A stretch of DNA of 64,000 nucleotides. Origin: Cellvibrio zantedeschiae (GTDB lineage Bacteria; Pseudomonadota; Gammaproteobacteria; Pseudomonadales; Cellvibrionaceae). The stretch lies in assembly GCF_014652535.1 (NCBI RefSeq), contig NZ_BMYZ01000003.1:518864-582863 (forward strand). The letters run 5' to 3'. Below are positions 1-64,000 of this stretch, piece after piece. The stretch's first letter is position 1; each line of letters opens with the position of its first letter. The position numbers and the translations under genes are program-made. A model generated the notes under the pieces. The model was given only the letters and a program-made list of their open reading frames with translations, was not told where the DNA came from and made no database searches.

Positions 1-69
1 CCGGCGATTCCCAGATTAATTAGCGCTCTTCATTTGATTTGACATAGAAATAATATTACGAGCATTTGT

Positions 70-438
70 ATGCAACGACTCTTCCTCAGCTTCGCTGCTG
101 TCAGCGGATTTATCAGTGTCTGTTTAGGTGCATTTGCCGCTCACGGTTTGAAGCACCAAATCTCTCCCGAATCCTTCGCCATTTGGCAAACCGGGGTGCA
201 GTATCAGATGTATCACGCCCTCGCCCTTCTTCTTGTCGGCCTGCTTTATCAATCCCCAGCATCAAAAGCCTTAAAGCTGAGCGGTTTAGCCTTTATACTG
301 GGCAGCTTTTTGTTTAGCGGCAGCTTGTACGCAATCGCGCTTGGCGCGCCAAAGATGCTCGGAATTATCACTCCTATGGGTGGCTTGAGCTTTTTGGCGG
401 GTTGGCTAGCGCTTTTTGTTCACGCTGTACGCCGCTAG
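70..438 (+). CDS. DUF423 family inner-membrane protein (YgdD-like)
   Basis: A 122-residue, very hydrophobic protein with about four membrane-spanning segments. The N-terminal part reads GAFAAHGLK, which matches the conserved GAFGAHGL signature of the DUF423/YgdD family, followed by the family-typical WQTGVQYQMYHALALL stretch. The biochemical function of the family is not known. It starts at an ATG; an overlapping reading frame from base 66 is a shadow. trmB follows 27 bases after the stop, so the two may be co-transcribed. The family assignment is firm, the role is open. Confidence 0.85.
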   Translation: MQRLFLSFAAVSGFISVCLGAFAAHGLKHQISPESFAIWQTGVQYQMYHALALLLVGLLYQSPASKALKLSGLAFILGSFLFSGSLYAIALGAPKMLGIITPMGGLSFLAGWLALFVHAVRR

Positions 439-465
439 TTTCCCGATTCTTACAGTTTGGTATTT

Positions 466-1212
466 ATGTCCGATTCCCTAGAGTTTATCGCTCCCGTTGC
501 CGACGGTGAGGAAGGCTTTTTAATCAAGCCCGAGTTCAAACCCAAATCCATTCGCAGCTTTGTGATTCGCGCCGGGCGTATTACCAGCGGCCAAAAAGCG
601 GCTTTTGATAGCTGGTGGCCAACTTACGGTTTAAGCCTTTACAAAGGTTCAATCAATCCTGCCGATGTTTTTGGCCGTGATGCACCTTTGGTGCTGGAAA
701 TCGGTTTTGGTATGGGTGATTCGCTGTTAGAGATGGCGAAAAACGAGCCGGAGAAAAATTTTATCGGCATCGAAGTTCATCCACCGGGTGTGGGGAAACT
801 GATCAATGAGGCCGGCAAAGCGGGGATAAAAAATCTGCGCGTTTATATGGCCGACGCCATGGATGTTCTTGAAGATTGTATTCCAGACGCATCAATTGAC
901 CGTCTACAACTGTATTTTCCTGATCCCTGGCACAAAAAAAAGCACAATAAACGGCGTATTGTCCAACCCGCTTTTGTACAAAAATTGCGCCCAAAATTAA
1001 AACAAGGCGGCGTTTTTCACATGGCTACCGATTGGCAAGCTTACGCAGAACATATGCTAGAAGTTATGAATGTCGCCGAAAACTATGCTAACTTGTCGTC
1101 AGAAGGCGCTTATAGTCCACGCCCTGATTATCGCCCAATCACCAAATTTGAGAAGCGTGGCGAGCGTCTGGGGCATGGCGTCTGGGATTTATTGTTTCAA
1201 CATCATTCATAA
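466..1212 (+). CDS. trmB: tRNA (guanine-N7-)-methyltransferase
   Basis: TrmB transfers a methyl group from S-adenosylmethionine to N7 of G46 in the variable loop of tRNAs. The SAM-binding motif [15 protein letters not shown], the [10 protein letters not shown] acidic loop and the catalytic-region motif [18 protein letters not shown] are all present, and the length of 248 residues is normal for the family. A TTG three codons upstream (457) is an alternative start, but the ATG at 466 is preferred because nothing supports the extra residues. No clear ribosome-binding site is visible. The gene follows the DUF423 gene closely. Confidence 0.93.
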
Positions 1213-1396
1213 TTTGTTAAGGTATTGCCCCTAAGAATAACGATGAAACGGATTTTGAAACTAATTTAATTAGTAAAATGGGCAAAAAAGCCAGCTAATT
1301 AGAAACGGTAATAAAAGTCAGGATTAGGAAACAGGATCAGCTGAAGCAGTTACCGGTTGATCAAATCGTTAGATAGCTATTTTATGGAGACTCAAA

Positions 1397-2440
1397 ATGG
1401 CACACACACACACACGCGTAAAATTATTATCAGCCGTAGTAGCCACCCTGATCTCTTCAGGTGTGTTGGCAGACAACCACAAATTTGAAGTACAAGTAGG
1501 CGTAGGTCGCGAATTTTTTGAAGAATCAAGAGATGACGCCACTGTAGGTAGCTTGGGTTTTGGTTATGTTGTAAACAAAAACTGGACCCTGGAAGCCATT
1601 GCTAGCGATTTCAACACTGAAGAATCTGTTAGCGGTGTTGATATTGACGGTCGTCAGTACCGTTTAGACGCTTTGTATAACATCGACACCACCAGCTTGT
1701 GGCGTCCATACGTTGCCTTCGGTGTAGGCGACCAATCTTTGAAAGCCAAAGGCTTCAAAAATGACCGCGACACTTTGGTTAACCTGGGTGCCGGTTTGAA
1801 ACACTCTTTGGGTGGCAACTGGGAATTCCGCAGTGACATCCGCGCTTTCAACAGTCTTGACCGCGAATACACTGATTTGGCGGTAAATGCTGGTATCAGC
1901 TACCTGTTCGGCGCTGCACCAGTGAAAGCTGTTCCAGCTGTAGTTGCTGCTCCTGCTCCAAAACCAGAAGTTGATACCGATGGCGATGGCGTGTTCGATT
2001 CCAAAGACCAATGTCCAGATACTCCAAAGCAATACAAAGTTGACGCTGTTGGTTGCCCAATGGAATTGACTGAAACTGTTGCAGTGAAATTGGCTGTTAA
2101 GTTCGATACCGCTAAATCTATCGTTAAAGACGAATACGTTGATGATATTGGTAACCTGGCCAAGTTCATGAACCAATACGCTAACACCGTTGTGACTGTT
2201 GAAGGTCACACTGATAGCCAAGGCGCTGATGCGTACAACGAGAAGTTGTCACAACAACGCGCTGAAGCGGTTAAGCAAGTATTGATCACCAAGTTTGGTA
2301 TTGCAGCTGACCGCGTAACTGCTAAAGGCTTCGGTGAAGCACAACCAGTGGGCGACAACAAAACTGCTGCTGGCCGTGAAGAAAACCGTCGCGTAGTAGG
2401 TGCTGTTTCTACTGACGTGAAAAAGAAACAAACCAAGTAA
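1397..2440 (+). CDS. OmpA-family outer-membrane protein
   Basis: A 347-residue outer-membrane protein with a signal peptide ending near SGVLA|DNH, an N-terminal eight-strand beta-barrel of the OmpA type (about residues 30-175), an Ala/Pro-rich hinge, a calcium-binding thrombospondin type-3-like segment (DTDGDGVFDSKDQCPDTP) and a C-terminal OmpA domain that binds peptidoglycan (TVEGHTDSQGADAYNEKLSQQRA, then RVTAKGFGEAQP and NRRV). It probably ties the outer membrane to the cell wall. A ribosome-binding site (GGAG, 1385-1388) precedes the ATG. The gene stands alone, with a strong terminator just after it. A CA dinucleotide run lies in the first codons. Confidence 0.93.
   Translation: MAHTHTRVKLLSAVVATLISSGVLADNHKFEVQVGVGREFFEESRDDATVGSLGFGYVVNKNWTLEAIASDFNTEESVSGVDIDGRQYRLDALYNIDTTSLWRPYVAFGVGDQSLKAKGFKNDRDTLVNLGAGLKHSLGGNWEFRSDIRAFNSLDREYTDLAVNAGISYLFGAAPVKAVPAVVAAPAPKPEVDTDGDGVFDSKDQCPDTPKQYKVDAVGCPMELTETVAVKLAVKFDTAKSIVKDEYVDDIGNLAKFMNQYANTVVTVEGHTDSQGADAYNEKLSQQRAEAVKQVLITKFGIAADRVTAKGFGEAQPVGDNKTAAGREENRRVVGAVSTDVKKKQTK
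1401..1415 (+). repeat. CA dinucleotide tract in the start of the OmpA-type gene
   Basis: Seven and a half CA units lie directly after ATG GCA, encoding the alternating His-Thr at residues 3-7. A change by one unit would shift the reading frame of the porin in its signal peptide. Whether this length is enough for slipped-strand switching cannot be told from one sequence. Confidence 0.8.
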
Positions 2441-2453
2441 TTGGTAATGTTTT

Positions 2454-2481
2454 GAAAAACCCGGCTCAGGCCGGGTTTTTT
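2454..2481 (+). terminator. Rho-independent terminator after the OmpA-type gene
   Basis: Stem CCCGGC / GCCGGG with a short CTCAG loop region, preceded by an A-run and followed by a run of seven T. The symmetric A/T flanks mean it could also serve the convergent GH43 gene. Confidence 0.85.
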
Positions 2482-2493
2482 TATGGGCGAGGA

Positions 2494-4137
2494 TTATTCA
2501 GGCGTTACCCTGAAGTAATCCAAGTCCACAAAGGATTTGCCATTCTCTCCCAAGCTAAACACTCCCATTTGCGCCCCTACCCAGCGCCCCATGGCGGCGG
2601 TAAATAAATCGCCAATCGCGGTAAAGTTTTTGTTATCCAGGCTATAGGCAAATTGGGTTTTGCCACCGGCGCTCACGTTCATTTGCAGGCTCAATTGCTG
2701 TTGTGACAAAGGGAGGCTTGCCAAAGTTTGCTCTTTGCAATTGGCTTCGGCTTTTTCACATCGCACCAACACAAGCTGTTGCCCTGTTGCGGTCGCTTTA
2801 ATACCCAGCCATTGATAGTCAAAGCCGTACATAATCAGGCCTGCACTATCTCCAGATTGTAAATGTGATGTGTCCAGCTGAGTGGTAACCACAAAGTTTT
2901 CGGCCGGTAATTTTTGCAGTAGCAGTGAGGGCGTATCCCAAAGGTTGCCCGTTTTTTGATAGCTATCATCCTTCACCGCAAACAGGCGCAGCTTGCCTTT
3001 CTGGGCGCTCAATGAATACCAGTCAGCTTTCCAGTTAGCGTTCCATTGCCATTGGTAACCGAGTTTGGGCGATGAAAATTCGTCGGTAGTGGCAGGATTT
3101 TTAATCGCAAAGCGCCCGGCTATAGGTTTTTTGTGCTCTGTGACTGGCTCGCCGGTACCACTATTGGTTTTGTCCTCACCGATTACCGGCCAATCGTTGA
3201 GCCAATGCATAGGTTGCAGGTGAACGATACGCCCGTAGGCACGTTTGTCCTGAAAATGGAAAAACCAGTCACTACCATCTTGTGCGCGAACCCAGGCGCC
3301 CTGATGCGGGCCATTAGTGGGCGACTTGCCCTGCTCCATGACGATCTTGTCTTCGTAAGGCCCTTCAATCGTTTTTGAGCGGAAAACGGATTGCCAACCT
3401 GTCTCTACGCCGCCCGCCGGTGCAAATACATAGTAATAGCCGTTGTGCTTGTAAAACTTGGGGCCTTCAAGGGTTTTGTAGTTGGCGATTTTGTTGCCAT
3501 CTATAACGACTTTCGCTTTATCATCGAGCATTGTGCGCGCATCTGGCGACATCTTGCGCAAGGTCAGCATATTGTTGATACCCGCTCGGCTCTTGGCCCA
3601 GGCGTGGAGTAAGTAAGCTTTGCCATCGTCGTCCCAAAGCGGGGTTGGATCGATAATGCCTTTTCCTGCCAGCAACAAATGCGGCGCGCTCCAAGGGCCG
3701 GTAAATTTCTCGGCGGTCATTACGTAAATGCCAAAGTCGGGATCGGGGTAGAAAATCCAGAACTTGCCGTCGTGATAGCGCAGGCAAGGTGCCCATACGC
3801 CTTTGCCGTGTTGGGGTTTGGCGAACACATCCAGCGGTACCTGTTGCGGCAGCGCATGACCAACCAACTCCCAGTTCACCATATCTTTGGATTGCAACAG
3901 CGGCAGGCCGGGGGCGCTGTTGAAGCTGGATGAGGTCATGTAAAACATATCGTCTACGCGAATCGCGTCGGGGTCAGAATAATCGGCGTGGATGATGGCA
4001 TTTTTATAAAAGCCATTGCCCAAATCGGGCTGCCAGGCCGCTTTTACAGACGTAGATTTTTCGTGAGTTGAAGGTGTAGTGCAGCTGGTCAGGCCGGGAA
4101 TAAGACAAATAGCGAGGCTGAGAATTCGGATGTTCAT
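2494..4137 (-). CDS. Glycoside hydrolase family 43 lipoprotein (beta-xylosidase / alpha-L-arabinofuranosidase type)
   Basis: A 547-residue secreted enzyme with a lipoprotein signal (lipobox LTSC), so probably anchored in a membrane facing the periplasm or outside. The catalytic five-blade propeller is recognisable from HADYSDPDAIRVDDMFYMTSS (the catalytic-base Asp region), IDPTPLWDDDGKAYLLHAW (the second Asp) and LEGPKFYKHNGYYYVFAPAGG (the general-acid Glu). A C-terminal beta-sandwich of about 190 residues follows, typical of GH43 xylosidase/arabinofuranosidase subfamilies acting on xylan or arabinan side chains. The exact substrate cannot be read. It is divergent from a TonB-dependent receptor, and an operator-like motif lies about 390 bases upstream. 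Confidence 0.88.
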   Translation of the reverse strand: MNIRILSLAICLIPGLTSCTTPSTHEKSTSVKAAWQPDLGNGFYKNAIIHADYSDPDAIRVDDMFYMTSSSFNSAPGLPLLQSKDMVNWELVGHALPQQVPLDVFAKPQHGKGVWAPCLRYHDGKFWIFYPDPDFGIYVMTAEKFTGPWSAPHLLLAGKGIIDPTPLWDDDGKAYLLHAWAKSRAGINNMLTLRKMSPDARTMLDDKAKVVIDGNKIANYKTLEGPKFYKHNGYYYVFAPAGGVETGWQSVFRSKTIEGPYEDKIVMEQGKSPTNGPHQGAWVRAQDGSDWFFHFQDKRAYGRIVHLQPMHWLNDWPVIGEDKTNSGTGEPVTEHKKPIAGRFAIKNPATTDEFSSPKLGYQWQWNANWKADWYSLSAQKGKLRLFAVKDDSYQKTGNLWDTPSLLLQKLPAENFVVTTQLDTSHLQSGDSAGLIMYGFDYQWLGIKATATGQQLVLVRCEKAEANCKEQTLASLPLSQQQLSLQMNVSAGGKTQFAYSLDNKNFTAIGDLFTAAMGRWVGAQMGVFSLGENGKSFVDLDYFRVTPE

Positions 4138-4525
4138 CGGTCTACCTGTGGCATAAACATAGTTTTTATAAACACAAACAGCTTTTTCATTGAGAAAAAG
4201 CCGCTACTAGTTGCCGATGAGTCTGTAACAAGTCTCCCTGAGAGCGCAAAAACCAGCTCAGGGGCTCATATCTTTTTATAAAGTCATAGGCACTATATGC
4301 CAGCCAAAACGACGAATACAAGAATTAGTTGCGCGTTTTCTTTAGCGCAAGTTCGATAGCTCCCGGGCGCGTCTTCATTCGTGAATTTACTCGTCTCTAC
4401 ACTTGTCCAGCACTCAAAAGCTAAACCCGACTGTGGCCTTATAGCCCAATCTTTTCCGGGCGTTCCGATTCTTCGACTCAGCATGCCTTCACTTTTGGTA
4501 ACACATTTATCTTTCACTCTAAAAT

Positions 4526-4539
4526 TGTAATCGTTTACA
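4526..4539. promoter_or_regulatory. LacI-family operator-like site 1
   Basis: TGTAATCGTTTACA, a near-palindrome centred on CG, fits the general LacI/CcpA-type pattern TGNAANCGNTNNCA. It is the best of three copies in this intergenic region and the only one with the complete ACA end. Confidence 0.55.
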
Positions 4540-4676
4540 TAAAAATTTTTTCACTTCTGTTTTTTGGCGGGAAATCTTCGTTTATATGTGAAATCACCCT
4601 GGCTTTTGGTTCTGGAGAGAGGATTCTCCAGTTTGTGAGAGTAGATAAACCGCATGACGCGGCGAATCAGTCATAA

Positions 4677-4690
4677 TGTAACCGTTTACC
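4677..4690. promoter_or_regulatory. LacI-family operator-like site 2
   Basis: TGTAACCGTTTACC differs from site 1 at two positions and shares the TGTAA-CGTTTAC core. It lies 364 bases upstream of the TonB receptor start. Confidence 0.55.
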
Positions 4691-4708
4691 TTTCAATTAT
4701 CCGATGAA

Positions 4709-4722
4709 TGTAACCGTTTTCT
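4709..4722. promoter_or_regulatory. LacI-family operator-like site 3
   Basis: TGTAACCGTTTTCT shares the first eleven bases with site 2 and is 32 bases, about three helical turns, downstream of it, which would put both sites on the same DNA face. Confidence 0.5.
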
Positions 4723-5040
4723 GTCGGTTTGTTAAACAAGTCTCGAGAGTTGTTTTTAGCGATTTTCAATTTATCTCAATAAGTGATTATATTTAGGATT
4801 GATGTTATTTATATAAAGTATTTTCTGTGATTTTTTATTTAAAAATATCTATTAATTGAGTTTTTATCCTATGCATAGGCGACTTTATTGCTGCATTTTC
4901 AGTCGATTGACAAGGCTTTCAGGGCTCAGTTATTACTGTCATCAGTCTGTAGTCAAAGGGACCATTTCACATTATTTGTCAGACAAGTGATGTGAGAACC
5001 CGGGCGCAGAAGAACATAATAAAATATGGGGAGTAGCAAA

Positions 5041-8000
5041 ATGAGTCGTACAAATCTGACCTTTCAGAAAAAATTAATGCCGTTGATGATTTCGCTGGTT
5101 GCCGCAGGCGGCGCCGAGTTGGCCTTTGCGCAAACTGACGCTGTCGAGGAAGTTGTGGTATCGGGTTACCGCGAGAGTTTGGCGAAAGCGCTGGATATCA
5201 AACGCAAAGACACCACCCAGGTTGATGCCATTGTGGCGGAAGACATAGGTAAGTTCCCTGATATGAACCTGGCAGAATCGCTGCAGCGTGTGTCGGGTGT
5301 ATCCATTGACCGCAGCGGCGGTGAAGGCCGCCAAATTTCTGTGCGCGGCCTGGGTTCAGATTTCACCCGCGTTCGCTTGAACGGAATGGAAGCTCTTTCC
5401 ACCGCTGGCCAAGGCTCGAGCGGGCCGAACCGTACCCGCGGTTTCGATTTCCAAACCTTCGCCTCAGAACTCTTCAGCGAAGTAAAAGTAAGCAAAACCC
5501 AAAATGCGGCTATGGACGAAGGTTCATTGGGCTCTACCGTGGATTTACGTGCGGGTCGCCCCTTTGATTACAAAGGCTTTGCTGCGACTGCGAGCGTGCA
5601 AGGCACATACAATGAATTAACTGAAAAGTCGAATCCCAGAATTTCTGCCTTGATCACTGACCAAAACGAAGATGGCACTTTTGGTGGTTTATTGTCCGCG
5701 TCTTACAGCCAACGCAATATTGTTGAACAAGGCTTTAACCCGATTCGTTTCGACTGGGGCAACGGCTCCGGTACTGCTGGCCAAGCCAACACTGGCGGGA
5801 CGGTGACGTCCACTGCTAACCCCAACGCCATGTACGGCTTCTGTACGCCGGTGGGCTATACCGGCGTGCAAGTTCCGCGTAATCCGCTTGCCGCTGAATT
5901 AGGCAGTGCGACTAACCTCGCCCGCAACAACGGTTACGGCACCTTTGGTATTGATGCCAACAATTGTGCGACTGGTGTTCCGCGCCCGGCCAACACGGCG
6001 GCAAATATCGCCGCTTATGAAACGGCAACGAATTCGTGGATGCCCCGTTACCCTGGCTGGCGCAGCACCACCCACGATTTGGAACGTGTTGGCGTGACCG
6101 GATCACTACAGTTCAGGCCAACCGATGCGACACTTATTAATTTCGATTTGCTTTACTCCAAGTATCACAAGGATTCTCGCGAAGACACCCTCGGCGCTAA
6201 CTTGCACCGTGCGGTTAACATCGGCGGCAGAGCCCAAATCGTGGTTAAGAAAGCTGAAGTTGATGACAAGCAACGTTTGATTTATGCGGAATTGGATAAC
6301 GTCGATTTCCGTACCGAATCTGCCCAAATTGAAGAGCAAACCGAGTTTGCGCAATACAGCCTGAGCCTCGCACACGACTTTAATGACAGCTGGCATATAG
6401 ATGCGAGCGTGGGTACCTCAAGCTCCAAGTTTGAAATGCCCAAGAACTCATTGGTGAGCTTTGATAACACCAACCTCGACGGCTTTGTTTGGGATGCACG
6501 CGATAGCATCAAGTCCCCAAAAATGACCTACCCCTTTGATTTGACCAGCACTGCTGACTGGAAATGGCTGGGTTATGGCTCGGTGCCGCTCAACACCAAC
6601 GGCAACCCCAAAGGTGTGAATATCAGCGAGATTCGTATCAACCCGCAAGCGGTAGATAACAGCTTCGATACGGGCAAAATTGACCTGACCTACACACTGA
6701 ACGACAGCGTAAAAATCAGCGGCGGCTTTGCTCACAAAGATTATTTGATGGAATCGCAAGAGTGGCGTCACATCAACTACGGCTTAGCGGCTTCTGCCCT
6801 CCCAAGCGGCACCACGGTTGCTGATGTTAGCCAAATGCTGGAAGGTTATGGCAAAGGTTTGAGCGGCGCACCTGAGTCTTGGTTGGTACCCAACTTTGAC
6901 AAAGTTGCCGAGCTCATGGGCATTTATGGTAACAAAGACACTGGCGTTCCCGGTGGCAACTACGCATTGGCAGATGTTGGTCACTTTGGTGCTTCTGCGA
7001 ACAACTACAGCGTGGAAGAAAAATCCACCAGTGCTTACTTGCAAGTCGATTTCACCGTGCCTGTGTTAGGCCGTGATTTGCGCGGTAACTTCGGTACCCG
7101 TTACACCAAAACCGATATTATCTCCAAAGGTTACACCCCATGTGCAGCAACCGCCGCGGTTCCTGCTACCGGGACAAGCCCGGCCATTCCTGCCAAGGTT
7201 GCGGGTGACAACAACTGCGCAGGCAGTGAAGAGTTTTACGGTGTTGCCAGCGCCAGCGCGACTCCCGGTGCACGTTTCTACGTACCGGTCGAAGCCACTA
7301 ACGAATACGACGATTGGTTGCCATCGCTGAACCTCGCGTGGGATCTAACCGACGATGTGGTATTGCGTTTCGCTGCGGCTAAAACCATGGCGCGTCCAAA
7401 CCTGAACACCTTGTCGCCCACCATCAGCGGCGTACCAACCGGTTATACCAATGACGATGCGCTCTATGGCATCAACGCGGGTAACCCAAAAGTTGAACCT
7501 TACCGCGCAGATACCTACGACCTGGGTGCTGAATGGTATTTCGACGAAGGTGCAATGGTCTCTGCGGCGGTCTTCTACAAAGACATCAAGAGCTACATCC
7601 AGCGCGTGCGTCAGGTGCAAACCTGGGATCAAACCGGCTGGCCAACGAACTTATTGCCCACCGGCTTTGATGGCAATGAAACCTTTAACATCCAAAGTTA
7701 CTACAACACACCCGGCGGCCCGCTCAAGGGTTACGAGTTGAGCTTCCAACAGCCATTCAAGTTTTTACCCGGCATTTGGCAGCACTTTGGTATTCAGGCG
7801 AACTACACCCATGTGGAATCGCAAATTGATTATGTGCAGGCAAGTTCGGTGAACAGCACAACTCGTGAGGTCACCACTACTTACTCCAAAAACAATTTGG
7901 TGAACATGTCGCCCTCGTCCTACAACGCAACTTTTTACTATGACGATGGCAAATTCAGCGCGCGTATTTCGGCTGCCTTTAGAGATCGCTACCTGACCGC

Positions 8001-8265
8001 TATTTTGATTCCGGAAGCCGGTGTGTATTTGGCTTCCGCTGGGGGTGCGACTGTCTACACGGCTGACGTAACTGGTAAGCAAGCGACGACCAACGTGGAC
8101 TTCAACATGTCGTACAACTTGAACGACCAAATCACCCTGACTTTCGCAGCGATCAACCTGACCGACCAGTTTGATGATGTGTACGGTGACTCCAGCGTAA
8201 TGGCTACCAACAAATATACTCACACAGGTCGTGAATATACTTTGGGTGCACGTTATAAGTTCTAA
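5041..8265 (+). CDS. TonB-dependent outer-membrane receptor (Caulobacter/Xanthomonas type)
   Basis: A 1,074-residue outer-membrane transporter. A signal peptide ends near ELAFA|QTD, followed by a TonB box-like EEVVVSGYRESL, a plug domain (DIGKFPDMNLAESLQRVSGVSIDR, RQISVRGLGSDFTRVRLNGM) and a long 22-strand barrel ending in the terminal aromatic ARYKF. Size and plug sequence fit the subfamily found in carbohydrate-scavenging bacteria. The ATG at 5041 is chosen over 5026 because GGGGAG at 5029-5034 gives a ribosome-binding site seven bases before it. The divergent GH43 gene and shared operators suggest import of an arabino- or xylo-oligosaccharide; the ligand itself is inference. Confidence 0.92.
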   Translation: MSRTNLTFQKKLMPLMISLVAAGGAELAFAQTDAVEEVVVSGYRESLAKALDIKRKDTTQVDAIVAEDIGKFPDMNLAESLQRVSGVSIDRSGGEGRQISVRGLGSDFTRVRLNGMEALSTAGQGSSGPNRTRGFDFQTFASELFSEVKVSKTQNAAMDEGSLGSTVDLRAGRPFDYKGFAATASVQGTYNELTEKSNPRISALITDQNEDGTFGGLLSASYSQRNIVEQGFNPIRFDWGNGSGTAGQANTGGTVTSTANPNAMYGFCTPVGYTGVQVPRNPLAAELGSATNLARNNGYGTFGIDANNCATGVPRPANTAANIAAYETATNSWMPRYPGWRSTTHDLERVGVTGSLQFRPTDATLINFDLLYSKYHKDSREDTLGANLHRAVNIGGRAQIVVKKAEVDDKQRLIYAELDNVDFRTESAQIEEQTEFAQYSLSLAHDFNDSWHIDASVGTSSSKFEMPKNSLVSFDNTNLDGFVWDARDSIKSPKMTYPFDLTSTADWKWLGYGSVPLNTNGNPKGVNISEIRINPQAVDNSFDTGKIDLTYTLNDSVKISGGFAHKDYLMESQEWRHINYGLAASALPSGTTVADVSQMLEGYGKGLSGAPESWLVPNFDKVAELMGIYGNKDTGVPGGNYALADVGHFGASANNYSVEEKSTSAYLQVDFTVPVLGRDLRGNFGTRYTKTDIISKGYTPCAATAAVPATGTSPAIPAKVAGDNNCAGSEEFYGVASASATPGARFYVPVEATNEYDDWLPSLNLAWDLTDDVVLRFAAAKTMARPNLNTLSPTISGVPTGYTNDDALYGINAGNPKVEPYRADTYDLGAEWYFDEGAMVSAAVFYKDIKSYIQRVRQVQTWDQTGWPTNLLPTGFDGNETFNIQSYYNTPGGPLKGYELSFQQPFKFLPGIWQHFGIQANYTHVESQIDYVQASSVNSTTREVTTTYSKNNLVNMSPSSYNATFYYDDGKFSARISAAFRDRYLTAILIPEAGVYLASAGGATVYTADVTGKQATTNVDFNMSYNLNDQITLTFAAINLTDQFDDVYGDSSVMATNKYTHTGREYTLGARYKF

Positions 8266-8301
8266 GTGTTAAGTCATGCATGAGTTCAAATGCATGGAAC
8301 C

Positions 8302-8337
8302 AAAAAGCCAGGTCGGATAATTCCGATCTGGCTTTTT
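8302..8337. terminator. Bidirectional-looking terminator between TonB receptor and flagellar-type cluster
   Basis: A 16-base stem, AAAAAGCCAGGTCGGA paired with TCCGATCTGGCTTTTT through a TAAT loop, with one G-T wobble. A/T flanks on both sides let it end the receptor transcript and probably also the converging flagellar-type operon. Confidence 0.85.
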
Positions 8338-8443
8338 GTTTGGGCGCTCGCAAATTTACCAATTGGATTTTGTGAGCTTCTACATGCCGACAGGAAACTC
8401 CCTTATTATATTCAGAACAGCTTCGCAATACCTAGACCGCTCA

Positions 8444-8836
8444 TTAGTCAGGTGTAGTCAATTCGGCCACAATTCTGAAAAAGTAATCCTTAGAGTGTTT
8501 TTTTGTCAGCATTTGCTCAGATACAGTTTGTGATATTCGATTGAACTGGGGATGGTTGAAAAATTCATCTCCAAACTCCCAAAGCAATATTTCTTTAATG
8601 ACAGCTTTAGGAGCTTTTTCTTCAAAGTTATCTTGCTCTTTTAATTTCTTTAATATTGTTTGTAGATTTTTTTTAAGCTTTTCTTTATCTCTTTCTTGGC
8701 TATTGTCAATTTTAAGTGATGCAGCAGCGCCAGCTTTCTTTTCGATAGTTGATTTATGAGTATTGGCGCCATCAGAACTTGTTACTGAAAGCGTTTTAAA
8801 TATAGCCGTGATGCGTGTAGGGTCAATAATAGACAT
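8444..8836 (-). CDS. Small helical protein of unknown function, last gene of the flagellar-type cluster
   Basis: I do not recognise this 130-residue protein. It has a Ser/Thr-rich N-terminus, a strongly charged Lys/Glu/Gln segment (residues about 45-70) likely to be helical, and a C-terminal part around EILLWEFGDEFFNHPQFN. No signal peptide or membrane segment is present. Its ATG overlaps the stop of the upstream TPR gene by one base, so it is translationally coupled and belongs to the same operon. Small size, a polar flexible N-terminus and operon position would fit an exported substrate or an accessory of the export machine, but neither is shown. Confidence 0.75.
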   Translation of the reverse strand: MSIIDPTRITAIFKTLSVTSSDGANTHKSTIEKKAGAAASLKIDNSQERDKEKLKKNLQTILKKLKEQDNFEEKAPKAVIKEILLWEFGDEFFNHPQFNRISQTVSEQMLTKKHSKDYFFRIVAELTTPD

Positions 8837-9399
8837 TAATTTTCATCATCAAATTTCGATTCTTTATAAGCATTTAGAAAAAGCGCATTGTAAGCTTCTT
8901 CTGATTTTGCTCCATTTTTAATAGCTAAGCTTGGCTCATTAGAGAGTAATTTTATCACTGTATGAATACTTCCCTGTAATGCAGGATTATCGCTTTGCAT
9001 TTCCGCAGCTTGATTTAACAATCTCAGTCCTTCTGGTTCATCAGATTCTATCATTAACATGGCATTTGCAAAGGATTTTAAGGGCGAAACATTTAAGGAA
9101 GTGCTCAAAGATACCCACATAGTATTGCTATCATTTTTTCTACCGATTTGCAGATAAAGTAACCCCAACTGATAATAAGCCATTTCAATGTTAGGATCTA
9201 AACTAATGCATCGCTCCATCCCTTCAATGGCTCGGTTATATAAACCTAACTCTGCATGTACTGCAGCTAAAAGGAAAATGGCACGGGCATCATCCGGCGA
9301 TAATGACAATGCTCTATGAAGATACTCCAGCGCAGAATGATGTTTATTATGTTGCGTTGCATGTATTGCTAAGTGTAAATATTCCTCAAAATCCAGCAT
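8836..9399 (-). CDS. TPR-repeat protein of the flagellar-type cluster
   Basis: A 187-residue soluble protein with at least three tetratricopeptide repeats (AIHATQHNKHHSALEYLHRALSL, DARAIFLLAAVHAELGLYNRAIEGMERCISLDP, MAYYQLGLLYLQIGRKND). TPR folds bind peptides and often act as chaperones; in type III secretion, translocator chaperones of the SycD class are small TPR proteins, which makes a chaperone role attractive but unproven. A ribosome-binding site (AGGGAT) precedes the ATG. It lies 18 bases after the larger TPR gene and overlaps the next gene by one base. Confidence 0.82.
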   Translation of the reverse strand: MLDFEEYLHLAIHATQHNKHHSALEYLHRALSLSPDDARAIFLLAAVHAELGLYNRAIEGMERCISLDPNIEMAYYQLGLLYLQIGRKNDSNTMWVSLSTSLNVSPLKSFANAMLMIESDEPEGLRLLNQAAEMQSDNPALQGSIHTVIKLLSNEPSLAIKNGAKSEEAYNALFLNAYKESKFDDEN

Positions 9400-9417
9400 G
9401 GTTTTATCCCTAATAAA

Positions 9418-10629
9418 TTAATGAAGCTTTTCTTTTTTCGACAAATTACCTGATAATTCAAATAAACGTTTTTCAATTAATGATTTTGGGGTTGCCCCTA
9501 TTTGCGCATTCGATTGATTAATCGACTTTTCAAACAAAGCTTGAGCCGCAACAGTATTATTATCATTGTTTAAAAGTATCATTTGAGCATAGATGGCCGC
9601 AAACCCTTGAGGATTTAATTTCTGAGCAATTTTGATGTGTTTCTCGGCTAAATGAGTTTGTTTCAAGTGCGCATAACTTGCAGCAAGACCGCCATGTGTT
9701 TCAGCAAAACGCTGGTCCAGCGCATAAGATTCTTTGAATACTTTTAATCCATTATCAAAATCACCAAGCATGATATTTGCCCACGCCAGCAAATGCCAAC
9801 TTCCAATATGATTAGTCATAAAATGAACGGCATTTTGTGCAGATTCTTTACACAAATCAAATTGCAAATTATTAAAGTGGACTTGTGCGAGCGAGGCCCA
9901 TGCTCGACCAACTTCAGGGTAATGTTGTGTTGCAGTGAATGCATCAGACTCTGCCTGCACATAATTACCACGTTCTAAATTTAGCGATATCCTTGCCAAA
10001 AGCGCTTCAATCAACAACGGATTATCTTGTAACGCTTTATCTGCTAAATCTAAGGCAACAGTATAATTGCTGTTACTTTCAAACATAATTAATGACAGCA
10101 ATCCAGCAGCTTCAGCCTGAAATCCATGTATTTGTATTAACTCTTGCAAGTGTTGAATTGCCTCAACCAGATCATCATTATAATGAAGTAATCGTGCTTT
10201 AAGTATCATGTGTTCAATGGGTAAAGGATTCCCAACTTGAGGAATTGCACCGAGTAAATTCAGGGCTTTTTCAAAATCTTGCAAATGAAAATAACAATTC
10301 GCCATATTGTAAATAATAACGGAGTTTTCAAGTCCCTTACTTACTGCGCTAGACAGGTATGCTAATGCCTTTTTATAATCACCCAGTGCAAGAAATAAAT
10401 ATCCGGCATGCGCATCGAACACATCACTTTGCATCACGGTTTCATTTGTACGAGCTATAAGCTGAGAAGCAAAGTTCAATTCACCTATTTCTAACGCTAA
10501 TGCAAGTGTATCCAAAAACAATTTTTCATTGTTCGCATCACGCGCAAGAAATTCTATATATCTTTCGAGTTTGTTTCGTTGTTCTACCAATACTGATGAC
10601 AACTCGGCAACTTCTATACTTGGATTCAT
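9418..10629 (-). CDS. Large TPR-repeat protein of the flagellar-type cluster
   Basis: A 403-residue protein built almost wholly of tetratricopeptide repeats (for example DAHAGYLFLALGDYKKALAYLSSAV, IYNMANCYFHLQDFEKALNLLG, ETHGGLAASYAHLKQTHLAEKHIKIAQKLNP). No signal peptide or transmembrane segment is visible, so it is probably cytoplasmic. A GTAGGA ribosome-binding site precedes the ATG. It is separated from the sigma-factor gene by 96 bases, the widest gap in the cluster, so an internal promoter there is possible. It is not a known flagellar core component. Confidence 0.85.
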   Translation of the reverse strand: MNPSIEVAELSSVLVEQRNKLERYIEFLARDANNEKLFLDTLALALEIGELNFASQLIARTNETVMQSDVFDAHAGYLFLALGDYKKALAYLSSAVSKGLENSVIIYNMANCYFHLQDFEKALNLLGAIPQVGNPLPIEHMILKARLLHYNDDLVEAIQHLQELIQIHGFQAEAAGLLSLIMFESNSNYTVALDLADKALQDNPLLIEALLARISLNLERGNYVQAESDAFTATQHYPEVGRAWASLAQVHFNNLQFDLCKESAQNAVHFMTNHIGSWHLLAWANIMLGDFDNGLKVFKESYALDQRFAETHGGLAASYAHLKQTHLAEKHIKIAQKLNPQGFAAIYAQMILLNNDNNTVAAQALFEKSINQSNAQIGATPKSLIEKRLFELSGNLSKKEKLH

Positions 10630-10725
10630 TAAGTAGTCCTACAACAAGAGTGCAGTTATTGAAAGTTTATTAGCGAAGTGAATACATAGTGATCGAATCG
10701 CAAGGGATTGATCAATTTCCTGTGA

Positions 10726-11430
10726 TTAATATTTTTCATAAATAATGCGTAATTTTTTTAATGCTTCTGTATGCAATTGCGAGACACGTGAGGTTGATAC
10801 ATTTAAAGAAGTAGCAATATCTTTAAATTTCAAATAACTCATATAGTGCGCTTCAATGATAAATTTTGATGCTTTATCCAGTTTGGAAATGGCATCCATC
10901 AATTTCTCTTCCTGTGAGTGAGAGCTGTATATATCCATTGGGTTCGATGAAAACACAGGTGCTTGCGCTGCTGAAGAATCGAGCAATATTGAAAATGCTG
11001 CGTTGATTACAGAGTCAAGAAATGTGTCAAAATGCGGTGCGCTTTCATCTTCTAATGATTCAAATGGCTCAAAATTCATATCACTTTCATTTTGAGTATT
11101 TTTGGTAAATGTACTTTCTCTATATGCAATATTAAGAATGGCGCCCTTTAACCTAGAATATGCAAAACCTTCGAATGGGACCCCTACGCTTGGATCATAC
11201 CGACTAATTGCTTCTAACAACGCAACTGATCCAATTTGAACACAATCACGCCATTCTGTTGTTCGACTAGAATATTTTGAGTACATGGATGTAGATATTT
11301 TTTTCATCCATGGCAAATAATAAAGAAATAAGCTATTCCTAGCCTCGATAGAAGTTGTCTCTAAATATAGCATCCACAATTCGCTAATCGAATCATTTGA
11401 TCTATTACTTATACAATTATCTAACTGCAT
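10726..11430 (-). CDS. FliA-type RNA polymerase sigma factor
   Basis: A sigma-28 family factor. Region 2 is clear (WRDCVQIGSVALLEAISRYD, then FEGFAYSRLKGAILNIAYRES), as is region 4 (LKFKDIATSLNVSTSRVSQL followed by HTEALKKLR), which matches FliA. The region 3 equivalent is poorly conserved. The ATG at 11430 lies two bases after the fliP stop and gives 234 residues; a longer frame would start at 11478 inside fliP. A sigma factor inside the cluster suggests self-contained control. No FlgM anti-sigma gene is present beside it, so how it would be held inactive is unknown. Confidence 0.85.
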   Translation of the reverse strand: MQLDNCISNRSNDSISELWMLYLETTSIEARNSLFLYYLPWMKKISTSMYSKYSSRTTEWRDCVQIGSVALLEAISRYDPSVGVPFEGFAYSRLKGAILNIAYRESTFTKNTQNESDMNFEPFESLEDESAPHFDTFLDSVINAAFSILLDSSAAQAPVFSSNPMDIYSSHSQEEKLMDAISKLDKASKFIIEAHYMSYLKFKDIATSLNVSTSRVSQLHTEALKKLRIIYEKY

Positions 11431-11432
11431 TA

Positions 11433-12095
11433 TTAAGTGGCTACACTTGTGACCAATACCTGGGTGATCAATTCCCAACCATCAATAACCACAAAGAGCA
11501 TGATTTTTAATGGAAGCGATATGGTTGTAGGAGGCACCATAATCATCCCTAACGATGTCAGTATTGCTGCAATTACAAGATCAATTAATAAAAACGGCAA
11601 AAATATGATAAATCCAATTTTGAATGCGAGCTTCAATTCACTGAGCATGAACGCTGGAACAAGATATTGAAACTCTACATCTTCCATTCTCTTAGGCGTT
11701 TCTTTCTTGGAGATTTTATAGAGAAACTGTATATCCTTTTCTTGGGCCTGGAGAAATATAAAGCTACGCATTGGCTGCCATGTTTTATTAACAGCATCTT
11801 CAATATTAATTTGTTTTTGTTGATATGGAACCACGCCTTCCATATAACATCTCTTAAAAATGGGTTGCATTGTGAAAAACATTACAATTAAAGACAATAC
11901 AATTATGACGATATTAGGAGGACTTTGTTGCAACCCCAGAGCATGACGCACAAATGAAAAAACAATTAAATTGCGCGTAAAAGTGGTCATCGAAATGATA
12001 ATGATTGGCAGCAAAGATAAAAGCGTCACTAACGCTAATATATTTAGCTCACCTGACATACCTTTCATTTCAAAGATGGAATTTATATCAGACAT
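11433..12095 (-). CDS. fliP: Flagellar-type export gate protein FliP
   Basis: FliP forms, with FliQ and FliR, the helical export gate inside the MS ring. The 220-residue protein shows the FliP signature (LSLLPIIIISMTTFTRNLIV, HALGLQQSPPNIVIIVLSL, LPFLLIDLVIAAILTSLGMI followed by MVPP) and four hydrophobic segments. It lacks the cleavable signal peptide common in flagellar FliP and is on the short side. It overlaps fliO by eight bases. In canonical operons fliQ comes directly after fliP; here the sigma-factor gene does, and fliQ stands at the opposite end of the cluster. Confidence 0.95.
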   Translation of the reverse strand: MSDINSIFEMKGMSGELNILALVTLLSLLPIIIISMTTFTRNLIVFSFVRHALGLQQSPPNIVIIVLSLIVMFFTMQPIFKRCYMEGVVPYQQKQINIEDAVNKTWQPMRSFIFLQAQEKDIQFLYKISKKETPKRMEDVEFQYLVPAFMLSELKLAFKIGFIIFLPFLLIDLVIAAILTSLGMIMVPPTTISLPLKIMLFVVIDGWELITQVLVTSVAT

Positions 12096-12372
12096 TTTTG
12101 TTTTCTGGCGTCAAAGTAGGAAGTTGATTAACGTCGTCAACAATCGATATTGCTATTGCATTAGCATTGGAAACAACCAAATACTTACGACCAGAAATTG
12201 ATAATAAACTGGCAATACCTGCTTTAGGGATAACTTTTTGTTCAACGATTGCTATAGATTGATTAGTAATTTTAAGATGCTTATTCAGCCAGGGACGAAG
12301 AAAATATAGTAAACAGAAAGCACCTGCCAGAAGTGCTGTTAGACTGATCATTATTCTTACAAAATAATCCAT
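12088..12372 (-). CDS. fliO: FliO-like export apparatus assembly protein
   Basis: A 94-residue protein with one N-terminal membrane segment (MISLTALLAGAFCLLYFLRP) and a small cytoplasmic domain. The fold is suggested by the pattern EQKVIPKAGIASLLSISGRKYLVV, which resembles the FliO motif in which a basic helper domain ends in a conserved G-R-YLVG element. FliO helps FliP form its ring. Its place between fliN and fliP is canonical and supports the call more than the weak sequence does. Confidence 0.75.
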   Translation of the reverse strand: MDYFVRIMISLTALLAGAFCLLYFLRPWLNKHLKITNQSIAIVEQKVIPKAGIASLLSISGRKYLVVSNANAIAISIVDDVNQLPTLTPENKNV

Positions 12373-12391
12373 AATTAAATTAGCTTCTTAA

Positions 12392-12691
12392 TCAATCAAT
12401 GATTTCAGAGATTTCAAAACCAAAATTATCATCAATAATCACCAGTGATCCTGATGCAACTATTTTTCCATCCATTTTTAATATCATGGGTGAATTTACC
12501 TCTTCAAGCATCTTTACCACACTGCCAGCTTTTAATTGAAGTAATTGATTCACTGTCATTTCAACAGAACCAACAACCACCTCAAGCGTTGTTTTAAGAT
12601 GGCCATAAATTACTGGATCTATCTTTACCAGCGAATCACCCGTAACATTGCTTTTTTCAGAAAGTTCCGAAAGCTCCAAATCTTCAATCAT
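12392..12691 (-). CDS. fliN: FliN-like C-ring protein (SpoA domain)
   Basis: A 99-residue protein consisting of a short acidic N-terminus and one SpoA domain (LEVVVGSVEMTVNQLLQLKA, GSVVKMLEEVNSPMILKMDG, KIVASGSLVIIDDNFGFEI), as in FliN and the C-terminal part of SctQ. It should form the base of the cytoplasmic ring or sorting platform and dock the FliH-FliI complex. It sits six bases after the FliM/SctQ-like gene, the usual order. Confidence 0.88.
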   Translation of the reverse strand: MIEDLELSELSEKSNVTGDSLVKIDPVIYGHLKTTLEVVVGSVEMTVNQLLQLKAGSVVKMLEEVNSPMILKMDGKIVASGSLVIIDDNFGFEISEIID

Positions 12692-12697
12692 AATTTT

Positions 12698-13417
12698 TTA
12701 CTCTTTTAACGTAATAAACGCTTTATGTATATCTAGCTTCCCAAGTGCGACGCTGGCTATTTTTTTTGATCCAATACTTATAGAAAATTTATTTTCTACC
12801 GGACTTTGCAATTTAATAATAGTACCTACACCCGCATTTTTTAAATCCTCTACAGATACATTACCTCCTTGTAATGACACTGATAAACTTGCAATAGATG
12901 ATGCTATGAAATGGTCGCGCTTAATCTTTTTATTAAGTGCTTTAAGCTGAACTTTTTTGGCCTGATGTGACCACATCCAATGAGGACAAAAGAAATTTAA
13001 TGATCCAGCTTCCTCAAAAGAAACAGTGACTCTCATATATGTTTTTATATGCTTCGGAAAGCTCAATGAGGATAAATTGCTAATTTCATGCGACCCAAAC
13101 AGCTCTGCAAATAAATCCGTGGTAGCAGCTTGCGTAAGTTTTTTAATGGCTGACCCATCAAGTGTATTAGCATTAGAGAAAATTATTTTTCTCCAATTCA
13201 TATTTTTATCTTCAACTGTAAAAAAAAATCTACTATTTTTTTTACATATATTTATGCCAGTACAAGCATCAAAATCAATTTTCTCACAAGAAGTAATGGA
13301 TACTCTTGGAATGATTTGTGAAAAACACCAATCACTCATCCAGTTCTTTACATTGTTAGTAAGATATAATTCCAAATCTGAAAGCGCATCTTGATTTAAT
13401 AAAGCCAGAGGTAACAT
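12698..13417 (-). CDS. Short FliM/SctQ-like protein with C-terminal SpoA domain
   Basis: The C-terminus is a SpoA domain (SVSLQGGNVSVEDLKNAGVG, IIKLQSPVENKFSISIGSKK, VALGKL), so the protein occupies the fliM place. It is about 239 residues, roughly 90 shorter than usual FliM, and the CheY-binding motif LSQxEIDALL at the FliM N-terminus is absent. The middle part is not clearly the CheC-like domain of FliM, and the architecture is nearer to SctQ of injectisomes. The ATG at 13417 follows the flgE stop by one base; a longer frame starts at 13462 inside flgE. It suggests a ring without chemotactic switching. Confidence 0.72.
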   Translation of the reverse strand: MLPLALLNQDALSDLELYLTNNVKNWMSDWCFSQIIPRVSITSCEKIDFDACTGINICKKNSRFFFTVEDKNMNWRKIIFSNANTLDGSAIKKLTQAATTDLFAELFGSHEISNLSSLSFPKHIKTYMRVTVSFEEAGSLNFFCPHWMWSHQAKKVQLKALNKKIKRDHFIASSIASLSVSLQGGNVSVEDLKNAGVGTIIKLQSPVENKFSISIGSKKIASVALGKLDIHKAFITLKE

Positions 13418-13418
13418 A

Positions 13419-14579
13419 TTATTTAGATCGTGTGCTGTTGTATAATTGATCCAAAAGATCATTTGAGACGCTCATAATTCTTGAGCTTGCCTGATAACCT
13501 CTTTGAATGATTAGAATGTCTGCGAACTCTTGAGTAAGATCAACGTTAGACATTTCAATACTTTTACTTTGGATGCTGCCAAATAGAGCATTGCTGGGCT
13601 TACCGTATTTCAATCCTGTATTGTTATTAGCTTTCAGCATTCCGTTATGAGTGGCTGCAAGAGTTGAAGGATCATTAAACAATGCAATACCAACTTGCTG
13701 ACCAGATTTAGTAGTGCCGTTTGTATATTTAAATTGAATTACACCATCTGTATCTACAGACAACGAACTCAAACCTAAAATTGCATGACCATCTTTACTC
13801 ATCGCGCCAAGATTTGAAGTTCCACTTAACTGCGTGGCACCCGATAAAGAACCGGAGGCGCCAAAATTAAACGCTATCGTCTGGGATGAAGTGCCCAATA
13901 CCAGTGTTTGGTTGATAGAATTAAAACCAGTCAGTGGCGTAGCGTCAGCACCAAACTGGGTAGTAAAAGTTCCTAAAACCGCATCTGATGCAGATTTAAC
14001 AGTAACATTCCAGGTGTTAGTTGCTGGTGCAGCTGCTTTAGCAAAATCAAGCTTTAACTGAAACTTATCACCAACCGAGTTGTAGACTGTGACATTGGTA
14101 AGTGAGTAAGAAGTGTCGGTGGAACTTAAGTTTCCCAATAAATCGATCGCCGTAGTCGCTTCAGGAGACAACGTTTTACTAGTAGATATATCAATTTTTG
14201 AAAGCGCGCCGGCAGAATTAATAGCCATCACTTGCATTCCAGTAGCGCCATCAACAAGAACATTTTTTTCATTGAATTTGAATTGGCCCGCTCGGCTATA
14301 AAATATATCGCCACTATCATTTTTTAAAATAAATAAACCGTCACCATTAATGGCAAGGTCTGTAGCTACGCCGGTTTGTTTTAAATCACCAGCTTGATCC
14401 CGAGCAACTTTAACTCCTATTGTTGCTCCATCACCTTGCATATCACCACCTAAACCACGCATGAATAAATCATTTCCGCGAAACCCAGGTGTGTTCATAT
14501 TTCCGATATTATTACTTACGTTATCCAGGCTTTTAGAAAAGTTTAGCATTCCACCTAAGCCGTTATAAAATGATTGCAT
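13419..14579 (-). CDS. flgE: Flagellar-type hook protein FlgE
   Basis: A 386-residue axial protein with the rod/hook N-terminal motif (FYNGLGGMLNFSKSLDNVSN followed by NIGNMNTPGFR), the conserved DLAINGDGLFIL and FYSRAGQFKFNEKN elements, a central variable region, and the C-terminal coiled segment SIEMSNVDLTQEFADILIIQ followed by RGYQASSRIM. It polymerises into the hook. Length is within the normal FlgE range. A good ribosome-binding site (AGGAAC) precedes the ATG. No hook-associated protein or flagellin gene follows in the cluster. Confidence 0.93.
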   Translation of the reverse strand: MQSFYNGLGGMLNFSKSLDNVSNNIGNMNTPGFRGNDLFMRGLGGDMQGDGATIGVKVARDQAGDLKQTGVATDLAINGDGLFILKNDSGDIFYSRAGQFKFNEKNVLVDGATGMQVMAINSAGALSKIDISTSKTLSPEATTAIDLLGNLSSTDTSYSLTNVTVYNSVGDKFQLKLDFAKAAAPATNTWNVTVKSASDAVLGTFTTQFGADATPLTGFNSINQTLVLGTSSQTIAFNFGASGSLSGATQLSGTSNLGAMSKDGHAILGLSSLSVDTDGVIQFKYTNGTTKSGQQVGIALFNDPSTLAATHNGMLKANNNTGLKYGKPSNALFGSIQSKSIEMSNVDLTQEFADILIIQRGYQASSRIMSVSNDLLDQLYNSTRSK

Positions 14580-14607
14580 GATTTTGTTCCTAATAAAATT
14601 TGAGTAG

Positions 14608-15012
14608 TTATCTAGCTAAACTTACTTGTGACAAACGAGCATCACGAATGATCCCGCCCGTACTTAATGTAATGGTGAGCATTGGACCGTCAGCAGTAAA
14701 ATTAACTGCACTTACCGTTCCGGTTGATCTAATACCATCTTGATTTAATTCAACGAATTTGCTCAATAAAGACAACGATTGAGATGTTGAATTTAATAAC
14801 ACCAAATCACTAATACTTTCGCCGATTTTTCTTGATTGCTCTAAAGAAGAAAACTGTGCAATTTGTGCAAGAAACTCTCTGTTATCAACCGGCTCCATCG
14901 GATCTTGAAAATTTAATTGAGTTAAAAACAATTTAATAAAATCATCTTGATTAATGGTTTTGGTGCTAGTTTGTGCTTCAGTACTAGATAACACACTACC
15001 GATAGCGTCCAT
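14608..15012 (-). CDS. flgD: Hook-assembly scaffold (hook cap) FlgD, short form
   Basis: FlgD caps the growing hook. The conserved block INQDDFIKLFLTQLNFQDPM and EFLAQIAQFSSLEQSRKIGE is unmistakable. At 134 residues the protein lacks most of the C-terminal Tudor/fibronectin-like part of full-length FlgD, a short form also known in other lineages. A strong ribosome-binding site (AAGGAG) lies before the ATG. It is placed between the fliK-like gene and flgE, as in many flagellar operons. Confidence 0.9.
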   Translation of the reverse strand: MDAIGSVLSSTEAQTSTKTINQDDFIKLFLTQLNFQDPMEPVDNREFLAQIAQFSSLEQSRKIGESISDLVLLNSTSQSLSLLSKFVELNQDGIRSTGTVSAVNFTADGPMLTITLSTGGIIRDARLSQVSLAR

Positions 15013-15834
15013 TTAAATCTCCTTACCGTTTAATATTATCGTGCTAAGTTTTTCCAGATGACTCACAAACAGCTTTTTAATATCACCACTATCTAGCTCT
15101 AAATTATTGCCATAATCTCTGATCAATAAAATTTTTTGTTCTTCACCAATAAGAGATATTTTATATTTTTCATATTGCATTAAGTGTTCAGCGCTAACTG
15201 CTTTTGTAGGATTCTCTACAAGATCAACATTCTCTAAATACTTGGTGGCTAACTCTTGAGTCGCCACTCCAAACTTAACGCCATTATTCGTGGAAATATA
15301 AGGTGTGAGCATTTTGAAATCGTTTATGTGTGCGTCGGTATTGTGAATTTTTTCTGAATTTAGAATTTTTGAAGTCAACATTTTATCAGGCAGGCGATCT
15401 ATATAAGAAAGTTTGTAAGTAGCAAAAGCGCTCAACTCAACATCTAACTTTTTTTCCTTGCTTCCCACAGCTTGTTTAGCGCTATTTACGACGCCCTTTT
15501 TAACTAAAGGAAGTTCCTCTGCAAAGCATCCAGGGGCTGATAAATTATTTTTGCCCAGCGTAACAATAGTTCTTTTTGAAGCTTGCGCAGAAATTATTGT
15601 CGCCGATCCGCTTTGTTTTACAGACTCAGAAAACTTTCCAGAGTGTTTCACATCATCCGTTTTAGATGCTGACCCCAAAACCAAATTTATAAATTGCTGC
15701 TTGTTATGTGTAAAAATTTTATTTTTTAAAGAGCTGTGAAAATTTTTTGTATCTTTCGATGCATTTTCGTTGAACGGCTCAGGGTTATTATTCGGCTGAC
15801 CGGCAATGAAAGATTGAGAATCAATATTATTCAT
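15013..15834 (-). CDS. Putative FliK-like hook-length control protein
   Basis: The 273-residue product has a low-complexity, Asn/Ser/Lys-rich, probably disordered N-terminal two-thirds and a more structured C-terminus (LMQYEKYKISLIGEEQKILL ... LDSGDIKKLFVSHLEKLSTI). This layout and its place between fliJ and flgD fit FliK, which measures hook length and switches substrate specificity through FlhB. Sequence similarity alone would not prove it. The ATG at 15834 sits four bases after the fliJ stop; an upstream TTG at 15864 is less likely. If right, the hook has a controlled length even though no filament genes are here. Confidence 0.55.
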   Translation of the reverse strand: MNNIDSQSFIAGQPNNNPEPFNENASKDTKNFHSSLKNKIFTHNKQQFINLVLGSASKTDDVKHSGKFSESVKQSGSATIISAQASKRTIVTLGKNNLSAPGCFAEELPLVKKGVVNSAKQAVGSKEKKLDVELSAFATYKLSYIDRLPDKMLTSKILNSEKIHNTDAHINDFKMLTPYISTNNGVKFGVATQELATKYLENVDLVENPTKAVSAEHLMQYEKYKISLIGEEQKILLIRDYGNNLELDSGDIKKLFVSHLEKLSTIILNGKEI

Positions 15835-15838
15835 AAAA

Positions 15839-16246
15839 TTATTCTTGATTATGTTTAAATTCAATAAGTGTTGCTAATTCTTTGCTGCACTTTAATGATT
15901 TTTCACCAATGATTTTTTTTGCTTTAGTATTTTTTAAAATATTATCTAAAAGTAATGCTATTTCATTTTTTGTTTCAGCAACGGAAATCAACTCTTCGCG
16001 CTGTTTTTCAGCTATGTATGTCGAATATTGATCAATGGCCTTCTGATGAGAAGGGAATATATTAAAGGCTAGATAGGTATCTATATCCGATAGTTGCTGT
16101 ATTATTACAGCCAACCTATGTTCGTGTGCTTTTTCACACTCTATAGCCAATGAATGATTATATGCGTCTTGTTCATATTCATATTTTTTTATTTTTGACA
16201 GGAGCGTCAACGCATTTTGCTTTTTAATAAGATTATTTATTTGCAC
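15839..16246 (-). CDS. fliJ: FliJ-like export chaperone/coiled-coil stalk
   Basis: About 135 residues, highly charged and almost entirely helical, consistent with the antiparallel coiled coil of FliJ, which inserts into the FliI ring and activates FlhA. Primary sequence is weakly conserved in this family; the place directly after fliI gives most support. A GTG at 16246 is preferred as start because AAGGAG lies exactly seven bases upstream; the frame can be extended to a TTG at 16252, too close to that site. It overlaps the fliI end by 14 bases. Confidence 0.7.
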   Translation of the reverse strand: MQINNLIKKQNALTLLSKIKKYEYEQDAYNHSLAIECEKAHEHRLAVIIQQLSDIDTYLAFNIFPSHQKAIDQYSTYIAEKQREELISVAETKNEIALLLDNILKNTKAKKIIGEKSLKCSKELATLIEFKHNQE

Positions 16247-17570
16247 TTTCAAACTCCTTCGCCTTTTTAATAATTTCTATTACCAATTTCCTTAGTTCTT
16301 TACGATCACATATAGTATATTCAGTTTGCTGCAAAAGTTGATCTATAGATTGCTTCATTTTTACAGCAAGATCGGTAACCTTGTTGTGTCCTTCTTTGTG
16401 CAAGCCTAAATCTATTAAATCTTTTGCTTCTTGATAATTACTTATCAGCGTTCTTAAAAAAGCTGCATCTGAAATTTCATCTTTATCGCTAATGAATTTA
16501 GCTAAACGGCTAATGCTATTTAAAATATCGATTGCAGGATATTGACCTCTGGCCGCAATCGCACGATCCAATATAATGTGACCATCAAGTACTGATCGCA
16601 TATGATCAGAAATTGGTTCATTGAAGTCATCGCCCTCAACCAAAACGGTATAAACTGCGCTCAGCGAACCTTGTTCATAAATATTTCCAGCTCGCTCTAC
16701 CAACGGAGGTAATAGTGACAGTGCCGATGGCGGGTATCCTCTAGCACCTAAAGGCTCACCAGCTGCCAAACCTATTTCCCGTTGTGCCATTGCGAACCTG
16801 GTAATTGAATCCATAATCAATAAAACATCTTGTCCCTCTGACCTAAACCATTCCGCGATAGCAGTCGCAGTGTATGCAGCTTGCCTTCTCAGCACCGCGG
16901 GCTCCGCAGCGGTAGCAACAACTAAAACCGTTTTACGTAAACCTTCATCGCCTAAGTTATCGCGAATGAAATCACCTACCTCTCTACCGCGTTCACCAAT
17001 GAGAGCAATGACGATAACTTCTGCGACGCTAAATTTAGCGATCATGCCCAGAAGAGTACTTTTCCCAACACCGCTACCTGCAAATATTCCAACCCGTTGC
17101 CCTTTACCTATTGGGGTGAAAATATCTATCGCTTTAATTCCGGTTGATAACATTTCTGTTATGGGTTTACGGTTTAACGGATTTATCGAAGATCCATGAG
17201 ATGAACGGCGTTGCGATACATCAATGTCCCCCTTATCGTCCAATGCATTACCCAAAGGATCTATAACTCTTCCCAACAATTTGTGACCAACAGGTACTGA
17301 GAAAAAATCACCCAATGGTTCTACAATACTTTCGAGACACAGGCCATCTATACCGTTGTATGGCATTAATAAAATTTTGTGCTCACGCAACCCAATAACT
17401 TCTGCAAAAATAGAATTTCCAGATGATGGTTGCACAATTTTAACCAGTTCTCCATGTTGAACTTTGCAGCCAGTTGCTTCAATTACCGGACCATTAATTG
17501 ATAAAAGCGTACCAAATTGTTTAAAGACCACTGCTGAATCTATAGCCTTGGAGAGAAAGCTATAATTCAT
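16233..17570 (-). CDS. fliI: Flagellar-type export ATPase FliI
   Basis: A 445-residue F1-beta-like ATPase energising type III export. Walker A GSGVGKST (residues 165-172), the IGERGREVGDFI element and the Walker B region VLLIMDSITRFAMAQREIGL are complete, as is GARGYPPSALSLLPPLVERA, specific to this ATPase family. The ATG overlaps the fliH stop in ATGAATTATAG, so the two are translationally coupled. All catalytic motifs are intact, so an active export ATPase is expected. Confidence 0.96.
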   Translation of the reverse strand: MNYSFLSKAIDSAVVFKQFGTLLSINGPVIEATGCKVQHGELVKIVQPSSGNSIFAEVIGLREHKILLMPYNGIDGLCLESIVEPLGDFFSVPVGHKLLGRVIDPLGNALDDKGDIDVSQRRSSHGSSINPLNRKPITEMLSTGIKAIDIFTPIGKGQRVGIFAGSGVGKSTLLGMIAKFSVAEVIVIALIGERGREVGDFIRDNLGDEGLRKTVLVVATAAEPAVLRRQAAYTATAIAEWFRSEGQDVLLIMDSITRFAMAQREIGLAAGEPLGARGYPPSALSLLPPLVERAGNIYEQGSLSAVYTVLVEGDDFNEPISDHMRSVLDGHIILDRAIAARGQYPAIDILNSISRLAKFISDKDEISDAAFLRTLISNYQEAKDLIDLGLHKEGHNKVTDLAVKMKQSIDQLLQQTEYTICDRKELRKLVIEIIKKAKEFESANK

Positions 17571-18234
17571 TTTTATTATCCAGCGCGATAGTAAATGCTT
17601 TACGTAAAGCGTCTAATCGATCTGATATTCCGACCTTGTAGAAAGATCCGCAATCCTCAAGTAATACCTGACCAGCCGATAAATTTTTATCAATATGCAA
17701 AAATGGCTTAATACTGCTATACGATGGTAAAGCTTCCAGTAATTTATGATCCGACGCCGAAACATTTAATGAAACCACACCTTCGGCAGTTATTTTTTCA
17801 ATTAAAAGCTCTGCGATATCTTTTGCGATTGCTTGCTTTATTAGCTCCTTGCTAGAAATCTTAAATAATGACTCCATGACCAGTGATACAACTATTTCTT
17901 TTAAATCTGAAACCTCATTGACCAGCTTTGCACTCAATTCAGAACCAATGCCCGAAACCAAACCCTCCAAGGTTTCTGTAATAGCTTTTTGTTTATCGAT
18001 TTCAGCGTTAGAGCGCATGAGTAATTTACTTCTTTCCTTTTCCAATTCACGCTCAAAATTAGTAACCATTATGGCTTTTTGTTTATTGATCTCTTCAGCA
18101 ACAAGAGCTTTAATCTTATCCTCATCGGCGGAGATAAGCTTCGCGCTCACGTTGGCAAATTCACTGTCTCTAGGTAAATCTTCACCATCAAAGATACTTG
18201 ATGGGGACAGTTCAAATAAACGAATTTTTCGCAT
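17560..18234 (-). CDS. fliH: FliH-like ATPase regulator/stator
   Basis: A 224-residue protein with a long charged central coiled coil (EEINKQKAIMVTNFERELEK) and a C-terminal domain of the FliH/V-ATPase subunit E type (EGVVSLNVSASDHKLLEALP, HIDKNLSAGQVLLEDCGSFY). FliH dimers link FliI to the cytoplasmic ring and restrain its ATPase. The position before fliI with an 11-base overlap is canonical. The intergenic gap to the mini-FliG gene is 23 bases. Confidence 0.85.
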   Translation of the reverse strand: MRKIRLFELSPSSIFDGEDLPRDSEFANVSAKLISADEDKIKALVAEEINKQKAIMVTNFERELEKERSKLLMRSNAEIDKQKAITETLEGLVSGIGSELSAKLVNEVSDLKEIVVSLVMESLFKISSKELIKQAIAKDIAELLIEKITAEGVVSLNVSASDHKLLEALPSYSSIKPFLHIDKNLSAGQVLLEDCGSFYKVGISDRLDALRKAFTIALDNKNEL

Positions 18235-18257
18235 TTAAAGATATAAACTCTATTAAG

Positions 18258-18584
18258 TTAGTTTTTAATTGTTCGAATGTATTCAAACAGTTTTTTCGGT
18301 ATTTCATGATTATTTTTCATTGCATAATCAGAAACAAAAGCAAATTCTTTGGACTGATTATTTAAGACATTAGTCCCATGTATAAAGTCAGACGTAACCA
18401 AATTCAAACTATCTTTTAAGTATTTCAAAGAGCTTGATTTAATTCCGCGCTGCGCAAGCTCTTCCAGCAATTTCTCCAACACTTCTATTTTTTCTTGTGG
18501 CAAAGCTTTTAGTACATGAGCTTGATCTTTATTGCTCAGCAATGAAAATGAAAGCGCCAATTTCTTTTGCGTAGGGTTAAACAT
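18258..18584 (-). CDS. Mini-FliG: 108-residue protein at the fliG position
   Basis: Full-length FliG has about 330 residues: an N domain binding FliF, a middle domain binding FliM and a C domain interacting with the stator. This gene, exactly between fliF and fliH, encodes only 108 residues. The first part (QKKLALSFSLLSNKDQAHVL, KALPQEKIEVLEKLLEEL) resembles the helical repeat of the FliG N domain (AxLLLSLGEEDAAEVLKHL-type). No torque-helix charges or middle-domain EHPQ-type motif are present, and only 23 bases separate its stop from fliH, so no remainder of fliG is left. Identity as an N-domain-only FliG is likely but rests on weak similarity and position. Confidence 0.6.
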   Translation of the reverse strand: MFNPTQKKLALSFSLLSNKDQAHVLKALPQEKIEVLEKLLEELAQRGIKSSSLKYLKDSLNLVTSDFIHGTNVLNNQSKEFAFVSDYAMKNNHEIPKKLFEYIRTIKN

Positions 18585-18587
18585 AAT

Positions 18588-19922
18588 TCACTTCATCCAC
18601 TCTTGTAGATCAGCAATTAGCTTTTCACGTTCGGCTGAAGATATTTCTCTTTGGTTATCTCGAGACTTGTTTAATGCTCGCATGAAAAAGGTTATGGCGG
18701 ATATCAGCATCACCAATGAAACAACCAATGCAATAAGATTTGGTTTAGTGATGCTGGTATAGTCTTGATTACTATTATTCGCTACAGCGCTCTTAGCAAC
18801 ATCCGGATCTTCTTGAGACAAATCATTTGAAGTCACATGCTTAGAATTTCGGCTGGCAGCAATAATAGAAATTGTGTCGCCTCGAGCAGCATCCATACCG
18901 ATGGAGTTGAATATCAAATCCTGTAGCGCATCTTTTTCAGATTTAGCTAGCTCGCCTTGAATTACCACTGCTGCAGATATTTTTTCGATACTGCCGACTG
19001 GATAAACAATTTCTGAACGTTCTTTTGAATACGCAAACTCTTCCTCTTTAAGATTTTGGTTTTGACCTGTACCTTGAGCTTCATCGACATCAGATTTTTT
19101 TTCTGATTGTCTCGATTTCAATAAGTATCCTTTTCCTGTGCGAGAATCAGGTACATAATTTTCCTCTACGGTGACTTTTTTCTTTTTATCAAACTTCACA
19201 TCAACAGTAACGCTGTAAGCGGTATGATCAAAGTAGCTGGATAATAATTTTGAAATTGAATTGGTATATTTTTGTTCCAGGGTATTTGTTTCTGCACTAT
19301 AGGTCTCATCTGAGTCACGAGTGAGAATTATGCCATCGTCCGATAAGATTACTATTGAACCAGCTGAAAGAGAGGGGATAGCAGCAGCAATGATTTGCTG
19401 GACGCCTCGAACCATTCCAGAATCAACTACCGTATTTTCTTTAAATGTTAATATGACAGAAGCTTTTGAATCTTCTTTTTTCTCTTCAAAGATTGATTGT
19501 TTTTTAATGGCTAAATGAACTCTTGCATCTTTAATGCCTTTTATTAACCGAATAGATCTAACAAGCTCTTCTTCCATTGCTCTTTGATAATTAATCCCTT
19601 GTACAAACTCTGAAAGTCCATACTCACTATTACTAAACATTTCCAAACCTACCCCATTTTTTTGCGGGATTCCTTTGGTCTCAAGCACCGCATGTGCTTT
19701 CAGCACGTCCTCACTTTTAATAAGAATTTTTTTTGAGGATTCATCATATTTGTAATCTATTGCAGCACTCGTCAAAGTATTAGTAACACTCGTTTTTTCC
19801 AAATCAGTTATTTCTACCGGAAAAAGCGATACCCAAGTTGGAGATATCATCCACCATACTATCGATAGAATTATCATTAATATGGCAACTACGCCAACAA
19901 TTGTAACTTGTTTATTGTTCAT
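18588..19922 (-). CDS. fliF: MS-ring protein FliF, short form
   Basis: FliF builds the membrane ring that houses the export gate. Two membrane segments flank a periplasmic part with ring-building motifs (DYKYDESSKKILIKSEDVLK, LETKGIPQKNGVGLEMFSNS, FVQGINYQRAMEEELVRSIR, IKGIKDARVHLAIKKQSIF). At 444 residues it is about 100 shorter than common FliF; the second half of the periplasmic region and the cytoplasmic tail are reduced. The tail still ends with a helix (REKLIADLQEWMK) like the one that inserts into the FliG N domain, which fits the mini-FliG encoded three bases downstream. Confidence 0.92.
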   Translation of the reverse strand: MNNKQVTIVGVVAILMIILSIVWWMISPTWVSLFPVEITDLEKTSVTNTLTSAAIDYKYDESSKKILIKSEDVLKAHAVLETKGIPQKNGVGLEMFSNSEYGLSEFVQGINYQRAMEEELVRSIRLIKGIKDARVHLAIKKQSIFEEKKEDSKASVILTFKENTVVDSGMVRGVQQIIAAAIPSLSAGSIVILSDDGIILTRDSDETYSAETNTLEQKYTNSISKLLSSYFDHTAYSVTVDVKFDKKKKVTVEENYVPDSRTGKGYLLKSRQSEKKSDVDEAQGTGQNQNLKEEEFAYSKERSEIVYPVGSIEKISAAVVIQGELAKSEKDALQDLIFNSIGMDAARGDTISIIAASRNSKHVTSNDLSQEDPDVAKSAVANNSNQDYTSITKPNLIALVVSLVMLISAITFFMRALNKSRDNQREISSAEREKLIADLQEWMK

Positions 19923-19931
19923 ATTGATTTT

Positions 19932-20252
19932 TTATATCTGCAATTTAGAAATTTCTTGGTAAGCTTCAAATACTTTGTTCCTTACCTCTACCAGAAACTG
20001 TACTTCCGTCTTAGCTTTGTTCATTGCTATAACCATGTCATGTACCGGTATATTTTCGCCACTTATATATTTTTCAACTAAACCATCTGCATATTTAATT
20101 TGATTGTCTGCACTTAGAATTGCATTTAAAAATGGATTGTTATCGACGGATCTAGACGATTCTAATTGATTTAAATTTGCGCTTAAAAATGCATCGCTAA
20201 CATTTATGTTGGCTTCGGCTGCTAATATTTTGGGTAGGGCTTCAATAGTCAT
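19932..20252 (-). CDS. fliE: Rod/MS-ring junction protein FliE
   Basis: A 106-residue protein with the typical FliE C-terminus (VHDMVIAMNKAKTEVQFLVE followed by VRNKVFEAYQEI). FliE joins the MS ring and export gate to the proximal rod. Its start overlaps the flgC stop by one base (TAATG). The order flgB-flgC-fliE-fliF is canonical. Confidence 0.94.
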   Translation of the reverse strand: MTIEALPKILAAEANINVSDAFLSANLNQLESSRSVDNNPFLNAILSADNQIKYADGLVEKYISGENIPVHDMVIAMNKAKTEVQFLVEVRNKVFEAYQEISKLQI

Positions 20253-20641
20253 TACTTAGCCCCCAGCTCAAGCGCACTACGTACCATTTGCGCATTAATA
20301 TTGTAAGCTTTGACATTAGCCTCATACGCTCTGGTTGCAGCAACCAAAGTCGCCATTTCTTTTGTTGGGTCGATATTTAAATAATAGGCATTACCATGAA
20401 TGTCAGCGTTCGGATTTGTAGGATCACTAATTGATTTCGTTGTAATATTTTTATTCGATAACTCACTCGATGATAATTGATTTGAAAATTTTGATTGGGC
20501 ATTACTCAAAAAGGAACTTGCTTCTGCTGAAGATGAAAAAGAAACATCGACAAGTGAAAGACGTAACATCGCCATTTCAATTCTTGTGCGTTCATAATCC
20601 ATGCCCATTCCTGCAATATTATTTATTGATAATTCACTCAT
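20252..20641 (-). CDS. flgC: Proximal rod protein FlgC
   Basis: A 129-residue rod protein. The N-terminal axial motif is modified (INNIAGMGMDYERTRIEMAM) and the C-terminal part carries the characteristic PTKEMATLVAATRAYEANVK element. It overlaps flgB by four bases (ATGA). The N-terminal motif is less conserved than in motility flagella, in line with the divergence of the whole set. Confidence 0.88.
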   Translation of the reverse strand: MSELSINNIAGMGMDYERTRIEMAMLRLSLVDVSFSSSAEASSFLSNAQSKFSNQLSSSELSNKNITTKSISDPTNPNADIHGNAYYLNIDPTKEMATLVAATRAYEANVKAYNINAQMVRSALELGAK

Positions 20642-20982
20642 TTTTTGCCTCCATAAACCAACTCAAGTAGCCCAAATTTTTTCTGAATAACGTCTGCTAT
20701 AACTTGATATCTTAAGCCTGCATCTGAAGCTGCAACAACTTCAGAATCCAATGAAATTTTCTTTGCTGTAGCATCTACAACATGCTCAGAAATTTCGTCA
20801 TCCAGTGTACTTGTTCCTGAGCTACCAAGATCTGCTTTAACTAGCGAATCAAAATGTGCTGATTTTGCTACATATCCATGACTATTTGCATTTGCAATAT
20901 TCTGCGTTGCAACATAGGCCTTAACACTTTCTACAGATAATCCGTATTGGGCAGAATCAATAATGGAATAAATTGAAGTCAT
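20638..20982 (-). CDS. flgB: Proximal rod protein FlgB
   Basis: A 114-residue protein with the rod-protein motif VATQNIANANSHGYVAKSAH and a C-terminal helix (DAGLRYQVIADVIQKKFGLL) typical of FlgB. It follows flgI by four bases and overlaps flgC by four. Together with FlgC, FlgF, FlgG and FliE it completes a full rod set. Confidence 0.9.
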   Translation of the reverse strand: MTSIYSIIDSAQYGLSVESVKAYVATQNIANANSHGYVAKSAHFDSLVKADLGSSGTSTLDDEISEHVVDATAKKISLDSEVVAASDAGLRYQVIADVIQKKFGLLELVYGGKK

Positions 20983-20986
20983 GTTC

Positions 20987-22087
20987 TTACTCTATAATTA
21001 ATTCTGCGTGCAATGCACCAGCTGTTTTAATTGATTGCAAAATGGTAATGATGTCTCTGGTGGTTAGATGGATTCTATTGAGCGCAACTACCAGATTTGC
21101 AACAGTGGTTCCCTCCGGAAGACTCACAGGAGTGCCTGACTCTTCTGACACTTTTAAATTGACATTAGGCACCAACAAGCTTTGCACACCATCACCATTA
21201 ACAAGGGCACTATTAGGTTGAGAGGCTGTGTATTTAGTACTAACTTCAATTTTTAAATTGCCATGTGCAATACTCACTGCACTTATCACTACATTACTTC
21301 CCGCAACAATTGTTCCGGAACGTTCATTGATAACAACTTTTCCATGAGTATCAGGTGTTATTTCAAGTCCCTCGAGTCTTGAAAGAAAATCAACCCTGTC
21401 ACTTCCTTCCGGCATAATTAATTTGATTTTTCCTGGATGCACTGACTTTACGGAATTCGATAGCCCACTCACTTTAATTGCATTGGCTATTTTGGAAGAG
21501 GTGGTGTAATCGGGATTAGCCAATACAATATTTATTTCATTGCCCTGCGGAGTGTCTGCCAATGTGCGTTCCAATGTCGCACCATGTACAATTTTGCCCA
21601 CTGTAGGATGGTTTTTTGTCATTGAGTTTTTATCTTGCTCGTACTCATAACCACCGACCGTCAATGGACCTTGAGCAAAAGCGTAAATTTTCTCATCAAG
21701 CCCATACATTGGCGTTAACACTAATGTTCCACCAGTTAAGCTTCTTGCATCACCAATTGATGAAACGGCTATATCAAATTGATCTCCAATCTCTGAAAAA
21801 CTTGAAATTTTTGCAGTTATCATTACCGCTGCCACATTTCGACTTTGAATATCTCTGTCTTCCAAAGACAAACCAAAATGGCTCAGCGTATTTTTTAATG
21901 ACTGAATTGTCATTTTATTTTTGGCAGAGTCGCCTGAACCACTTAGCCCTATTACGATGCCATATCCTATAAGTGATTCATCTTTAACGTCTTGAACTCT
22001 GGCAAGCTCTTTTAATCTCACTGAATTTGCATGAGCAACGTCAAGAAATAATAATCCGATGAATAAAAAAAATATTTTATATTTCAC
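20987..22087 (-). CDS. flgI: Flagellar P-ring protein FlgI
   Basis: A 366-residue periplasmic protein with a signal peptide ending DVAHA|NSV and the FlgI signature blocks (RLKELARVQDVKDESLIGYG, LVIGL-like IVIGLSGSGDS, ARSLTGGTLVLTPMYGLDEK, YAFAQGPLTVGGYE). It forms the bushing ring around the rod in the peptidoglycan layer. It starts with GTG, which overlaps the flgH stop (GTGA). Presence of P and L rings separates this system from injectisomes, which use a secretin. Confidence 0.95.
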   Translation of the reverse strand: MKYKIFFLFIGLLFLDVAHANSVRLKELARVQDVKDESLIGYGIVIGLSGSGDSAKNKMTIQSLKNTLSHFGLSLEDRDIQSRNVAAVMITAKISSFSEIGDQFDIAVSSIGDARSLTGGTLVLTPMYGLDEKIYAFAQGPLTVGGYEYEQDKNSMTKNHPTVGKIVHGATLERTLADTPQGNEINIVLANPDYTTSSKIANAIKVSGLSNSVKSVHPGKIKLIMPEGSDRVDFLSRLEGLEITPDTHGKVVINERSGTIVAGSNVVISAVSIAHGNLKIEVSTKYTASQPNSALVNGDGVQSLLVPNVNLKVSEESGTPVSLPEGTTVANLVVALNRIHLTTRDIITILQSIKTAGALHAELIIE

Positions 22088-22641
22088 AGAACACCTAGCG
22101 AATTAAAGAAGCGATATAAGATATTTTGCTTTTGCGAACGACTAATATCGCCAATACCAGATATCTCTAGTTTTGCTTCTGATATCTGATATGAAAATAT
22201 ACTATTATTTTTAGATACGTCTTTTGCTCTAATTAAACCGGTAACAGTAATACTCTGCTTTTCACCGTTTATAGTTATAGTTTGAGCTCCATTAATTCTA
22301 AGCATTCCCTCTGGCAATATTTCTACCACTGTCGCACTTAATTGCGTAGAAACTTTTCCTTTTCGACTGGTTTTACCATTTCCTTCGTCGCTAGCACCAA
22401 TACCAACACCCGCACTAACCTCATTGCTAGTGTTGTGTGCTCTTGCACTTATGTCAGTTTTCTTTTCAACACCTGTGCCTGCCGATGCCTCCGCTGATGT
22501 AGTCTCTACAACATACACGACTATAGGCTCACCAAGGCTATAGGATTTTGCATCACTAACAAGCGGTTGGTATTTATCAATATCTGCGGCAAAAGCAGAT
22601 GAACAAATAATTCCTAATAGTAAATATTTAATTTTCAACAT
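22084..22641 (-). CDS. flgH: Flagellar L-ring protein FlgH without a lipobox
   Basis: FlgH forms the ring in the outer membrane. The core is recognisable (KSYSLGEPIVVYVVETTSAE, QLSATVVEILPEGMLRINGA, QTITINGEKQSITVTGLIRA, LYRFFNSLGVL). At 185 residues it is shorter than usual. Most FlgH proteins are lipoproteins; here the signal region reads LLLGIICSSAFAADI, where the only cysteine is preceded by Ile-Ile rather than a lipobox and an AFA|A signal-peptidase I site follows. It thus appears to be secreted without lipid. The gene overlaps flgA by 14 bases. Confidence 0.92.
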   Translation of the reverse strand: MLKIKYLLLGIICSSAFAADIDKYQPLVSDAKSYSLGEPIVVYVVETTSAEASAGTGVEKKTDISARAHNTSNEVSAGVGIGASDEGNGKTSRKGKVSTQLSATVVEILPEGMLRINGAQTITINGEKQSITVTGLIRAKDVSKNNSIFSYQISEAKLEISGIGDISRSQKQNILYRFFNSLGVL

Positions 22642-23320
22642 ATATCGTATCTTTTTCTCTTAGCGTACCAGTGAGTATTACGCCACTGGTCAATATGCGT
22701 ATTTTTATTTTTTGATCTGGAGCAGAAACATCTTCCAAACTAATAGCATCCATTTCAATTTTTAATCCACTGTCAATTAAAACAGCTTTAACATTGGTAT
22801 TTCTTTCTAACAATAAAGGAGAAGATAAATGCTCGCTAAATATTATTTGTCCCTTACTACTGCGCTTCGTCAAACGTTTACCAACAATATTACTTTCACT
22901 AAAATTCCTAACACCAAAAAATGGCGCAACATTTACAGTTTTTAAAATTACAGCGTCTGAGGTAATTATTGCACCTGCATTCTGATCTTTCGCGAACGTC
23001 CAAACATCTTTATACAATTCAAAGGCTACATTTACTGTTGACTTAACCTTTTGTTTATTTTCACGAGCCTCCACCCACACAACCTTAAACCTTCCTTGCA
23101 ACGGCGAACTTACTATTATCTGAGTGACATCAGAGCTATCAGGTGCATCTGTTTCTGTTAATTTCAATGGAGAAATTGATGCTTTTTTGTAATCTCTTGG
23201 AAGATTTTTGCATGCAGCGACTTCCCAAGTTTGCACACGGTTAGAGCTATTCATATGTGATATCACACCAGAACAATCAATTATTCCACCAATGATAACT
23301 GCCCCTAACGTGCGTAGCAT
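22628..23320 (-). CDS. flgA: P-ring assembly chaperone FlgA
   Basis: A 230-residue periplasmic protein with an N-terminal hydrophobic export signal and a SAF-like C-terminal domain (KDQNAGAIITSDAVILKTVN, NIVGKRLTKRSSKGQIIFSE, KIRILTSGVILTGTLREKDT). FlgA assists polymerisation of FlgI around the rod. It lies four bases after flgG and overlaps flgH, so it belongs to the rod-ring segment flgFGAHI. The placing of flgA between flgG and flgH differs from enteric operons, where flgA is divergent. Confidence 0.88.
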   Translation of the reverse strand: MLRTLGAVIIGGIIDCSGVISHMNSSNRVQTWEVAACKNLPRDYKKASISPLKLTETDAPDSSDVTQIIVSSPLQGRFKVVWVEARENKQKVKSTVNVAFELYKDVWTFAKDQNAGAIITSDAVILKTVNVAPFFGVRNFSESNIVGKRLTKRSSKGQIIFSEHLSSPLLLERNTNVKAVLIDSGLKIEMDAISLEDVSAPDQKIKIRILTSGVILTGTLREKDTIYVEN

Positions 23321-23324
23321 TTAA

Positions 23325-24086
23325 TTAGCGCCGTAAATTATTAATTGTTTCTAGTATCTGATCAGCCGTTTGAATCAATCGCGCATTTAATTGATAAGCT
23401 CGTTGAGCTAATAATAAATCACTCATCTCATCGACTAAATTTACATTAGACATTTCAAGAAAACCTTGTGCGAGAGTAGTTTTGCTAGTGCTCGTTGATT
23501 CCAATTCAGCCTCACCACTTTGTTTCGTAGGCTGAAATATTTGATTTCCAATCGATTGCAAATATTCAGGATTATTAAATCGAACAATATTGATGCTACC
23601 TACGTCTAAAAAATTTCCATCGCCCATGTCAGCTGACACCAAGCCATTTGGTGCAATTCTCACACCTTTATTGCCTGTAGGAATATTGATGTCCGAGCTA
23701 AGTAATGAGCCATCATGAGCAACTAGTCTTCCGTCAGCATTTACGCCGAGATGACCAAGTTTTGTATAAACCAAATCACCATTCTCGGTTTCAAGTTCAA
23801 TAAAGCCGTCGCCAATAACAGCCACATCTAAATATTTTCCCGTTTGCTTAATATCGCCTTTGGAAAAATCAGTCGCTTTATTCGCAATACTGACTCCCAT
23901 GCCTTCAAAGTTTGATTTTTGAACTGGCTCATGCTGAATATTTCCTGCACTAATAAGCTCACTAAATCCAACAGATGCTTTTTTAAACCCTGGAGTCTGC
24001 ATGTTGGCAACGTTGTGAGAAATTGAGTTAATCCACTCTTGATTTGCTTTCAATCCATTCTCAGAAATATGTAGTATCTCTAGCAT
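23325..24086 (-). CDS. flgG: Distal rod protein FlgG
   Basis: A 253-residue rod protein with the N-terminal motif WINSISHNVANMQTPGFKKA, the central DVAVIGDGFIELETENGDLV and YTKLGHLGVNADGRLVAHDG elements, and the C-terminal block GFLEMSNVNLVDEMSDLLLA followed by QRAYQLNARLIQTAD. Length is close to the FlgG norm of about 260. It forms the distal rod that crosses the P and L rings. Confidence 0.94.
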   Translation of the reverse strand: MLEILHISENGLKANQEWINSISHNVANMQTPGFKKASVGFSELISAGNIQHEPVQKSNFEGMGVSIANKATDFSKGDIKQTGKYLDVAVIGDGFIELETENGDLVYTKLGHLGVNADGRLVAHDGSLLSSDINIPTGNKGVRIAPNGLVSADMGDGNFLDVGSINIVRFNNPEYLQSIGNQIFQPTKQSGEAELESTSTSKTTLAQGFLEMSNVNLVDEMSDLLLAQRAYQLNARLIQTADQILETINNLRR

Positions 24087-24095
24087 TCCAATTAC

Positions 24096-24794
24096 CTATT
24101 TTCCTATTTGGTTTATTCCGACATCAAGCACACTGCTGTAGGCAGTCATAGCTCTTTGTAACATTTCAATATGGCGAGAGATTTCTATAATTTTCGTCAT
24201 ATCACTTTGTATATCGACATTTGAGGCTACTAAAGCTCCCTGAACAACTTTGGGATCCGTTGCTTCTTTGGCATCACTCGGGGATAAGTAAACTCCATTG
24301 CCAGCCGGACTTAACGTAAAGTTTTCTGGTAATGAAATCATTTTTAATTTATCAACATACTCACCGCCCGAGAACACACTGCCATCAGAATGAACGGTAA
24401 AGCCAGGTTTCAAAGCGGTGATGTATCCATTAGTGCCTACAACTTTGTATTTTCCCAAGCACAGCGTACCTGCTTCATCTAAATTGAAATGCCCGTTGCG
24501 CGTGAGAAAAGTTCCCTCGTCAGATTCAACTTGAAACCAATCACCAGAATTTATTCCTATATCATTTGAACTTTGAGTTAAACGCAACGCGCCCAATTTT
24601 TTATCTGGTGCAACACTGTAGGAGTTATCAATTTTTTGATTTAGCAAAATTTTTTTAAACTGATTACCATCAAGATAAGTTTTCTCTTGAAGAAATCCAT
24701 CGCTATTAACATTGCTTGAATTGTGCGCAATCGAGTTCATTCGCTCGATTTCAACCCTCATAACTCCGGCATAAGCCATTATCGGATCTGTCAT
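24096..24794 (-). CDS. flgF: Proximal rod protein FlgF
   Basis: A 232-residue rod protein paralogous to FlgG, with RMNSIAHNSSNVNSDGFLQE near the N-terminus, GDWFQVESDEGTFLTRNGHF in the middle and VVQGALVASNVDIQSDMTKI at the C-terminus. The gene overlaps flhA by four bases (ATGA) and lies nine bases before flgG. It is a little shorter than typical FlgF. Confidence 0.9.
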   Translation of the reverse strand: MTDPIMAYAGVMRVEIERMNSIAHNSSNVNSDGFLQEKTYLDGNQFKKILLNQKIDNSYSVAPDKKLGALRLTQSSNDIGINSGDWFQVESDEGTFLTRNGHFNLDEAGTLCLGKYKVVGTNGYITALKPGFTVHSDGSVFSGGEYVDKLKMISLPENFTLSPAGNGVYLSPSDAKEATDPKVVQGALVASNVDIQSDMTKIIEISRHIEMLQRAMTAYSSVLDVGINQIGK

Positions 24795-26857
24795 ATACTC
24801 TCTGCCATTTGCTCAAATTCAATTATGCCTGACGACACAACGCTGACACGTTCATCAATCTCATTAATTGATATTACTTTTAATAGGGGTAATGCTCTAC
24901 GCATCACTTTTTTAACAAATTTTCTCACCGGCGCTGCGCACAAAATTACCGGGCTGACATTTGCTTTTAATAATTTTTCAGTTTCTTTCGATATTTTATT
25001 AATTAATGTGTCTATTTCTTTTGGTGATAGTGGTGAAGCATTGATGTCTGTGTATCCAGCGGAAGCCAATAATTTTCTTTCTATATTGGGATAAAATGTA
25101 ATTGCATGAATTTTTCCCTCACTATCGCAAACTGATTCGCAAATACTGGCCTTAAGTTTTTGCCGGCAGCTTTCTACCAGTTCTTCAGGATCTTTTACAG
25201 TGCGCCCCAAATCGGCAATTACTTCAAAAATTGCTGTTATATTTTTTATAGGTACTTGTTCAGCCAAAAGTCCTTGTAAAATTTTTTGTATATCCGAATA
25301 AGTAAACATTGCAGGTATTACATCATCAACCACATTGCCTAATTCAGATCTACGCAAATCTATTATCTTCTCTACTTCTGCTCTCGTTAAAAAATGACCT
25401 GCGTATCGCTTGGAAATTTCCTGTAGATGAGTTAGCAACACTGTCTCGGGTTCAATCAAAGTGTATCCGAGGTTTTGTGCAGCTGTTCTTAATTCAGGAT
25501 TAATCCATTTGGCTGGGAGACCATAGGTAGGCTCTCTAGTGCTTTCACCTTCAATTTCTGTGCAATCACCTCGCGGATTAATTGCTAACAAGCAGTCAAA
25601 CTTCAGTAATCCAGAAGCGAAGCTCTCGCCCGCAATATAAATTTTGTATTCATTTGGTCGCTGTTTAACATCTTTTTTAAACGTTAGTGTTGGCAATACA
25701 AGACCCAATTCGTTTGCAATATTTTTTCTCAAAATTGAGATTCTACGCTCTATGTCGTATTCTTCTTTTGCAAAGAAATCATGCAGAACACTGCCTATTT
25801 TTATTTCAAATGGTTCCGTGATCATGTCTTCATAGAACTGCTCATTTTCTATGAGCCGCTTAGGCTCCTCTTTTGTACTTTGAGCTGTTTGTTGCTTCTT
25901 TTTACCTTGATAGATCAACCATGCAATGCCACCGAAAATAGCAATCAAAATAATTATCGGCAATTTTGGCAACCCTGGAATAAATGCTTCGACGACTAAT
26001 GCCACTAATAAAATCGCTATCGTCTTGGGATGAGCAGAAAATTGTTTGAAGACTTCAACTCCCAAGCGAGCATCGGTTGCGGCTCTGGTAATGATAATTC
26101 CAGACGCCACCGCAATTATTAACGATGGTATTTGCGTTACAATTCCGTCTCCAACTGTTAATAATGTATATCTATGTAAAGCATCGCCCCACGACATACC
26201 TCTTTGCGCAATACCAATTGAAAGCCCACCAATAATATTGATGATGATAATGACGATTCCTGCTACAGCATCGCCTTTAACAAATTTTGATGCACCATCC
26301 ATTGCGCCATAAAAATTCGATTCCTTTTCCAGCTGTGAGCGTCGTCTTTTTGCTTCATCGGTATCAATAATTCCCATATTTAAATCTGCATCAATACTCA
26401 TCTGTTTACCCGGAAGGGAATCGAGGGTAAACCGCGCAGCTACCTCGGCAACACGTTGGGCTCCATTGGTAACAACGATATATTGAACAACAATAAGAAT
26501 AAAAAATATTACCAATCCAATAACATAGTTTCCTGCAACAACATGGGCTCCTACTGCGTCGATTACTTCACCTGCATCGCCATTTTGCAAAATTAATCTA
26601 GTTGTCGATATATTCAACGATAATCTAAACAAAGTCGTCATTAATAGTAGAGATGGAAATGTAGAAAACTCTAATGGCTTTTCCGTGTAAAAAGTTACTA
26701 ATAAAATTAACAGTGCTACCGAAAAATTTGTCAGCAAAAGAAAGCTTAAAACGCCTTTGGATATAGGAACAAATAGGATCATTAAGATTCCTATCATGCC
26801 GATGATCAGGATTAAATCCTTTGCACCTAAAAAAATACTTGCAAACCGCGCCTGCAT
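24791..26857 (-). CDS. flhA: Type III export apparatus protein FlhA
   Basis: A 688-residue protein with an N-terminal region of about eight membrane segments, the FHIPEP signature around FTLDSLPGKQMSIDADLNMG and GIIDTDEAKRRRSQLEKES, and a large cytoplasmic domain that forms the nonameric ring receiving substrate-chaperone complexes. Normal length and intact conserved blocks point to a working export gate. Its ATG overlaps the flhB stop in TAATG, and its stop overlaps the flgF start. Confidence 0.97.
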   Translation of the reverse strand: MQARFASIFLGAKDLILIIGMIGILMILFVPISKGVLSFLLLTNFSVALLILLVTFYTEKPLEFSTFPSLLLMTTLFRLSLNISTTRLILQNGDAGEVIDAVGAHVVAGNYVIGLVIFFILIVVQYIVVTNGAQRVAEVAARFTLDSLPGKQMSIDADLNMGIIDTDEAKRRRSQLEKESNFYGAMDGASKFVKGDAVAGIVIIIINIIGGLSIGIAQRGMSWGDALHRYTLLTVGDGIVTQIPSLIIAVASGIIITRAATDARLGVEVFKQFSAHPKTIAILLVALVVEAFIPGLPKLPIIILIAIFGGIAWLIYQGKKKQQTAQSTKEEPKRLIENEQFYEDMITEPFEIKIGSVLHDFFAKEEYDIERRISILRKNIANELGLVLPTLTFKKDVKQRPNEYKIYIAGESFASGLLKFDCLLAINPRGDCTEIEGESTREPTYGLPAKWINPELRTAAQNLGYTLIEPETVLLTHLQEISKRYAGHFLTRAEVEKIIDLRRSELGNVVDDVIPAMFTYSDIQKILQGLLAEQVPIKNITAIFEVIADLGRTVKDPEELVESCRQKLKASICESVCDSEGKIHAITFYPNIERKLLASAGYTDINASPLSPKEIDTLINKISKETEKLLKANVSPVILCAAPVRKFVKKVMRRALPLLKVISINEIDERVSVVSSGIIEFEQMAESI

Positions 26858-27927
26858 TATAAAAACACCTTACTATTTGGAGACTTTATTATTTCTTTGT
26901 AAATATCGGCAATAATTTGCTGTTCGGATGTTGGTATAACATTATTCACTGCAACCTCGGCATAGAGTTTTCTTGCCAAAGATGGGCGGCGATAAACAGG
27001 AATGCCATGCATTTTTGCCCTTTTGATAATAAATTTCGCAAAAAATCCCCTACCTTTAGTTAGTACTATCGGTAAAGCCATAGTTTTTGATCTGTATTGG
27101 AGGGCAACTGCAACGTGCGTGGGATTTGTGATAATCACATCGGCATTTCTTATTTTTGATGCACCGCCAAGATTGCGTAACAATTCAACTAAATTTTTCT
27201 TCCTTTTATTTTTTAGCTCAGGATCCCCTTCTCTTTTACGATACTCATCTTTTATATCTCGAGTACTCATTCTCATTTTCTTAGCGAATTCTCTTTTGCT
27301 ATACCATAAATCAAAAATTGCAAAAAGAATAAATACAATAAGAATTGATACCGTCATTGCCACTAATGCCGTTTTCCAACTATTTAAAATGGCATACGGA
27401 GATAATGTTCCTGGATGCAGTATTTGAACTTTAAATTGGCGCCAAACGAAGAAAGTTGCTATTGCAAAGAAAATAACTTTCAAGACCAGTTTAAATAACT
27501 CAACAAGCCCTCTAATTGAAATAATTTTTTTGATCCCGTTTACAGGATTCAATTTTTCAAGATCAAATTTAAGCGGATATAAAGAAAATACTGAACCAAT
27601 ATGTAAAAGAGAAGATAAAACGGCTGCTAAAACACCTAACGCCATTATCGAACCAATAATTTCAAAAGCGTCGCCAGCAAAACTTTTTAGTTGCGCAATA
27701 ACTAATATCGGAGACTTAACTATTTCATTGGTGTTTTTTATCCAGCTTGTAGTTTGAATGCTCAATATATTGACTAGCTTCGGAATGGATATGCAAATAC
27801 CAAAACTCATTACGCATAAGCTACACGCTGAAACAAACTCGTGGCTTTTGCCAACTTGCCCCTTCTTTTTTGCTTCTTCGAGTTTATAAGGTGTTGCATC
27901 CTGTGATTTATCTGCCTGATTTTCCAT
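26857..27927 (-). CDS. flhB: Export switch protein FlhB
   Basis: A 356-residue inner-membrane protein with four membrane segments and a cytoplasmic domain carrying the autocleavage motif NPTH (residues 268-271) in VIITNPTHVAVALQYRSKTM. Cleavage there normally allows the switch from rod/hook to late substrates. The motif is intact although no filament substrate is encoded in the cluster, which hints at another class of late substrates or at simple retention. It is three bases downstream of fliR. Confidence 0.96.
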   Translation of the reverse strand: MENQADKSQDATPYKLEEAKKKGQVGKSHEFVSACSLCVMSFGICISIPKLVNILSIQTTSWIKNTNEIVKSPILVIAQLKSFAGDAFEIIGSIMALGVLAAVLSSLLHIGSVFSLYPLKFDLEKLNPVNGIKKIISIRGLVELFKLVLKVIFFAIATFFVWRQFKVQILHPGTLSPYAILNSWKTALVAMTVSILIVFILFAIFDLWYSKREFAKKMRMSTRDIKDEYRKREGDPELKNKRKKNLVELLRNLGGASKIRNADVIITNPTHVAVALQYRSKTMALPIVLTKGRGFFAKFIIKRAKMHGIPVYRRPSLARKLYAEVAVNNVIPTSEQQIIADIYKEIIKSPNSKVFL

Positions 27928-27930
27928 TTT

Positions 27931-28677
27931 TTAAGTGCGCACCACATTTATCCATGTTGATAAGCTATTCTTTAATAGAGCGTAAATAGTATCTGTTGAG
28001 TTCTCTAAAGTTATTCCGAGCAACAATAAACTTAAAAATATTTTTAATGGCATAGCAACAAAATATATTTGAGCTTGCGGTAAAGATTTAGATATAAAAG
28101 ATAATGCAATATCGAGTAACCACAGGGTGATAATTATTGGGCTTGCTACCACAAATCCCAATATAAAAATTTCAGAAATCGCATGAAAATAATTATCGTT
28201 TAATCCATAGCTTACACCTGGAGGTGCAACTCTAAACAACTCAGCAAAAGAATTTAAAAGATCGTAATCCAACCCCAAGGAAAAAAAACAAATAATCAAA
28301 ACTAGGGAAAAGAGAGTTCCTATTGGACTATTTGGTTGATAACTCGCAGGATCAAATGTAGAGGCGACTGCCAACCCGGTTTGAATATCTATTAACTGCC
28401 CCATCATGTGTACAGCTGCATTCGCAGCATGAAGACTCAACGATAAAATAATCCCTAAAAAAATTTCGCTTACTAACAAAGATACAGATAAAGTTGTTGG
28501 TATTAGCTTTAAATGTTGCTCTTCCAAACTCGCCACTATCACCGAAGAAAAAACTATCACCAGAACCAATCTGACGACGACGGGGATAAAGGCGAATGGA
28601 AAGGCAGGTGCGACCAGGATAATCGGAGATAATCTAAAAAAAACGTAGGTTGCTGCTGCAATATTGCTCGAGATCAC
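27931..28677 (-). CDS. fliR: Export gate protein FliR
   Basis: A 248-residue protein with about six membrane segments and the FliR blocks RLSPIILVAPAFPFAFIPVV, IDIQTGLAVASTFDPASYQP and LPQAQIYFVAMPLKIFLSLL. It starts with GTG overlapping the fliQ stop (TAGTG). With FliP and FliQ it forms the export channel entrance. Confidence 0.93.
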   Translation of the reverse strand: MISSNIAAATYVFFRLSPIILVAPAFPFAFIPVVVRLVLVIVFSSVIVASLEEQHLKLIPTTLSVSLLVSEIFLGIILSLSLHAANAAVHMMGQLIDIQTGLAVASTFDPASYQPNSPIGTLFSLVLIICFFSLGLDYDLLNSFAELFRVAPPGVSYGLNDNYFHAISEIFILGFVVASPIIITLWLLDIALSFISKSLPQAQIYFVAMPLKIFLSLLLLGITLENSTDTIYALLKNSLSTWINVVRT

Positions 28678-28937
28678 TATCCTGCTGCCTGTAAAATAGT
28701 GTTCTTCGCATATTCAGCCAAGGTGGAGAGCATCCAGCCGCCAAAAAACATAACCACCATTACCCCAGCTATTATTTTGGGGACAAAAGTTAATGTCATT
28801 TCCTGGATTTGAGTAGCAACTTGGATGATGCTAACGATCAGACCAACGACTAAACACGCAATCAAAAATGGAGCTGCAATTTTGGCAGCAGTCGTTAGCA
28901 TTTGTTGGGTGAGATTAAGTGCGAATTCCTGTTCCAT
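28677..28937 (-). CDS. fliQ: Export gate protein FliQ, first gene of the cluster
   Basis: An 86-residue protein with two membrane helices and the FliQ pattern (APFLIACLVVGLIVSIIQVA, TQIQEMTLTFVPKII). It is the first gene of the minus-strand operon, so the main promoter should lie in the AT-rich stretch upstream of 28937. In ordinary flagellar operons fliQ follows fliP; here the pair is split to the two ends of the cluster. The ribosome-binding site is weak. Confidence 0.95.
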   Translation of the reverse strand: MEQEFALNLTQQMLTTAAKIAAPFLIACLVVGLIVSIIQVATQIQEMTLTFVPKIIAGVMVVMFFGGWMLSTLAEYAKNTILQAAG

Positions 28938-30006
28938 GATAAAAAATCCAAAGCTGCAAATTAAGCTATATCTTCCTCTTTTTATTATTTAAATGTAACT
29001 TCTAGCGCCAATATATTCAAAAAAAATATACACAATGCTAAAATTTATTTTTTTTTAAAAAATTAAATATAAGAGTCGTTTAAATATTGCGAACTAAGTC
29101 ACGCTTTAATGAAATTCTAATTACCCAATTTTATTGCGTGTTTATTGGTGGTTATTTTTTAAAATATAAATGTTGACCTAGCGGTTTAAAAAGTTGTAGT
29201 TACCTAGACGTTCATAGAATATAAGAAATAAATTTTACGGGGTAATGAAGTATTACAGTCAATGATGGGATGAGAGAAGAGTTTCTGAAATCCAATATTT
29301 ATCGCATCTGTGGTCTCATTCGTCTAATGCTGTGTTAGCTTTCTTTTAATATATACTTATAGTGAGTATCCAGAAGTCATCAAGGATATAAGATGCGCTG
29401 CTATAAAGTAGGTTGACGCAACAAGAATCGTTTGACTACGTCTAATTACTGTTGTTTATGTTTGTAATTGTTGAATGTCACCGGATCATCAACTTAGGCG
29501 AAATTTGGTAAAGACACAGCTTTTGATCTTGGATGATTTGGGTATGGGCGAAATATATAATAATTTAGCCCCAATCGTTTTGGATATTATTGATCAGGAA
29601 TCACAGAATGGTGAGTTTATGAGAAAAACGCGTAAATGAACTTGATAGGAAGCTATACGAGCCTAAGTGGTGGCTAATAATGTACGCACTGGATCAACCA
29701 TATACCACGAATGGATAAGATGGCTGCGATTTAGTGGATGCGTAGGATGCGGTTTTATAGGTAATTACATTTACTCGTTGTCCCGTATATAAGATCCACA
29801 TTTCTTAATGTGTCGCTTACCTTAGCTGTTCCAAGCAATTTTGTTTTACTATCGTTATTAAACTAATCCTGTGTGTATTTATGGTTTTGATTCAGTCCGC
29901 GAGTTATTTTGCACTAGAACTTTTGGGGAAAATAAGATTTCCTTGCTAGATGCGATCTCGCAGAAGTTTGACCTATCTTACTTTATCTGAAAAAAAATTT
30001 TAATCG
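28938..30006. other. AT-rich gene-poor gap between the flagellar-type cluster and yicC
   Basis: About 1.07 kb without an intact gene, with long A/T tracts near 29030-29090. It should contain the promoter of the fliQ-headed operon, but no convincing -35/-10 pair could be chosen in such AT-rich sequence. A short plus-strand frame (29475-29639) resembles part of an IS21 IstB and is listed separately; the remainder may be decayed mobile DNA. Confidence 0.6.
29475..29639 (+). pseudogene. Remnant of an IS21-family istB ATPase gene
   Basis: A 54-codon frame encodes HQLRRNLVKTQLLILDDLGM followed by APIVLDIIDQESQNGE. This aligns with the IstB stretch around the Walker B motif (usually LLRxLAKTDLLILDDxGL, then DLLEIIEDRY). 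Walker A and the rest of IstB are missing and no IS ends are visible, so it is a decayed fragment. It suggests past transposition at the border of the flagellar-type cluster. Confidence 0.5.
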
Positions 30007-30876
30007 TTACTCAATATTCTGCACCTGTTCACGCATTTGTTCGATTAACACTTTTAGCTCTACGGCGGCCTGAGTGGTATCGCTTACGATACTTTTGGAG
30101 GAGAGGGTATTGGCTTCGCGGTTCAGCTCTTGCATCAGGAAGTCCAAACGGCGGCCAAGGGAATCGGTTTGTTTCAGGCTGCGTTTTACTTCAATTACGT
30201 GAGTGTCGAGGCGATCCAATTCCTCATCTACATCTGCTTTTTGTGCAAGCAAAACTATTTCCTGCTCCAAACGCTCCGGGTCTAAATCAACTTGCAAGGC
30301 AGCGAGTTTGGTTTGCAGTTTTTCGCGCTGGGCAGCGAGGATTTCTGGCATACGCGCGCGGACTTTTATCACTTGCGCGGAAACCGAATCGAGCCTTTGC
30401 AAAATAAGTTGTTCCAGCTCATTACCTTCGCGCGTACGATGTTCAATTAACCCTTCCAACGCCGAATCAAATAGCTTAAGAACTGCCGCTTGCATGGCTT
30501 CACGGTCAAGCTCCTGCTTTTGGATTACACCGGGGTATTTGAGGATGTCCAGCGCGTTTACAGGTGCGGCAGCTGCGCCCAATAGATTATTGATTTGCTG
30601 GGCCGCTTTGGTTAATTGTGCGACGCGGCTGATATTAATCCCCAGATCAGCTTCGCCTTCTTGCTCCCAATGAATGCTTAGACTGGCTTCCACTTTACCG
30701 CGCTGTAAGGATTTGCGCATGGCGTCGCGCAGGTTGGGTTCAATTTCACGAAAATCTTCTGGCAGGCGGAAACTAGGCTCCAAATAACGATGGTTAACAC
30801 TGCGAATTTCCCAAACGGCCGTTCCCCAAGGGAGCTTCGCTTCACGGCGCGCGAAGCCGGTCATACTGCGTGGCAT
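30007..30876 (-). CDS. yicC: YicC family endoribonuclease-like protein
   Basis: A 289-residue protein with the YicC N-terminal signature MPRSMTGFARRE, EIRSVNHRYLEPSFRLPEDF and the C-terminal LDFLMQELNREANTLSSKS. E. coli YicC has been described as an endoribonuclease. The open frame extends upstream to 30981, but the ATG at 30876 has a good ribosome-binding site (AAGGAA) and gives the family-typical start. It is divergent from rph, as in Pseudomonas. There gmk follows downstream; here the flagellar-type cluster does. Confidence 0.93.
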   Translation of the reverse strand: MPRSMTGFARREAKLPWGTAVWEIRSVNHRYLEPSFRLPEDFREIEPNLRDAMRKSLQRGKVEASLSIHWEQEGEADLGINISRVAQLTKAAQQINNLLGAAAAPVNALDILKYPGVIQKQELDREAMQAAVLKLFDSALEGLIEHRTREGNELEQLILQRLDSVSAQVIKVRARMPEILAAQREKLQTKLAALQVDLDPERLEQEIVLLAQKADVDEELDRLDTHVIEVKRSLKQTDSLGRRLDFLMQELNREANTLSSKSIVSDTTQAAVELKVLIEQMREQVQNIE

Positions 30877-31020
30877 AGAGTGTTCCTTTTGTTTGCGGTG
30901 GCTTGGTGACTTGAGGTTGCTAGAACTGGTAAAGTTCGGCCCATTTTGTCGACACAAGCAAAATTTGGTGGATGGTAACACACCTTCCTCATATCACATT
31001 CAGAAGTAAGGAATTAGAGC

Positions 31021-31743
31021 ATGCAACGCCCAAGCGGGAGAAATCCTGACCAACTGCGCAATATTCGTATCACTCGCCGCTATACCAAACATGCCGAAGG
31101 CTCGGTGCTGGTTGAGTTTGGTGACACCAAAGTTATTTGTACGGCCAGCGTGGTGAATAATGTACCGAGTTTTCTGCGCGGCCAAGGGCAGGGCTGGCTC
31201 ACGGCAGAATACGGCATGTTGCCGCGCTCTACAGGAACGCGTATGGATCGTGAAGCAGCGCGCGGCAAACAACAGGGTCGCACGGTGGAAATCCAACGTT
31301 TGATTGGTCGTTCATTACGCGCAGCAGTGGATTTAACAGCTCTCGGCGAAAACACTATTAATATCGATTGCGATGTAATCCAGGCCGACGGCGGCACACG
31401 CACCGCGTCCATCACTGGTGCCTGGGTTGCGCTTGCCGATGCCATCGCGCATTTAAAAGCAGCTGGAAAAGTCACTGGGGAGCCACTGAAGCGTGCGATT
31501 GCATCAGTGTCGGTAGGAATTTATCAAGGTGTGCCTGTATTGGATTTGGATTACCCCGAAGACTCAGCAGCTGACACCGACATGAACGTGGTGATGGGCA
31601 ACGACGGCGGGATTATTGAAATTCAAGGAACAGCAGAAGCCGAGCCGTTCACTGAAGAAGAGTTTGCAGCCATGTTGAAATTGGCCAAGCAGGGAATTGC
31701 AGAATTGCATCGTTTGCAGCAGGAAGCTTTGGCAATGAATTAA
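31021..31743 (+). CDS. rph: Ribonuclease PH
   Basis: A 240-residue phosphorolytic 3'-5' exoribonuclease that trims tRNA precursors. The start [20 protein letters not shown], the phosphate-site Arg region ([20 protein letters not shown]) and the [13 protein letters not shown] block are all typical, and length is standard. The ATG lies in the 144-base divergent interval shared with yicC. A clear terminator follows. Confidence 0.96.
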
Positions 31744-31754
31744 GCTATTAAAAA

Positions 31755-31803
31755 GATCCCGCGTTAATTTGACTAGGCAGTTAAAATAACGCGGGATTTT
31801 TTT
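31755..31803. terminator. Terminator after rph, between convergent genes
   Basis: Arms GATCCCGCGTTA and TAACGCGGGATT with a 20-base loop and T-run, plus an A-run on the other side. It probably ends rph and the convergent small secreted-protein gene. Confidence 0.85.
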
Positions 31804-31805
31804 AT

Positions 31806-32090
31806 TTAATTCGGAAGTGTTCGCCAATAAAATCGGGGCGACTTTGTTTTATCTGCATTTTTATCTTCCATGCATTCCTGCACAATCTTTGGCTCAAGAT
31901 CAACCATGGTTGTTTTATGAGTAACCGGATCTGTTACTGCTTGTTGAACTGAATGTTTCGCACCGACTTCATAAACAATATCACCGTAAATACAGCCTTC
32001 TATTTTCTGTGACCTTTTTGCGGGGACTTCCTGCGCGAAGGTGAACTGGGTTAACCCAACCAAAAGACTTATGAATGCAATTTTGTTCAT
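31806..32090 (-). CDS. Small secreted protein of unknown function
   Basis: A 94-residue protein with a signal peptide (MNKIAFISLLVGLTQFTFA|Q). The mature part has two cysteines in a pattern GCIYGDIVYEVGAKHS ... CMEDK that faintly resembles short DUF1496-type periplasmic proteins, but this is not a firm match. It lies 11 bases after the membrane-bound XRE regulator gene and is most likely co-transcribed with it; a functional link between the two is possible. Confidence 0.7.
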   Translation of the reverse strand: MNKIAFISLLVGLTQFTFAQEVPAKRSQKIEGCIYGDIVYEVGAKHSVQQAVTDPVTHKTTMVDLEPKIVQECMEDKNADKTKSPRFYWRTLPN

Positions 32091-32101
32091 GTTTAGATCC
32101 T

Positions 32102-32839
32102 TTAAATCTTGCGTAAACGGAATTCAACGAAGAAGCCGAAGATCCCCGCGAAAGTTAGAACACTACCTAACAATGTTAGATGGCGGTTGTTTGGAGATTG
32201 AACCACGACCGTATCAGTCAACCTATAAGTCCGCGAACCTCCCTCTACGGGCGCCACAAACCTTTGCCCTTGGTAACGATCTGTCAATTGATAGCTGGGT
32301 CTACTGCGCTCATTTTCAAAGTCTGATAGTAGCTTGGCCGCTTCATCATAAGATATAAGTTTTGCATTTACCTTTCTATCCAAACTATTCCTAAATGTAA
32401 AGCTATCTAAAATATCTGCCGACTCGTTGGGCAACACCACCCCCGGAGAAACATAATTGTATCGCACGGAGGAAAAAAGCAGGTTTTTTTCTCCCGCCAC
32501 AATCAAAGTCAATCCAATCACACATGCTGCGGCTGATCCATAGAGCCATTTTTTAATATTGTGAATTTTATAAGCAACGCCAGCATTCAAATAGTTAGCT
32601 ACATCCGGAATCTGCCGCAATTGGCGATGAATAATTTTTTCATCAATGCCGTCAAGAAAACTGCCCACATCAATCGCAAAAGCCTTGAGGATTGCCTGAA
32701 AAATATCTGCCGAAGGAATGGATTTATCATTTTCTAATTTAGATAAATAGGATTGTTCAATGCCAATCGCTTCAGCCAATTGTGGTTGAGTTAGATTTTT
32801 ATCGGTACGCAGCTGCTTAATTTTTTCGCCAATGTTCAT
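32102..32839 (-). CDS. Membrane-anchored XRE-family transcriptional regulator
   Basis: A 245-residue protein with an N-terminal helix-turn-helix (IGEKIKQLRTDKNLTQPQLA, IGIEQSYLSKLENDKSIPSA), a first membrane segment (WLYGSAAACVIGLTLIVAG) near residue 100, an extracytoplasmic region of about 100 residues and a second C-terminal membrane segment (LTLLGSVLTFAGIFGFFVEF). Such a layout suggests a one-component sensor that binds DNA from the membrane. AAGGA precedes the ATG. The downstream gene encodes a small secreted protein. Ligand and targets are unknown. Confidence 0.82.
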   Translation of the reverse strand: MNIGEKIKQLRTDKNLTQPQLAEAIGIEQSYLSKLENDKSIPSADIFQAILKAFAIDVGSFLDGIDEKIIHRQLRQIPDVANYLNAGVAYKIHNIKKWLYGSAAACVIGLTLIVAGEKNLLFSSVRYNYVSPGVVLPNESADILDSFTFRNSLDRKVNAKLISYDEAAKLLSDFENERSRPSYQLTDRYQGQRFVAPVEGGSRTYRLTDTVVVQSPNNRHLTLLGSVLTFAGIFGFFVEFRLRKI

Positions 32840-32975
32840 AGAGTGTCCTTGTTGTGCGGTGTGAAAATTGTGTTACCGCAATTTATTCTTGGAGATTCCT
32901 GTAAAACTTGGAAGATGAATATTGGTGAATACCGAGAGATATTGTCTTTATTTACCAATATTCATCGTCAAAAAT

Positions 32976-33006
32976 AAAAAACCCGCCAAGCGGCGGGTTA
33001 AAAAAA
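32976..33006. terminator. Terminator downstream of the Crc-like gene
   Basis: Stem ACCCGCC / GGCGGGT with AAGC loop, A-run and on the other strand T-run; it lies just after the minus-strand crc-like stop. Confidence 0.85.
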
Positions 33007-33016
33007 CTGAGAAAGA

Positions 33017-33793
33017 CTAAGGCTGCAATTCAATATCGTAATCAATAATCACCGGCATATGACTGGAGAACTGCTGGGTTTTATAAATTGCCGCATATTC
33101 TACTTTAGGGCCAATGCTGTTGGAGACAACCTGGAAGTCTGTGCGCCAACCATCGCCATCGCCTTTTGTACCTTTTGGCCACCAGCTGTATTCGTCGCTA
33201 TCTTTGTTAACACGACGGAATGCATCGACATAACCCAATTGGTTGTAAAGTTGGCTCAACCATTGGCGCTCATGAGGCAAGAAACCGGAATTGTGTTGGT
33301 TTTCGGCAGAATTGCTAACATCGCGCGGCGTATGGGCCATGGCCCAGTTGCCACAAAAAATATATTCGCGACGCTTGCGGGTAATTTTGTCGAGGTGCGC
33401 TTGGAAATCGTCAAAGAATTTGATTTTGACTTCTTGTGATTCCAGCTCAGATGTTGCGCTAGGGGCGAGCAGTGAACCTACGCTCAATTGCTCGTAGTCA
33501 ACTTGCAAGTAGCGGCCTTCCATATCCACGCCTGAGGCAAAACCCAATCCGTAAATCAATGCTTTAGGCTGGAAGCGGGTATAAATGGCTACGCCATTGT
33601 AGTTTTTGGTTCCGGAATCAAAAAAGTAGGCAAAGTAACCTTCGAGTTGGTACTCAGGCTTTTCCATGTCGCGCTCACGTGCGCGAAGGTCTTGCAAGCA
33701 GATTAAATCTGCATCTTGGTTTGCCAGCCAGTCATAAAGACCGCGCTGCGCCGACTGAACTATCCCATCGACGCTAAGACTTATAACTCTCAT
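33017..33793 (-). CDS. crc: Crc-like protein of the exonuclease III fold
   Basis: A 258-residue protein of the ExoIII/APE phosphohydrolase fold that matches Pseudomonas Crc in length and many blocks (RGLYDWLANQDADLICLQD, RFQPKALIYGLGFASGVD, RKRREYIFCGNWAMAH, SSHMPVIIDYDIEL). Crc works with Hfq in catabolite repression of translation and has lost nuclease activity. Here the catalytic Glu of ExoIII (LQE) is Asp, the GDxN motif reads GNWA and the SDH motif reads SSH, so a DNA-repair activity is unlikely. Its place between pyrE and rph is that of Pseudomonas crc. AAGGGG precedes the ATG. Confidence 0.85.
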   Translation of the reverse strand: MRVISLSVDGIVQSAQRGLYDWLANQDADLICLQDLRARERDMEKPEYQLEGYFAYFFDSGTKNYNGVAIYTRFQPKALIYGLGFASGVDMEGRYLQVDYEQLSVGSLLAPSATSELESQEVKIKFFDDFQAHLDKITRKRREYIFCGNWAMAHTPRDVSNSAENQHNSGFLPHERQWLSQLYNQLGYVDAFRRVNKDSDEYSWWPKGTKGDGDGWRTDFQVVSNSIGPKVEYAAIYKTQQFSSHMPVIIDYDIELQP

Positions 33794-34034
33794 GTTAGCC
33801 CCTTGATTACGGACTGTGTATGATACCCAAGGTTTATCACAATGTGTTACCTATGTTTCGGATTGTTACAATTTTTAAAGGTTTATGGGGAATTGTAAGT
33901 AGGAAAACTACTGATAACCAAAAGACAATTGAGTTCAGTACCCATGCCCATAAAATCTTATTCTTGGGTCTGCCGACCTTAGCTTCTTAAAATACTTAGC
34001 TTTCTTAAAACTAGTTCATAAATAGGAAATTTGC

Positions 34035-34679
34035 ATGCAAAAATACCAGCACGACTTTATCCAGCTGGCGATTAAACACCAAGCCCTTTGCTTTGGTGAG
34101 TTCACCCTTAAGTCTGGCCGTACCAGCCCCTATTTTTTTAACGCTGGCCGCTTTCAAACCGGCAGTGCCCTGGCCGAATTAGGCCGCTATTACGCTGCCG
34201 CTATCAAGGACGCCAATATCGACTTTGACATTGTTTTTGGCCCCGCCTACAAAGGTATTCCCTTAGCTGCAACTACAGCGATTGCGCTTTCAGACCATCA
34301 TCAACAAGATCTGCCCTACTGCTACAACCGTAAAGAAGCGAAAGACCACGGCGAAGGCGGCACATTGGTTGGCGCACCGCTGGTAGGAAAAGTCCTCATT
34401 GTTGATGATGTCATTACCGCCGGAACCGCAGTGCGCGAAGTTATGTCTATTATTAAATCAGCAGGCGCCTCGCCCGCTGCGGTCTTGATTGGACTCAATC
34501 GCCAGGAAAGAGGTCAGGGCGAATTGTCGGCCATTCAAGAGGTTGAACAATCTTTCGGCATTCCGGTGGTGAGTATTATTAATTTAAACCACATAATCCA
34601 TTATCTTGAAGGTCAGGCCAACCAGCAGGATATGGTTAGTAAAATTAAAGCTTACCGCTCAACCTATGGTGTAGAGTAA
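34035..34679 (+). CDS. pyrE: Orotate phosphoribosyltransferase
   Basis: A 214-residue enzyme forming OMP from orotate and PRPP in pyrimidine synthesis. [20 protein letters not shown] near the N-terminus and the PRPP-binding motif [16 protein letters not shown] are intact, and [15 protein letters not shown] is typical. AGGAAA provides a ribosome-binding site. It is divergent from the crc-like gene as in Pseudomonas. Confidence 0.97.
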
Positions 34680-34745
34680 GCTAAGGTTCAGGTATGGCAT
34701 ATTATTGTTGTACCTGATGTGTAATCTTTGGAACTTTCGGTAGCT

Positions 34746-35372
34746 ATGAAACAACGATTCCAATTCATCACAAAGCTTTTCGTGATAGGCGGCTTTTTTA
34801 TTGTCGCGAGTGTAAACACATTAGCGCAAGATAAGAAAGTTTTCTTCCGCTATACCACCAGCGATGGCCGTAAAATAGTTTCGCAAACTATACCACCACA
34901 ATATGTTCGCAACGGTTATGAAATGTTAACCATTGGCGGCGAAATATTAAAAGTGGTTCCGCCTTCACCGCCAGAAGCTGATGCTGAACGTTTGGCAAAA
35001 GAGCGCAAGCTGGCCAAGGAGCAAGCACGTACAGATTTGGAATTGCGCCAAACCTACAGCTCCGTTAAAGATATTGATTCGGCCAAAGCGCGCAACTTGC
35101 AAGAGCTCGTTAATACCATCAGCATTTTGCAGGCAAATCTTTCCAGTATTAAAACGCAATTAAAAGCCCAGGAAGAACATGCTGCCGCCATTGAGCGCAA
35201 TGGAAAAACTGTGTCTGAAGATATTTTGAAAAATATTTCTACTTTGCGCGCAGAAGAAAAAGATCTTAACAATCAAATTAAACAGCGCCAAGCCGAGTAC
35301 GACGGTGCTGCAGCAAAATACGAAAAAGATAAAGCGCGTTTTATTGAAATTTTCGGACAACCCAAACAATAA
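34746..35372 (+). CDS. Secreted DUF4124-like coiled-coil protein
   Basis: A 208-residue exported protein: signal peptide to NTLA|QDK, then a small domain beginning VFFRYTTSDGRKIVSQTIPP that resembles the DUF4124 motif (YRYTDxxGxxxxxxxxP), then a long coiled coil rich in Lys, Glu and Gln to the C-terminus. The ATG at 34746 is chosen over a TTG at 34728 because the signal peptide begins there. It probably sits in the periplasm; function is unknown. Confidence 0.75.
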   Translation: MKQRFQFITKLFVIGGFFIVASVNTLAQDKKVFFRYTTSDGRKIVSQTIPPQYVRNGYEMLTIGGEILKVVPPSPPEADAERLAKERKLAKEQARTDLELRQTYSSVKDIDSAKARNLQELVNTISILQANLSSIKTQLKAQEEHAAAIERNGKTVSEDILKNISTLRAEEKDLNNQIKQRQAEYDGAAAKYEKDKARFIEIFGQPKQ

Positions 35373-35393
35373 CCGGCTATGCCGGTTTTTTTA
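35370..35393. terminator. Terminator between the DUF4124-like gene and slmA
   Basis: Stem AACCGGC / GCCGGTT with TAT loop and seven T; sits between two convergent genes. Confidence 0.8.
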
Positions 35394-35403
35394 CGTCTTG
35401 TTT

Positions 35404-36015
35404 TTATACTTCAACCAATTCAATCTGCATCAATAAAGGTGCAAGCACTCGCCATTGCTCAAGCCAATGTTCACTTGGCGATTTTTGGAATTCGCTCCGC
35501 ACAAACTGCACTATTGCACCATCAACATACGCCATTAAAAAATGCGCAAAAGCCGCAGCGGGTAAGGCCGCTTGTAGATGATTGCGCAATTCAGCATCGC
35601 GTAAGATTTGCTTTAGTTGGGTCTCGATTCGCTCAAAAATTTGCACTATCCGCTGGCGCAGCCGTTCTGTTTCACCGGTTAGTGCATCGCCGACTAGCAA
35701 ACGTGACAAACCGGGATTCTGCTCTGCAAATCGCAACAATACATTTACTATGGATTCGCAGCGCTTGATTGCTGATTTTTCTTCAGTGACTACAAAAGTT
35801 ATTTGTGAAAAAATAGTCTCTTCAATGAACTCAATTAAACCTTCAAACATTTTGGTTTTGCTGGGGAAATGACGATATAAAGCGGCTTCAGACACGCCGA
35901 CAGATTTCGCCAGAACCGAGGTGGTAATACGCTCGCCCGGGCTGTCTTCAAGCATTTTAGCGAGTGCTGCTAAAATTTGTTCCCGACGCGAAAGATGTGT
36001 TCCAGCCTTACTCAT
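35404..36015 (-). CDS. slmA: Nucleoid occlusion factor SlmA (TetR family)
   Basis: A 203-residue TetR-fold protein. The HTH region (ERITTSVLAKSVGVSEAALY, RHFPSKTKMFEGLIEFIEET) is nearly that of E. coli SlmA, and the C-terminal QIFERIETQLKQILRDAELR and FVRSEFQKSP blocks agree. SlmA binds chromosomal sites and antagonises FtsZ over the nucleoid. The ATG at 36015 with CAGGT upstream is preferred to a frame extension to 36057. It lies between argB and pyrE, as in Pseudomonas relatives. Confidence 0.9.
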   Translation of the reverse strand: MSKAGTHLSRREQILAALAKMLEDSPGERITTSVLAKSVGVSEAALYRHFPSKTKMFEGLIEFIEETIFSQITFVVTEEKSAIKRCESIVNVLLRFAEQNPGLSRLLVGDALTGETERLRQRIVQIFERIETQLKQILRDAELRNHLQAALPAAAFAHFLMAYVDGAIVQFVRSEFQKSPSEHWLEQWRVLAPLLMQIELVEV

Positions 36016-36079
36016 TATGTTTACCTGCTTCCGTGGTAAAAATTTAACAGGCGTCAACTAACGCCTGTTAAATCTTGAA

Positions 36080-37000
<921 letters not shown>

Positions 37001-37020
37001 TCAATAAGGTTAAAATATTT

Positions 37021-39555
37021 CTAAAATTTTAATGCCAGTGTGGCATCAACTTTAAGTAATTCGCGTTTGAAAATTTGCTGGATAATATTCAATGCTTCTT
37101 CGCTTTCTGCTTCAAAGCGCAAGGTAAGCGCTGGCGATGTATTAGATGCGCGTACCAAACCCCAGCCTTTGCTGTAATCGACACGAATACCATCAATAGT
37201 GGTGACATTGCCTTGTTGGAAGTCACCAGTTTCGGCTAATTTTCTGATCAGCTCAAACTTTGTTTTGTCGGGCACCGGAACTTTGATTTCGGGTGTTATC
37301 AATAGTTGCGGAAAGGCGGAGAAAATGTCGTCAATACTTTGGTCGCGCAGCGTAATAATTTCCAGCAAGCGCGCCATAGCGTAAATGCCGTCATCAAAAC
37401 CATACCAGCGATCTTTGATAAAAATATGACCGGAATATTCACCGCCAATTAATGCGCCAGTTTCAACCATTTTTGCTTTCATTGGCGAATGACCGGTTTT
37501 CCACATAATTGGGCGACCGCCGTAACCACTAATTACCTGATTTAATTGACGTGAACATTTCACATCAAATAAAACATCGGCACCAGGATGACGCGCCAAA
37601 ATATCTTTAGCAAATAACATCAATAACCGATCAGGCCAGATGATATCGCCTTTAGCTGTGACTACCACTAAACGGTCGCCGTCGCCGTCAAATGCGACAC
37701 CGATATCTGCATTCACTTCTTTAACTTTTTCAATCAGCGCAAATAAATTGTGTTCTTGCGTTGGATCGGGATCATGGTTAGGGAAAGTGCCGTCCAAATC
37801 ACAATAGAGCGGCGTAACCTGACAACCGAGCTCTTCAAATAATTGTGGTGCAACAATACCCGTTACTGCATTGCCCGCATCTATCACCATAGATACATCG
37901 CCCGCCAAAGCAACGTCGGAAAAAATGCGCTCAATATAATGCGGAATAATTTCACGGAAACTTTCTTCACCAATACCCTGATGCACTTGCTCGCTTAAAA
38001 TTCGCAAACGCAATTCTGTTATAGCTTCATCAGCCAGCGCATTATTATTAATTACAACTTTGAAGCCGTTGTATTCTGCTGGATTGTGGCTGGCGGTAAC
38101 CATTACGCCACTGCGAACATCGGAGAAATGATAGGTGGCAAAATACATTAAAGGTGTAGGCACAATACCCACGTTCACTACATTGCAACCGGAACGTAAA
38201 ATACCTTTGATCAATGCGTTAGTTAATTCTTGACTGTGAACCCTACCATCGCGCGCTACGATTAATGCACTTTCACCTTTATCAAGCGCCTCACTGCCTA
38301 TAGCCTGGCCGATTTTTTCCGCGAGGCTCGCATCTAAATCTTTTCCTACCACGCCACGAATATCGTAGGAGCGAAAAATATGCGCAGGCACACTGGACTC
38401 ATCGACAGATTTGGTTGCCGTTTCAATCGCTTGTTTTTTGTTGCTGGTATCGTGCAGGCCCAAAATATTTTCGTCTTCGTCAATAACGGCAATATCCAAA
38501 ATATCCTGCTTTTGGAACAAGGGGTTTGGTGCATGCTCGACCAAGGGAGCTGTAGTCGTTTTATTTACATCTGCAACAGTCGGCGCTAATTGCTGTTCGG
38601 CTTCTTGCTCAACTTTGGCGAGGAATCGACTTAAAATTAGCGCCAGGAATAAACTTAAGGCAACGCAGCAACCCATTGCCAACAGCCATAATGTTGGAGC
38701 TTCTTCTGCATTAGCAACCAAGGCTTCAGAAGCGGTAAATTTTATTTCCCAGTTGCTATCGGGTATGACTAATGACTGACTCGGAAGTGCGCCGCCTGTG
38801 CCGAATTTAAATACGGAAAGCGCGGGGGAATTGGCAAATTTTTGCTGCAGGATTTTTTCGCCATAACCATTATCTGTACCTTGCAATACTTTCTTAAGTT
38901 GGTCGCCATCCAGCGTTAGCATTAATGTGCCAATTAAGGGTAAATCTTTGCCCGCTGTTACTGGCGCAACAAAATGAATTTGCCATTTCTCATTAATTAA
39001 AGCGGCCTCTGCGTAAGCTTTTCCTCCGCGTTCAGCGCGGCGCAATAAATCCAGCTCGGCATAGCGAATGGGAACAACGCCGTTGGGATCAACCTCCAAC
39101 TCACCCGCTATTAAAATTTTTAAATCCAGCGCGTTTGCGATGGGCTCAGAAAAAGATTTAGATAATATAGTGAACGATTCTTTATTTTTTTCATTCAAGG
39201 CTTGGATAAGCGAAGTATTTTTCGTAAGTTCATTTAAGGCGTTTTGATTGTCGTTGAGATATTTGCTAACGACCTTTGCACCTGAATCTAATTCCTGTTG
39301 GATATATTTTTGTTGGTTGGCATGAGTGACATCTTCTACCATGACTCCATATAAAAAATACGCCAGAATCAAATTCAACAACAACGCCACGCCCAGCATA
39401 ATAAATAATAAGCGCTGCTGCGCAGCCGCTTTGCGTTTGGCTTGCTCCTGCGCGCGCGCGGCTGCCCGTGACCCTGCACTTGAAGGTGAAGGAATGGCGA
39501 TGTGCGGAATGGGTGCCAGCCCCGGTTTATTTATTTTGTTATCGAGATCGTCCAC
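37021..39555 (-). CDS. algC: Phosphomannomutase/phosphoglucomutase AlgC with membrane-bound N-terminal extension
   Basis: An 844-residue fusion. The C-terminal 450 residues are a bifunctional phosphohexomutase of AlgC type: FRSYDIRGVVGKDLDASLAE, active-site serine loop VMVTASHNPAEYNGFKVV, metal loop VAFDGDGDR and sugar-binding GGEYSGHIF. It makes mannose-1-P and glucose-1-P for exopolysaccharide and LPS. The N-terminal 390 residues carry an Ala/Gln-rich cytoplasmic start, a membrane helix (LLFIMLGVALLLNLILAYFL), a periplasmic domain of about 220 residues and a second helix (LWLLAMGCCVALSLFLALIL), like a sensory or anchoring module. Pseudomonas aeruginosa AlgC has only the enzyme part. Confidence 0.92.
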   Translation of the reverse strand: MDDLDNKINKPGLAPIPHIAIPSPSSAGSRAAARAQEQAKRKAAAQQRLLFIMLGVALLLNLILAYFLYGVMVEDVTHANQQKYIQQELDSGAKVVSKYLNDNQNALNELTKNTSLIQALNEKNKESFTILSKSFSEPIANALDLKILIAGELEVDPNGVVPIRYAELDLLRRAERGGKAYAEAALINEKWQIHFVAPVTAGKDLPLIGTLMLTLDGDQLKKVLQGTDNGYGEKILQQKFANSPALSVFKFGTGGALPSQSLVIPDSNWEIKFTASEALVANAEEAPTLWLLAMGCCVALSLFLALILSRFLAKVEQEAEQQLAPTVADVNKTTTAPLVEHAPNPLFQKQDILDIAVIDEDENILGLHDTSNKKQAIETATKSVDESSVPAHIFRSYDIRGVVGKDLDASLAEKIGQAIGSEALDKGESALIVARDGRVHSQELTNALIKGILRSGCNVVNVGIVPTPLMYFATYHFSDVRSGVMVTASHNPAEYNGFKVVINNNALADEAITELRLRILSEQVHQGIGEESFREIIPHYIERIFSDVALAGDVSMVIDAGNAVTGIVAPQLFEELGCQVTPLYCDLDGTFPNHDPDPTQEHNLFALIEKVKEVNADIGVAFDGDGDRLVVVTAKGDIIWPDRLLMLFAKDILARHPGADVLFDVKCSRQLNQVISGYGGRPIMWKTGHSPMKAKMVETGALIGGEYSGHIFIKDRWYGFDDGIYAMARLLEIITLRDQSIDDIFSAFPQLLITPEIKVPVPDKTKFELIRKLAETGDFQQGNVTTIDGIRVDYSKGWGLVRASNTSPALTLRFEAESEEALNIIQQIFKRELLKVDATLALKF

Positions 39556-39648
39556 ATTGTCCCCTAAGTGGTCTAATTACAGTGGTCTATTTGATAGCAG
39601 TGATTAAAGTGGTTTTGATTTAAACGTAAAAATTCGATTTTAAGTCGT

Positions 39649-40851
39649 TCAACTGTCTTTAAATTTCTGCGCAAACAGCGCGATTAACTCGCGTGCTAAT
39701 TGCTGTTTGCTGCGTTGACTTATTTCCTGTTGCCCGGTTTTGTCGATTACCGTGACGGCATTGTCGTCGGCATTAAACCCTATGCCAGTGACCGCAATAT
39801 TATTGGCAATAATTAAATCCAGATTTTTACGCGCTAGTTTTTGTTGCGCGTATGCAATCAGGTTTTCACTTTCGGCTGCAAAACCTACGGTAAAAGGTTT
39901 CTCAGCCAAGGCGGCAATTGTGGCCACTATGTCTGGATTTTTTACGAATTCCAGGGTGAGGTTTGCATCACCCGTTTTTTTAATTTTTTGCGCAGCTACC
40001 TGCACGGGGCGATAGTCTGCCACGGCGGCGGCAGCTATAAATACATCACACCCAGCCGCTTGTTGCAGGCTCGCGGCCAGCATTTCTTCGGCAGTGGTTA
40101 CAGCAATAAATTCAAGCCGATCCGGCGCCGCTAATTGGGTTGGCCCGGAAATAAGCACCGTCTGCGCACCTGCTTCAACCGCTGCCTGAGCCAGTGCGTA
40201 TCCCATTTTGCCAGAACTGTGATTGCTGATGTATCGCACAGGGTCAATGGCTTCCCGGGTTGGGCCGGCCGTGATGACCACTTTCTTACCGGCAAGTGCA
40301 CCTGTAACAAACAAGCTGGCCGCTGCGTCAACCAAGGCTAAAGGTTCGAGCATTCGCCCCGGGCCCACGTCGCCACAGGCTTGCTCGCCCGCAGCGGGGC
40401 CAAAAATATGAATCTTGCGCTCAATAAGTATTGCAACATTAGCTTGCGTACTGGCATTGCGCCACATGCCCTGATTCATCGCCGGTGCTATGGCGATGGG
40501 CGCCGCAGTTGCCAGACACAATGTTGTTAGCAAATCATCACCCTGACCTTGTACCAAGCGAGCCATAAAATCCGCACTGGCGGGGGCGACAAGAATCAGG
40601 TCGGCCCAGCGCGCCAATTGGATATGCCCCATACCCGCTTCAGCTTCCGGGTCGAGCAAGGTTGTGTGAACCGGATTGCCCGAGAGCGCTTGCATGGTGA
40701 GCGGCGTAATAAATTCCTGCGCTGCGGTAGTCATTACCACCCGCACCTCGGCCCCCGCATCTTGTAAGCGGCGCACCAGATCGGCACTTTTATAGGCAGC
40801 AATACCGCCGGTCACACCCAATAGAATGCGTTTATTAGCGAGCGAACTCAT
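39649..40851 (-). CDS. coaBC: Bifunctional phosphopantothenoylcysteine decarboxylase / synthetase
   Basis: A 400-residue enzyme for two steps of coenzyme A synthesis. The N-terminal flavoprotein domain shows ILLGVTGGIAAYKSADLVRR, the catalytic His region (GMGHIQLARWADLILVAPAS) and PAMNQGMW. The C-terminal CoaB domain starts with KKVVITAGPTREAIDPVRYI and SNHSSGKMGYALA. In Pseudomonas dut lies between this gene and algC; here the two are only 93 bases apart. Divergent radC order is also altered by inserted genes. Confidence 0.96.
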   Translation of the reverse strand: MSSLANKRILLGVTGGIAAYKSADLVRRLQDAGAEVRVVMTTAAQEFITPLTMQALSGNPVHTTLLDPEAEAGMGHIQLARWADLILVAPASADFMARLVQGQGDDLLTTLCLATAAPIAIAPAMNQGMWRNASTQANVAILIERKIHIFGPAAGEQACGDVGPGRMLEPLALVDAAASLFVTGALAGKKVVITAGPTREAIDPVRYISNHSSGKMGYALAQAAVEAGAQTVLISGPTQLAAPDRLEFIAVTTAEEMLAASLQQAAGCDVFIAAAAVADYRPVQVAAQKIKKTGDANLTLEFVKNPDIVATIAALAEKPFTVGFAAESENLIAYAQQKLARKNLDLIIANNIAVTGIGFNADDNAVTVIDKTGQQEISQRSKQQLARELIALFAQKFKDS

Positions 40852-40992
40852 AGGAAGATCTTAATTAGTTGTAGTGAATGATCACTATGCAATTGTAGCG
40901 CAATGTAACTGACTACTAACCTGAGAAAAAGCCAATATGGGAATAAACCGCCAAATGTCAGGATTATTTGGCGGCAAATGGAGAGCTGCCAT

Positions 40993-43131
40993 TTATTTGA
41001 GCAGGACAATATTAGCTTCGGCGAGATAACAATCCGTTTGCAATAAACCTTTATTGGGATGGAAGGATGTGGTGGAGACTATATTGCTATCGCGCGTTAG
41101 CAGCGTGCTTACCTTCGCCTCCGCAAAATTGAAATAGTAGAGATCTGACTCCCGGCAAAGGCCGCCGCGAATAAAATAAGCACCCCCATCATCCACCCTG
41201 AGCAAACGGCTGTTTTCCTCAATCATCGGAGCCAATTGCTCCAGGCTGTCGTCCTTGTGGCGTAAGACCCACAAACCTTGCTCACCCACATATTGGAAGT
41301 AAATATCGCCCTCGTGTTCAATCGCCGAACCCACGGAACCAAAGGTGAGTTGTTTTTGTTGTTGGTTCTGGGTGTTGATTCGCCACAAATTTCGGATTTC
41401 GCCATTGGTTTTAAGCACCAGCGCGCGTTGGCTTTCGGGGTAATAGGCGATGGGCTCCATGCGCTCAGTTTCATTCAATAGCTGCGCTGTCTCTGCCGTT
41501 TTGAAGTTGTACTGATAAAGACTTGAACCCGCACTAAAAATTAAATGTTCGCCATTTTGCGACCAGACAATAACGCCTACTTTTTTGGGGATTGGCTGAC
41601 TGGTTAGCTGCCGCTCCTGACCGGCCTCAACTAACCACAAATGAATCTGGTTGTTGCGCACAGAGGCATAGACCACACGCTCACCGTCAGGCGAGAAGCT
41701 TGCGCTGTAATTGAAATCGGCGTTGTCGGTCAATTTTGTTTTCTTCGCATCTAACGCCATCAAGAGAATATTGGAGCTGCGTTTTTCTTCGGTGTAGAAA
41801 ATAGCATCGCCGTCAGGCCGAAAGCGCGGGCGGGAAAATACGCGGTCTTTAATATCTGTTAACGGAATTTGGGTTTGCTCGCCGTCCAGGTAAAGCGTGA
41901 AGAGTTTTCGTTCGTCCTCAGCGTAAATCAATATGCCGCTGCCATCGGGAATCCAGCTGATATCCGCCATGGCGACGTTCAGTTGCCAACGGCTGATGCG
42001 CGACTGGTTTTCGTTTAAGAAATCAATCTGCACTGTATTTTTGCGCATGCTAGCCAGTGCGGTTTTTTTGTTGAGCACTGCGCTGGCGATGGGATTGGAT
42101 ACACCTTCCAGCTCTTCCAACATACTCAAACGCTGATCCTGAATCGAATAGCGATAGCGCGCGTTGCGCGAATTAGGACCCTGCTTGGCAACAAACTCCA
42201 GGGCGGTATCATCCCACCAAGTCACGCTGGAAATACGCCCCTGCCACTGGCTGAGCAATTGTTTTTCCAGCAAGCGATTGTTGGCGAGGTCGAGTGAAAA
42301 AATGTGGAATGAATAGAGGTAGTTAGGTTTTTCGTAGAAATTAGGACTAAAAGGCAAGCCTTCACTGCGCTTCACTTCTACGGCAACCAAATGCTGGCCG
42401 GTAGGGGACCAAGCCATTTTGAACCAGGAACCATGGCTGGTCGCAATGCGCCAATCCTTACCTGAGTTGTCGCGAATCACAATCTCACTTTCAGTTTCAC
42501 CTTTGCGGTTGGCATTGAATTTTTCCCGAATATAAGCCACGTGGTTATTATCGGGGTGAGGAACCGCATTGCGCTCATGACCGGTTTCGTTGGTGTAGCC
42601 CTGGGTAGAATGAAAAACGGTTTTATGGTTTTTAGTGATGGGGATAATGTCTGGACGGCCGCTGTAAATCAGCAAGCCCGCGATAACAATCAACCCAGCC
42701 AGACCCGCCCATAAAACCCTACTCGGCCAATGCCAGGTGTTGGGAATGTTTACTGTTTGTTTTGCATCTGCTGGTTTTACTGGCGAGTCAGTCGGGCCAG
42801 ACTCCGGGAAATGCGGTTCAATTTTTAGTTGGTAGCCGCGCTTGGAATAATGGGCAATCACTTCTTGCTCACCCATTAGCTCTGCCAATGCACTGCGCAA
42901 TGCATTAATACTTTTTTGCACCGAACCGTGGGTGACTATGCGTCCTTCCCACAATTCCTTAATCAGCTCTTCATTACTAATCACGCGCCCATGATTGCGG
43001 GCGAGATAGTGCAACACCGCCATCACTTTGGGCTGAATCTTCAAGGTTTGGCCATGTGCATTCAACGTATTGTGCGGTGGCGATACCTGGACATCGCCAA
43101 GCATAAAGCCAGCTTCTTTAGTAACGTCCAT
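40993..43131 (-). CDS. CadC-like membrane regulator: winged helix, one membrane helix, TolB-type propeller
   Basis: A 712-residue protein. Residues about 10-105 form an OmpR/PhoB-type winged helix (LKIQPKVMAVLHYLARNHGR, VISNEELIKELWEGRIV, GSVQKSINALRSALAE). A single membrane helix (VLWAGLAGLIVIAGLLIYSG) follows near residue 150 and then a periplasmic PD40/TolB-like beta-propeller (FSPDGERVVYASVRNNQIHL, FRPDGDAIFYTEEKRSSNIL). This is the layout of one-component ToxR/CadC-type activators sensing periplasmic signals. The ATG at 43131 is chosen because AAGGG lies just upstream; a TTG at 43143 also opens the frame. Targets are unknown. Confidence 0.85.
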   Translation of the reverse strand: MDVTKEAGFMLGDVQVSPPHNTLNAHGQTLKIQPKVMAVLHYLARNHGRVISNEELIKELWEGRIVTHGSVQKSINALRSALAELMGEQEVIAHYSKRGYQLKIEPHFPESGPTDSPVKPADAKQTVNIPNTWHWPSRVLWAGLAGLIVIAGLLIYSGRPDIIPITKNHKTVFHSTQGYTNETGHERNAVPHPDNNHVAYIREKFNANRKGETESEIVIRDNSGKDWRIATSHGSWFKMAWSPTGQHLVAVEVKRSEGLPFSPNFYEKPNYLYSFHIFSLDLANNRLLEKQLLSQWQGRISSVTWWDDTALEFVAKQGPNSRNARYRYSIQDQRLSMLEELEGVSNPIASAVLNKKTALASMRKNTVQIDFLNENQSRISRWQLNVAMADISWIPDGSGILIYAEDERKLFTLYLDGEQTQIPLTDIKDRVFSRPRFRPDGDAIFYTEEKRSSNILLMALDAKKTKLTDNADFNYSASFSPDGERVVYASVRNNQIHLWLVEAGQERQLTSQPIPKKVGVIVWSQNGEHLIFSAGSSLYQYNFKTAETAQLLNETERMEPIAYYPESQRALVLKTNGEIRNLWRINTQNQQQKQLTFGSVGSAIEHEGDIYFQYVGEQGLWVLRHKDDSLEQLAPMIEENSRLLRVDDGGAYFIRGGLCRESDLYYFNFAEAKVSTLLTRDSNIVSTTSFHPNKGLLQTDCYLAEANIVLLK

Positions 43132-43494
43132 TAGCCCTTGCAACCCCTATCCATGTAAATGGAATACAGCTTTGTCATTCAATCACCAGTCAATTTTTCT
43201 TATTTAAAGGGCGCCGTTTTGAAGAACTGAACAAACCCTGACCTGAGTGCAATTTTGCAAGATCCAGCCCGCTAAACACAAGTTTAGCTTATGCGTTGAT
43301 AAATTCTATCTCATTGATTTTTATGATGAATTTTTTGGTAAGTAAAAGGTAAGCGCGAGGTTTTTGTATGGTCAGTGTTTTTTTCGGCAATTGCAATATA
43401 TTCAATTCACACGCACTCTGCTGTAGAGATGGAGTTTACAGGTGAGCTGGACCTAAGAGTGCTGTTAACAACAACTCAATTAAAGGTAAAGGCT
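43132..43494. other. Divergent intergenic region, 363 bp
   Basis: Holds the promoters of the CadC-like gene and of the secreted hypothetical gene. The frame of the latter stays open back to 43375, but no ribosome-binding site or signal peptide supports an earlier start. No repeat or RNA structure was noticed. Confidence 0.5.
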
Positions 43495-44058
43495 ATGAAA
43501 TACTCACTACTCCTTGTGGCTCTTCTCACTCCTCTCTTCGCTGTGGCCGCCGAAGAACAACAACCTCTCAGCGCTAAAGCACCGCTGGTCTACGTTAACC
43601 AAAACCTTGGCTTCAATGTAAAAGGCTTTAAATACAAGCAATCAGAATTCCCCTGCGGAATCGATAAAGTGTTGGTGGAAAATCTGGTTGAACAAGCTCG
43701 TGCCGACGGCATCCGCCTGGAGCCCGTTGCAACGGCTGATAAAATCCGTAACGGTGTAGTTCCTGTTCTTGCCATAGATGTTGAACAGTTGGTGCTGGGT
43801 GGCGAAGGGCGTCAATTCGGCACTAAACAAGACTCCAACTTGCCTAAAGTACAAGTCACGGCGGCGCTGGTGAAAGGTAAAAACAATATGGTCACCGCCA
43901 AACATACTTGCGCCATCATGACTCTCAACGAATTCACACCTTCCAGCAACATACTCGACATGGGTAGTAACGGTGTAACGGTTTGCGCTGCAACACGCAA
44001 ATGCTTAAAGGACTTAAGTAAAGACGTGGTTGAATGGATTGAGCCACAAATTCAGTAA
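43495..44058 (+). CDS. Secreted protein of unknown function
   Basis: A 187-residue protein with a clear signal peptide (MKYSLLLVALLTPLFAVAA|E). The mature part contains four cysteines (PCGIDK, HTCAIM, VTVCAATRKC) that could pair in the periplasm and a pattern of short beta-strands. I do not recognise the family. The ATG at 43495 follows AAAGG and the signal peptide starts there. The divergent neighbour is a membrane-bound regulator, so a link to it is possible but not shown. Confidence 0.75.
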   Translation: MKYSLLLVALLTPLFAVAAEEQQPLSAKAPLVYVNQNLGFNVKGFKYKQSEFPCGIDKVLVENLVEQARADGIRLEPVATADKIRNGVVPVLAIDVEQLVLGGEGRQFGTKQDSNLPKVQVTAALVKGKNNMVTAKHTCAIMTLNEFTPSSNILDMGSNGVTVCAATRKCLKDLSKDVVEWIEPQIQ

Positions 44059-44241
44059 GCTTTTAATCGATACTTTCCTCGCTCGACCGCATAACCGGCG
44101 CAGTTTGTCCGGTTATGCACTCCCTCCCAACTGATTACTACTTGACGCAAAAGCAAAGATTTAGCATTCTTTCCAACACTAATTCTTCGTAATTTCATCC
44201 TCATAGTCTTGAGGTTTAGCTAACACCAACAAGGAACGTCT

Positions 44242-44916
44242 ATGTCTATCGCCGATTGGCCCGCCGCTGAACGCCCCCGTGAAAAACTCCTCGAACTCGG
44301 CCCTAAGGCCTTATCCGACGCCGAATTGCTCGCCATCTTCCTGCGCGTAGGCTGCGTAGGCAAATCCGCTGTCGACCTCGCCCGCGAGCTTTTGCAGGAA
44401 TACGGTGGATTGCGCCCGTTATTAGAAGCCAGCCAAAACGATTTTTGTAAGGGTTTGGGCTTGGGCAGCGCCAAGTACGCACAATTGCAAGCCGTGCTGG
44501 AAATGGGCCGACGGCATTTGTCGGCAACCATGAAAGAAGGCGATTTGCTCACCAGCCCGGATTTAGTCCGTAACTATTTGAGCGCACAACTGCGCCATCA
44601 GCCTCATGAAATCTTTGCCGTATTATTTTTGGATAATCAGAATCGTCTGATTTCCTATGAAGAAATGTTTTACGGAACTATCAATGGAGCGTCGGTTTAT
44701 CCGCGCGAAGTGGTCAAAAAAGCCTTGGCGAAAAATTCCGCCGCCGTTATTTTGGCCCATAATCACCCTTCAGGAGTCGCGGAACCAAGCCAAGCTGATC
44801 AGCGCATTACTCGCCGTTTGCAAGACGCACTGCAACTGGTGGACGTTCGGGTAATCGACCACATGGTAGTCGGCGATAAAGAGGTCATTTCCTTCGCCGA
44901 GCGCGGTCTACTGTAA
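44242..44916 (+). CDS. radC: RadC family JAB/MPN-domain protein
   Basis: A 224-residue protein with an N-terminal helix-hairpin-helix part ([35 protein letters not shown]) and a JAB/MPN metalloprotease-like domain with the metal motif [14 protein letters not shown]. The family was once linked to DNA repair, but its real function is unsettled. AAGGAA lies before the ATG. It is upstream of rpmB-rpmG, as in many gammaproteobacteria. Confidence 0.94.
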
Positions 44917-44963
44917 AGATAGCCTTTTTCGGCATCTTTTTTGGCTAAAAAATCAGCTAGTCA

Positions 44964-44992
44964 TTGCTATTGGAAGGCTGTTTTGGTATAAA
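44964..44992 (+). promoter_or_regulatory. Probable sigma-70 promoter for rpmB-rpmG
   Basis: TTGCTA (44964-44969) and TATAAA (44987-44992) are separated by exactly 17 bases. Transcription would start near 45000, giving a leader of roughly 230 bases before rpmB. The leader (312 bases from radC to rpmB) contains no gene that I can see. Confidence 0.55.
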
Positions 44993-45228
44993 ACGCGGCT
45001 CTTTGCGGCAGGGTTGTTTTGGCTACTGAAAAGTGGTGCCAAAGTGAAAACGCCCCGCACAAATTTCCCTGTGAAGTTTGCCTGACTGATTCAAATTTCA
45101 GTCCGCGAATTTGAAAATAGGCTGCTTACAACAATGCTCTAAGCTGGTTGTTAGTCTGTGTTACGGCTCCCAGCGCCGCCAACTTAACGGCCGGCTTAGC
45201 GCGCTGATTTATTTAATGAGGCAATAGA

Positions 45229-45465
45229 ATGTCTAGAGTATGTCAAGTTACTGGCAAGCGTCCAATTACTGGTAACAATGTTTCTCACGCAAAAAACCAC
45301 ACCAAGCGTCGTTTTTTGCCAAACCTTCACACTCACCGTTTCTGGGTTGAGGCTGAAAAGCGCTTTGTTTCTTTGCGCGTTTCTGCAAAAGGTATGCGCG
45401 TAATCGACAAGCGCGGTATCGATGCAGTTTTGGCTGAAGTCCGTGCAAACGGCGAAAAAGTTTAA
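45229..45465 (+). CDS. rpmB: 50S ribosomal protein L28
   Basis: A 78-residue ribosomal protein with the typical start [20 protein letters not shown] and [24 protein letters not shown] precedes the ATG. It is followed 15 bases later by rpmG, the usual pair. Confidence 0.97.
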
Positions 45466-45480
45466 TTAGGAGCTCTCGTC

Positions 45481-45636
45481 ATGCGCGATAAAATTCGTCT
45501 TAACTCTAGCGCCGGTACTGGTCACTTCTACACTACTGACAAGAACAAGCGCACCATGCCAGAAAAAATGGAAATCAAAAAGTACGATCCAGTTGTGCGT
45601 AAGCACGTGGTCTACAAAGAAGGCAAAATCAAGTAA
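45481..45636 (+). CDS. rpmG: 50S ribosomal protein L33
   Basis: A 51-residue protein, [20 protein letters not shown] followed by [20 protein letters not shown]. The CXXC zinc motif found in some L33 forms is absent, as is usual in zinc-independent gammaproteobacterial L33. AGGAG lies just before the ATG. The frame is too short for common length cut-offs. Confidence 0.96.
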
Positions 45637-45650
45637 TTGTTGATAGCTTC

Positions 45651-45680
45651 GAAAAAACCCGGCCTTGGTCGGGTTTTTTT
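45651..45680 (+). terminator. Terminator of the rpmB-rpmG operon
   Basis: Stem around CCCGGCC / GGTCGGG with a two-base tip, A-run before and seven T after it. Confidence 0.8.
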
Positions 45681-45703
45681 ACACCTGTATTTACCGCCCA
45701 TAA

Positions 45704-45728
45704 AAAAACCGCGATTTCCGCGGTTTTT
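45704..45728 (-). terminator. Terminator after the first PEP-CTERM gene
   Basis: Arms AAAAACCGCG and CGCGGTTTTT around a five-base loop; it follows the stop of the minus-strand PEP-CTERM gene by about eight bases. Confidence 0.8.
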
Positions 45729-45735
45729 CTGGCAC

Positions 45736-46323
45736 CTAATTAGCTGTGTTTGACTTACGCCTGCGCATCAAACCCAAGGTAATCAGTCCTATGCCTAGTA
45801 ATCCCAAGCCCGTTGGCTCCGGCAATGCGACATTTGTTACAACAAATTGGTGATCGTCATAGTCAAAGTCGCCCAAGCTTGGCAAATCTTCAAACGCAAT
45901 ATACCTACCTGCCGGAATCCATGCATCTCCCGCAAAGCTGGCCGTATAGGTGTGATTTTTACCATCTGCGTTATTGGTTGCAGTTGAATACCAGGATGTT
46001 GAAGTGGTAAGCACTCGCAGTTCAAACTCGAGTAGATCACCAGCATTAACATTACCGAGCACTATGCTGTCAGCGTATGCTGAGCCATGATTCCATAACC
46101 CGTAAACACCGGTAGAGACGCCGTTTACCCGCACTCCTATTTCACTGTTATAAGCAGCTTCAGTTGCATAAAAGTACGCCGTAAGTTGGCCGGTAGCAGT
46201 TGCTATAAATGAGTTGGCGGGAGCCTCAGTCCCAACAAGGTTGTAGGGGATTGAAGCCGCATTTGCAGTTAATGCGGTACAGCTGAAAAGAACACTTGCA
46301 ATAAAACCGATTTTTTTTGACAT
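45736..46323 (-). CDS. PEP-CTERM sorting-domain protein 1
   Basis: A 195-residue exported protein with a signal peptide (LFSCTALTANA|A) and a C-terminal PEP-CTERM signal: VALPEP, a hydrophobic helix (TGLGLLGIGLITLGL) and the basic end MRRRKS. Proteins of this kind are processed by an exosortase (EpsH/XrtA type) and linked to exopolysaccharide. The ATG at 46323 has GAGGAG seven bases upstream; a longer TTG-started frame reaches 46338. The mature domain is an all-beta sandwich-like sequence of unknown ligand. Confidence 0.85.
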   Translation of the reverse strand: MSKKIGFIASVLFSCTALTANAASIPYNLVGTEAPANSFIATATGQLTAYFYATEAAYNSEIGVRVNGVSTGVYGLWNHGSAYADSIVLGNVNAGDLLEFELRVLTTSTSWYSTATNNADGKNHTYTASFAGDAWIPAGRYIAFEDLPSLGDFDYDDHQFVVTNVALPEPTGLGLLGIGLITLGLMRRRKSNTAN

Positions 46324-46549
46324 CATGCATCTCCTCAATTAAAAAATATTTAATTTCGCCTATGCATACAGCCAAATAGCTTCAGCAATTTCTATTCCTT
46401 CAAAATAAAAGAAATAAAAATCATATAGATATTAATTTTGCACATTAAAAGCGACAGCCTTTTGTTAAAAACATCGACACGATTTCGCCGACAGATTTAC
46501 ATTTCTTGATCTAGACTCATAAGACTCTAATAAATTTAAGACACTTCCT

Positions 46550-47965
46550 ATGAGCGAAATACGTGGTCTGGATGCGTGGATGCGCGCCCTCTCTGATCAG
46601 GACATGCCCACCCTGAACTCGGTGGTTAAGGATATTTGCGAGCTCAGCGATGACGACGAATGCCGTACCGATGACTTAACCAAGATTATCTTGCGCGATG
46701 CCAACCTGACGTCCAAAGTTCTGAAAATCGCCAATTCGATTCACTACAATCGATCATTTATGCCTATCAAAACTGTGTCCCGCGGCATAGTTCAACTGGG
46801 CTTCGACAATCTCAAAAACATCACTTTGGCGAGCAGCTTGATCGACAGCTTTTTGCGCGGTAAACCCAAGGCGCTGCTGATCGAAAGCTTGGCCAAATCT
46901 TTCCATGCCGCGGTGCAAGCGCGAGCACTGGTGCCATACCTCAACGGCGAGCACAAAGAACAGGTATTTATCGCGGCGCTGTTACGCAACATAGGCGAGC
47001 TTGCGCTGCTGTCCACAGGGCGTGAGGCGGCTGAGCGATTTGTCATTGAACGCAATCTCCACCCCGAAAATGAAGCAGCCATTTCCCGCGAGCTATTAGG
47101 GGTGGATATCAATCAAATCAATCGCGGCTTGATTAAAGAGTGGTCGCTAGGTGATCTTGCCCGTGAAGCCAGCGAAGAAAATGCGCGGCCAACTACCATG
47201 GCCAGCGCCGTTAATTTAGGCAATGAATTGAGCAAGTACATCCACAAAGGCGTCAATTCGCCTGAGATGGAACGCATTTACCAGCATATGGCGAAACTAT
47301 GCGGCATTACCCAAGCCGCCGCGAAAACCCAAGTCGCACAGATGGCGGAAGAAGCGGCAGTGATCGCCAAAAGCTACGGCGTTGAGGTGCTTTTACAAGC
47401 GCTGCCAGACACCCAGGTAGCAGAAGAGCTTGCTGAAGAAGCACCGCCACCACGCACGGGTTACGAGTTTCAACAACATATCAACCAGATCCATAAAATC
47501 ATGTTTGAAGGTGGAGATATCTCCAAGATTATGCAGCTCTCTGTCGCCGCGCTTTATGAGGGGTCAGGCATAGCTCGTGTAACCATTTCGATGCTGGATT
47601 ACAAAGCCAAATCCCTGGATATCCGCTATGTAGCTGGCAAGGGCACGAATCTCTGGCGGCAGAGTGTCAAAATCGAACTGGACAAGTTGCACAAGGGCGA
47701 ATTGCTGCATGAGTTCCTCCGGGTTCAACAACCCGTGTGGTATCAGCCTGCCCAAGGCGTGAAACCCTTGGGAGCCCTGAGCGCACTGTCCCCAAAAGGT
47801 GATGTAATGCTTGCGCCCCTGAAAATTGATAAACGATTAGTCGCCATTCTTTATGCCGACGGGGCGGATCACAAGCTGCTGGCTCGCCAATTTGAAGATT
47901 TTCAACTCATTGCTAACCAACTTAACCTTATCCTCAAGGTTAACGCCGCACAGGCTGCCCACTGA
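46550..47965 (+). CDS. HDOD-GAF signalling protein
   Basis: A 471-residue cytoplasmic protein. Residues about 10-210 form an HDOD domain (IILRDANLTSKVLKIANSIH, KTVSRGIVQLGFDNLKNITL, FIAALLRNIGELALLS), a degenerate HD fold without the catalytic His-Asp pairs. The C-terminal 170 residues look like a GAF domain (IMQLSVAALYEGSGIARVTI, SPKGDVMLAPLKIDKRLVAI). Such proteins act in signalling networks, often with c-di-GMP or in motility. It stands between two PEP-CTERM genes and is followed by a terminator. Confidence 0.85.
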   Translation: MSEIRGLDAWMRALSDQDMPTLNSVVKDICELSDDDECRTDDLTKIILRDANLTSKVLKIANSIHYNRSFMPIKTVSRGIVQLGFDNLKNITLASSLIDSFLRGKPKALLIESLAKSFHAAVQARALVPYLNGEHKEQVFIAALLRNIGELALLSTGREAAERFVIERNLHPENEAAISRELLGVDINQINRGLIKEWSLGDLAREASEENARPTTMASAVNLGNELSKYIHKGVNSPEMERIYQHMAKLCGITQAAAKTQVAQMAEEAAVIAKSYGVEVLLQALPDTQVAEELAEEAPPPRTGYEFQQHINQIHKIMFEGGDISKIMQLSVAALYEGSGIARVTISMLDYKAKSLDIRYVAGKGTNLWRQSVKIELDKLHKGELLHEFLRVQQPVWYQPAQGVKPLGALSALSPKGDVMLAPLKIDKRLVAILYADGADHKLLARQFEDFQLIANQLNLILKVNAAQAAH

Positions 47966-47991
47966 TAGTATCTCAGCAGATTACAGGCAAT

Positions 47992-48018
47992 AAAAAACCC
48001 GCCGAAGCGGGTTTTTTT
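47992..48018. terminator. Terminator between HDOD gene and second PEP-CTERM gene
   Basis: Arms AAAAAACCCGC and GCGGGTTTTTT around a CGAA tetraloop; symmetric and between convergent genes. Confidence 0.88.
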
Positions 48019-48032
48019 ACGAGCCTAACGAA

Positions 48033-48671
48033 TTAAGCGCGTTTGAAACGACGGGTAGCTACCAAACCAAACACGCCCAAGCCCATCAATACCAGAGTCA
48101 TTGGCTCAGGTACAGCAGTCTTGCGGAACGCGTGGTTATCGCTCTCAAAAGCAAAACCGTTGCTGGTGATTTTTACGGTATCAAATTTCGCAGCACCAAA
48201 ATCAAAGTTGATGTAGCGGTTTGAAGCCCATGCAGTTTGGTTGCCATCAGCAGTCAAAGTTGGCAATTGAGCACCGGTGTAGCTGGCAACCTGAGTATTA
48301 CCCAAAAGGAAGGTAATGATGTTGTAGGTATCAATTGAACCCCAAAACAAACCAAAGTAGTCAGCGGTAGTACCCAATTTCAAGGTAGCACTGAGGCTGG
48401 TAGCGCTTGGATTAGGTACGCTCAAGTAGTTGGTAGCATCGGTAAAAGGAGCTGCATATTTGCCGCTGGAAAAGCCAGAAACAATAGCAAAATCGCCAGA
48501 GCAAGATGCATAACCGGCACAAGTACCGCTATCAAAAGTCACAGTAGTAACACCAGCAACAGTGCTGGTCAGTTGGTTAGCAGCAGATGCAGTGATAACG
48601 ACAGCGTTAGCACTTGCTGAAACCACGAGGCTGGCGACAACCAGCGCAACAGATTTAAAGATCCTGTTCAT
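48033..48671 (-). CDS. PEP-CTERM sorting-domain protein 2
   Basis: A 212-residue exported protein with a signal peptide (LVVSASANA|V), a beta-rich middle with one close cysteine pair (GTCAGYASCSGDF) and a C-terminal VPEPMTLVLMGLGVFGLVAT followed by RRFKRA, a textbook PEP-CTERM signal. It is composition-rich in Ala, Thr and Ser, as expected for a surface protein. No exosortase gene is in the window. The mature parts of the two PEP-CTERM proteins are not obviously homologous. Confidence 0.87.
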   Translation of the reverse strand: MNRIFKSVALVVASLVVSASANAVVITASAANQLTSTVAGVTTVTFDSGTCAGYASCSGDFAIVSGFSSGKYAAPFTDATNYLSVPNPSATSLSATLKLGTTADYFGLFWGSIDTYNIITFLLGNTQVASYTGAQLPTLTADGNQTAWASNRYINFDFGAAKFDTVKITSNGFAFESDNHAFRKTAVPEPMTLVLMGLGVFGLVATRRFKRA

Positions 48672-48948
48672 GTAAAAAGCTCCGATAGATCAATTTAAGT
48701 TAATTTAGACGACAATTATACAAAGTTTGTAGAGCGAAATTTGAACTAAATGTCTTGATAGTTTTAATTACATCAAATTTACAATGAGAACTGTATCACA
48801 TAAATTATCATTGTCCAATTTTTAAGCGACATTTGGATATTTTAAGCGACAGAAAATTCATTTTTTGTCATAAGTAGTGATTTTGTTCTAGCCAGCCGTT
48901 ATTTCTGGCAAGCTGTCCTTGTACTTTTAGCCTTGGATTTGCCGACCT

Positions 48949-49761
48949 ATGCCCGAGTTACCCGAAGTCGAAACCACCCTGCGCGGCATCATGCCTCATA
49001 TCCAAAAGCGCAAAATATCCAAAGTTGTAATCCGTCAACCACGCTTGCGCTGGCCTATTCCTGACGAGCTGGTAGGGCTTGTTGAGGGCCAACAATTACT
49101 CAATATCAGCCGCCGCGGCAAATACCTTTTATTCGAGTTTGCGCAAGGCTACGCACTGATTCACTTGGGAATGTCCGGCAGCTTGCGCATAGTTTCTGCC
49201 AACACACCCGCCAATGCCCACGACCATTTCGATTGGGTTTTTGGTGATATCGCCCTGCGCTACCATGATCCGCGCCGCTTCGGTTGCCTGCTGTGGTTAG
49301 AAGGCGAGCCCCAGGAGCACAAACTCCTCGCCGCACTTGGACCTGAACCTCTTACCGAGGAGTTCACGGCCGACTACTTGTACAAGCGCAGCCGTAAAAG
49401 AACCCAAGCCGTGAAGCAATTTATTATGGATAGCCATTTGGTGGTGGGGGTAGGGAATATTTACGCGAACGAATCCCTGTTTATGTCGCGCATAAAACCC
49501 ATCCGCAAAGCTGGCACGCTTACACGTCAGAATTGCGAAGATCTGGTCAGGAATATCAAATTTGTACTGGCGCGATCCATTGAGCAGGGCGGAACTACCT
49601 TGCGAGATTTTGTGGGCGGTGATGGAAAGCCCGGTTACTTCAAACAGCAGCTACTGGTTTACGGACGCGGCGGCGAAGCCTGCACTGAATGCGGTAAATT
49701 CTTAAAAGAAGTACGCATGAATGATCGAACAACGGTTTACTGTGTGGACTGCCAGAAATAA
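48949..49761 (+). CDS. mutM: Formamidopyrimidine-DNA glycosylase
   Basis: A 270-residue repair enzyme excising 8-oxoguanine and ring-opened purines. The catalytic N-terminus is PELPEVETTLRGI (Pro after initiator Met), the void-filling and lesion loops are in place (YHDPRRFGCLLWLE, VVGVGNIYANESLF), and a C-terminal zinc finger has four cysteines (CTECGKFLKEVRMNDRTTVY, CVDC). Length is standard. It ends with its own terminator facing metF. Confidence 0.97.
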   Translation: MPELPEVETTLRGIMPHIQKRKISKVVIRQPRLRWPIPDELVGLVEGQQLLNISRRGKYLLFEFAQGYALIHLGMSGSLRIVSANTPANAHDHFDWVFGDIALRYHDPRRFGCLLWLEGEPQEHKLLAALGPEPLTEEFTADYLYKRSRKRTQAVKQFIMDSHLVVGVGNIYANESLFMSRIKPIRKAGTLTRQNCEDLVRNIKFVLARSIEQGGTTLRDFVGGDGKPGYFKQQLLVYGRGGEACTECGKFLKEVRMNDRTTVYCVDCQK

Positions 49762-49773
49762 ATTTTCCGCCAT

Positions 49774-49803
49774 AAAAAAGCCCCGCAAGAGCAGGGCTTT
49801 TTT
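49774..49803. terminator. Terminator between mutM and metF
   Basis: Stem AAAAAAGCCCCGC / GCAGGGCTTTTTT with an AAGA loop and one mismatch; lies between convergent genes. Confidence 0.85.
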
Positions 49804-49816
49804 CAATCACAAAATA

Positions 49817-50665
49817 TTATTCTGCTGGCACCAAACCTAAGTTTTTTACGATCTGCGCCGTAGGCTCAGTTTGGTTCATGGTATAAAAATGCAAACCGGG
49901 TGCTTCGTTTTCCAAGAGAACTTCGCACAGCTCTGTTACTAAATCCACACCAAACGCACGCAAGCTTGCATCGTCATCGCCGTAATTTTCCAGCGCCTTA
50001 CGCAGCCAACGCGGAATTTCTGCGCCGCATGTATCAGAGAAGCGCGTTAAATTGCGATAGTTAATAATGGGCATAATGCCGGGGTAAATAGGTTTGGTAA
50101 TACCGGCTTTGCGCGTTTGTTCGATAAAATAAAAATAAGAATCCGGGTTGAAAAAATATTGCGTAATAGCGCTATCAGCACCCGCATCAAATTTTCCTTT
50201 CAGAAAACTAATATCATCACTATAACTTTTAGCTTGCGGATGAATTTCTGGATAGGCCGCTACTTCCAAATGAAAAGTGTTGCCAAAATGCTGGCGAATA
50301 AAAGCTACCAATTCGTTAGCATAAACGAGTTGCTGTTGGCCGCCCATACCGGATGGAACATCACCACGCAAAGCCACTATGCGATCTACGCCAAAAAATT
50401 TGTATTCATTCAGCAGCTTTAAAATTGTTGCTTCGTCATCGCTACCAAACGATAAATGAGGCGCAATGCTAATGCCATCATTTTTAAATTGAGTGACTAC
50501 ACCTTTGGTGTTATCGCGCGTTGAGCCACCGGCACCGTAGGTTACCGAGAAGAAATCTGGCTCAAATTCATTGAGCTGGTCGCGTACCTTAATTAGCTTT
50601 TCTTTTCCTTCCGATGTCTTCGGCGGAAAAAATTCAAAACTTAAACGCGGTTGTGAATCGTTCAT
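49817..50665 (-). CDS. metF: 5,10-methylenetetrahydrofolate reductase
   Basis: A 282-residue FAD enzyme giving 5-methyl-THF for methionine synthesis. SFEFFPPKTSEGKEKLIKVR, SVTYGAGGSTRDNT, VALRGDVPSG and AITQYFFNPDSYF are typical. A ribosome-binding site (AGGA) lies within the left arm of an inverted repeat upstream. It is downstream of ahcY and in line with metK and the ArsR-methyltransferase gene, forming a methionine-cycle group. Confidence 0.97.
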   Translation of the reverse strand: MNDSQPRLSFEFFPPKTSEGKEKLIKVRDQLNEFEPDFFSVTYGAGGSTRDNTKGVVTQFKNDGISIAPHLSFGSDDEATILKLLNEYKFFGVDRIVALRGDVPSGMGGQQQLVYANELVAFIRQHFGNTFHLEVAAYPEIHPQAKSYSDDISFLKGKFDAGADSAITQYFFNPDSYFYFIEQTRKAGITKPIYPGIMPIINYRNLTRFSDTCGAEIPRWLRKALENYGDDDASLRAFGVDLVTELCEVLLENEAPGLHFYTMNQTEPTAQIVKNLGLVPAE

Positions 50666-50674
50666 TTTTCATTC

Positions 50675-50753
50675 CTGTAGGTTGGGTTTGACTACCCAAC
50701 ACTTGCTTGTCCTGTTGGACCGCCATGTCTGTGCGGCGCGGCCCAACCTACGG
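50675..50753. repeat. Inverted repeat between ahcY and metF
   Basis: Arms CTGTAGGTTGGG (50675-50686) and CCCAACCTACGG (50742-50753) match with one mismatch and enclose a GC-rich spacer with an inner CCCAAC copy. The form is that of a dispersed palindromic intergenic element; its right part lies close to the ahcY stop. Confidence 0.6.
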
Positions 50754-50760
50754 AAAATAA

Positions 50761-52131
50761 TTAATACTTGTAAGATTCTGGCTTAAACGGACCTTCAACA
50801 GCGAAGCCAATATATTCTGCTTGTTGCGCAGTCAATTTGGTAATCACACCACCAAAACCTTCCACCATATCTTTTGCAACTTCTTCGTCTAATTTTTTCG
50901 GCAAAACGCGAACATACAAATGTTCTGCTTTTTGTTCCGCAGGAAGGTCAGCAAATTTGCGCTCGTACAAATACATTTGCGCTAACACTTGGTTTGCAAA
51001 AGAACCATCCATAATGCGTGATGGGTGACCAGTTGCGTTACCGAGGTTTACCAAACGACCTTCTGACAAAATAATCAAATGGTCGTTAGTGGCTTTATCG
51101 CGATACACTTTATGTACTTGTGGTTTAACTTCTTCCCACTCCCAATTTTTACGCATGTAAGCGGTATCGATTTCGCTATCAAAGTGACCGATGTTACACA
51201 CAACGGCGCTACGCTTTAATGCACGCAACATTGCGGAGTCGCAAACGTTTACGTTACCGGTTGTGGTGACAACTAAATCGGTTGTGCCAAGAACTACGTG
51301 ATTGATATCTTCGTATTTGCCGGTGTTAATACCGTCGTTATAGGGAGACACAACTTCGAAACCGTCCATGCATGCTTGCATTGCACAAATAGGATCGATC
51401 TCGGTAACTTTTACAATCATGCCCTCTTGACGCAGTGATGCAGCAGAACCTTTACCCACATCGCCGTAACCAATTACCAATGCTTTTTTACCTGCGAGCA
51501 AATGATCGGTGCCGCGTTTAATCGCATCGTTCAAGCTGTGACGACAACCGTATTTGTTGTCGTTTTTACTTTTGGTTACTGCATCGTTTACGTTGATGGC
51601 TGGAACTTTCAAGGTACCTTTTTTCAACATCTCCAACAAGCGGTGCACGCCGGTGGTTGTCTCTTCAGAAATACCGTGAATTGAGTCGAGCATGTGCGGA
51701 TATTTTTCGTGAACGATTTGGGTTACGTCGCCGCCGTCATCGAGAATCATATTCGCAGCCCATGGCTTGCCATCTTTCAAAATAGTTTGTTCGATGCACC
51801 ACCAGAATTCTTCTTCGGTTTCACCTTTCCATGCAAACACTGGAATGTTTGCAGCGGCAATTGCGGCAGCAGCGTGATCTTGCGTAGAGAAAATATTGCA
51901 CGATGACCAACGCACTTCTGCACCGAGTTCAACCAAAGTTTCGATCAACACTGCCGTTTGAATTGTCATGTGAATACAGCCAATAATTTTTGCATCAGCT
52001 AGTGGTTTTGAACTTTTGTATTTACGACGCAACGCCATCAATGCTGGCATTTCGCCTTCAGCAATTTCAATTTCTTTACGGCCCCAGGTGGCGAGGGACA
52101 TGTCGGCAACTTTGTAGTCAGTGAAGCTCAT
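50761..52131 (-). CDS. ahcY: S-adenosylhomocysteine hydrolase
   Basis: A 456-residue NAD-dependent enzyme splitting S-adenosylhomocysteine into homocysteine and adenosine. Conserved parts are [40 protein letters not shown], the NAD-binding [15 protein letters not shown] and the C-terminal FKPESYKY (paired Lys-Tyr contacting NAD). The ATG at 52131 with AGGAAA upstream is preferred to a frame extension to 52152. It sits between metK and metF. Confidence 0.97.
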
Positions 52132-52176
52132 GATGTATTTCCTGTCGTTCAACGAAATGATTCGCTGATTTTTGTT

Positions 52177-52260
52177 TCCGTCATTCTCGCGTAGCGGGAA
52201 TCCAGCCCTTAAAAGATAAAGTGAACTGCTGGGTCCCCGCTGCGCGAGGATGACGACGGA
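52177..52260. repeat. Palindromic dispersed-repeat-like element between metK and ahcY
   Basis: A long imperfect inverted repeat: left arm TCCGTCATTCTCGCGTAGCG continuing GGAATCCAGC, right arm GCTGGGTCCCCGCTGCGCGA continuing GGATGACGACGGA. The CGTCATTC...GGATGACG ends are those of a palindromic intergenic repeat common in proteobacterial genomes. It lies directly in the path from metK to ahcY and would fold in the transcript. Confidence 0.7.
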
Positions 52261-52293
52261 TATATAAATGCGTTGTGCGAAAAATTTTGAAAA

Positions 52294-53448
52294 TTAAAGC
52301 GCTTTCTTCAATGCATCCGCTTTGTCAGTTTTTTCCCACGTGAAATCAGGAAGCTCGCGGCCAAAGTGGCCGTATGCTGCTGTTTGACGATAAATAGGGC
52401 GCTTAAGATCCAGCATTTCAATCAAACCACGTGGACGCAAATCAAAGTGTTCGCGCACTAATTTCACGATTTCTGCATCTGGTAATTTGCCAGTGCCAAA
52501 AGCATTCACAGAAATAGATGTTGGTTCAGCAACACCGATAGCGTAGCTCACTTGAATTTCCAAACGATCAGCAATGCCCGCTGCTACTAAATTTTTTGCA
52601 ACGTAACGACCAGCGTAAGCAGCTGAGCGGTCAACTTTTGATGGATCTTTACCAGAGAATGCACCCCCCCCGTGACGCGCCATGCCGCCGTAAGAATCCA
52701 CAATAATTTTACGGCCTGTTAAACCGCAATCGCCCACTGGACCGCCGATAATAAATTGACCAGTTGGGTTGATGTGATATTGCGTACCCGCGTGCAACCA
52801 TTCTGCTGGCAAGACTTGGTTAATAATTAATTCACGTACCGCCTCATGAATTTCAGATTGTTTTACATCCGGGCTGTGTTGCGTAGAAAGCACAACAGCA
52901 TCTACAGCAACAGGCTTGCCGTTTTCGTAACGCAAAGTCACCTGGCTTTTTGCATCAGGACGCAACCAGGGCAAGACGCCGTTTTTACGCAATTGCGCTT
53001 GTTTTTCTACCAAGCGGTGCGAATAAAAAATTGGCGCTGGCATTAATACCGAGGTTTCATTTGTTGCATAACCAAACATTAAACCCTGGTCACCTGCACC
53101 CATATCTTTATTGGTTGCTTCGTCAACACCCATGGCGATGTCGGATGATTGTTTGCCGATTGCGTTTAATACGGCGCAGCTCGCGCCATCAAAACCAACA
53201 TCGGATGAGTTGTAGCCGATATCCAGAATTACCTGACGAATTAAATCTTCCAAATCAACATAAGTCGATGTGCGCACTTCACCGGCAACAATTGCCATAC
53301 CGGTTTTTACTAAAGTTTCTACGGCAACGCGCGCGTTGGGATCATCTTTAATAATGGCGTCGAGCACGGCATCAGAAATCTGATCTGCCATTTTGTCGGG
53401 ATGACCTTCGGAAACTGATTCGGAGGTGAAGACTGAATATTCGGACAT
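52294..53448 (-). CDS. metK: S-adenosylmethionine synthetase
   Basis: A 384-residue enzyme that makes SAM from methionine and [59 protein letters not shown] and [20 protein letters not shown] are all typical. It is the first enzyme gene of the methionine-cycle group after the ArsR-methyltransferase gene; 342 bases rich in hairpins separate those two. Confidence 0.97.
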
Positions 53449-53790
53449 TTTGTTTTTCCTATTAAAAATAAACTCAATTTGAAAATTTCATTTCGCCTGC
53501 TGGCGAGTCACTTTTCGTTGCTTGTCCACAAAACTGCATGAAAGCAGTTTTACACAGCGAAGCTGCCCGCAAGGGTGAAAGCCACGGATGGCTTTCATGA
53601 ACAAAAGTAACCAAAAGAAAAGACACCCAGCTCGTTCCTGTTTCCTGCGCTTCTCAGATAATTGCCGTCGTTCCGACGCGACATCCTTGTCGCGTAGTCA
53701 CTAAAACGCACGTCCTGTGCGTTTTACGGCAATTCTCTTGCGATGCTCGGGGAACTCACATGGGAATTCTCGGTGCCACAATTAAATTCT
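53449..53790. repeat. Hairpin-rich intergenic region upstream of metK
   Basis: No gene is seen. Four short palindromes follow each other: AAAACTGCATGAAAGCAGTTTT-type at 53527-53550, GAAAGCCACGGATGGCTTTC at 53579-53598, GACGCGACATCCTTGTCGCGT-type at 53676-53696 and AAAACGCACGTCCTGTGCGTTTT-type at 53703-53725. The regular spacing and similar loops suggest a composite dispersed repeat. No match to a known SAM or SAH riboswitch was recognised. Confidence 0.6.
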
Positions 53791-54963
53791 TTAGAAGTTC
53801 GCCGGTTTAAAAAATTGCCTTAACTGAATTTGGAATCCATTGCGTAGTGCAAAGTAAACGCTTTGGCCTTCATTTAAATTGGCAGCGGTTGCCCAGCGCG
53901 AAAAATCTTGCGGCTCAAAACCTTGCCATAAATCGCCGCAGGCTTCTTTTGCCCAAGCTTGTTCGTGGCGACATAAATCACAAATCAACAATGCGCCGCC
54001 TGGTGCGAGGGCTTTGCTTAAATCCTGGAAAATATCAGCAGGCGAGTGGGTGTGGTGCAGCACCATGTTTACCACTATGCAATCTGCCAGAACTTTTTTC
54101 TCAGCGAGAACGTGAGTATCGCCGTGAATAAATTCCATGCTGCGCAAGTTTTGTTTCTGCGAAAACTCTTTCGATTTCTGCAACATTTCTGCCGAGCTAT
54201 CGAGCGCTACGACTTGCGAAAACTTTTGCGCGAGTACGGGTAAAAATTCGCCTTCGCCGGGGCCGACTTCTAGCGCGAGAGTCCAATTTTTCAACGGAGT
54301 ATTGTTGAGCAATTGCGTCATGTGTTCGGCATATACGGGATAACTGGCAATTAGATCTTGCTGCTCGCGAAATTTATGCGCGTTCTCGGCAAAGAATTGT
54401 TGCGAGGCCAAACTGCGTTCCTGTTCCAATTCGCGCAATTGGGTTTGCACGGATTCGGTAATTGGCAATTGGTCGATACTGGCGAAGAGCGCCTGCTGCA
54501 AACTGGCGAGTGGGCTATCGGGTACTAAATAAGACCGACGATAAAAAATGCTATTGCCTTCGCGACGCGTACTGAGCAATCCAGCACTGGTCAGCACTTT
54601 TAAGTGATGACTCATACCCGATTGCTTGGCATTGAAAATCCGGCACAGCTCCAATACACCAAAGGAATCCTGCGCGAGCACGCGCAAAATCTCTAAACGA
54701 AAACCATCTCCCGCAGCCTTGAGCAAATTAGGGAGCGATTGGGCATCCACCGTCGGCAGCGAGGCTGGCTCAACTATATCCGTCAAAATCGGCGGCGCAT
54801 CAGTCGCTGGCAGCACTACAACTTCGTGCAAAGACGGGATGTCGACAGGCTCAAATGCAGGAGCAATCACCCTGGGCTCGGAAAGCTCTGGCAGTTCGGC
54901 GTCATGCACTTGCTCGGTGAGCAGCGGCAGGTCGAGATGGTCGTGGTCGAGGAGTTCAGTCAT
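53791..54963 (-). CDS. ArsR-type regulator fused to a SAM-dependent methyltransferase domain (SahR-like candidate)
   Basis: A 390-residue protein in three parts: an acidic, Pro-rich N-terminal extension of about 75 residues; an ArsR winged helix at about 75-145 (LCRIFNAKQSGMSHHLKVLT, SAGLLSTRREGNSIFYRR); and a class I methyltransferase domain with motif I ALEVGPGEGEF at 230-240, VALDSSAEM, and VVNMVLHHTHSPADIFQDLS. Lying next to metK, ahcY and metF, it probably senses SAH or SAM and represses methionine-cycle genes, as proposed for SahR-type regulators. A perfect 24-bp palindrome 28 bases before the ATG is its likely own operator. Whether the methyltransferase part is catalytic is unknown. 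Confidence 0.85.
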   Translation of the reverse strand: MTELLDHDHLDLPLLTEQVHDAELPELSEPRVIAPAFEPVDIPSLHEVVVLPATDAPPILTDIVEPASLPTVDAQSLPNLLKAAGDGFRLEILRVLAQDSFGVLELCRIFNAKQSGMSHHLKVLTSAGLLSTRREGNSIFYRRSYLVPDSPLASLQQALFASIDQLPITESVQTQLRELEQERSLASQQFFAENAHKFREQQDLIASYPVYAEHMTQLLNNTPLKNWTLALEVGPGEGEFLPVLAQKFSQVVALDSSAEMLQKSKEFSQKQNLRSMEFIHGDTHVLAEKKVLADCIVVNMVLHHTHSPADIFQDLSKALAPGGALLICDLCRHEQAWAKEACGDLWQGFEPQDFSRWATAANLNEGQSVYFALRNGFQIQLRQFFKPANF

Positions 54964-54990
54964 GGTGTGCAGTCTAGCAGGCGAAAAAAT

Positions 54991-55014
54991 CTATATCAAA
55001 ATATTTTGATATAG
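54991..55014. promoter_or_regulatory. Perfect 24-bp palindrome, candidate ArsR/SahR operator
   Basis: Twelve bases, CTATATCAAAAT, are followed directly by their exact reverse complement. ArsR-family dimers bind such AT-rich inverted repeats. It is 28 bases upstream of the ArsR-methyltransferase ATG. No second copy was noticed by eye upstream of metK, ahcY or metF. Confidence 0.65.
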
Positions 55015-55515
55015 TTGTAAAGCTTTTTATTGCGACAAAAATAAAAGTGCGGGAAAGCATTTGGAATTGACCTTATAGTCTACATAACTATATTATGCGC
55101 CCCGTTTGGATGATGACTTTTCGTCAGACTTTGCTTTACCCATGGCCTCGGCTGAGCGAGAATGTGCACCCCCTGTTTGCCGGACACACAAGATTTGGCG
55201 GGGGTGTCCTTCCTGTTCCTCGGTCATAGAGCTCGCGGTTTCCCCATAAAGAGCTGGCGATCTTATTGAGCAGCAAGTGCAAAGTGTTCTGCGGGGCAAA
55301 GCGCTCTAAAAACAGAGCAAAGCGCTCTAAAAACAGGGCAACGCGCTCTGAAAAGTAGAACCATCCAACGAAATCAGCAGCACTGTGCCACCTTTATTAC
55401 AGGCATCGGTGACGAAAAGATCCGCCAGAGGTCGCCTTAAACGCTATCGCAATCAACCTTTTTTGCTAAATGCCAAAAGCATTGGCCAATTGCTAATAAA
55501 TAGGAGCTTCTCTCG
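55015..55515. other. 500-bp region upstream of tkt
   Basis: No supported gene; a minus-strand frame at 55093-55299 has no family features. The region contains a three-copy tandem repeat, listed separately, and should hold the tkt promoter. Confidence 0.5.
55296..55358. repeat. Three tandem 21-bp repeats upstream of tkt
   Basis: Units start at 55296, 55317 and 55338. The first two read GCAAAGCGCTCTAAAAACAG plus A or G; the third is changed at a few positions. Each contains AGAGCNNNGCGCTCT-like dyads across the joints, so the array could form stem-loops or bind a repeated factor on the same helix face (two turns per unit). Confidence 0.8.
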
Positions 55516-57519
55516 ATGCCTTCCCGTAAACACCTGGCTGATGCCATTCGCGTCCTTTCAATGGATGCTGTTCAAAAAGCTAACTCTGGTCACCCTGGCG
55601 CCCCAATGGGCATGGCCGATATCGCCGAAGTTCTGTGGAACGACTTTTTAAAGCACAACCCAACCAACCCAAACTGGGCTGACCGCGACCGTTTCGTATT
55701 GTCTAACGGCCACGGTTCTATGTTGATTTACTCCTTGCTGCATCTTTCTGGCTACGATTTGCCAATGGATGAGCTCAAGCAATTCCGTCAATTGCACTCT
55801 AAAACTCCAGGTCACCCAGAGCGCGGCTACACCGTTGGTGTAGAAACCACTACTGGTCCATTGGGCCAAGGTATCGCGAACGGTGTAGGTATGGCGTTGG
55901 CTGAGAAAATTCTCGCAGCGCAATTCAACCGCGAAGGCCACACTGTAGTTGACCACAATACCTATGTTTTCCTCGGCGATGGCTGCATGATGGAAGGCGT
56001 TAGTCACGAAGCTTGTTCTTTGGCCGGTACCTTGGGCTTGGGCAAACTGATTGCGTTTTACGATGACAACGGCATTTCTATTGATGGCCATGTAGAAGGC
56101 TGGTTTACCGATGATACAGCCAAGCGCTTTGAAGCTTACGGCTGGCACGTAATCCGCGCAGTAGACGGTCACGATGCTGCCGCAATCAAAACTGCAATCG
56201 AAGCCGCTAAAGCTGAAACTGCTAAGCCGACTTTGATCATCACCAAAACCATCATCGGTTTCGGTTCACCGAACAAGCAAGCATCGCACGACTGCCACGG
56301 CTCACCACTGGGCTTGGAAGAAGTTGCATTGGTCCGTAAAACCCTCGGTTGGGAATACGAGCCTTTTGTTATTCCAGCTGATGTTTACGCTGCTTGGGAT
56401 GCAAAAGCCAAAGGCGCTGCTGCAGAAAAATCTTGGGGCGAGAAATTCGCTGCCTATAAAGCTGCTCATCCAGAATTGGCTGCTGAATTCGAGCGCCGCG
56501 TAATCAAAGGCGAATTGCCTGCTGACTTCGCTGCCAAAGCAGAAGCCTTCATTCAAGAAAGCCAAGCGAAAGGTGAGAAAATTGCCAGCCGTAAAGCATC
56601 ACAAAACTCTATCGCTCTGTTCGCGCAACTCTTGCCTGAATTGTTGGGCGGTTCTGCGGATCTCGCTGGCTCTAACCTGACCTTGGTAAAAGCCTCTAAA
56701 GGTGTTGAAGCGGCTGATGCCAGCGGTAACTACATTTATTATGGTGTACGTGAATTCGGTATGAGCGCCATCATGAACGGTATTTCTGCCCACGGCGGTT
56801 TCATCGCTTACGGCGCAACCTTCCTGATGTTCCAACAATACGCAGCCAACGCTGTGCGTATGTCGGCATTGATGAAACTGCAAAACATCTTCGTTTACAC
56901 CCACGACTCAATCGGTCAAGGCGAAGACGGCCCAACTCACCAACCAATCGAAGTGCTCGGTACTTTGCGTTTGACTCCAAATATGGACACATGGCGCACC
57001 GCTGACGCTGCTGAAACTGCAGTGAGCTGGAAAGCGGCTATCGAACGTCGCACTGGCCCAACCTCTTTGGTATTCAGCCGTCAAAACCTGGATACATTTG
57101 CCCGTACTCCAGAGCAAGTAGCCAATATCGCTAAAGGCGGTTACGTGTTGGTTGACTCAGTAGGCGAGCCAGATGCAATCCTGATCGCTACAGGTTCTGA
57201 AGTTGGCGTAACGGTTAAAGCAGCAGAAGCCCTGAAAGCCAAAGGCAAAAACGTTCGCGTTGTGTCTATGCCTTCAACCTCTGTGTACGACCGCCAAGAC
57301 GCTGCCTACAAAGAATCTGTATTGCCAAGCAATGTAAGCGCACGCGTTGCCGTTGAAACTGCAGCAGCAGATTACTGGTACAAGTACGTTGGCTTCGATG
57401 GCCGCGTAGTAGGTATGACCACCTTCGGCGAATCAGCTCCCGGCCCAGCGCTGCTCGAATACTTCGGCTTCACTGTCGATAACATCGTCAGCACTGTAGA
57501 AGAGTTGCTGGAAGACTAA
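55516..57519 (+). CDS. tkt: Transketolase
   Basis: A 667-residue thiamine-diphosphate enzyme of the pentose phosphate pathway. [20 protein letters not shown], the cofactor motif [14 protein letters not shown], and [20 protein letters not shown] with [20 protein letters not shown] are typical. AGGAG precedes the ATG. Its codon use is notably regular and GC-rich compared with the flagellar-type genes, as expected for a highly expressed gene. A terminator follows at once. Confidence 0.97.
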
Positions 57520-57529
57520 GTTGTAAGCT

Positions 57530-57557
57530 AAAACACCCGACGCAAGTCGGGTGTTTT
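57530..57557 (+). terminator. Terminator after tkt
   Basis: Perfect 12-base arms AAAACACCCGAC / GTCGGGTGTTTT with a GCAA tetraloop. Confidence 0.88.
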
Positions 57558-57596
57558 GTTTTGGGTGATGGAAATTGACTGGAATAAGGAGCAACC

Positions 57597-57917
57597 ATGA
57601 CCAATTTAACCAGCCTGGTGATTTCATACAACGAAGGCGGGGAGGATCTCACCCGGGTTGTTATTGACATACCACCCTATGACGGCGACAGATTCTTTTC
57701 TCTTGGTACCGAACAAGATCTCGTATTGCCCAACGGCGAAGTCATCCAGATTTATGCCGAGGTAAATCCCATCGCAGCGCCAGCCGATATTCTCGTCTCC
57801 ATAATCCAGGATGGCCGTTCACTTGATGTTCGTTGCGGCGCAGGCGTTATTATCAGTTACCAAACCACTGCCGGATTTGAATTCCTGGCCCAGATTGGAA
57901 CGGGTGCATGGGAATAA
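57597..57917 (+). CDS. Small acidic protein of unknown function between tkt and pgk
   Basis: A 106-residue acidic protein rich in beta-strand-forming residues (SLVISYNEGGEDLTRVVIDI, VLPNGEVIQIYAEVNP, GRSLDVRCGAGVIISYQTTA). It has no signal peptide or membrane segment. AAGGAG lies eight bases before the ATG, which supports it as a real gene. I do not recognise a family. The position usually taken by epd or gap in relatives (tkt-epd-pgk) is occupied by this gene. Confidence 0.65.
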   Translation: MTNLTSLVISYNEGGEDLTRVVIDIPPYDGDRFFSLGTEQDLVLPNGEVIQIYAEVNPIAAPADILVSIIQDGRSLDVRCGAGVIISYQTTAGFEFLAQIGTGAWE

Positions 57918-58012
57918 AATCTCCCCTAATGGCGCCGCCAATTGTGTAAACTTCGCATTTTTATAATCGTCACATCGGCTTTATTCGGAGCCCTCTTTAA
58001 AAGGCAATTAGC

Positions 58013-59185
58013 ATGACTGTAAAACTAATGAAAGACCAAGACCTCGCCGGTAAACGCGTTCTGATTCGCCAGGACCTTAACGTACCTCTGGAGGATGGCC
58101 GCATCACTTCTGCGGTGCGTATTGATGCCTCCATCCCCACCATTAAAGCTGCACTCGCTGCCGGCGCAAAAGTCATGGTGATGTCGCACTTGGGTCGCCC
58201 AGATGAAGGCGTTTACGAAGAAGCCTCTTCACTCGCACCTGTTGCAAAATATCTCAGCGAAAAATTGGGCCGCAATGTTCCGCTGGTAAAAGATTGGGTT
58301 GATGGTTTTGCTGACCAAGGCGATTTAGTGCTGCTAGAAAACGTTCGCTTCAACGTAGGCGAAGGCAAAAACTCAGACGAACTTTCCAAAAAAATGGCCG
58401 CACTCTGCGACGTATTTGTAATGGACGCATTCGGCACCGCGCACCGCGCACAAGCATCAACTCACGGCGTTGCGAAATTCGCACCTGTTGCAGTAGCAGG
58501 CCCATTGCTTTCAGCAGAACTGGAAGCCCTTGCAAAAGTTTTGGATAAACCAGCGCGTCCATTAGTTGCCATCGTTGGCGGCTCAAAAGTATCTACCAAA
58601 TTGAGCGTGTTAGATGCACTCTCAAAAATCGCTGACATTCTTGTAGTAGGCGGCGGCATTTCAAATACTTTCGTAGCAGCAGCTGGCAATCAAGTTGGCA
58701 ACTCACTTTACGAAAAAGATTTAATTCCAGAAGCACAACGCCTGTGCAAAACCACCGAAGTTGTGTTTGCAACCGACGTGCGCGTAACCAAAGAAGGCTT
58801 CAAATCCTGGAACCACAATTCAGTAGCGACTGTTAAAAAGCCAAGCGAAATCCAAGCCGACGAAGAAATCATCGACTACGGCCCAGAAACCGCAGCGCGC
58901 GTTGCCGAGATTATCAAAAACGCCAAAACCGTTTTATGGAACGGCCCTTGCGGCGTATTTGAATTCGATGCATTTGCAAAAGGCACAGAAACAATTTCCC
59001 GCGCAATTGCCGACAGCGAAGCTTTCTCTGTGGCAGGCGGTGGCGATACTTTGGCTGCAATCGACAAGTGGAATTTGGCTGACAAAATTTCTTACGTATC
59101 TACCGGCGGTGGTGCTTTCCTAGAGTTCGTAGAAGGTAAAGTATTGCCAGCCGTTGCGATTTTGGAAGAGCGTGCGAAGGGTTAA
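58013..59185 (+). CDS. pgk: Phosphoglycerate kinase
   Basis: A 390-residue glycolytic kinase. [46 protein letters not shown] and the C-terminal nucleotide-site block [14 protein letters not shown] with [16 protein letters not shown] are complete. Length is typical. AAAGG precedes the ATG, and a terminator follows the stop. Confidence 0.97.
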
Positions 59186-59200
59186 TGTTTGCAGCGACTT

Positions 59201-59228
59201 AAAAAAGCGATCTTCGGATCGCTTTTTT
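59201..59228 (+). terminator. Terminator after pgk
   Basis: Arms AAAAAAGCGATC / GATCGCTTTTTT with a TTCG tetraloop. Confidence 0.9.
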
Positions 59229-59263
59229 TATATTTAAATGAATAATCGTTAATGTGCTCAAGT

Positions 59264-59797
59264 ATGAAATTACACAGAATTCTTATCTGCCTATCCCTAC
59301 TAGCTAGCAACACCTTCGCTGAATTACCGCAACTTTCCAGAGAAGAACTAGCTGCAGTTCAAGTCACCCCGAGTGCAGAGCGAGATGCAGCTGTTATCTA
59401 CATGCGTGAAATGAGTTTTTATCTTTCGCGAATGGCTAGTCGTTGTAGAAAGGAATTAAAGATGCCGGCTTCGGAATTGAGTGAGCCAGAACAATCTTTG
59501 TGGGGTCAAACAAACTATCGCTATTCAGCAGCAGCTGTGCGCTATGACGGTAAACGAGCTATGTATCCTGACGCGTTTACTCAATACCAAACAAACCTCG
59601 ATAAATATGGCGTGGCGCAGGAGAAAGCCTACGCTGATGCAGATGCACTTCTGAAACCTAAGAAAAGCCGTGTCCAAATTTGTAATCAGTTTTTCACAGA
59701 TAGCCAAACCGGACGCTTCGACATAACTCCGGGACACCCGCACTATGAAGTACTGGAAGGTTTGGCCAGAGAATTATTTGATCCTCGCCAAAAATAA
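59264..59797 (+). CDS. Secreted protein of unknown function
   Basis: About 177 residues with a signal peptide (MKLHRILICLSLLASNTFA|E). The mature protein is mostly helical and charged, with two cysteines (RCRKEL and QICNQF). I do not recognise a family. A start four codons earlier at 59252 is possible, as neither start has a clear ribosome-binding site; the shorter form gives the better signal peptide. Confidence 0.65.
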   Translation: MKLHRILICLSLLASNTFAELPQLSREELAAVQVTPSAERDAAVIYMREMSFYLSRMASRCRKELKMPASELSEPEQSLWGQTNYRYSAAAVRYDGKRAMYPDAFTQYQTNLDKYGVAQEKAYADADALLKPKKSRVQICNQFFTDSQTGRFDITPGHPHYEVLEGLARELFDPRQK

Positions 59798-59971
59798 TAG
59801 ATATTTCTTTTCTTATTTTTTCGAAATATTCAAATTGATATCCACTCAATTACTCTCACTCTTACGATTGCGTTCAGCACTATTTAGCCATAACGCGCGA
59901 TGACTATTGCTAAGCGCTTTCAGACTTTCCAATCGGACAATAATGCCCAACATATTAAAACGCAGAAACCT

Positions 59972-61057
59972 TTATCGCTTTTTCGTCGCAGCGCCAAAGT
60001 ACTGAGGGAAAGCTGCCAACTCTTCAAAAGCTTGCTGAAAAATATGCTGACGCGGATTAGGACTGCGTTGTAGGCCGTAGCGTTCGGCGCGTTCCGCCAA
60101 CGCCGGGTCACCGGCGCAATGCGCGAGGGCCAGGCCAACCATTGTTGCTTTAATCATCACATTAGTCTCCTCACAATCAACTTCCAGATATCCTCGCAAA
60201 CCCTTGCAACGATCCAGAAGCGGCAGCAATTCCTGTTTGGCCCATGCAGCATAAAGGGTGAGAAAGTTCTCTAATTGATCCCTATCCCAGCATCGAAAAA
60301 GTGAATCAAAAGGCTTGGGCGTCTCCGGCCAGCGAGCAAAATGTTTCAATGGGACCAGATCCCTCCAAACCAATCGGATGTGATCCTGGGGTTTGCTCCA
60401 GTCCAATAAATCTTGAGGCAGGCGCGGTGCTATTTCGCAGTCAAGCCAAAGGTCCCAATAGTTGTCTGACCATTGCTGGGCAATCATTTGTATGCGCTGC
60501 TCGCCCAAAGGGGTTTGACGAATCAAGCTAAGCGCATCATGCCTGTACAATTGCCTACGCCAGATAAGGCTAAAACCATGAGCCTCAAAGTGAGGTAATA
60601 CCAGAGCCCTGACACGCTCCTCTAAATAATTCTGACCCTTCGCCTTGCGCTCAAACTCAGAATCCTCCGCGACCTCCAACCATTCCAGCGGTTCGCGGCC
60701 CTCGGGGGAGAGTCGCCAATTGCCGGGGAGGTAGGCTTCGCCGGCTTGATCGTCATATACCGTCAAACCCAGCGCAAGGGCATGAGTTACCAGTACAGGA
60801 ACCACCCGTTCAATTTGCGCGCTATCAATACCGAGCGCCCAGCTAGCCTCATCAACCTGGCCGTCGGGCGCTCCCTCGATCCAGGGCGATCCCTGTGCAC
60901 CGCGAACATGGGGAAAATCCCGCAACAGTTGTTGAGCAAGTTGGGCGAATTTCGGATTAGGCGTCGCTTTCTTGCCAACAAGGTTGGCTTGTAAGGCGTC
61001 CGCCTCTTTCCATGTGGCTGGGCTGGGTTGCTCCCAGATGTGAATAACGTAACTCAT
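59972..61057 (-). CDS. Cytoplasmic protein of unknown function (DUF4304-like middle part)
   Basis: A 361-residue soluble protein beginning MSYVIHIWEQPSPATWKEAD, a start seen in several uncharacterised cytoplasmic proteins. The middle (YLEERVRALVLPHFEAHGFS, LIWRRQLYRHDALSLIRQ) faintly recalls DUF4304-type domains, which is weak evidence. No signal or membrane segment is present. The frame is open to 61117 with two further ATG codons, so the start is uncertain. It is rich in Trp. Function unknown. Confidence 0.65.
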   Translation of the reverse strand: MSYVIHIWEQPSPATWKEADALQANLVGKKATPNPKFAQLAQQLLRDFPHVRGAQGSPWIEGAPDGQVDEASWALGIDSAQIERVVPVLVTHALALGLTVYDDQAGEAYLPGNWRLSPEGREPLEWLEVAEDSEFERKAKGQNYLEERVRALVLPHFEAHGFSLIWRRQLYRHDALSLIRQTPLGEQRIQMIAQQWSDNYWDLWLDCEIAPRLPQDLLDWSKPQDHIRLVWRDLVPLKHFARWPETPKPFDSLFRCWDRDQLENFLTLYAAWAKQELLPLLDRCKGLRGYLEVDCEETNVMIKATMVGLALAHCAGDPALAERAERYGLQRSPNPRQHIFQQAFEELAAFPQYFGAATKKR

Positions 61058-61204
61058 GATTTGAGCGTCCATTAATTGAAAGCCAAAGCAACGCGACTGG
61101 CTGAGCAGTAAATCCATTGCCTATTTATTAAATTTATCTTTTTATAGAGTTGATACAATGCTTGAGAATATATTTCGACTACCGGCTTATCAACAAAAAA
61201 TTGT

Positions 61205-61624
61205 ATGGATAAACACTTCACCGCTTGCAAACTCGCTTACATTATTGACGATAAATTACTTGTTTATCTCCGTGATGATTTTGCGCATATTCCTTTCCCC
61301 AATATGTGGGATTTTCCCGGCGGTATGCGCGAAGGTGACGAAACTCCAGAACAATGTGTACTGCGTGAGCTAGAAGAAGAATTTGCCCTAAAGCTGGATG
61401 AATCACGCCTGATCTACAAAAAAGTTGGGGTTAACTTTAACAACACGGGCAACTCCTATTTCTTTGTTGCAGAAGGGAAGCAGGAAGAAATTGATGCGAT
61501 TGTATTTAGCGAGGAAGGCCAGTATTGGCAAATGATGAATATTGAGGATTTTATGGAGCACCCAAAAGCAATTGATAGACTCAAAAGCCGATTGGCAGAT
61601 TTTCTTGCCGCAAACAAAAATTAA
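61205..61624 (+). CDS. Nudix hydrolase
   Basis: A 139-residue hydrolase of nucleoside diphosphates linked to a moiety X. The Nudix box is GMREGDETPEQCVLRELEEE followed by FAL; the catalytic REXXEE glutamates are intact, while the Gly that usually follows is Ala. The substrate cannot be read from the sequence. It is preceded by an AT-rich promoter region shared with the divergent hypothetical gene and followed by a terminator. Confidence 0.88.
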   Translation: MDKHFTACKLAYIIDDKLLVYLRDDFAHIPFPNMWDFPGGMREGDETPEQCVLRELEEEFALKLDESRLIYKKVGVNFNNTGNSYFFVAEGKQEEIDAIVFSEEGQYWQMMNIEDFMEHPKAIDRLKSRLADFLAANKN

Positions 61625-61661
61625 CTAAAAATCTCAAACAAGTGGAACAAAATTCCAAATT

Positions 61662-61692
61662 AAAAAAGGACGGCTTTCGCCGTCCTTTTTTT
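61662..61692. terminator. Terminator between the Nudix and esterase genes
   Basis: Arms AAAAAAGGACGGC / GCCGTCCTTTTTT around a TTTC loop; between convergent genes. Confidence 0.9.
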
Positions 61693-61703
61693 ACTACACA
61701 AAT

Positions 61704-62738
61704 TTATTTCAATGTTTTTTCTAAAAAATGCAAGATGTCATTAAGTGCATCGGGCGCATCCTTATCAAAACACATTTTCAAGAACTCGTTACAGCCAGTA
61801 TCTAAAAATGCGTGGTTCTTGCCTTCATACAGCTTAAACTCAACGGGTTGGCCCGCTTTCTCCAATTGTTCTACATAAGCTTTTACGGCAGCGGGTGGCG
61901 TTGTATTGTCTTTGCTGCCAACGTGAACAAATTGCGGTGGCAATTTATAAGTAGATGCCAAAGGGATATTGTAAATGGGTGAAACGGCTTTATAGTAATT
62001 TGCATTGTCAGTAACGTTAATTGAACTTCCAAATATTCCACGAGCATCGGCCTTTGCAAACGCCCAAAACATATTGCTAGGTTTTTCAAAATTGTTTTGC
62101 GCAGCACCATATAAGTCAAATGCTCCGTAACTAATGATTGCTGCCTGTACCTTTAAACCATCTGCTTTTGCAACTTGTTCTGCTGTTTTGCCTTTCGGTA
62201 AATAGCTTGGGTTAAAACCCAAGGTGTTTCCCGCAAAACCATCGCTTTCCAATTTTTGGCCGCTTAGCAATACCATGCTTGCAAGGTGGCCACCCGCACT
62301 GTCTCCAGTAACTGCAACGCGTTTTGGATCGCCGCCGTAGGTTGCGATATTATCTTTTACCCAAAGCACACCACCCAACGCATCTTCAACAATTTCATTC
62401 ATGTTGGTGGTATTTTTATTTTCAGGTAGAAGACGATAATTCATATTGGCAACAATAAACTCGCCATGCGAGGCAATATATTCCGACATGGAATTCATAA
62501 TGGAATTATTATTTATCAGCCATCCACCACCATGATAAATTACCAGCACGGGATATTTTGCTTTGCCAGTTTTGGGTACATAGATATCTGCGGTAAGCGA
62601 GACATTTTTAGGTGACGCCCAAACAATATTTTTATGCGCCGTAAACTCGTGGGCTTGGGCAGATGACACCCACAAGAACACGGATGCGAGCAACAATAAT
62701 GAAGATTGCATCAAGGAACGATTATTTAAGTTTTTCAT
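61704..62738 (-). CDS. Secreted alpha/beta-hydrolase (BD-FAE/carboxylesterase type)
   Basis: A 344-residue exported enzyme with a signal peptide ending SSAQA|HEF. The oxyanion motif YHGGGWLINNN, nucleophile elbow VTGDSAGGHLASM and a likely catalytic His in EGKNHAFLDTG mark a hormone-sensitive-lipase/BD-FAE-like esterase, a group that includes feruloyl and acetyl esterases of hemicellulose breakdown. The frame extends to 62888, but the ATG at 62738 starts a good signal peptide and has GAGAGA before it. Substrate is inferred only. Confidence 0.87.
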   Translation of the reverse strand: MKNLNNRSLMQSSLLLLASVFLWVSSAQAHEFTAHKNIVWASPKNVSLTADIYVPKTGKAKYPVLVIYHGGGWLINNNSIMNSMSEYIASHGEFIVANMNYRLLPENKNTTNMNEIVEDALGGVLWVKDNIATYGGDPKRVAVTGDSAGGHLASMVLLSGQKLESDGFAGNTLGFNPSYLPKGKTAEQVAKADGLKVQAAIISYGAFDLYGAAQNNFEKPSNMFWAFAKADARGIFGSSINVTDNANYYKAVSPIYNIPLASTYKLPPQFVHVGSKDNTTPPAAVKAYVEQLEKAGQPVEFKLYEGKNHAFLDTGCNEFLKMCFDKDAPDALNDILHFLEKTLK

Positions 62739-62875
62739 GGTAGATCTCTCAACGTATGTTTGTTTCCCAAGCTTAGTTGCAGACTCCTTATCTGAGAAGT
62801 TAAGCTTGGTTAAGTTGGCAGTTTTGGTGCATCTGATTACTTTTGTAATACATAGATAGGGCAGGGAATATTCTC

Positions 62876-64000
62876 GTGGCAAAAACAATTCTTGTACTTG
62901 GTGGATATGGAAACTTCGGCAAACGTATTAGCGAATCCTTAGCCAAACATGCTGATGTTTGCTTACTGGTTGCCGGTCGCAATTTGGAAAAAGCCAATGA
63001 TTTATGTAAAAAGTTACGTGCAGAAAATTACGCTGCTGATTTAAAACCTGTTGCCTTGGATATTTTCAGCGAAAACTTCGCACAAGAATTAAAAAACTTA
63101 TCACCGTTTTTGGTGATTCACACCAGCGGGCCATTTCAAGGGCAAGATTATCGCGTGCCACAAGCCTGTATTGATGCAGGGGCACATTATATTGATTTAG
63201 CAGATGACCGTCGGTTTGTGTGTGATATTACCAAGCTAGACGTGCAAGCACGTTCAAAAAATCTTTTGGTTGTGAGCGGAGCCAGTTCTGTACCAGGTTT
63301 ATCGTCAGTTGTTATCGATGAAATAACGCCGCAATTTTCACGAATGGACGAAATTGATATTGCTATTGCACCCGGCAACCGTGCAGAGCGTGGCGAAGCA
63401 ACTGTTAAAGCGATTCTTTCCTACACGGGACATCCAATAAAGATTTTTGAAAATGGTCAGTGGATTAACAAGTATGGATGGATGTCTGCACGTAGACTGG
63501 ATTTTGGAAAAGTAGTTGGTAAACGCTGGTTGGCGAATGTGGATGTTCCTGATTTGGAATTGTTTCCGGCACGTTATCCATCGGTAAAGCGCGTGAACTT
63601 TCAGGCTGGACTTGAATTATCTTTTTTACATTGGGGTATGGTCGGCATGGCATGGCTCGCCAAATATAAACTCGTGCGCAATTGGTCGCCCGTGGTGAAA
63701 CCTATAGTTGCCGCAAGTAACTGGTTTATTGGTTTGGGTACCGATATTGGTGGAATGCGAGTAAAAATAGTCGGCATTGATCATCAACAAAAGCCGCTTG
63801 AATTGGTGTGGCAGTTAACTGCAACCCATGGTGTTGGCCCTTACATTCCTACGCTATCGGCCATCATACTCGCTGAACAATTAATTAGCGGTGAGAATAA
63901 AGACTCAGGTGCAAAGCCCTGTCTGGGTTTGTATAAACTGGAAGATTTTAAAACTCACGCTGAGCGCTGGGGTATTTATTATCAATTGTTTAACAAAGGC
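62876..64000 (+). CDS. Saccharopine dehydrogenase-like NAD(P)-binding protein, cut at window end
   Basis: A frame that opens with GTG at 62876 (AGGGAA seven to twelve bases before it) and stays open for 375 codons to the last base. The N-terminus is a Rossmann fold, AKTILVLGGYGNFGKRISES, followed by CLLVAGRNLEKANDLC, LVIHTSGPFQGQDYRVPQAC and GAHYIDLADDRRFV, as in the saccharopine dehydrogenase NADP-binding family. A membrane-like stretch (LHWGMVGMAWLAKY) lies further on. Most members are uncharacterised oxidoreductases, so a lysine-pathway role is not implied. The GTG start overlaps nothing upstream; the esterase gene diverges. Confidence 0.82.
   Translation, partial: MAKTILVLGGYGNFGKRISESLAKHADVCLLVAGRNLEKANDLCKKLRAENYAADLKPVALDIFSENFAQELKNLSPFLVIHTSGPFQGQDYRVPQACIDAGAHYIDLADDRRFVCDITKLDVQARSKNLLVVSGASSVPGLSSVVIDEITPQFSRMDEIDIAIAPGNRAERGEATVKAILSYTGHPIKIFENGQWINKYGWMSARRLDFGKVVGKRWLANVDVPDLELFPARYPSVKRVNFQAGLELSFLHWGMVGMAWLAKYKLVRNWSPVVKPIVAASNWFIGLGTDIGGMRVKIVGIDHQQKPLELVWQLTATHGVGPYIPTLSAIILAEQLISGENKDSGAKPCLGLYKLEDFKTHAERWGIYYQLFNKG

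Follow-up and report, generated by a model that had tools for sequence, protein, structure and literature searches.

The window, a 64,000-nt stretch of the Cellvibrio zantedeschiae genome, contains at positions 8444–28937 of its minus strand a cluster of 28 genes. Of these, 24 are flagellar-type, and the other four code for a FliA/WhiG-like sigma factor, a pair of TPR proteins, and one small protein (Table 1). Scanning of the 28 cluster proteins against Pfam revealed matches above the curated cut-off for FliQ, FliR, FlhB, FlhA, FlgF, FlgG, FlgA, FlgH, FlgI, FlgC, FliE, FliF, FliI, FlgD, FlgE, FliM (C-terminal domain only), FliN, and FliP, and a match under the cut-off for FliH. FlgB, FliO, FliJ, FliK, and a mini-FliG were named by their place without a passing Pfam match, FlgB and FliG also by family profiles. 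The first-pass gene list, with its 24 flagellar-type genes ahead of the sigma-factor, TPR, and small genes, is confirmed. FlhA scores 745.5 bits against the NCBI curated model (TIGR01398), which is below its cut-off of 772.1. Open reading frames occupy the fliJ-like slot in some relatives and the fliK-like slot in 11 Xanthomonadales loci, all of them too dissimilar to be joined with the window genes.

Table 1. Genes of the flagellar-type cluster, with positions in the window
Gene or product	Position	Strand	Evidence
fliQ, first gene of the cluster	28677..28937	-	PF01313, E 4.7e-27
fliR	27931..28677	-	PF01311, E 4.5e-44
flhB	26857..27927	-	PF01312, E 3.1e-90; NPTH autocleavage motif in translation
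flhA, 688 aa	24791..26857	-	PF00771, E 1.2e-232; TIGR01398; own clade in tree
flgF, proximal rod	24096..24794	-	PF06429, E 4.2e-07; PF22692
flgG, distal rod	23325..24086	-	PF06429, E 1.2e-20; PF22692
flgA, P-ring chaperone	22628..23320	-	PF13144, E 1.4e-13
flgH, L ring	22084..22641	-	PF02107, E 1.9e-38
flgI, P ring	20987..22087	-	PF02119, E 2.4e-112
flgB, divergent	20638..20982	-	No Pfam match; family profile matches in 32/32 neighbourhoods
flgC	20252..20641	-	PF06429, E 1.1e-08
fliE	19932..20252	-	PF02049, E 5.6e-17
fliF, short, 444 aa, brief tail past second membrane helix	18588..19922	-	PF01514, E 4e-41; PF08345, E 2.7e-14
mini-FliG, 108 aa, FliG N region without torque domain	18258..18584	-	Family profile; PDB FliG match
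fliH	17560..18234	-	PF06635, E 0.0025, and PF02108, E 0.0094, both under cut-off; family profile
fliI, ATPase	16233..17570	-	PF00006, E 3.6e-85; PF18269, E 4.1e-13
fliJ-like	15839..16252	-	Place only; no Pfam match
fliK-like	15013..15864	-	Place only; no Pfam match
flgD, 134 aa, only N-terminal hook-cap domain	14608..15012	-	PF03963, E 1.5e-20
flgE, hook protein, 386 aa	13419..14579	-	PF06429, PF22692, PF00460, PF07559; alignment
fliM, without CheY-binding N-terminal peptide	12698..13462	-	PF01052, E 8e-6; predicted model; comparison of N-termini
fliN	12392..12691	-	PF01052, E 1.8e-16
fliO-like	12088..12372	-	Place; no relevant Pfam match; same-slot ORFs in relatives
fliP	11433..12095	-	PF00813, E 4.2e-70
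FliA/WhiG-like sigma factor	10726..11478	-	PF04542, PF04545; TIGR02479, E 3.3e-28, under cut-off
TPR403, cluster-linked TPR protein	9418..10629	-	TPR Pfams
TPR187, cluster-linked TPR protein	8836..9399	-	TPR Pfams; weak SycD/LcrH match
Small helical protein, 130 aa, without known fold	8444..8836	-	No Pfam match; alignment; predicted model

Judged from the predicted proteins, the cluster encodes a flagellar-type export gate (FlhAB, FliPQR) and ATPase complex (FliI and FliH, with FliJ by place), together with a short MS ring, a rod, P and L rings, a hook, a hook cap, and a reduced C-ring. It contains no recognisable stator, torque domain, hook-filament junction, or filament. As the first-pass annotation had reported for the flagellar parts, none of the 28 cluster proteins matched flagellin, FliD, FlgK/L, FlgJ, FliL, MotA/B, Che proteins, or a secretin (Pfam, E up to 0.01). 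Likewise, FliC, FliD, FlgL, FlgJ, MotA, FliL, full FliG, and FlhF/G found no match in any of 32 related neighbourhood stretches, where the FlgK query matched only FlgG (in 5 of the 32) and the sole MotB match was one gene outside the window's cluster.

Further analysis of the C-ring and MS-ring genes revealed recurrent reductions. FliG is cut down to its N and M regions in 30 of the 32 neighbourhoods; the mini-FliG family profile aligns with columns 18–200 of the 347 of primary FliG (E 1.6e-7) and matches FliG in the PDB (E 5e-7), the window copy alone giving no passing domain match and one family member giving a weak FliG_C match under the cut-off (E 0.017). FliF is short in all 32 (421–504 aa), and comparison of N-termini indicated that FliM of these systems is without the CheY-binding N-terminus. 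The earlier statement that motor genes are missing holds for the stator and the FliG torque domain but not for the C-ring, which is present in reduced form (mini-FliG, FliM, FliN), and the label "fliM/sctQ-like" has to be corrected, since the predicted model, compared with FliM, has the FliM fold, middle domain included.

We next consider whether the cluster is the only flagellar locus of its genome. Family models detected a second FlhA and three flagellin-domain genes on another contig, C1, surrounded by genes that, from their order, size, and sequence, we take to be long FliG, FliM, FliL, MotAB, CheA, FlhF/G, FlgJ/K/L, and FliD. Most cluster genes (flgA and short regulators left out) have a second flagellar homologue in the C1 operons, beside genes absent from the cluster. 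The first-pass annotation had proposed a whole-genome search for a second flagellar set; a full-looking one was found, and the case that it had named as refuting, a genome with no other locus, did not occur. Flagellin was found in 25 of 32 carrier genomes tested. Besides the C. zantedeschiae genome, 24 of 25 carriers have it on other contigs or ~190 kb or more away. The seven carriers without a flagellin match all belong to the family of a Lysobacter metagenome-assembled genome (MAG), which counts both among the 25 other carriers and among these seven (0/7; completeness of these genomes not stated, one being the MAG itself).

The core order from flgG to fliP recurs in the 32 neighbourhoods compared, from Gammaproteobacteria, Burkholderiales, and one Sphingomonas, a check of gene order that the first-pass annotation had proposed, and the gate genes lie beside the core in 26 of the 32. 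Before this count, L068 (same place as G009a) and L083, L085, L106, L128, G010, and G040 (fragments, rearranged or broken) were left out; G040 shows only fliF and a weak mini-FliG match within 20 kb, indicating that the cluster there is broken or misassembled. Presence is sporadic, with the cluster in 10 of 96 genomes, and the FlgE profile matched at least 6 of 398 genomes of a phylum sample (two of these six more weakly, at 246–248 bits) and at least 5 of 390 of an order sample, the C. zantedeschiae genome being included in all three counts and the FlgE-profile counts being lower bounds set by a strict cut-off and up to four candidates scored per genome. A FliF profile tried over the class as a family marker matched 195 of 369 genomes and so could not tell these systems' FliF from the ordinary kind; it yielded three clear new members (G358, G314, and G393). 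Searches with FlhA found nothing in viral contigs and 473 plasmid records, all below 60% identity.

Trees of FlhA and FliI had also been proposed at the outset. Phylogenies of FlhA and of FliI joined with FliP placed these systems in one clade (26 of 26 rows, SH-aLRT 100, and 32 of 32 rows, SH-aLRT 99, respectively), separate from the primary flagella of their host cells. In both trees, the clade falls on the flagellar side of the injectisomes (SH-aLRT 100), although in the FlhA tree the injectisome rows do not form one side of a branch. Four rows considered as primary flagella (L215, L216, L235, and L236) were rejected, all lying near injectisomes in the FlhA tree; L215 and L236 also have SctQ-sized FliN-like genes alongside, and for L216 and L235 the placement comes from that tree alone.

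Sequence conservation was examined at several levels. In the three pairs compared, dN/dS estimates for relatives' clusters were low, at 0.03, 0.03, and 0.17 for FlgE and 0.02, 0.04, and 0.07 for FlgI. FlhA retains its docking dimple (D or E, Y or F, and T in 25 of 26), unlike in eight non-flagellar rows, and NPTH is present in 10 of 13 FlhBs read. The cluster has a G+C content of 36.7%, compared with 46.5% for the rest of the window. In all five same-genus genomes examined, yicC and its neighbour are kept, and the cluster's side shares nothing else with the window or the 29 kb to its left, which points to a variable spot without a clean empty site.

The accessory genes are linked to the core. 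The FliA/WhiG-like sigma gene is present in 28 of 32 neighbourhoods, and TPR403 accompanies 24 of the 26 clusters for which flanking sequence was examined wholly or partly. TPR187 resembles SycD/LcrH weakly (E 5e-7, 29.5 bits against a cut-off of 104.8), and the model of the 130-aa protein (pLDDT 68.6) matched nothing in the PDB at E ≤ 0.001. In 19 stretches, the DNA ahead of fliQ and of the TPR module yielded no shared sigma-28 type promoter; one (G059) had a promoter match beyond all 100 shuffles, and the best dyads were A/T-rich and common to 7 host loci vs 6 in shuffles. A search for other genes conserved across the neighbourhoods revealed no effector-like gene common to all clusters; it yielded genes in the FliK, FliO, and FliJ slots and one zincin-like gene in five loci. 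Further ORF groups from that search were rejected, as they resemble wrong-frame reads of G+C-rich DNA.

The system probably has a counterpart in print. In non-flagellated L. enzymogenes and relatives, the available parts of three papers treat the FT3SS as a set of flagellar genes that were retained and are potentially vestigial or seem not to function, with fliG, fliM, flgB, and fliE given as lost (PMC7277350, PMC9927559, PMC4657364). For L. enzymogenes, export of heterologous flagellin that depends on flhB and fliI has been reported (strain OH11), as have an effect of the FT3SS on twitching and FliI-dependent export of PilA, and the genes were said to form no operon (PMC7277350). Mutants of flhA, flhB, fliI, and fliR were without twitching, whereas fliP and fliQ mutants kept it (PMC7277350), a split that fits one simple export role poorly. 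In the Lysobacter MAG, the cluster keeps this gene order, and TPR403, TPR187, and the small gene are there as well; the same gene set and order, without filament or motor, occur in it and four more genomes of its family, and its copy falls inside the clade (L203 in the FlhA tree, L079 in the FliI+FliP tree). The Lysobacter "retained FT3SS" is probably the same system as the window cluster, the OH11 genes being compared by description. When Xanthomonas flagellar proteins were compared with the MAG cluster by blastp, none of the eight testable genes listed as lost in all Lysobacter in the accessible part of PMC9927559 was convincingly matched, and the same was true of FlgJ, FliH, and FlgA. Some reported losses look like divergence, counterparts of fliG, fliM, flgB, and fliE being present here. 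In addition, what is probably the same system is mentioned in the available text of a FliO preprint as "non-flagellar T3SS operons" with FliO in Xanthomonadales, Sphingomonadales, Burkholderiales, and other orders, beside a flagellum in one Luteimonas and without one in another (PMC12248157). The earlier description of the system as undescribed has to be qualified accordingly, although in the portions seen of these sources it is not recognised as a family, and no description of it as such was found in open-access full texts.

On our best reading, the cluster encodes a conserved, hook-tipped machine whose function we infer: it is probably derived from a flagellum, does not rotate, and serves type III export. 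The first-pass proposal of an independent device with P/L rings and a hook gains support from the second set on C1 and the conserved clade; this apparatus with rings, rod, and hook may export in C. zantedeschiae, as a probable relative in L. enzymogenes is reported to do. The gate would export rod, hook, and cap subunits, building a short hook-like tube that passes through the P/L rings to the cell exterior and that, with no FlgK to displace FlgD, may end in its own cap or stay open. The reduced C-ring would act as a static loading platform, not as a rotor. Further substrates may leave via the tube, with both TPR proteins assisting, and a second gene class, possibly including those for the TPR proteins and the small protein, could be timed by the sigma factor. 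Several points count against the export-machine reading: apart from the rod, hook, and cap proteins that would be expected, no substrate was identified; the sigma factor has no shared promoter motif in the stretches searched; the G040 copy is broken or misassembled; the L. enzymogenes mutants differ in twitching; and filament parts might come in trans in the 25 genomes with flagellin. Pleionea sediminis has a chemosensory operon directly downstream of its cluster and a MotA/MotB-like pair 8 kb upstream, outside the stretch, so coupling to a motor is possible there.

That flagellin lies elsewhere in 25 of 32 carriers, together with the kept docking dimple and the NPTH motifs, would also suit a second, lateral-type motile flagellum that relies on the primary set for its junction, filament, and stator proteins; the absence of the FliG torque domain and the FliM CheY peptide, and the seven genomes with the cluster and no flagellin match, make this improbable. 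A degenerate remnant that has lost filament and motor and is kept by chance, as the Lysobacter copies have been described, would account for a gene content that looks like loss, the low G+C content, the sporadic presence, and the G040 copy. Such decay is very improbable given one clade with one core order across many families, the linkage of TPR and small genes, the low dN/dS of all three pairs, and the recurrence of the same FliG, FliM, and FliF reductions, since repeated decay is not expected to yield the same product. Flagellar genes of many bacteria are scattered over several loci, and the cluster could on that ground be a portion of a single motility system divided between loci; second homologues of most cluster genes, with the missing genes, on C1 contradict this, and we regard it as hardly conceivable.

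An independent apparatus serving mainly sensing, adhesion, or pilus control, with the hook as a surface structure and not a route for substrates, deserves more weight and is still unlikely. The twitching phenotypes and FliI-dependent PilA export described in the available part of the L. enzymogenes study (PMC7277350) and the lack of a common effector-like gene favour it, whereas the conserved gate, ATPase, and substrate-docking site, and the flagellin export reported in OH11 in the same source, argue for delivery.

We see about equal chances for and against a broader proposal, that these clusters form a third type III lineage beside flagella and injectisomes: non-rotating, hook-tipped, with flagellar outer-membrane rings, TPR partners, and a sigma factor of its own, inherited along the lines of Dyella, Xanthomonas, and Lysobacter, transferred between classes, present together with swimming flagella, and delivering cargo, with the Lysobacter "remnant" as a working example. 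Injectisomes are thought to derive from flagella (PMC3459982), presumably via intermediates not seen today. Because rod, hook, and P/L rings are kept while filament and torque parts are absent, the clade would offer a living parallel, a flagellum turned export device beside intact-looking flagella. The Lysobacter experiments would be recast, the "potentially vestigial" genes probably forming an intact system under selection, and fliG, fliM, flgB, and fliE having been reported as absent probably in part because detection failed. If annotated by family name, such clusters would be labelled flagella, and motility may be predicted too often.

Among known systems, the Lysobacter FT3SS shares gene order and accessory genes with the window cluster, as judged from the MAG, and differs in interpretation, the available published accounts reading losses where divergent counterparts are present here. 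The FliO-preprint operons have a spread that fits this family and are set apart by their description, being termed vT3SS in passing, with rod, hook, P/L rings, and a distinct clade not described in the text available (PMC12248157). The bacterial flagellum shares the export gate, MS/P/L rings, rod, hook, hook cap, and FliM/FliN; the cluster differs in being without filament, junction, stator, FliG torque domain, and CheY peptide and in having short FliF and FlgD and its own TPR and small genes. Injectisomes (NF-T3SS) resemble it as non-motile type III export machines, the role proposed here, whereas the cluster has P/L rings (FlgH, FlgI), a rod, and a hook, no secretin match in the 28 cluster proteins, and FlhA and FliI/FliP outside the injectisome rows. 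Finally, the hook-basal bodies of Buchnera likewise have no filament but are regarded as a reduced form of the only flagellum of that genome, whereas the window cluster represents a separate lineage beside a full-looking flagellum.

Searches of the C. zantedeschiae genome (4.27 Mb in 12 contigs, with the window on contig C3) revealed two FlhA genes (PF00771) and three flagellin-domain genes (PF00669), the latter all on contig C1. Around these genes we found a second flagellar set (hereafter the primary set), which comprises flhA, flhF, flhG, fliA, che and motAB, then fliE to flhB, including a long FliG (343 aa), FliL and FliM (336 aa), and then flgB to flgL, the flagellins and fliD; the reading covered genes other than flgA and short regulators. 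Apart from FlhA and flagellin, the names are our presumptive ones, based on matches to cluster proteins, order, size and sequence; primary FliG, FliM and FliH gave no match by similarity to cluster proteins. The first-pass annotation had weighed the possibility that the cluster is just part of a split motility system, with the only copies of its missing genes elsewhere. Since the genome holds a second, full-looking flagellar set with filament, motor and chemotaxis genes, the cluster is not a piece of a single split system.

A Pfam scan of the 28 cluster proteins returned family matches for most of them, that of FliH being weak, while FlgB, FliJ, FliK, FliO and mini-FliG (a FliG reduced to its N/M regions) had no passing match; filament, junction, stator, chemotaxis and secretin families were not matched by any of the 28. 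The G+C content of the cluster is 36.7%, compared with 46.5% for the remainder of the window, and its position is a variable spot within the genus, on the 3′ side of yicC. The fliQ-yicC gap (~1 kb) contains no ORF of at least 80 aa.

Coordinates of the cluster and of associated features in the window and in other genomes
Feature	Sequence	Coordinates	Strand	Details
Cluster	Window	28937 to 8444	−	fliQ, fliR, flhB, flhA, flgF, flgG, flgA, flgH, flgI, flgB, flgC, fliE, fliF, mini-FliG, fliH, fliI, fliJ-slot, fliK-slot, flgD, flgE, fliM, fliN, fliO-slot, fliP, sigma, TPR403, TPR187, 130-aa gene
fliQ-yicC gap	Window	28938–30006		
ORF matching primary MotB	Window	1397–2440	+	347 aa
Chemotaxis run	Pleionea sediminis, L081	14029–21028		STAS-CheY-CheA-CheW-CheW-MCP-CheR
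MotA/MotB-like pair	Pleionea sediminis, L254	2290–3737		
Long hook protein	G013 and G067, L050	5475–7454		
Long hook protein	G013 and G067, L052	5178–7349		
Zincin-like gene	L036	7384–7851	−	
Zincin-like gene	L041	12535–13011	+	
Zincin-like gene	L042	8643–9206	−	
Zincin-like gene	L045	10212–10676	−	
Zincin-like gene	L052	11426–12046	+	

The core gene order recurs in the other neighborhoods compared, a check that the first-pass annotation had suggested. A short-FliF match was present in 10 of 96 related genomes, our own (G000) included: G000, G009 (two copies), G010, G013, G026, G040, G047, G050, G059 and G067. When the surroundings were read, seven of the nine others (8 clusters) displayed this core order. 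G010 is represented by a contig of 4.2 kb carrying flgB-flgC-fliE-fliF, and 20 kb of G040 showed nothing of the cluster beyond fliF and a weak match to mini-FliG; the cluster is thus broken or misassembled in G040. Named relatives came from an FlgE search (best 80 of 520 confirmed) and include, among the matches listed, Xanthomonas, Dyella, Pseudoxanthomonas, a Lysobacter MAG, Pleionea, Rheinheimera, Thiodiazotropha, Achromobacter, Caballeronia, a Luteibacter MAG, Povalibacter and Sphingomonas. Members are rare under a strict FlgE threshold (6/398 sampled Pseudomonadota and 5/390 genomes of the order, our own in both counts). Family profiles run on 32 neighborhoods (12 from the sampled genomes and 20 named) detected FlgG, FlgH, FlgI, FlgB, FlgC, FliE, FliF, FliH, FliI, FlgD, FlgE, FliM, FliN and FliP in all 32, FlgA and mini-FliG in 30 each and the sigma factor in 28; Pleionea, one of two without a mini-FliG match, has an unmatched 116-aa ORF in the slot. 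Genes of the export gate adjoin the cluster in 13 stretches as read and in 13 more after flanks were added, a count that covers the 26 clusters with flanks included; in Sphingomonas they lie on the opposite strand, past the sigma gene. TPR403 accompanies 24 of these 26 clusters, the exceptions being Povalibacter and Thiodiazotropha.

Primary proteins of our own genome were used as queries against 32 stretches, and FliC, FliD, FlgL, FlgJ, MotA, FliL, full FliG, FlhF and FlhG matched in none of them. FlgK matched only FlgG (5 stretches), FliM a single cluster FliM and CheA one stretch, that of Pleionea, in which a chemotaxis run directly follows the sigma gene of the cluster; beyond the compared stretch, ~8 kb upstream of fliQ, this genome also has a MotA/MotB-like pair. 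This is the sole che/mot case seen, in flanks that differed in length between clusters. MotB gave one match (E 9e-11), to an ORF of the window outside the cluster, perhaps only through an OmpA-like domain.

With respect to INDEPENDENCE from filament, 24 of 25 other carriers have flagellin genes together with two or more FlhA genes; the exception, the Lysobacter MAG, has a single FlhA and gave no flagellin match. Cluster FlgE was found in 7 of 149 genomes of this MAG's family, the MAG included, and none of the seven, whose completeness is unstated, had a flagellin match; the same order was present in the four read among the other six. Thus, of 32 carriers in all, our own genome included, 25 have flagellin and 7 lack it.

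The first-pass annotation had proposed an independent flagellum-derived device, and in trees against flagellar and injectisome families the cluster rows grouped apart. In the FlhA tree (65 rows), the 26 cluster FlhAs form one side of a branch (SH-aLRT 100, length 1.0), and a branch supported at 100 puts them on the flagellar side, the injectisome rows not being one side of a branch; in the FliI+FliP tree (53 rows), the 32 cluster rows group together (support 99), with a very long L091 branch. Both trees were quick ones without bootstraps, several rows, including the window's, are of unusual composition, and neither tree fixes the sister group. In both trees, a single sub-clade unites the members from Dyella, Xanthomonas, Pseudoxanthomonas and Lysobacter, which looks like vertical inheritance. 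The Luteibacter MAG is placed with Caballeronia and Sphingomonas instead, a position suggesting that the cluster has moved between classes. Some carriers have further FlhA-like genes (L259, L260, L261 and L262) that branch close to the injectisome side, two of them adjoined by SctQ-sized genes, so that a single genome can contain at least three type III systems.

Several parts are reduced or variable. Cluster FliFs are 421–504 aa long (n = 32), compared with mostly 530–620 aa for other FliF open frames. The mini-FliG profile aligned with primary FliG over columns 18–200 (E 1.6e-7) and with solved FliG structures at best over residues 13–170 (E 5e-7), and mini-FliG therefore comprises the N/M regions and lacks the torque domain of the C-terminus. 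At 108 aa, the copy in the window is one of the shortest; a FliG_C match, below threshold (E 0.017), came from a single member. The gene first labeled fliM/sctQ-like keeps the SpoA domain, and its predicted model (pLDDT 71) matches FliM including the middle domain (E 1.9e-7), which favors the FliM half of the label, but the N-terminal peptide of primary FliMs is missing from the 32 cluster sequences compared. FlgD of the window is an N-terminal domain only and measures 134–155 aa in 26 of 32 members; the six longer ones may reflect over-long ORF starts. FlhB has NPTH by pattern in 10 of 13. The hook protein reaches 659–723 aa in two genomes, compared with the usual ~390, and the hook surface therefore differs between sub-groups. 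A zincin-like gene (154–206 aa), not found in the window, adjoins TPR403 in four loci and precedes fliQ in a fifth; the one sequence inspected has HExxH, the metallopeptidase matches of two genes scanned with Pfam were all below the cut-off, and the product is possibly cargo.

Nei-Gojobori dN/dS (three pairs of relatives, 13 genes within the stretches, some dS near saturation) was 0.02–0.07 for FlgI, 0.03–0.17 for FlgE, 0.04–0.12 for FlgC, 0.14–0.17 for FliF, 0.14–0.32 for FliH, 0.23–0.30 for mini-FliG, 0.25–0.26 for FliM and 0.06–0.32 for FliP. The FlhA docking dimple, with residues as named in PMC10965912, is kept in the cluster rows (D/E 26/26, Y/F 26/26, T 25/26), and position 459 (Salmonella numbering, set by the DPAF match) is tyrosine in 22 of 26 cluster rows versus 2 of 31 flagellar rows.

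The sequences themselves show which parts are encoded, the separate clade, the conservation and the occurrence in genomes with no flagellin match. Beyond this, we propose that the cluster would build a fixed export tube tipped by a hook, with the C-ring as a static platform and additional cargo passing through the tube. The TPR proteins may be partners of export; the similarity of TPR187 to SycD/LcrH is weak, far below the cut-off, and may be mere TPR likeness. The sigma factor would time late genes, and a search for its promoter motif found none.

PMC9927559 reports fliD, fliC, flgK, flgL, flgB, fliE, fliG, fliM, motA and motB as lost in all 15 Lysobacter species, by BLAST with X. oryzae genes, and gives 14 as the number of genes missing to differing extents. 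When flagellar proteins of Xanthomonas sp. NCPPB 1128 were compared with the Lysobacter MAG cluster only, none of the eight testable "lost" genes gave a convincing match: FlgB (E 0.35), FliE (2e-4), FlgL (2.8) and FlgK (4e-4, to FlgE) scored weakly, and FliC, FliD, FliG and FliM matched nothing. FlgJ and FliH likewise had no match, FlgA reached only E 0.004, and FlhA, FlhB, FliF, FliI, FliN, FliP, FliQ, FliR and FlgC, D, E, F, G, H and I matched at E 5e-7 or better. By family profile, the MAG cluster does hold FlgB, FliE, mini-FliG and FliM. Compared through this MAG rather than a named L. enzymogenes sequence, the flagellar-type export genes (FT3SS) of non-flagellated L. enzymogenes OH11 are probably linked to the cluster family; PMC9927559 cites secretion of FlgD, and PMC7277350 describes twitching effects and export of a heterologous flagellin in OH11, dependent on flhB and fliI.
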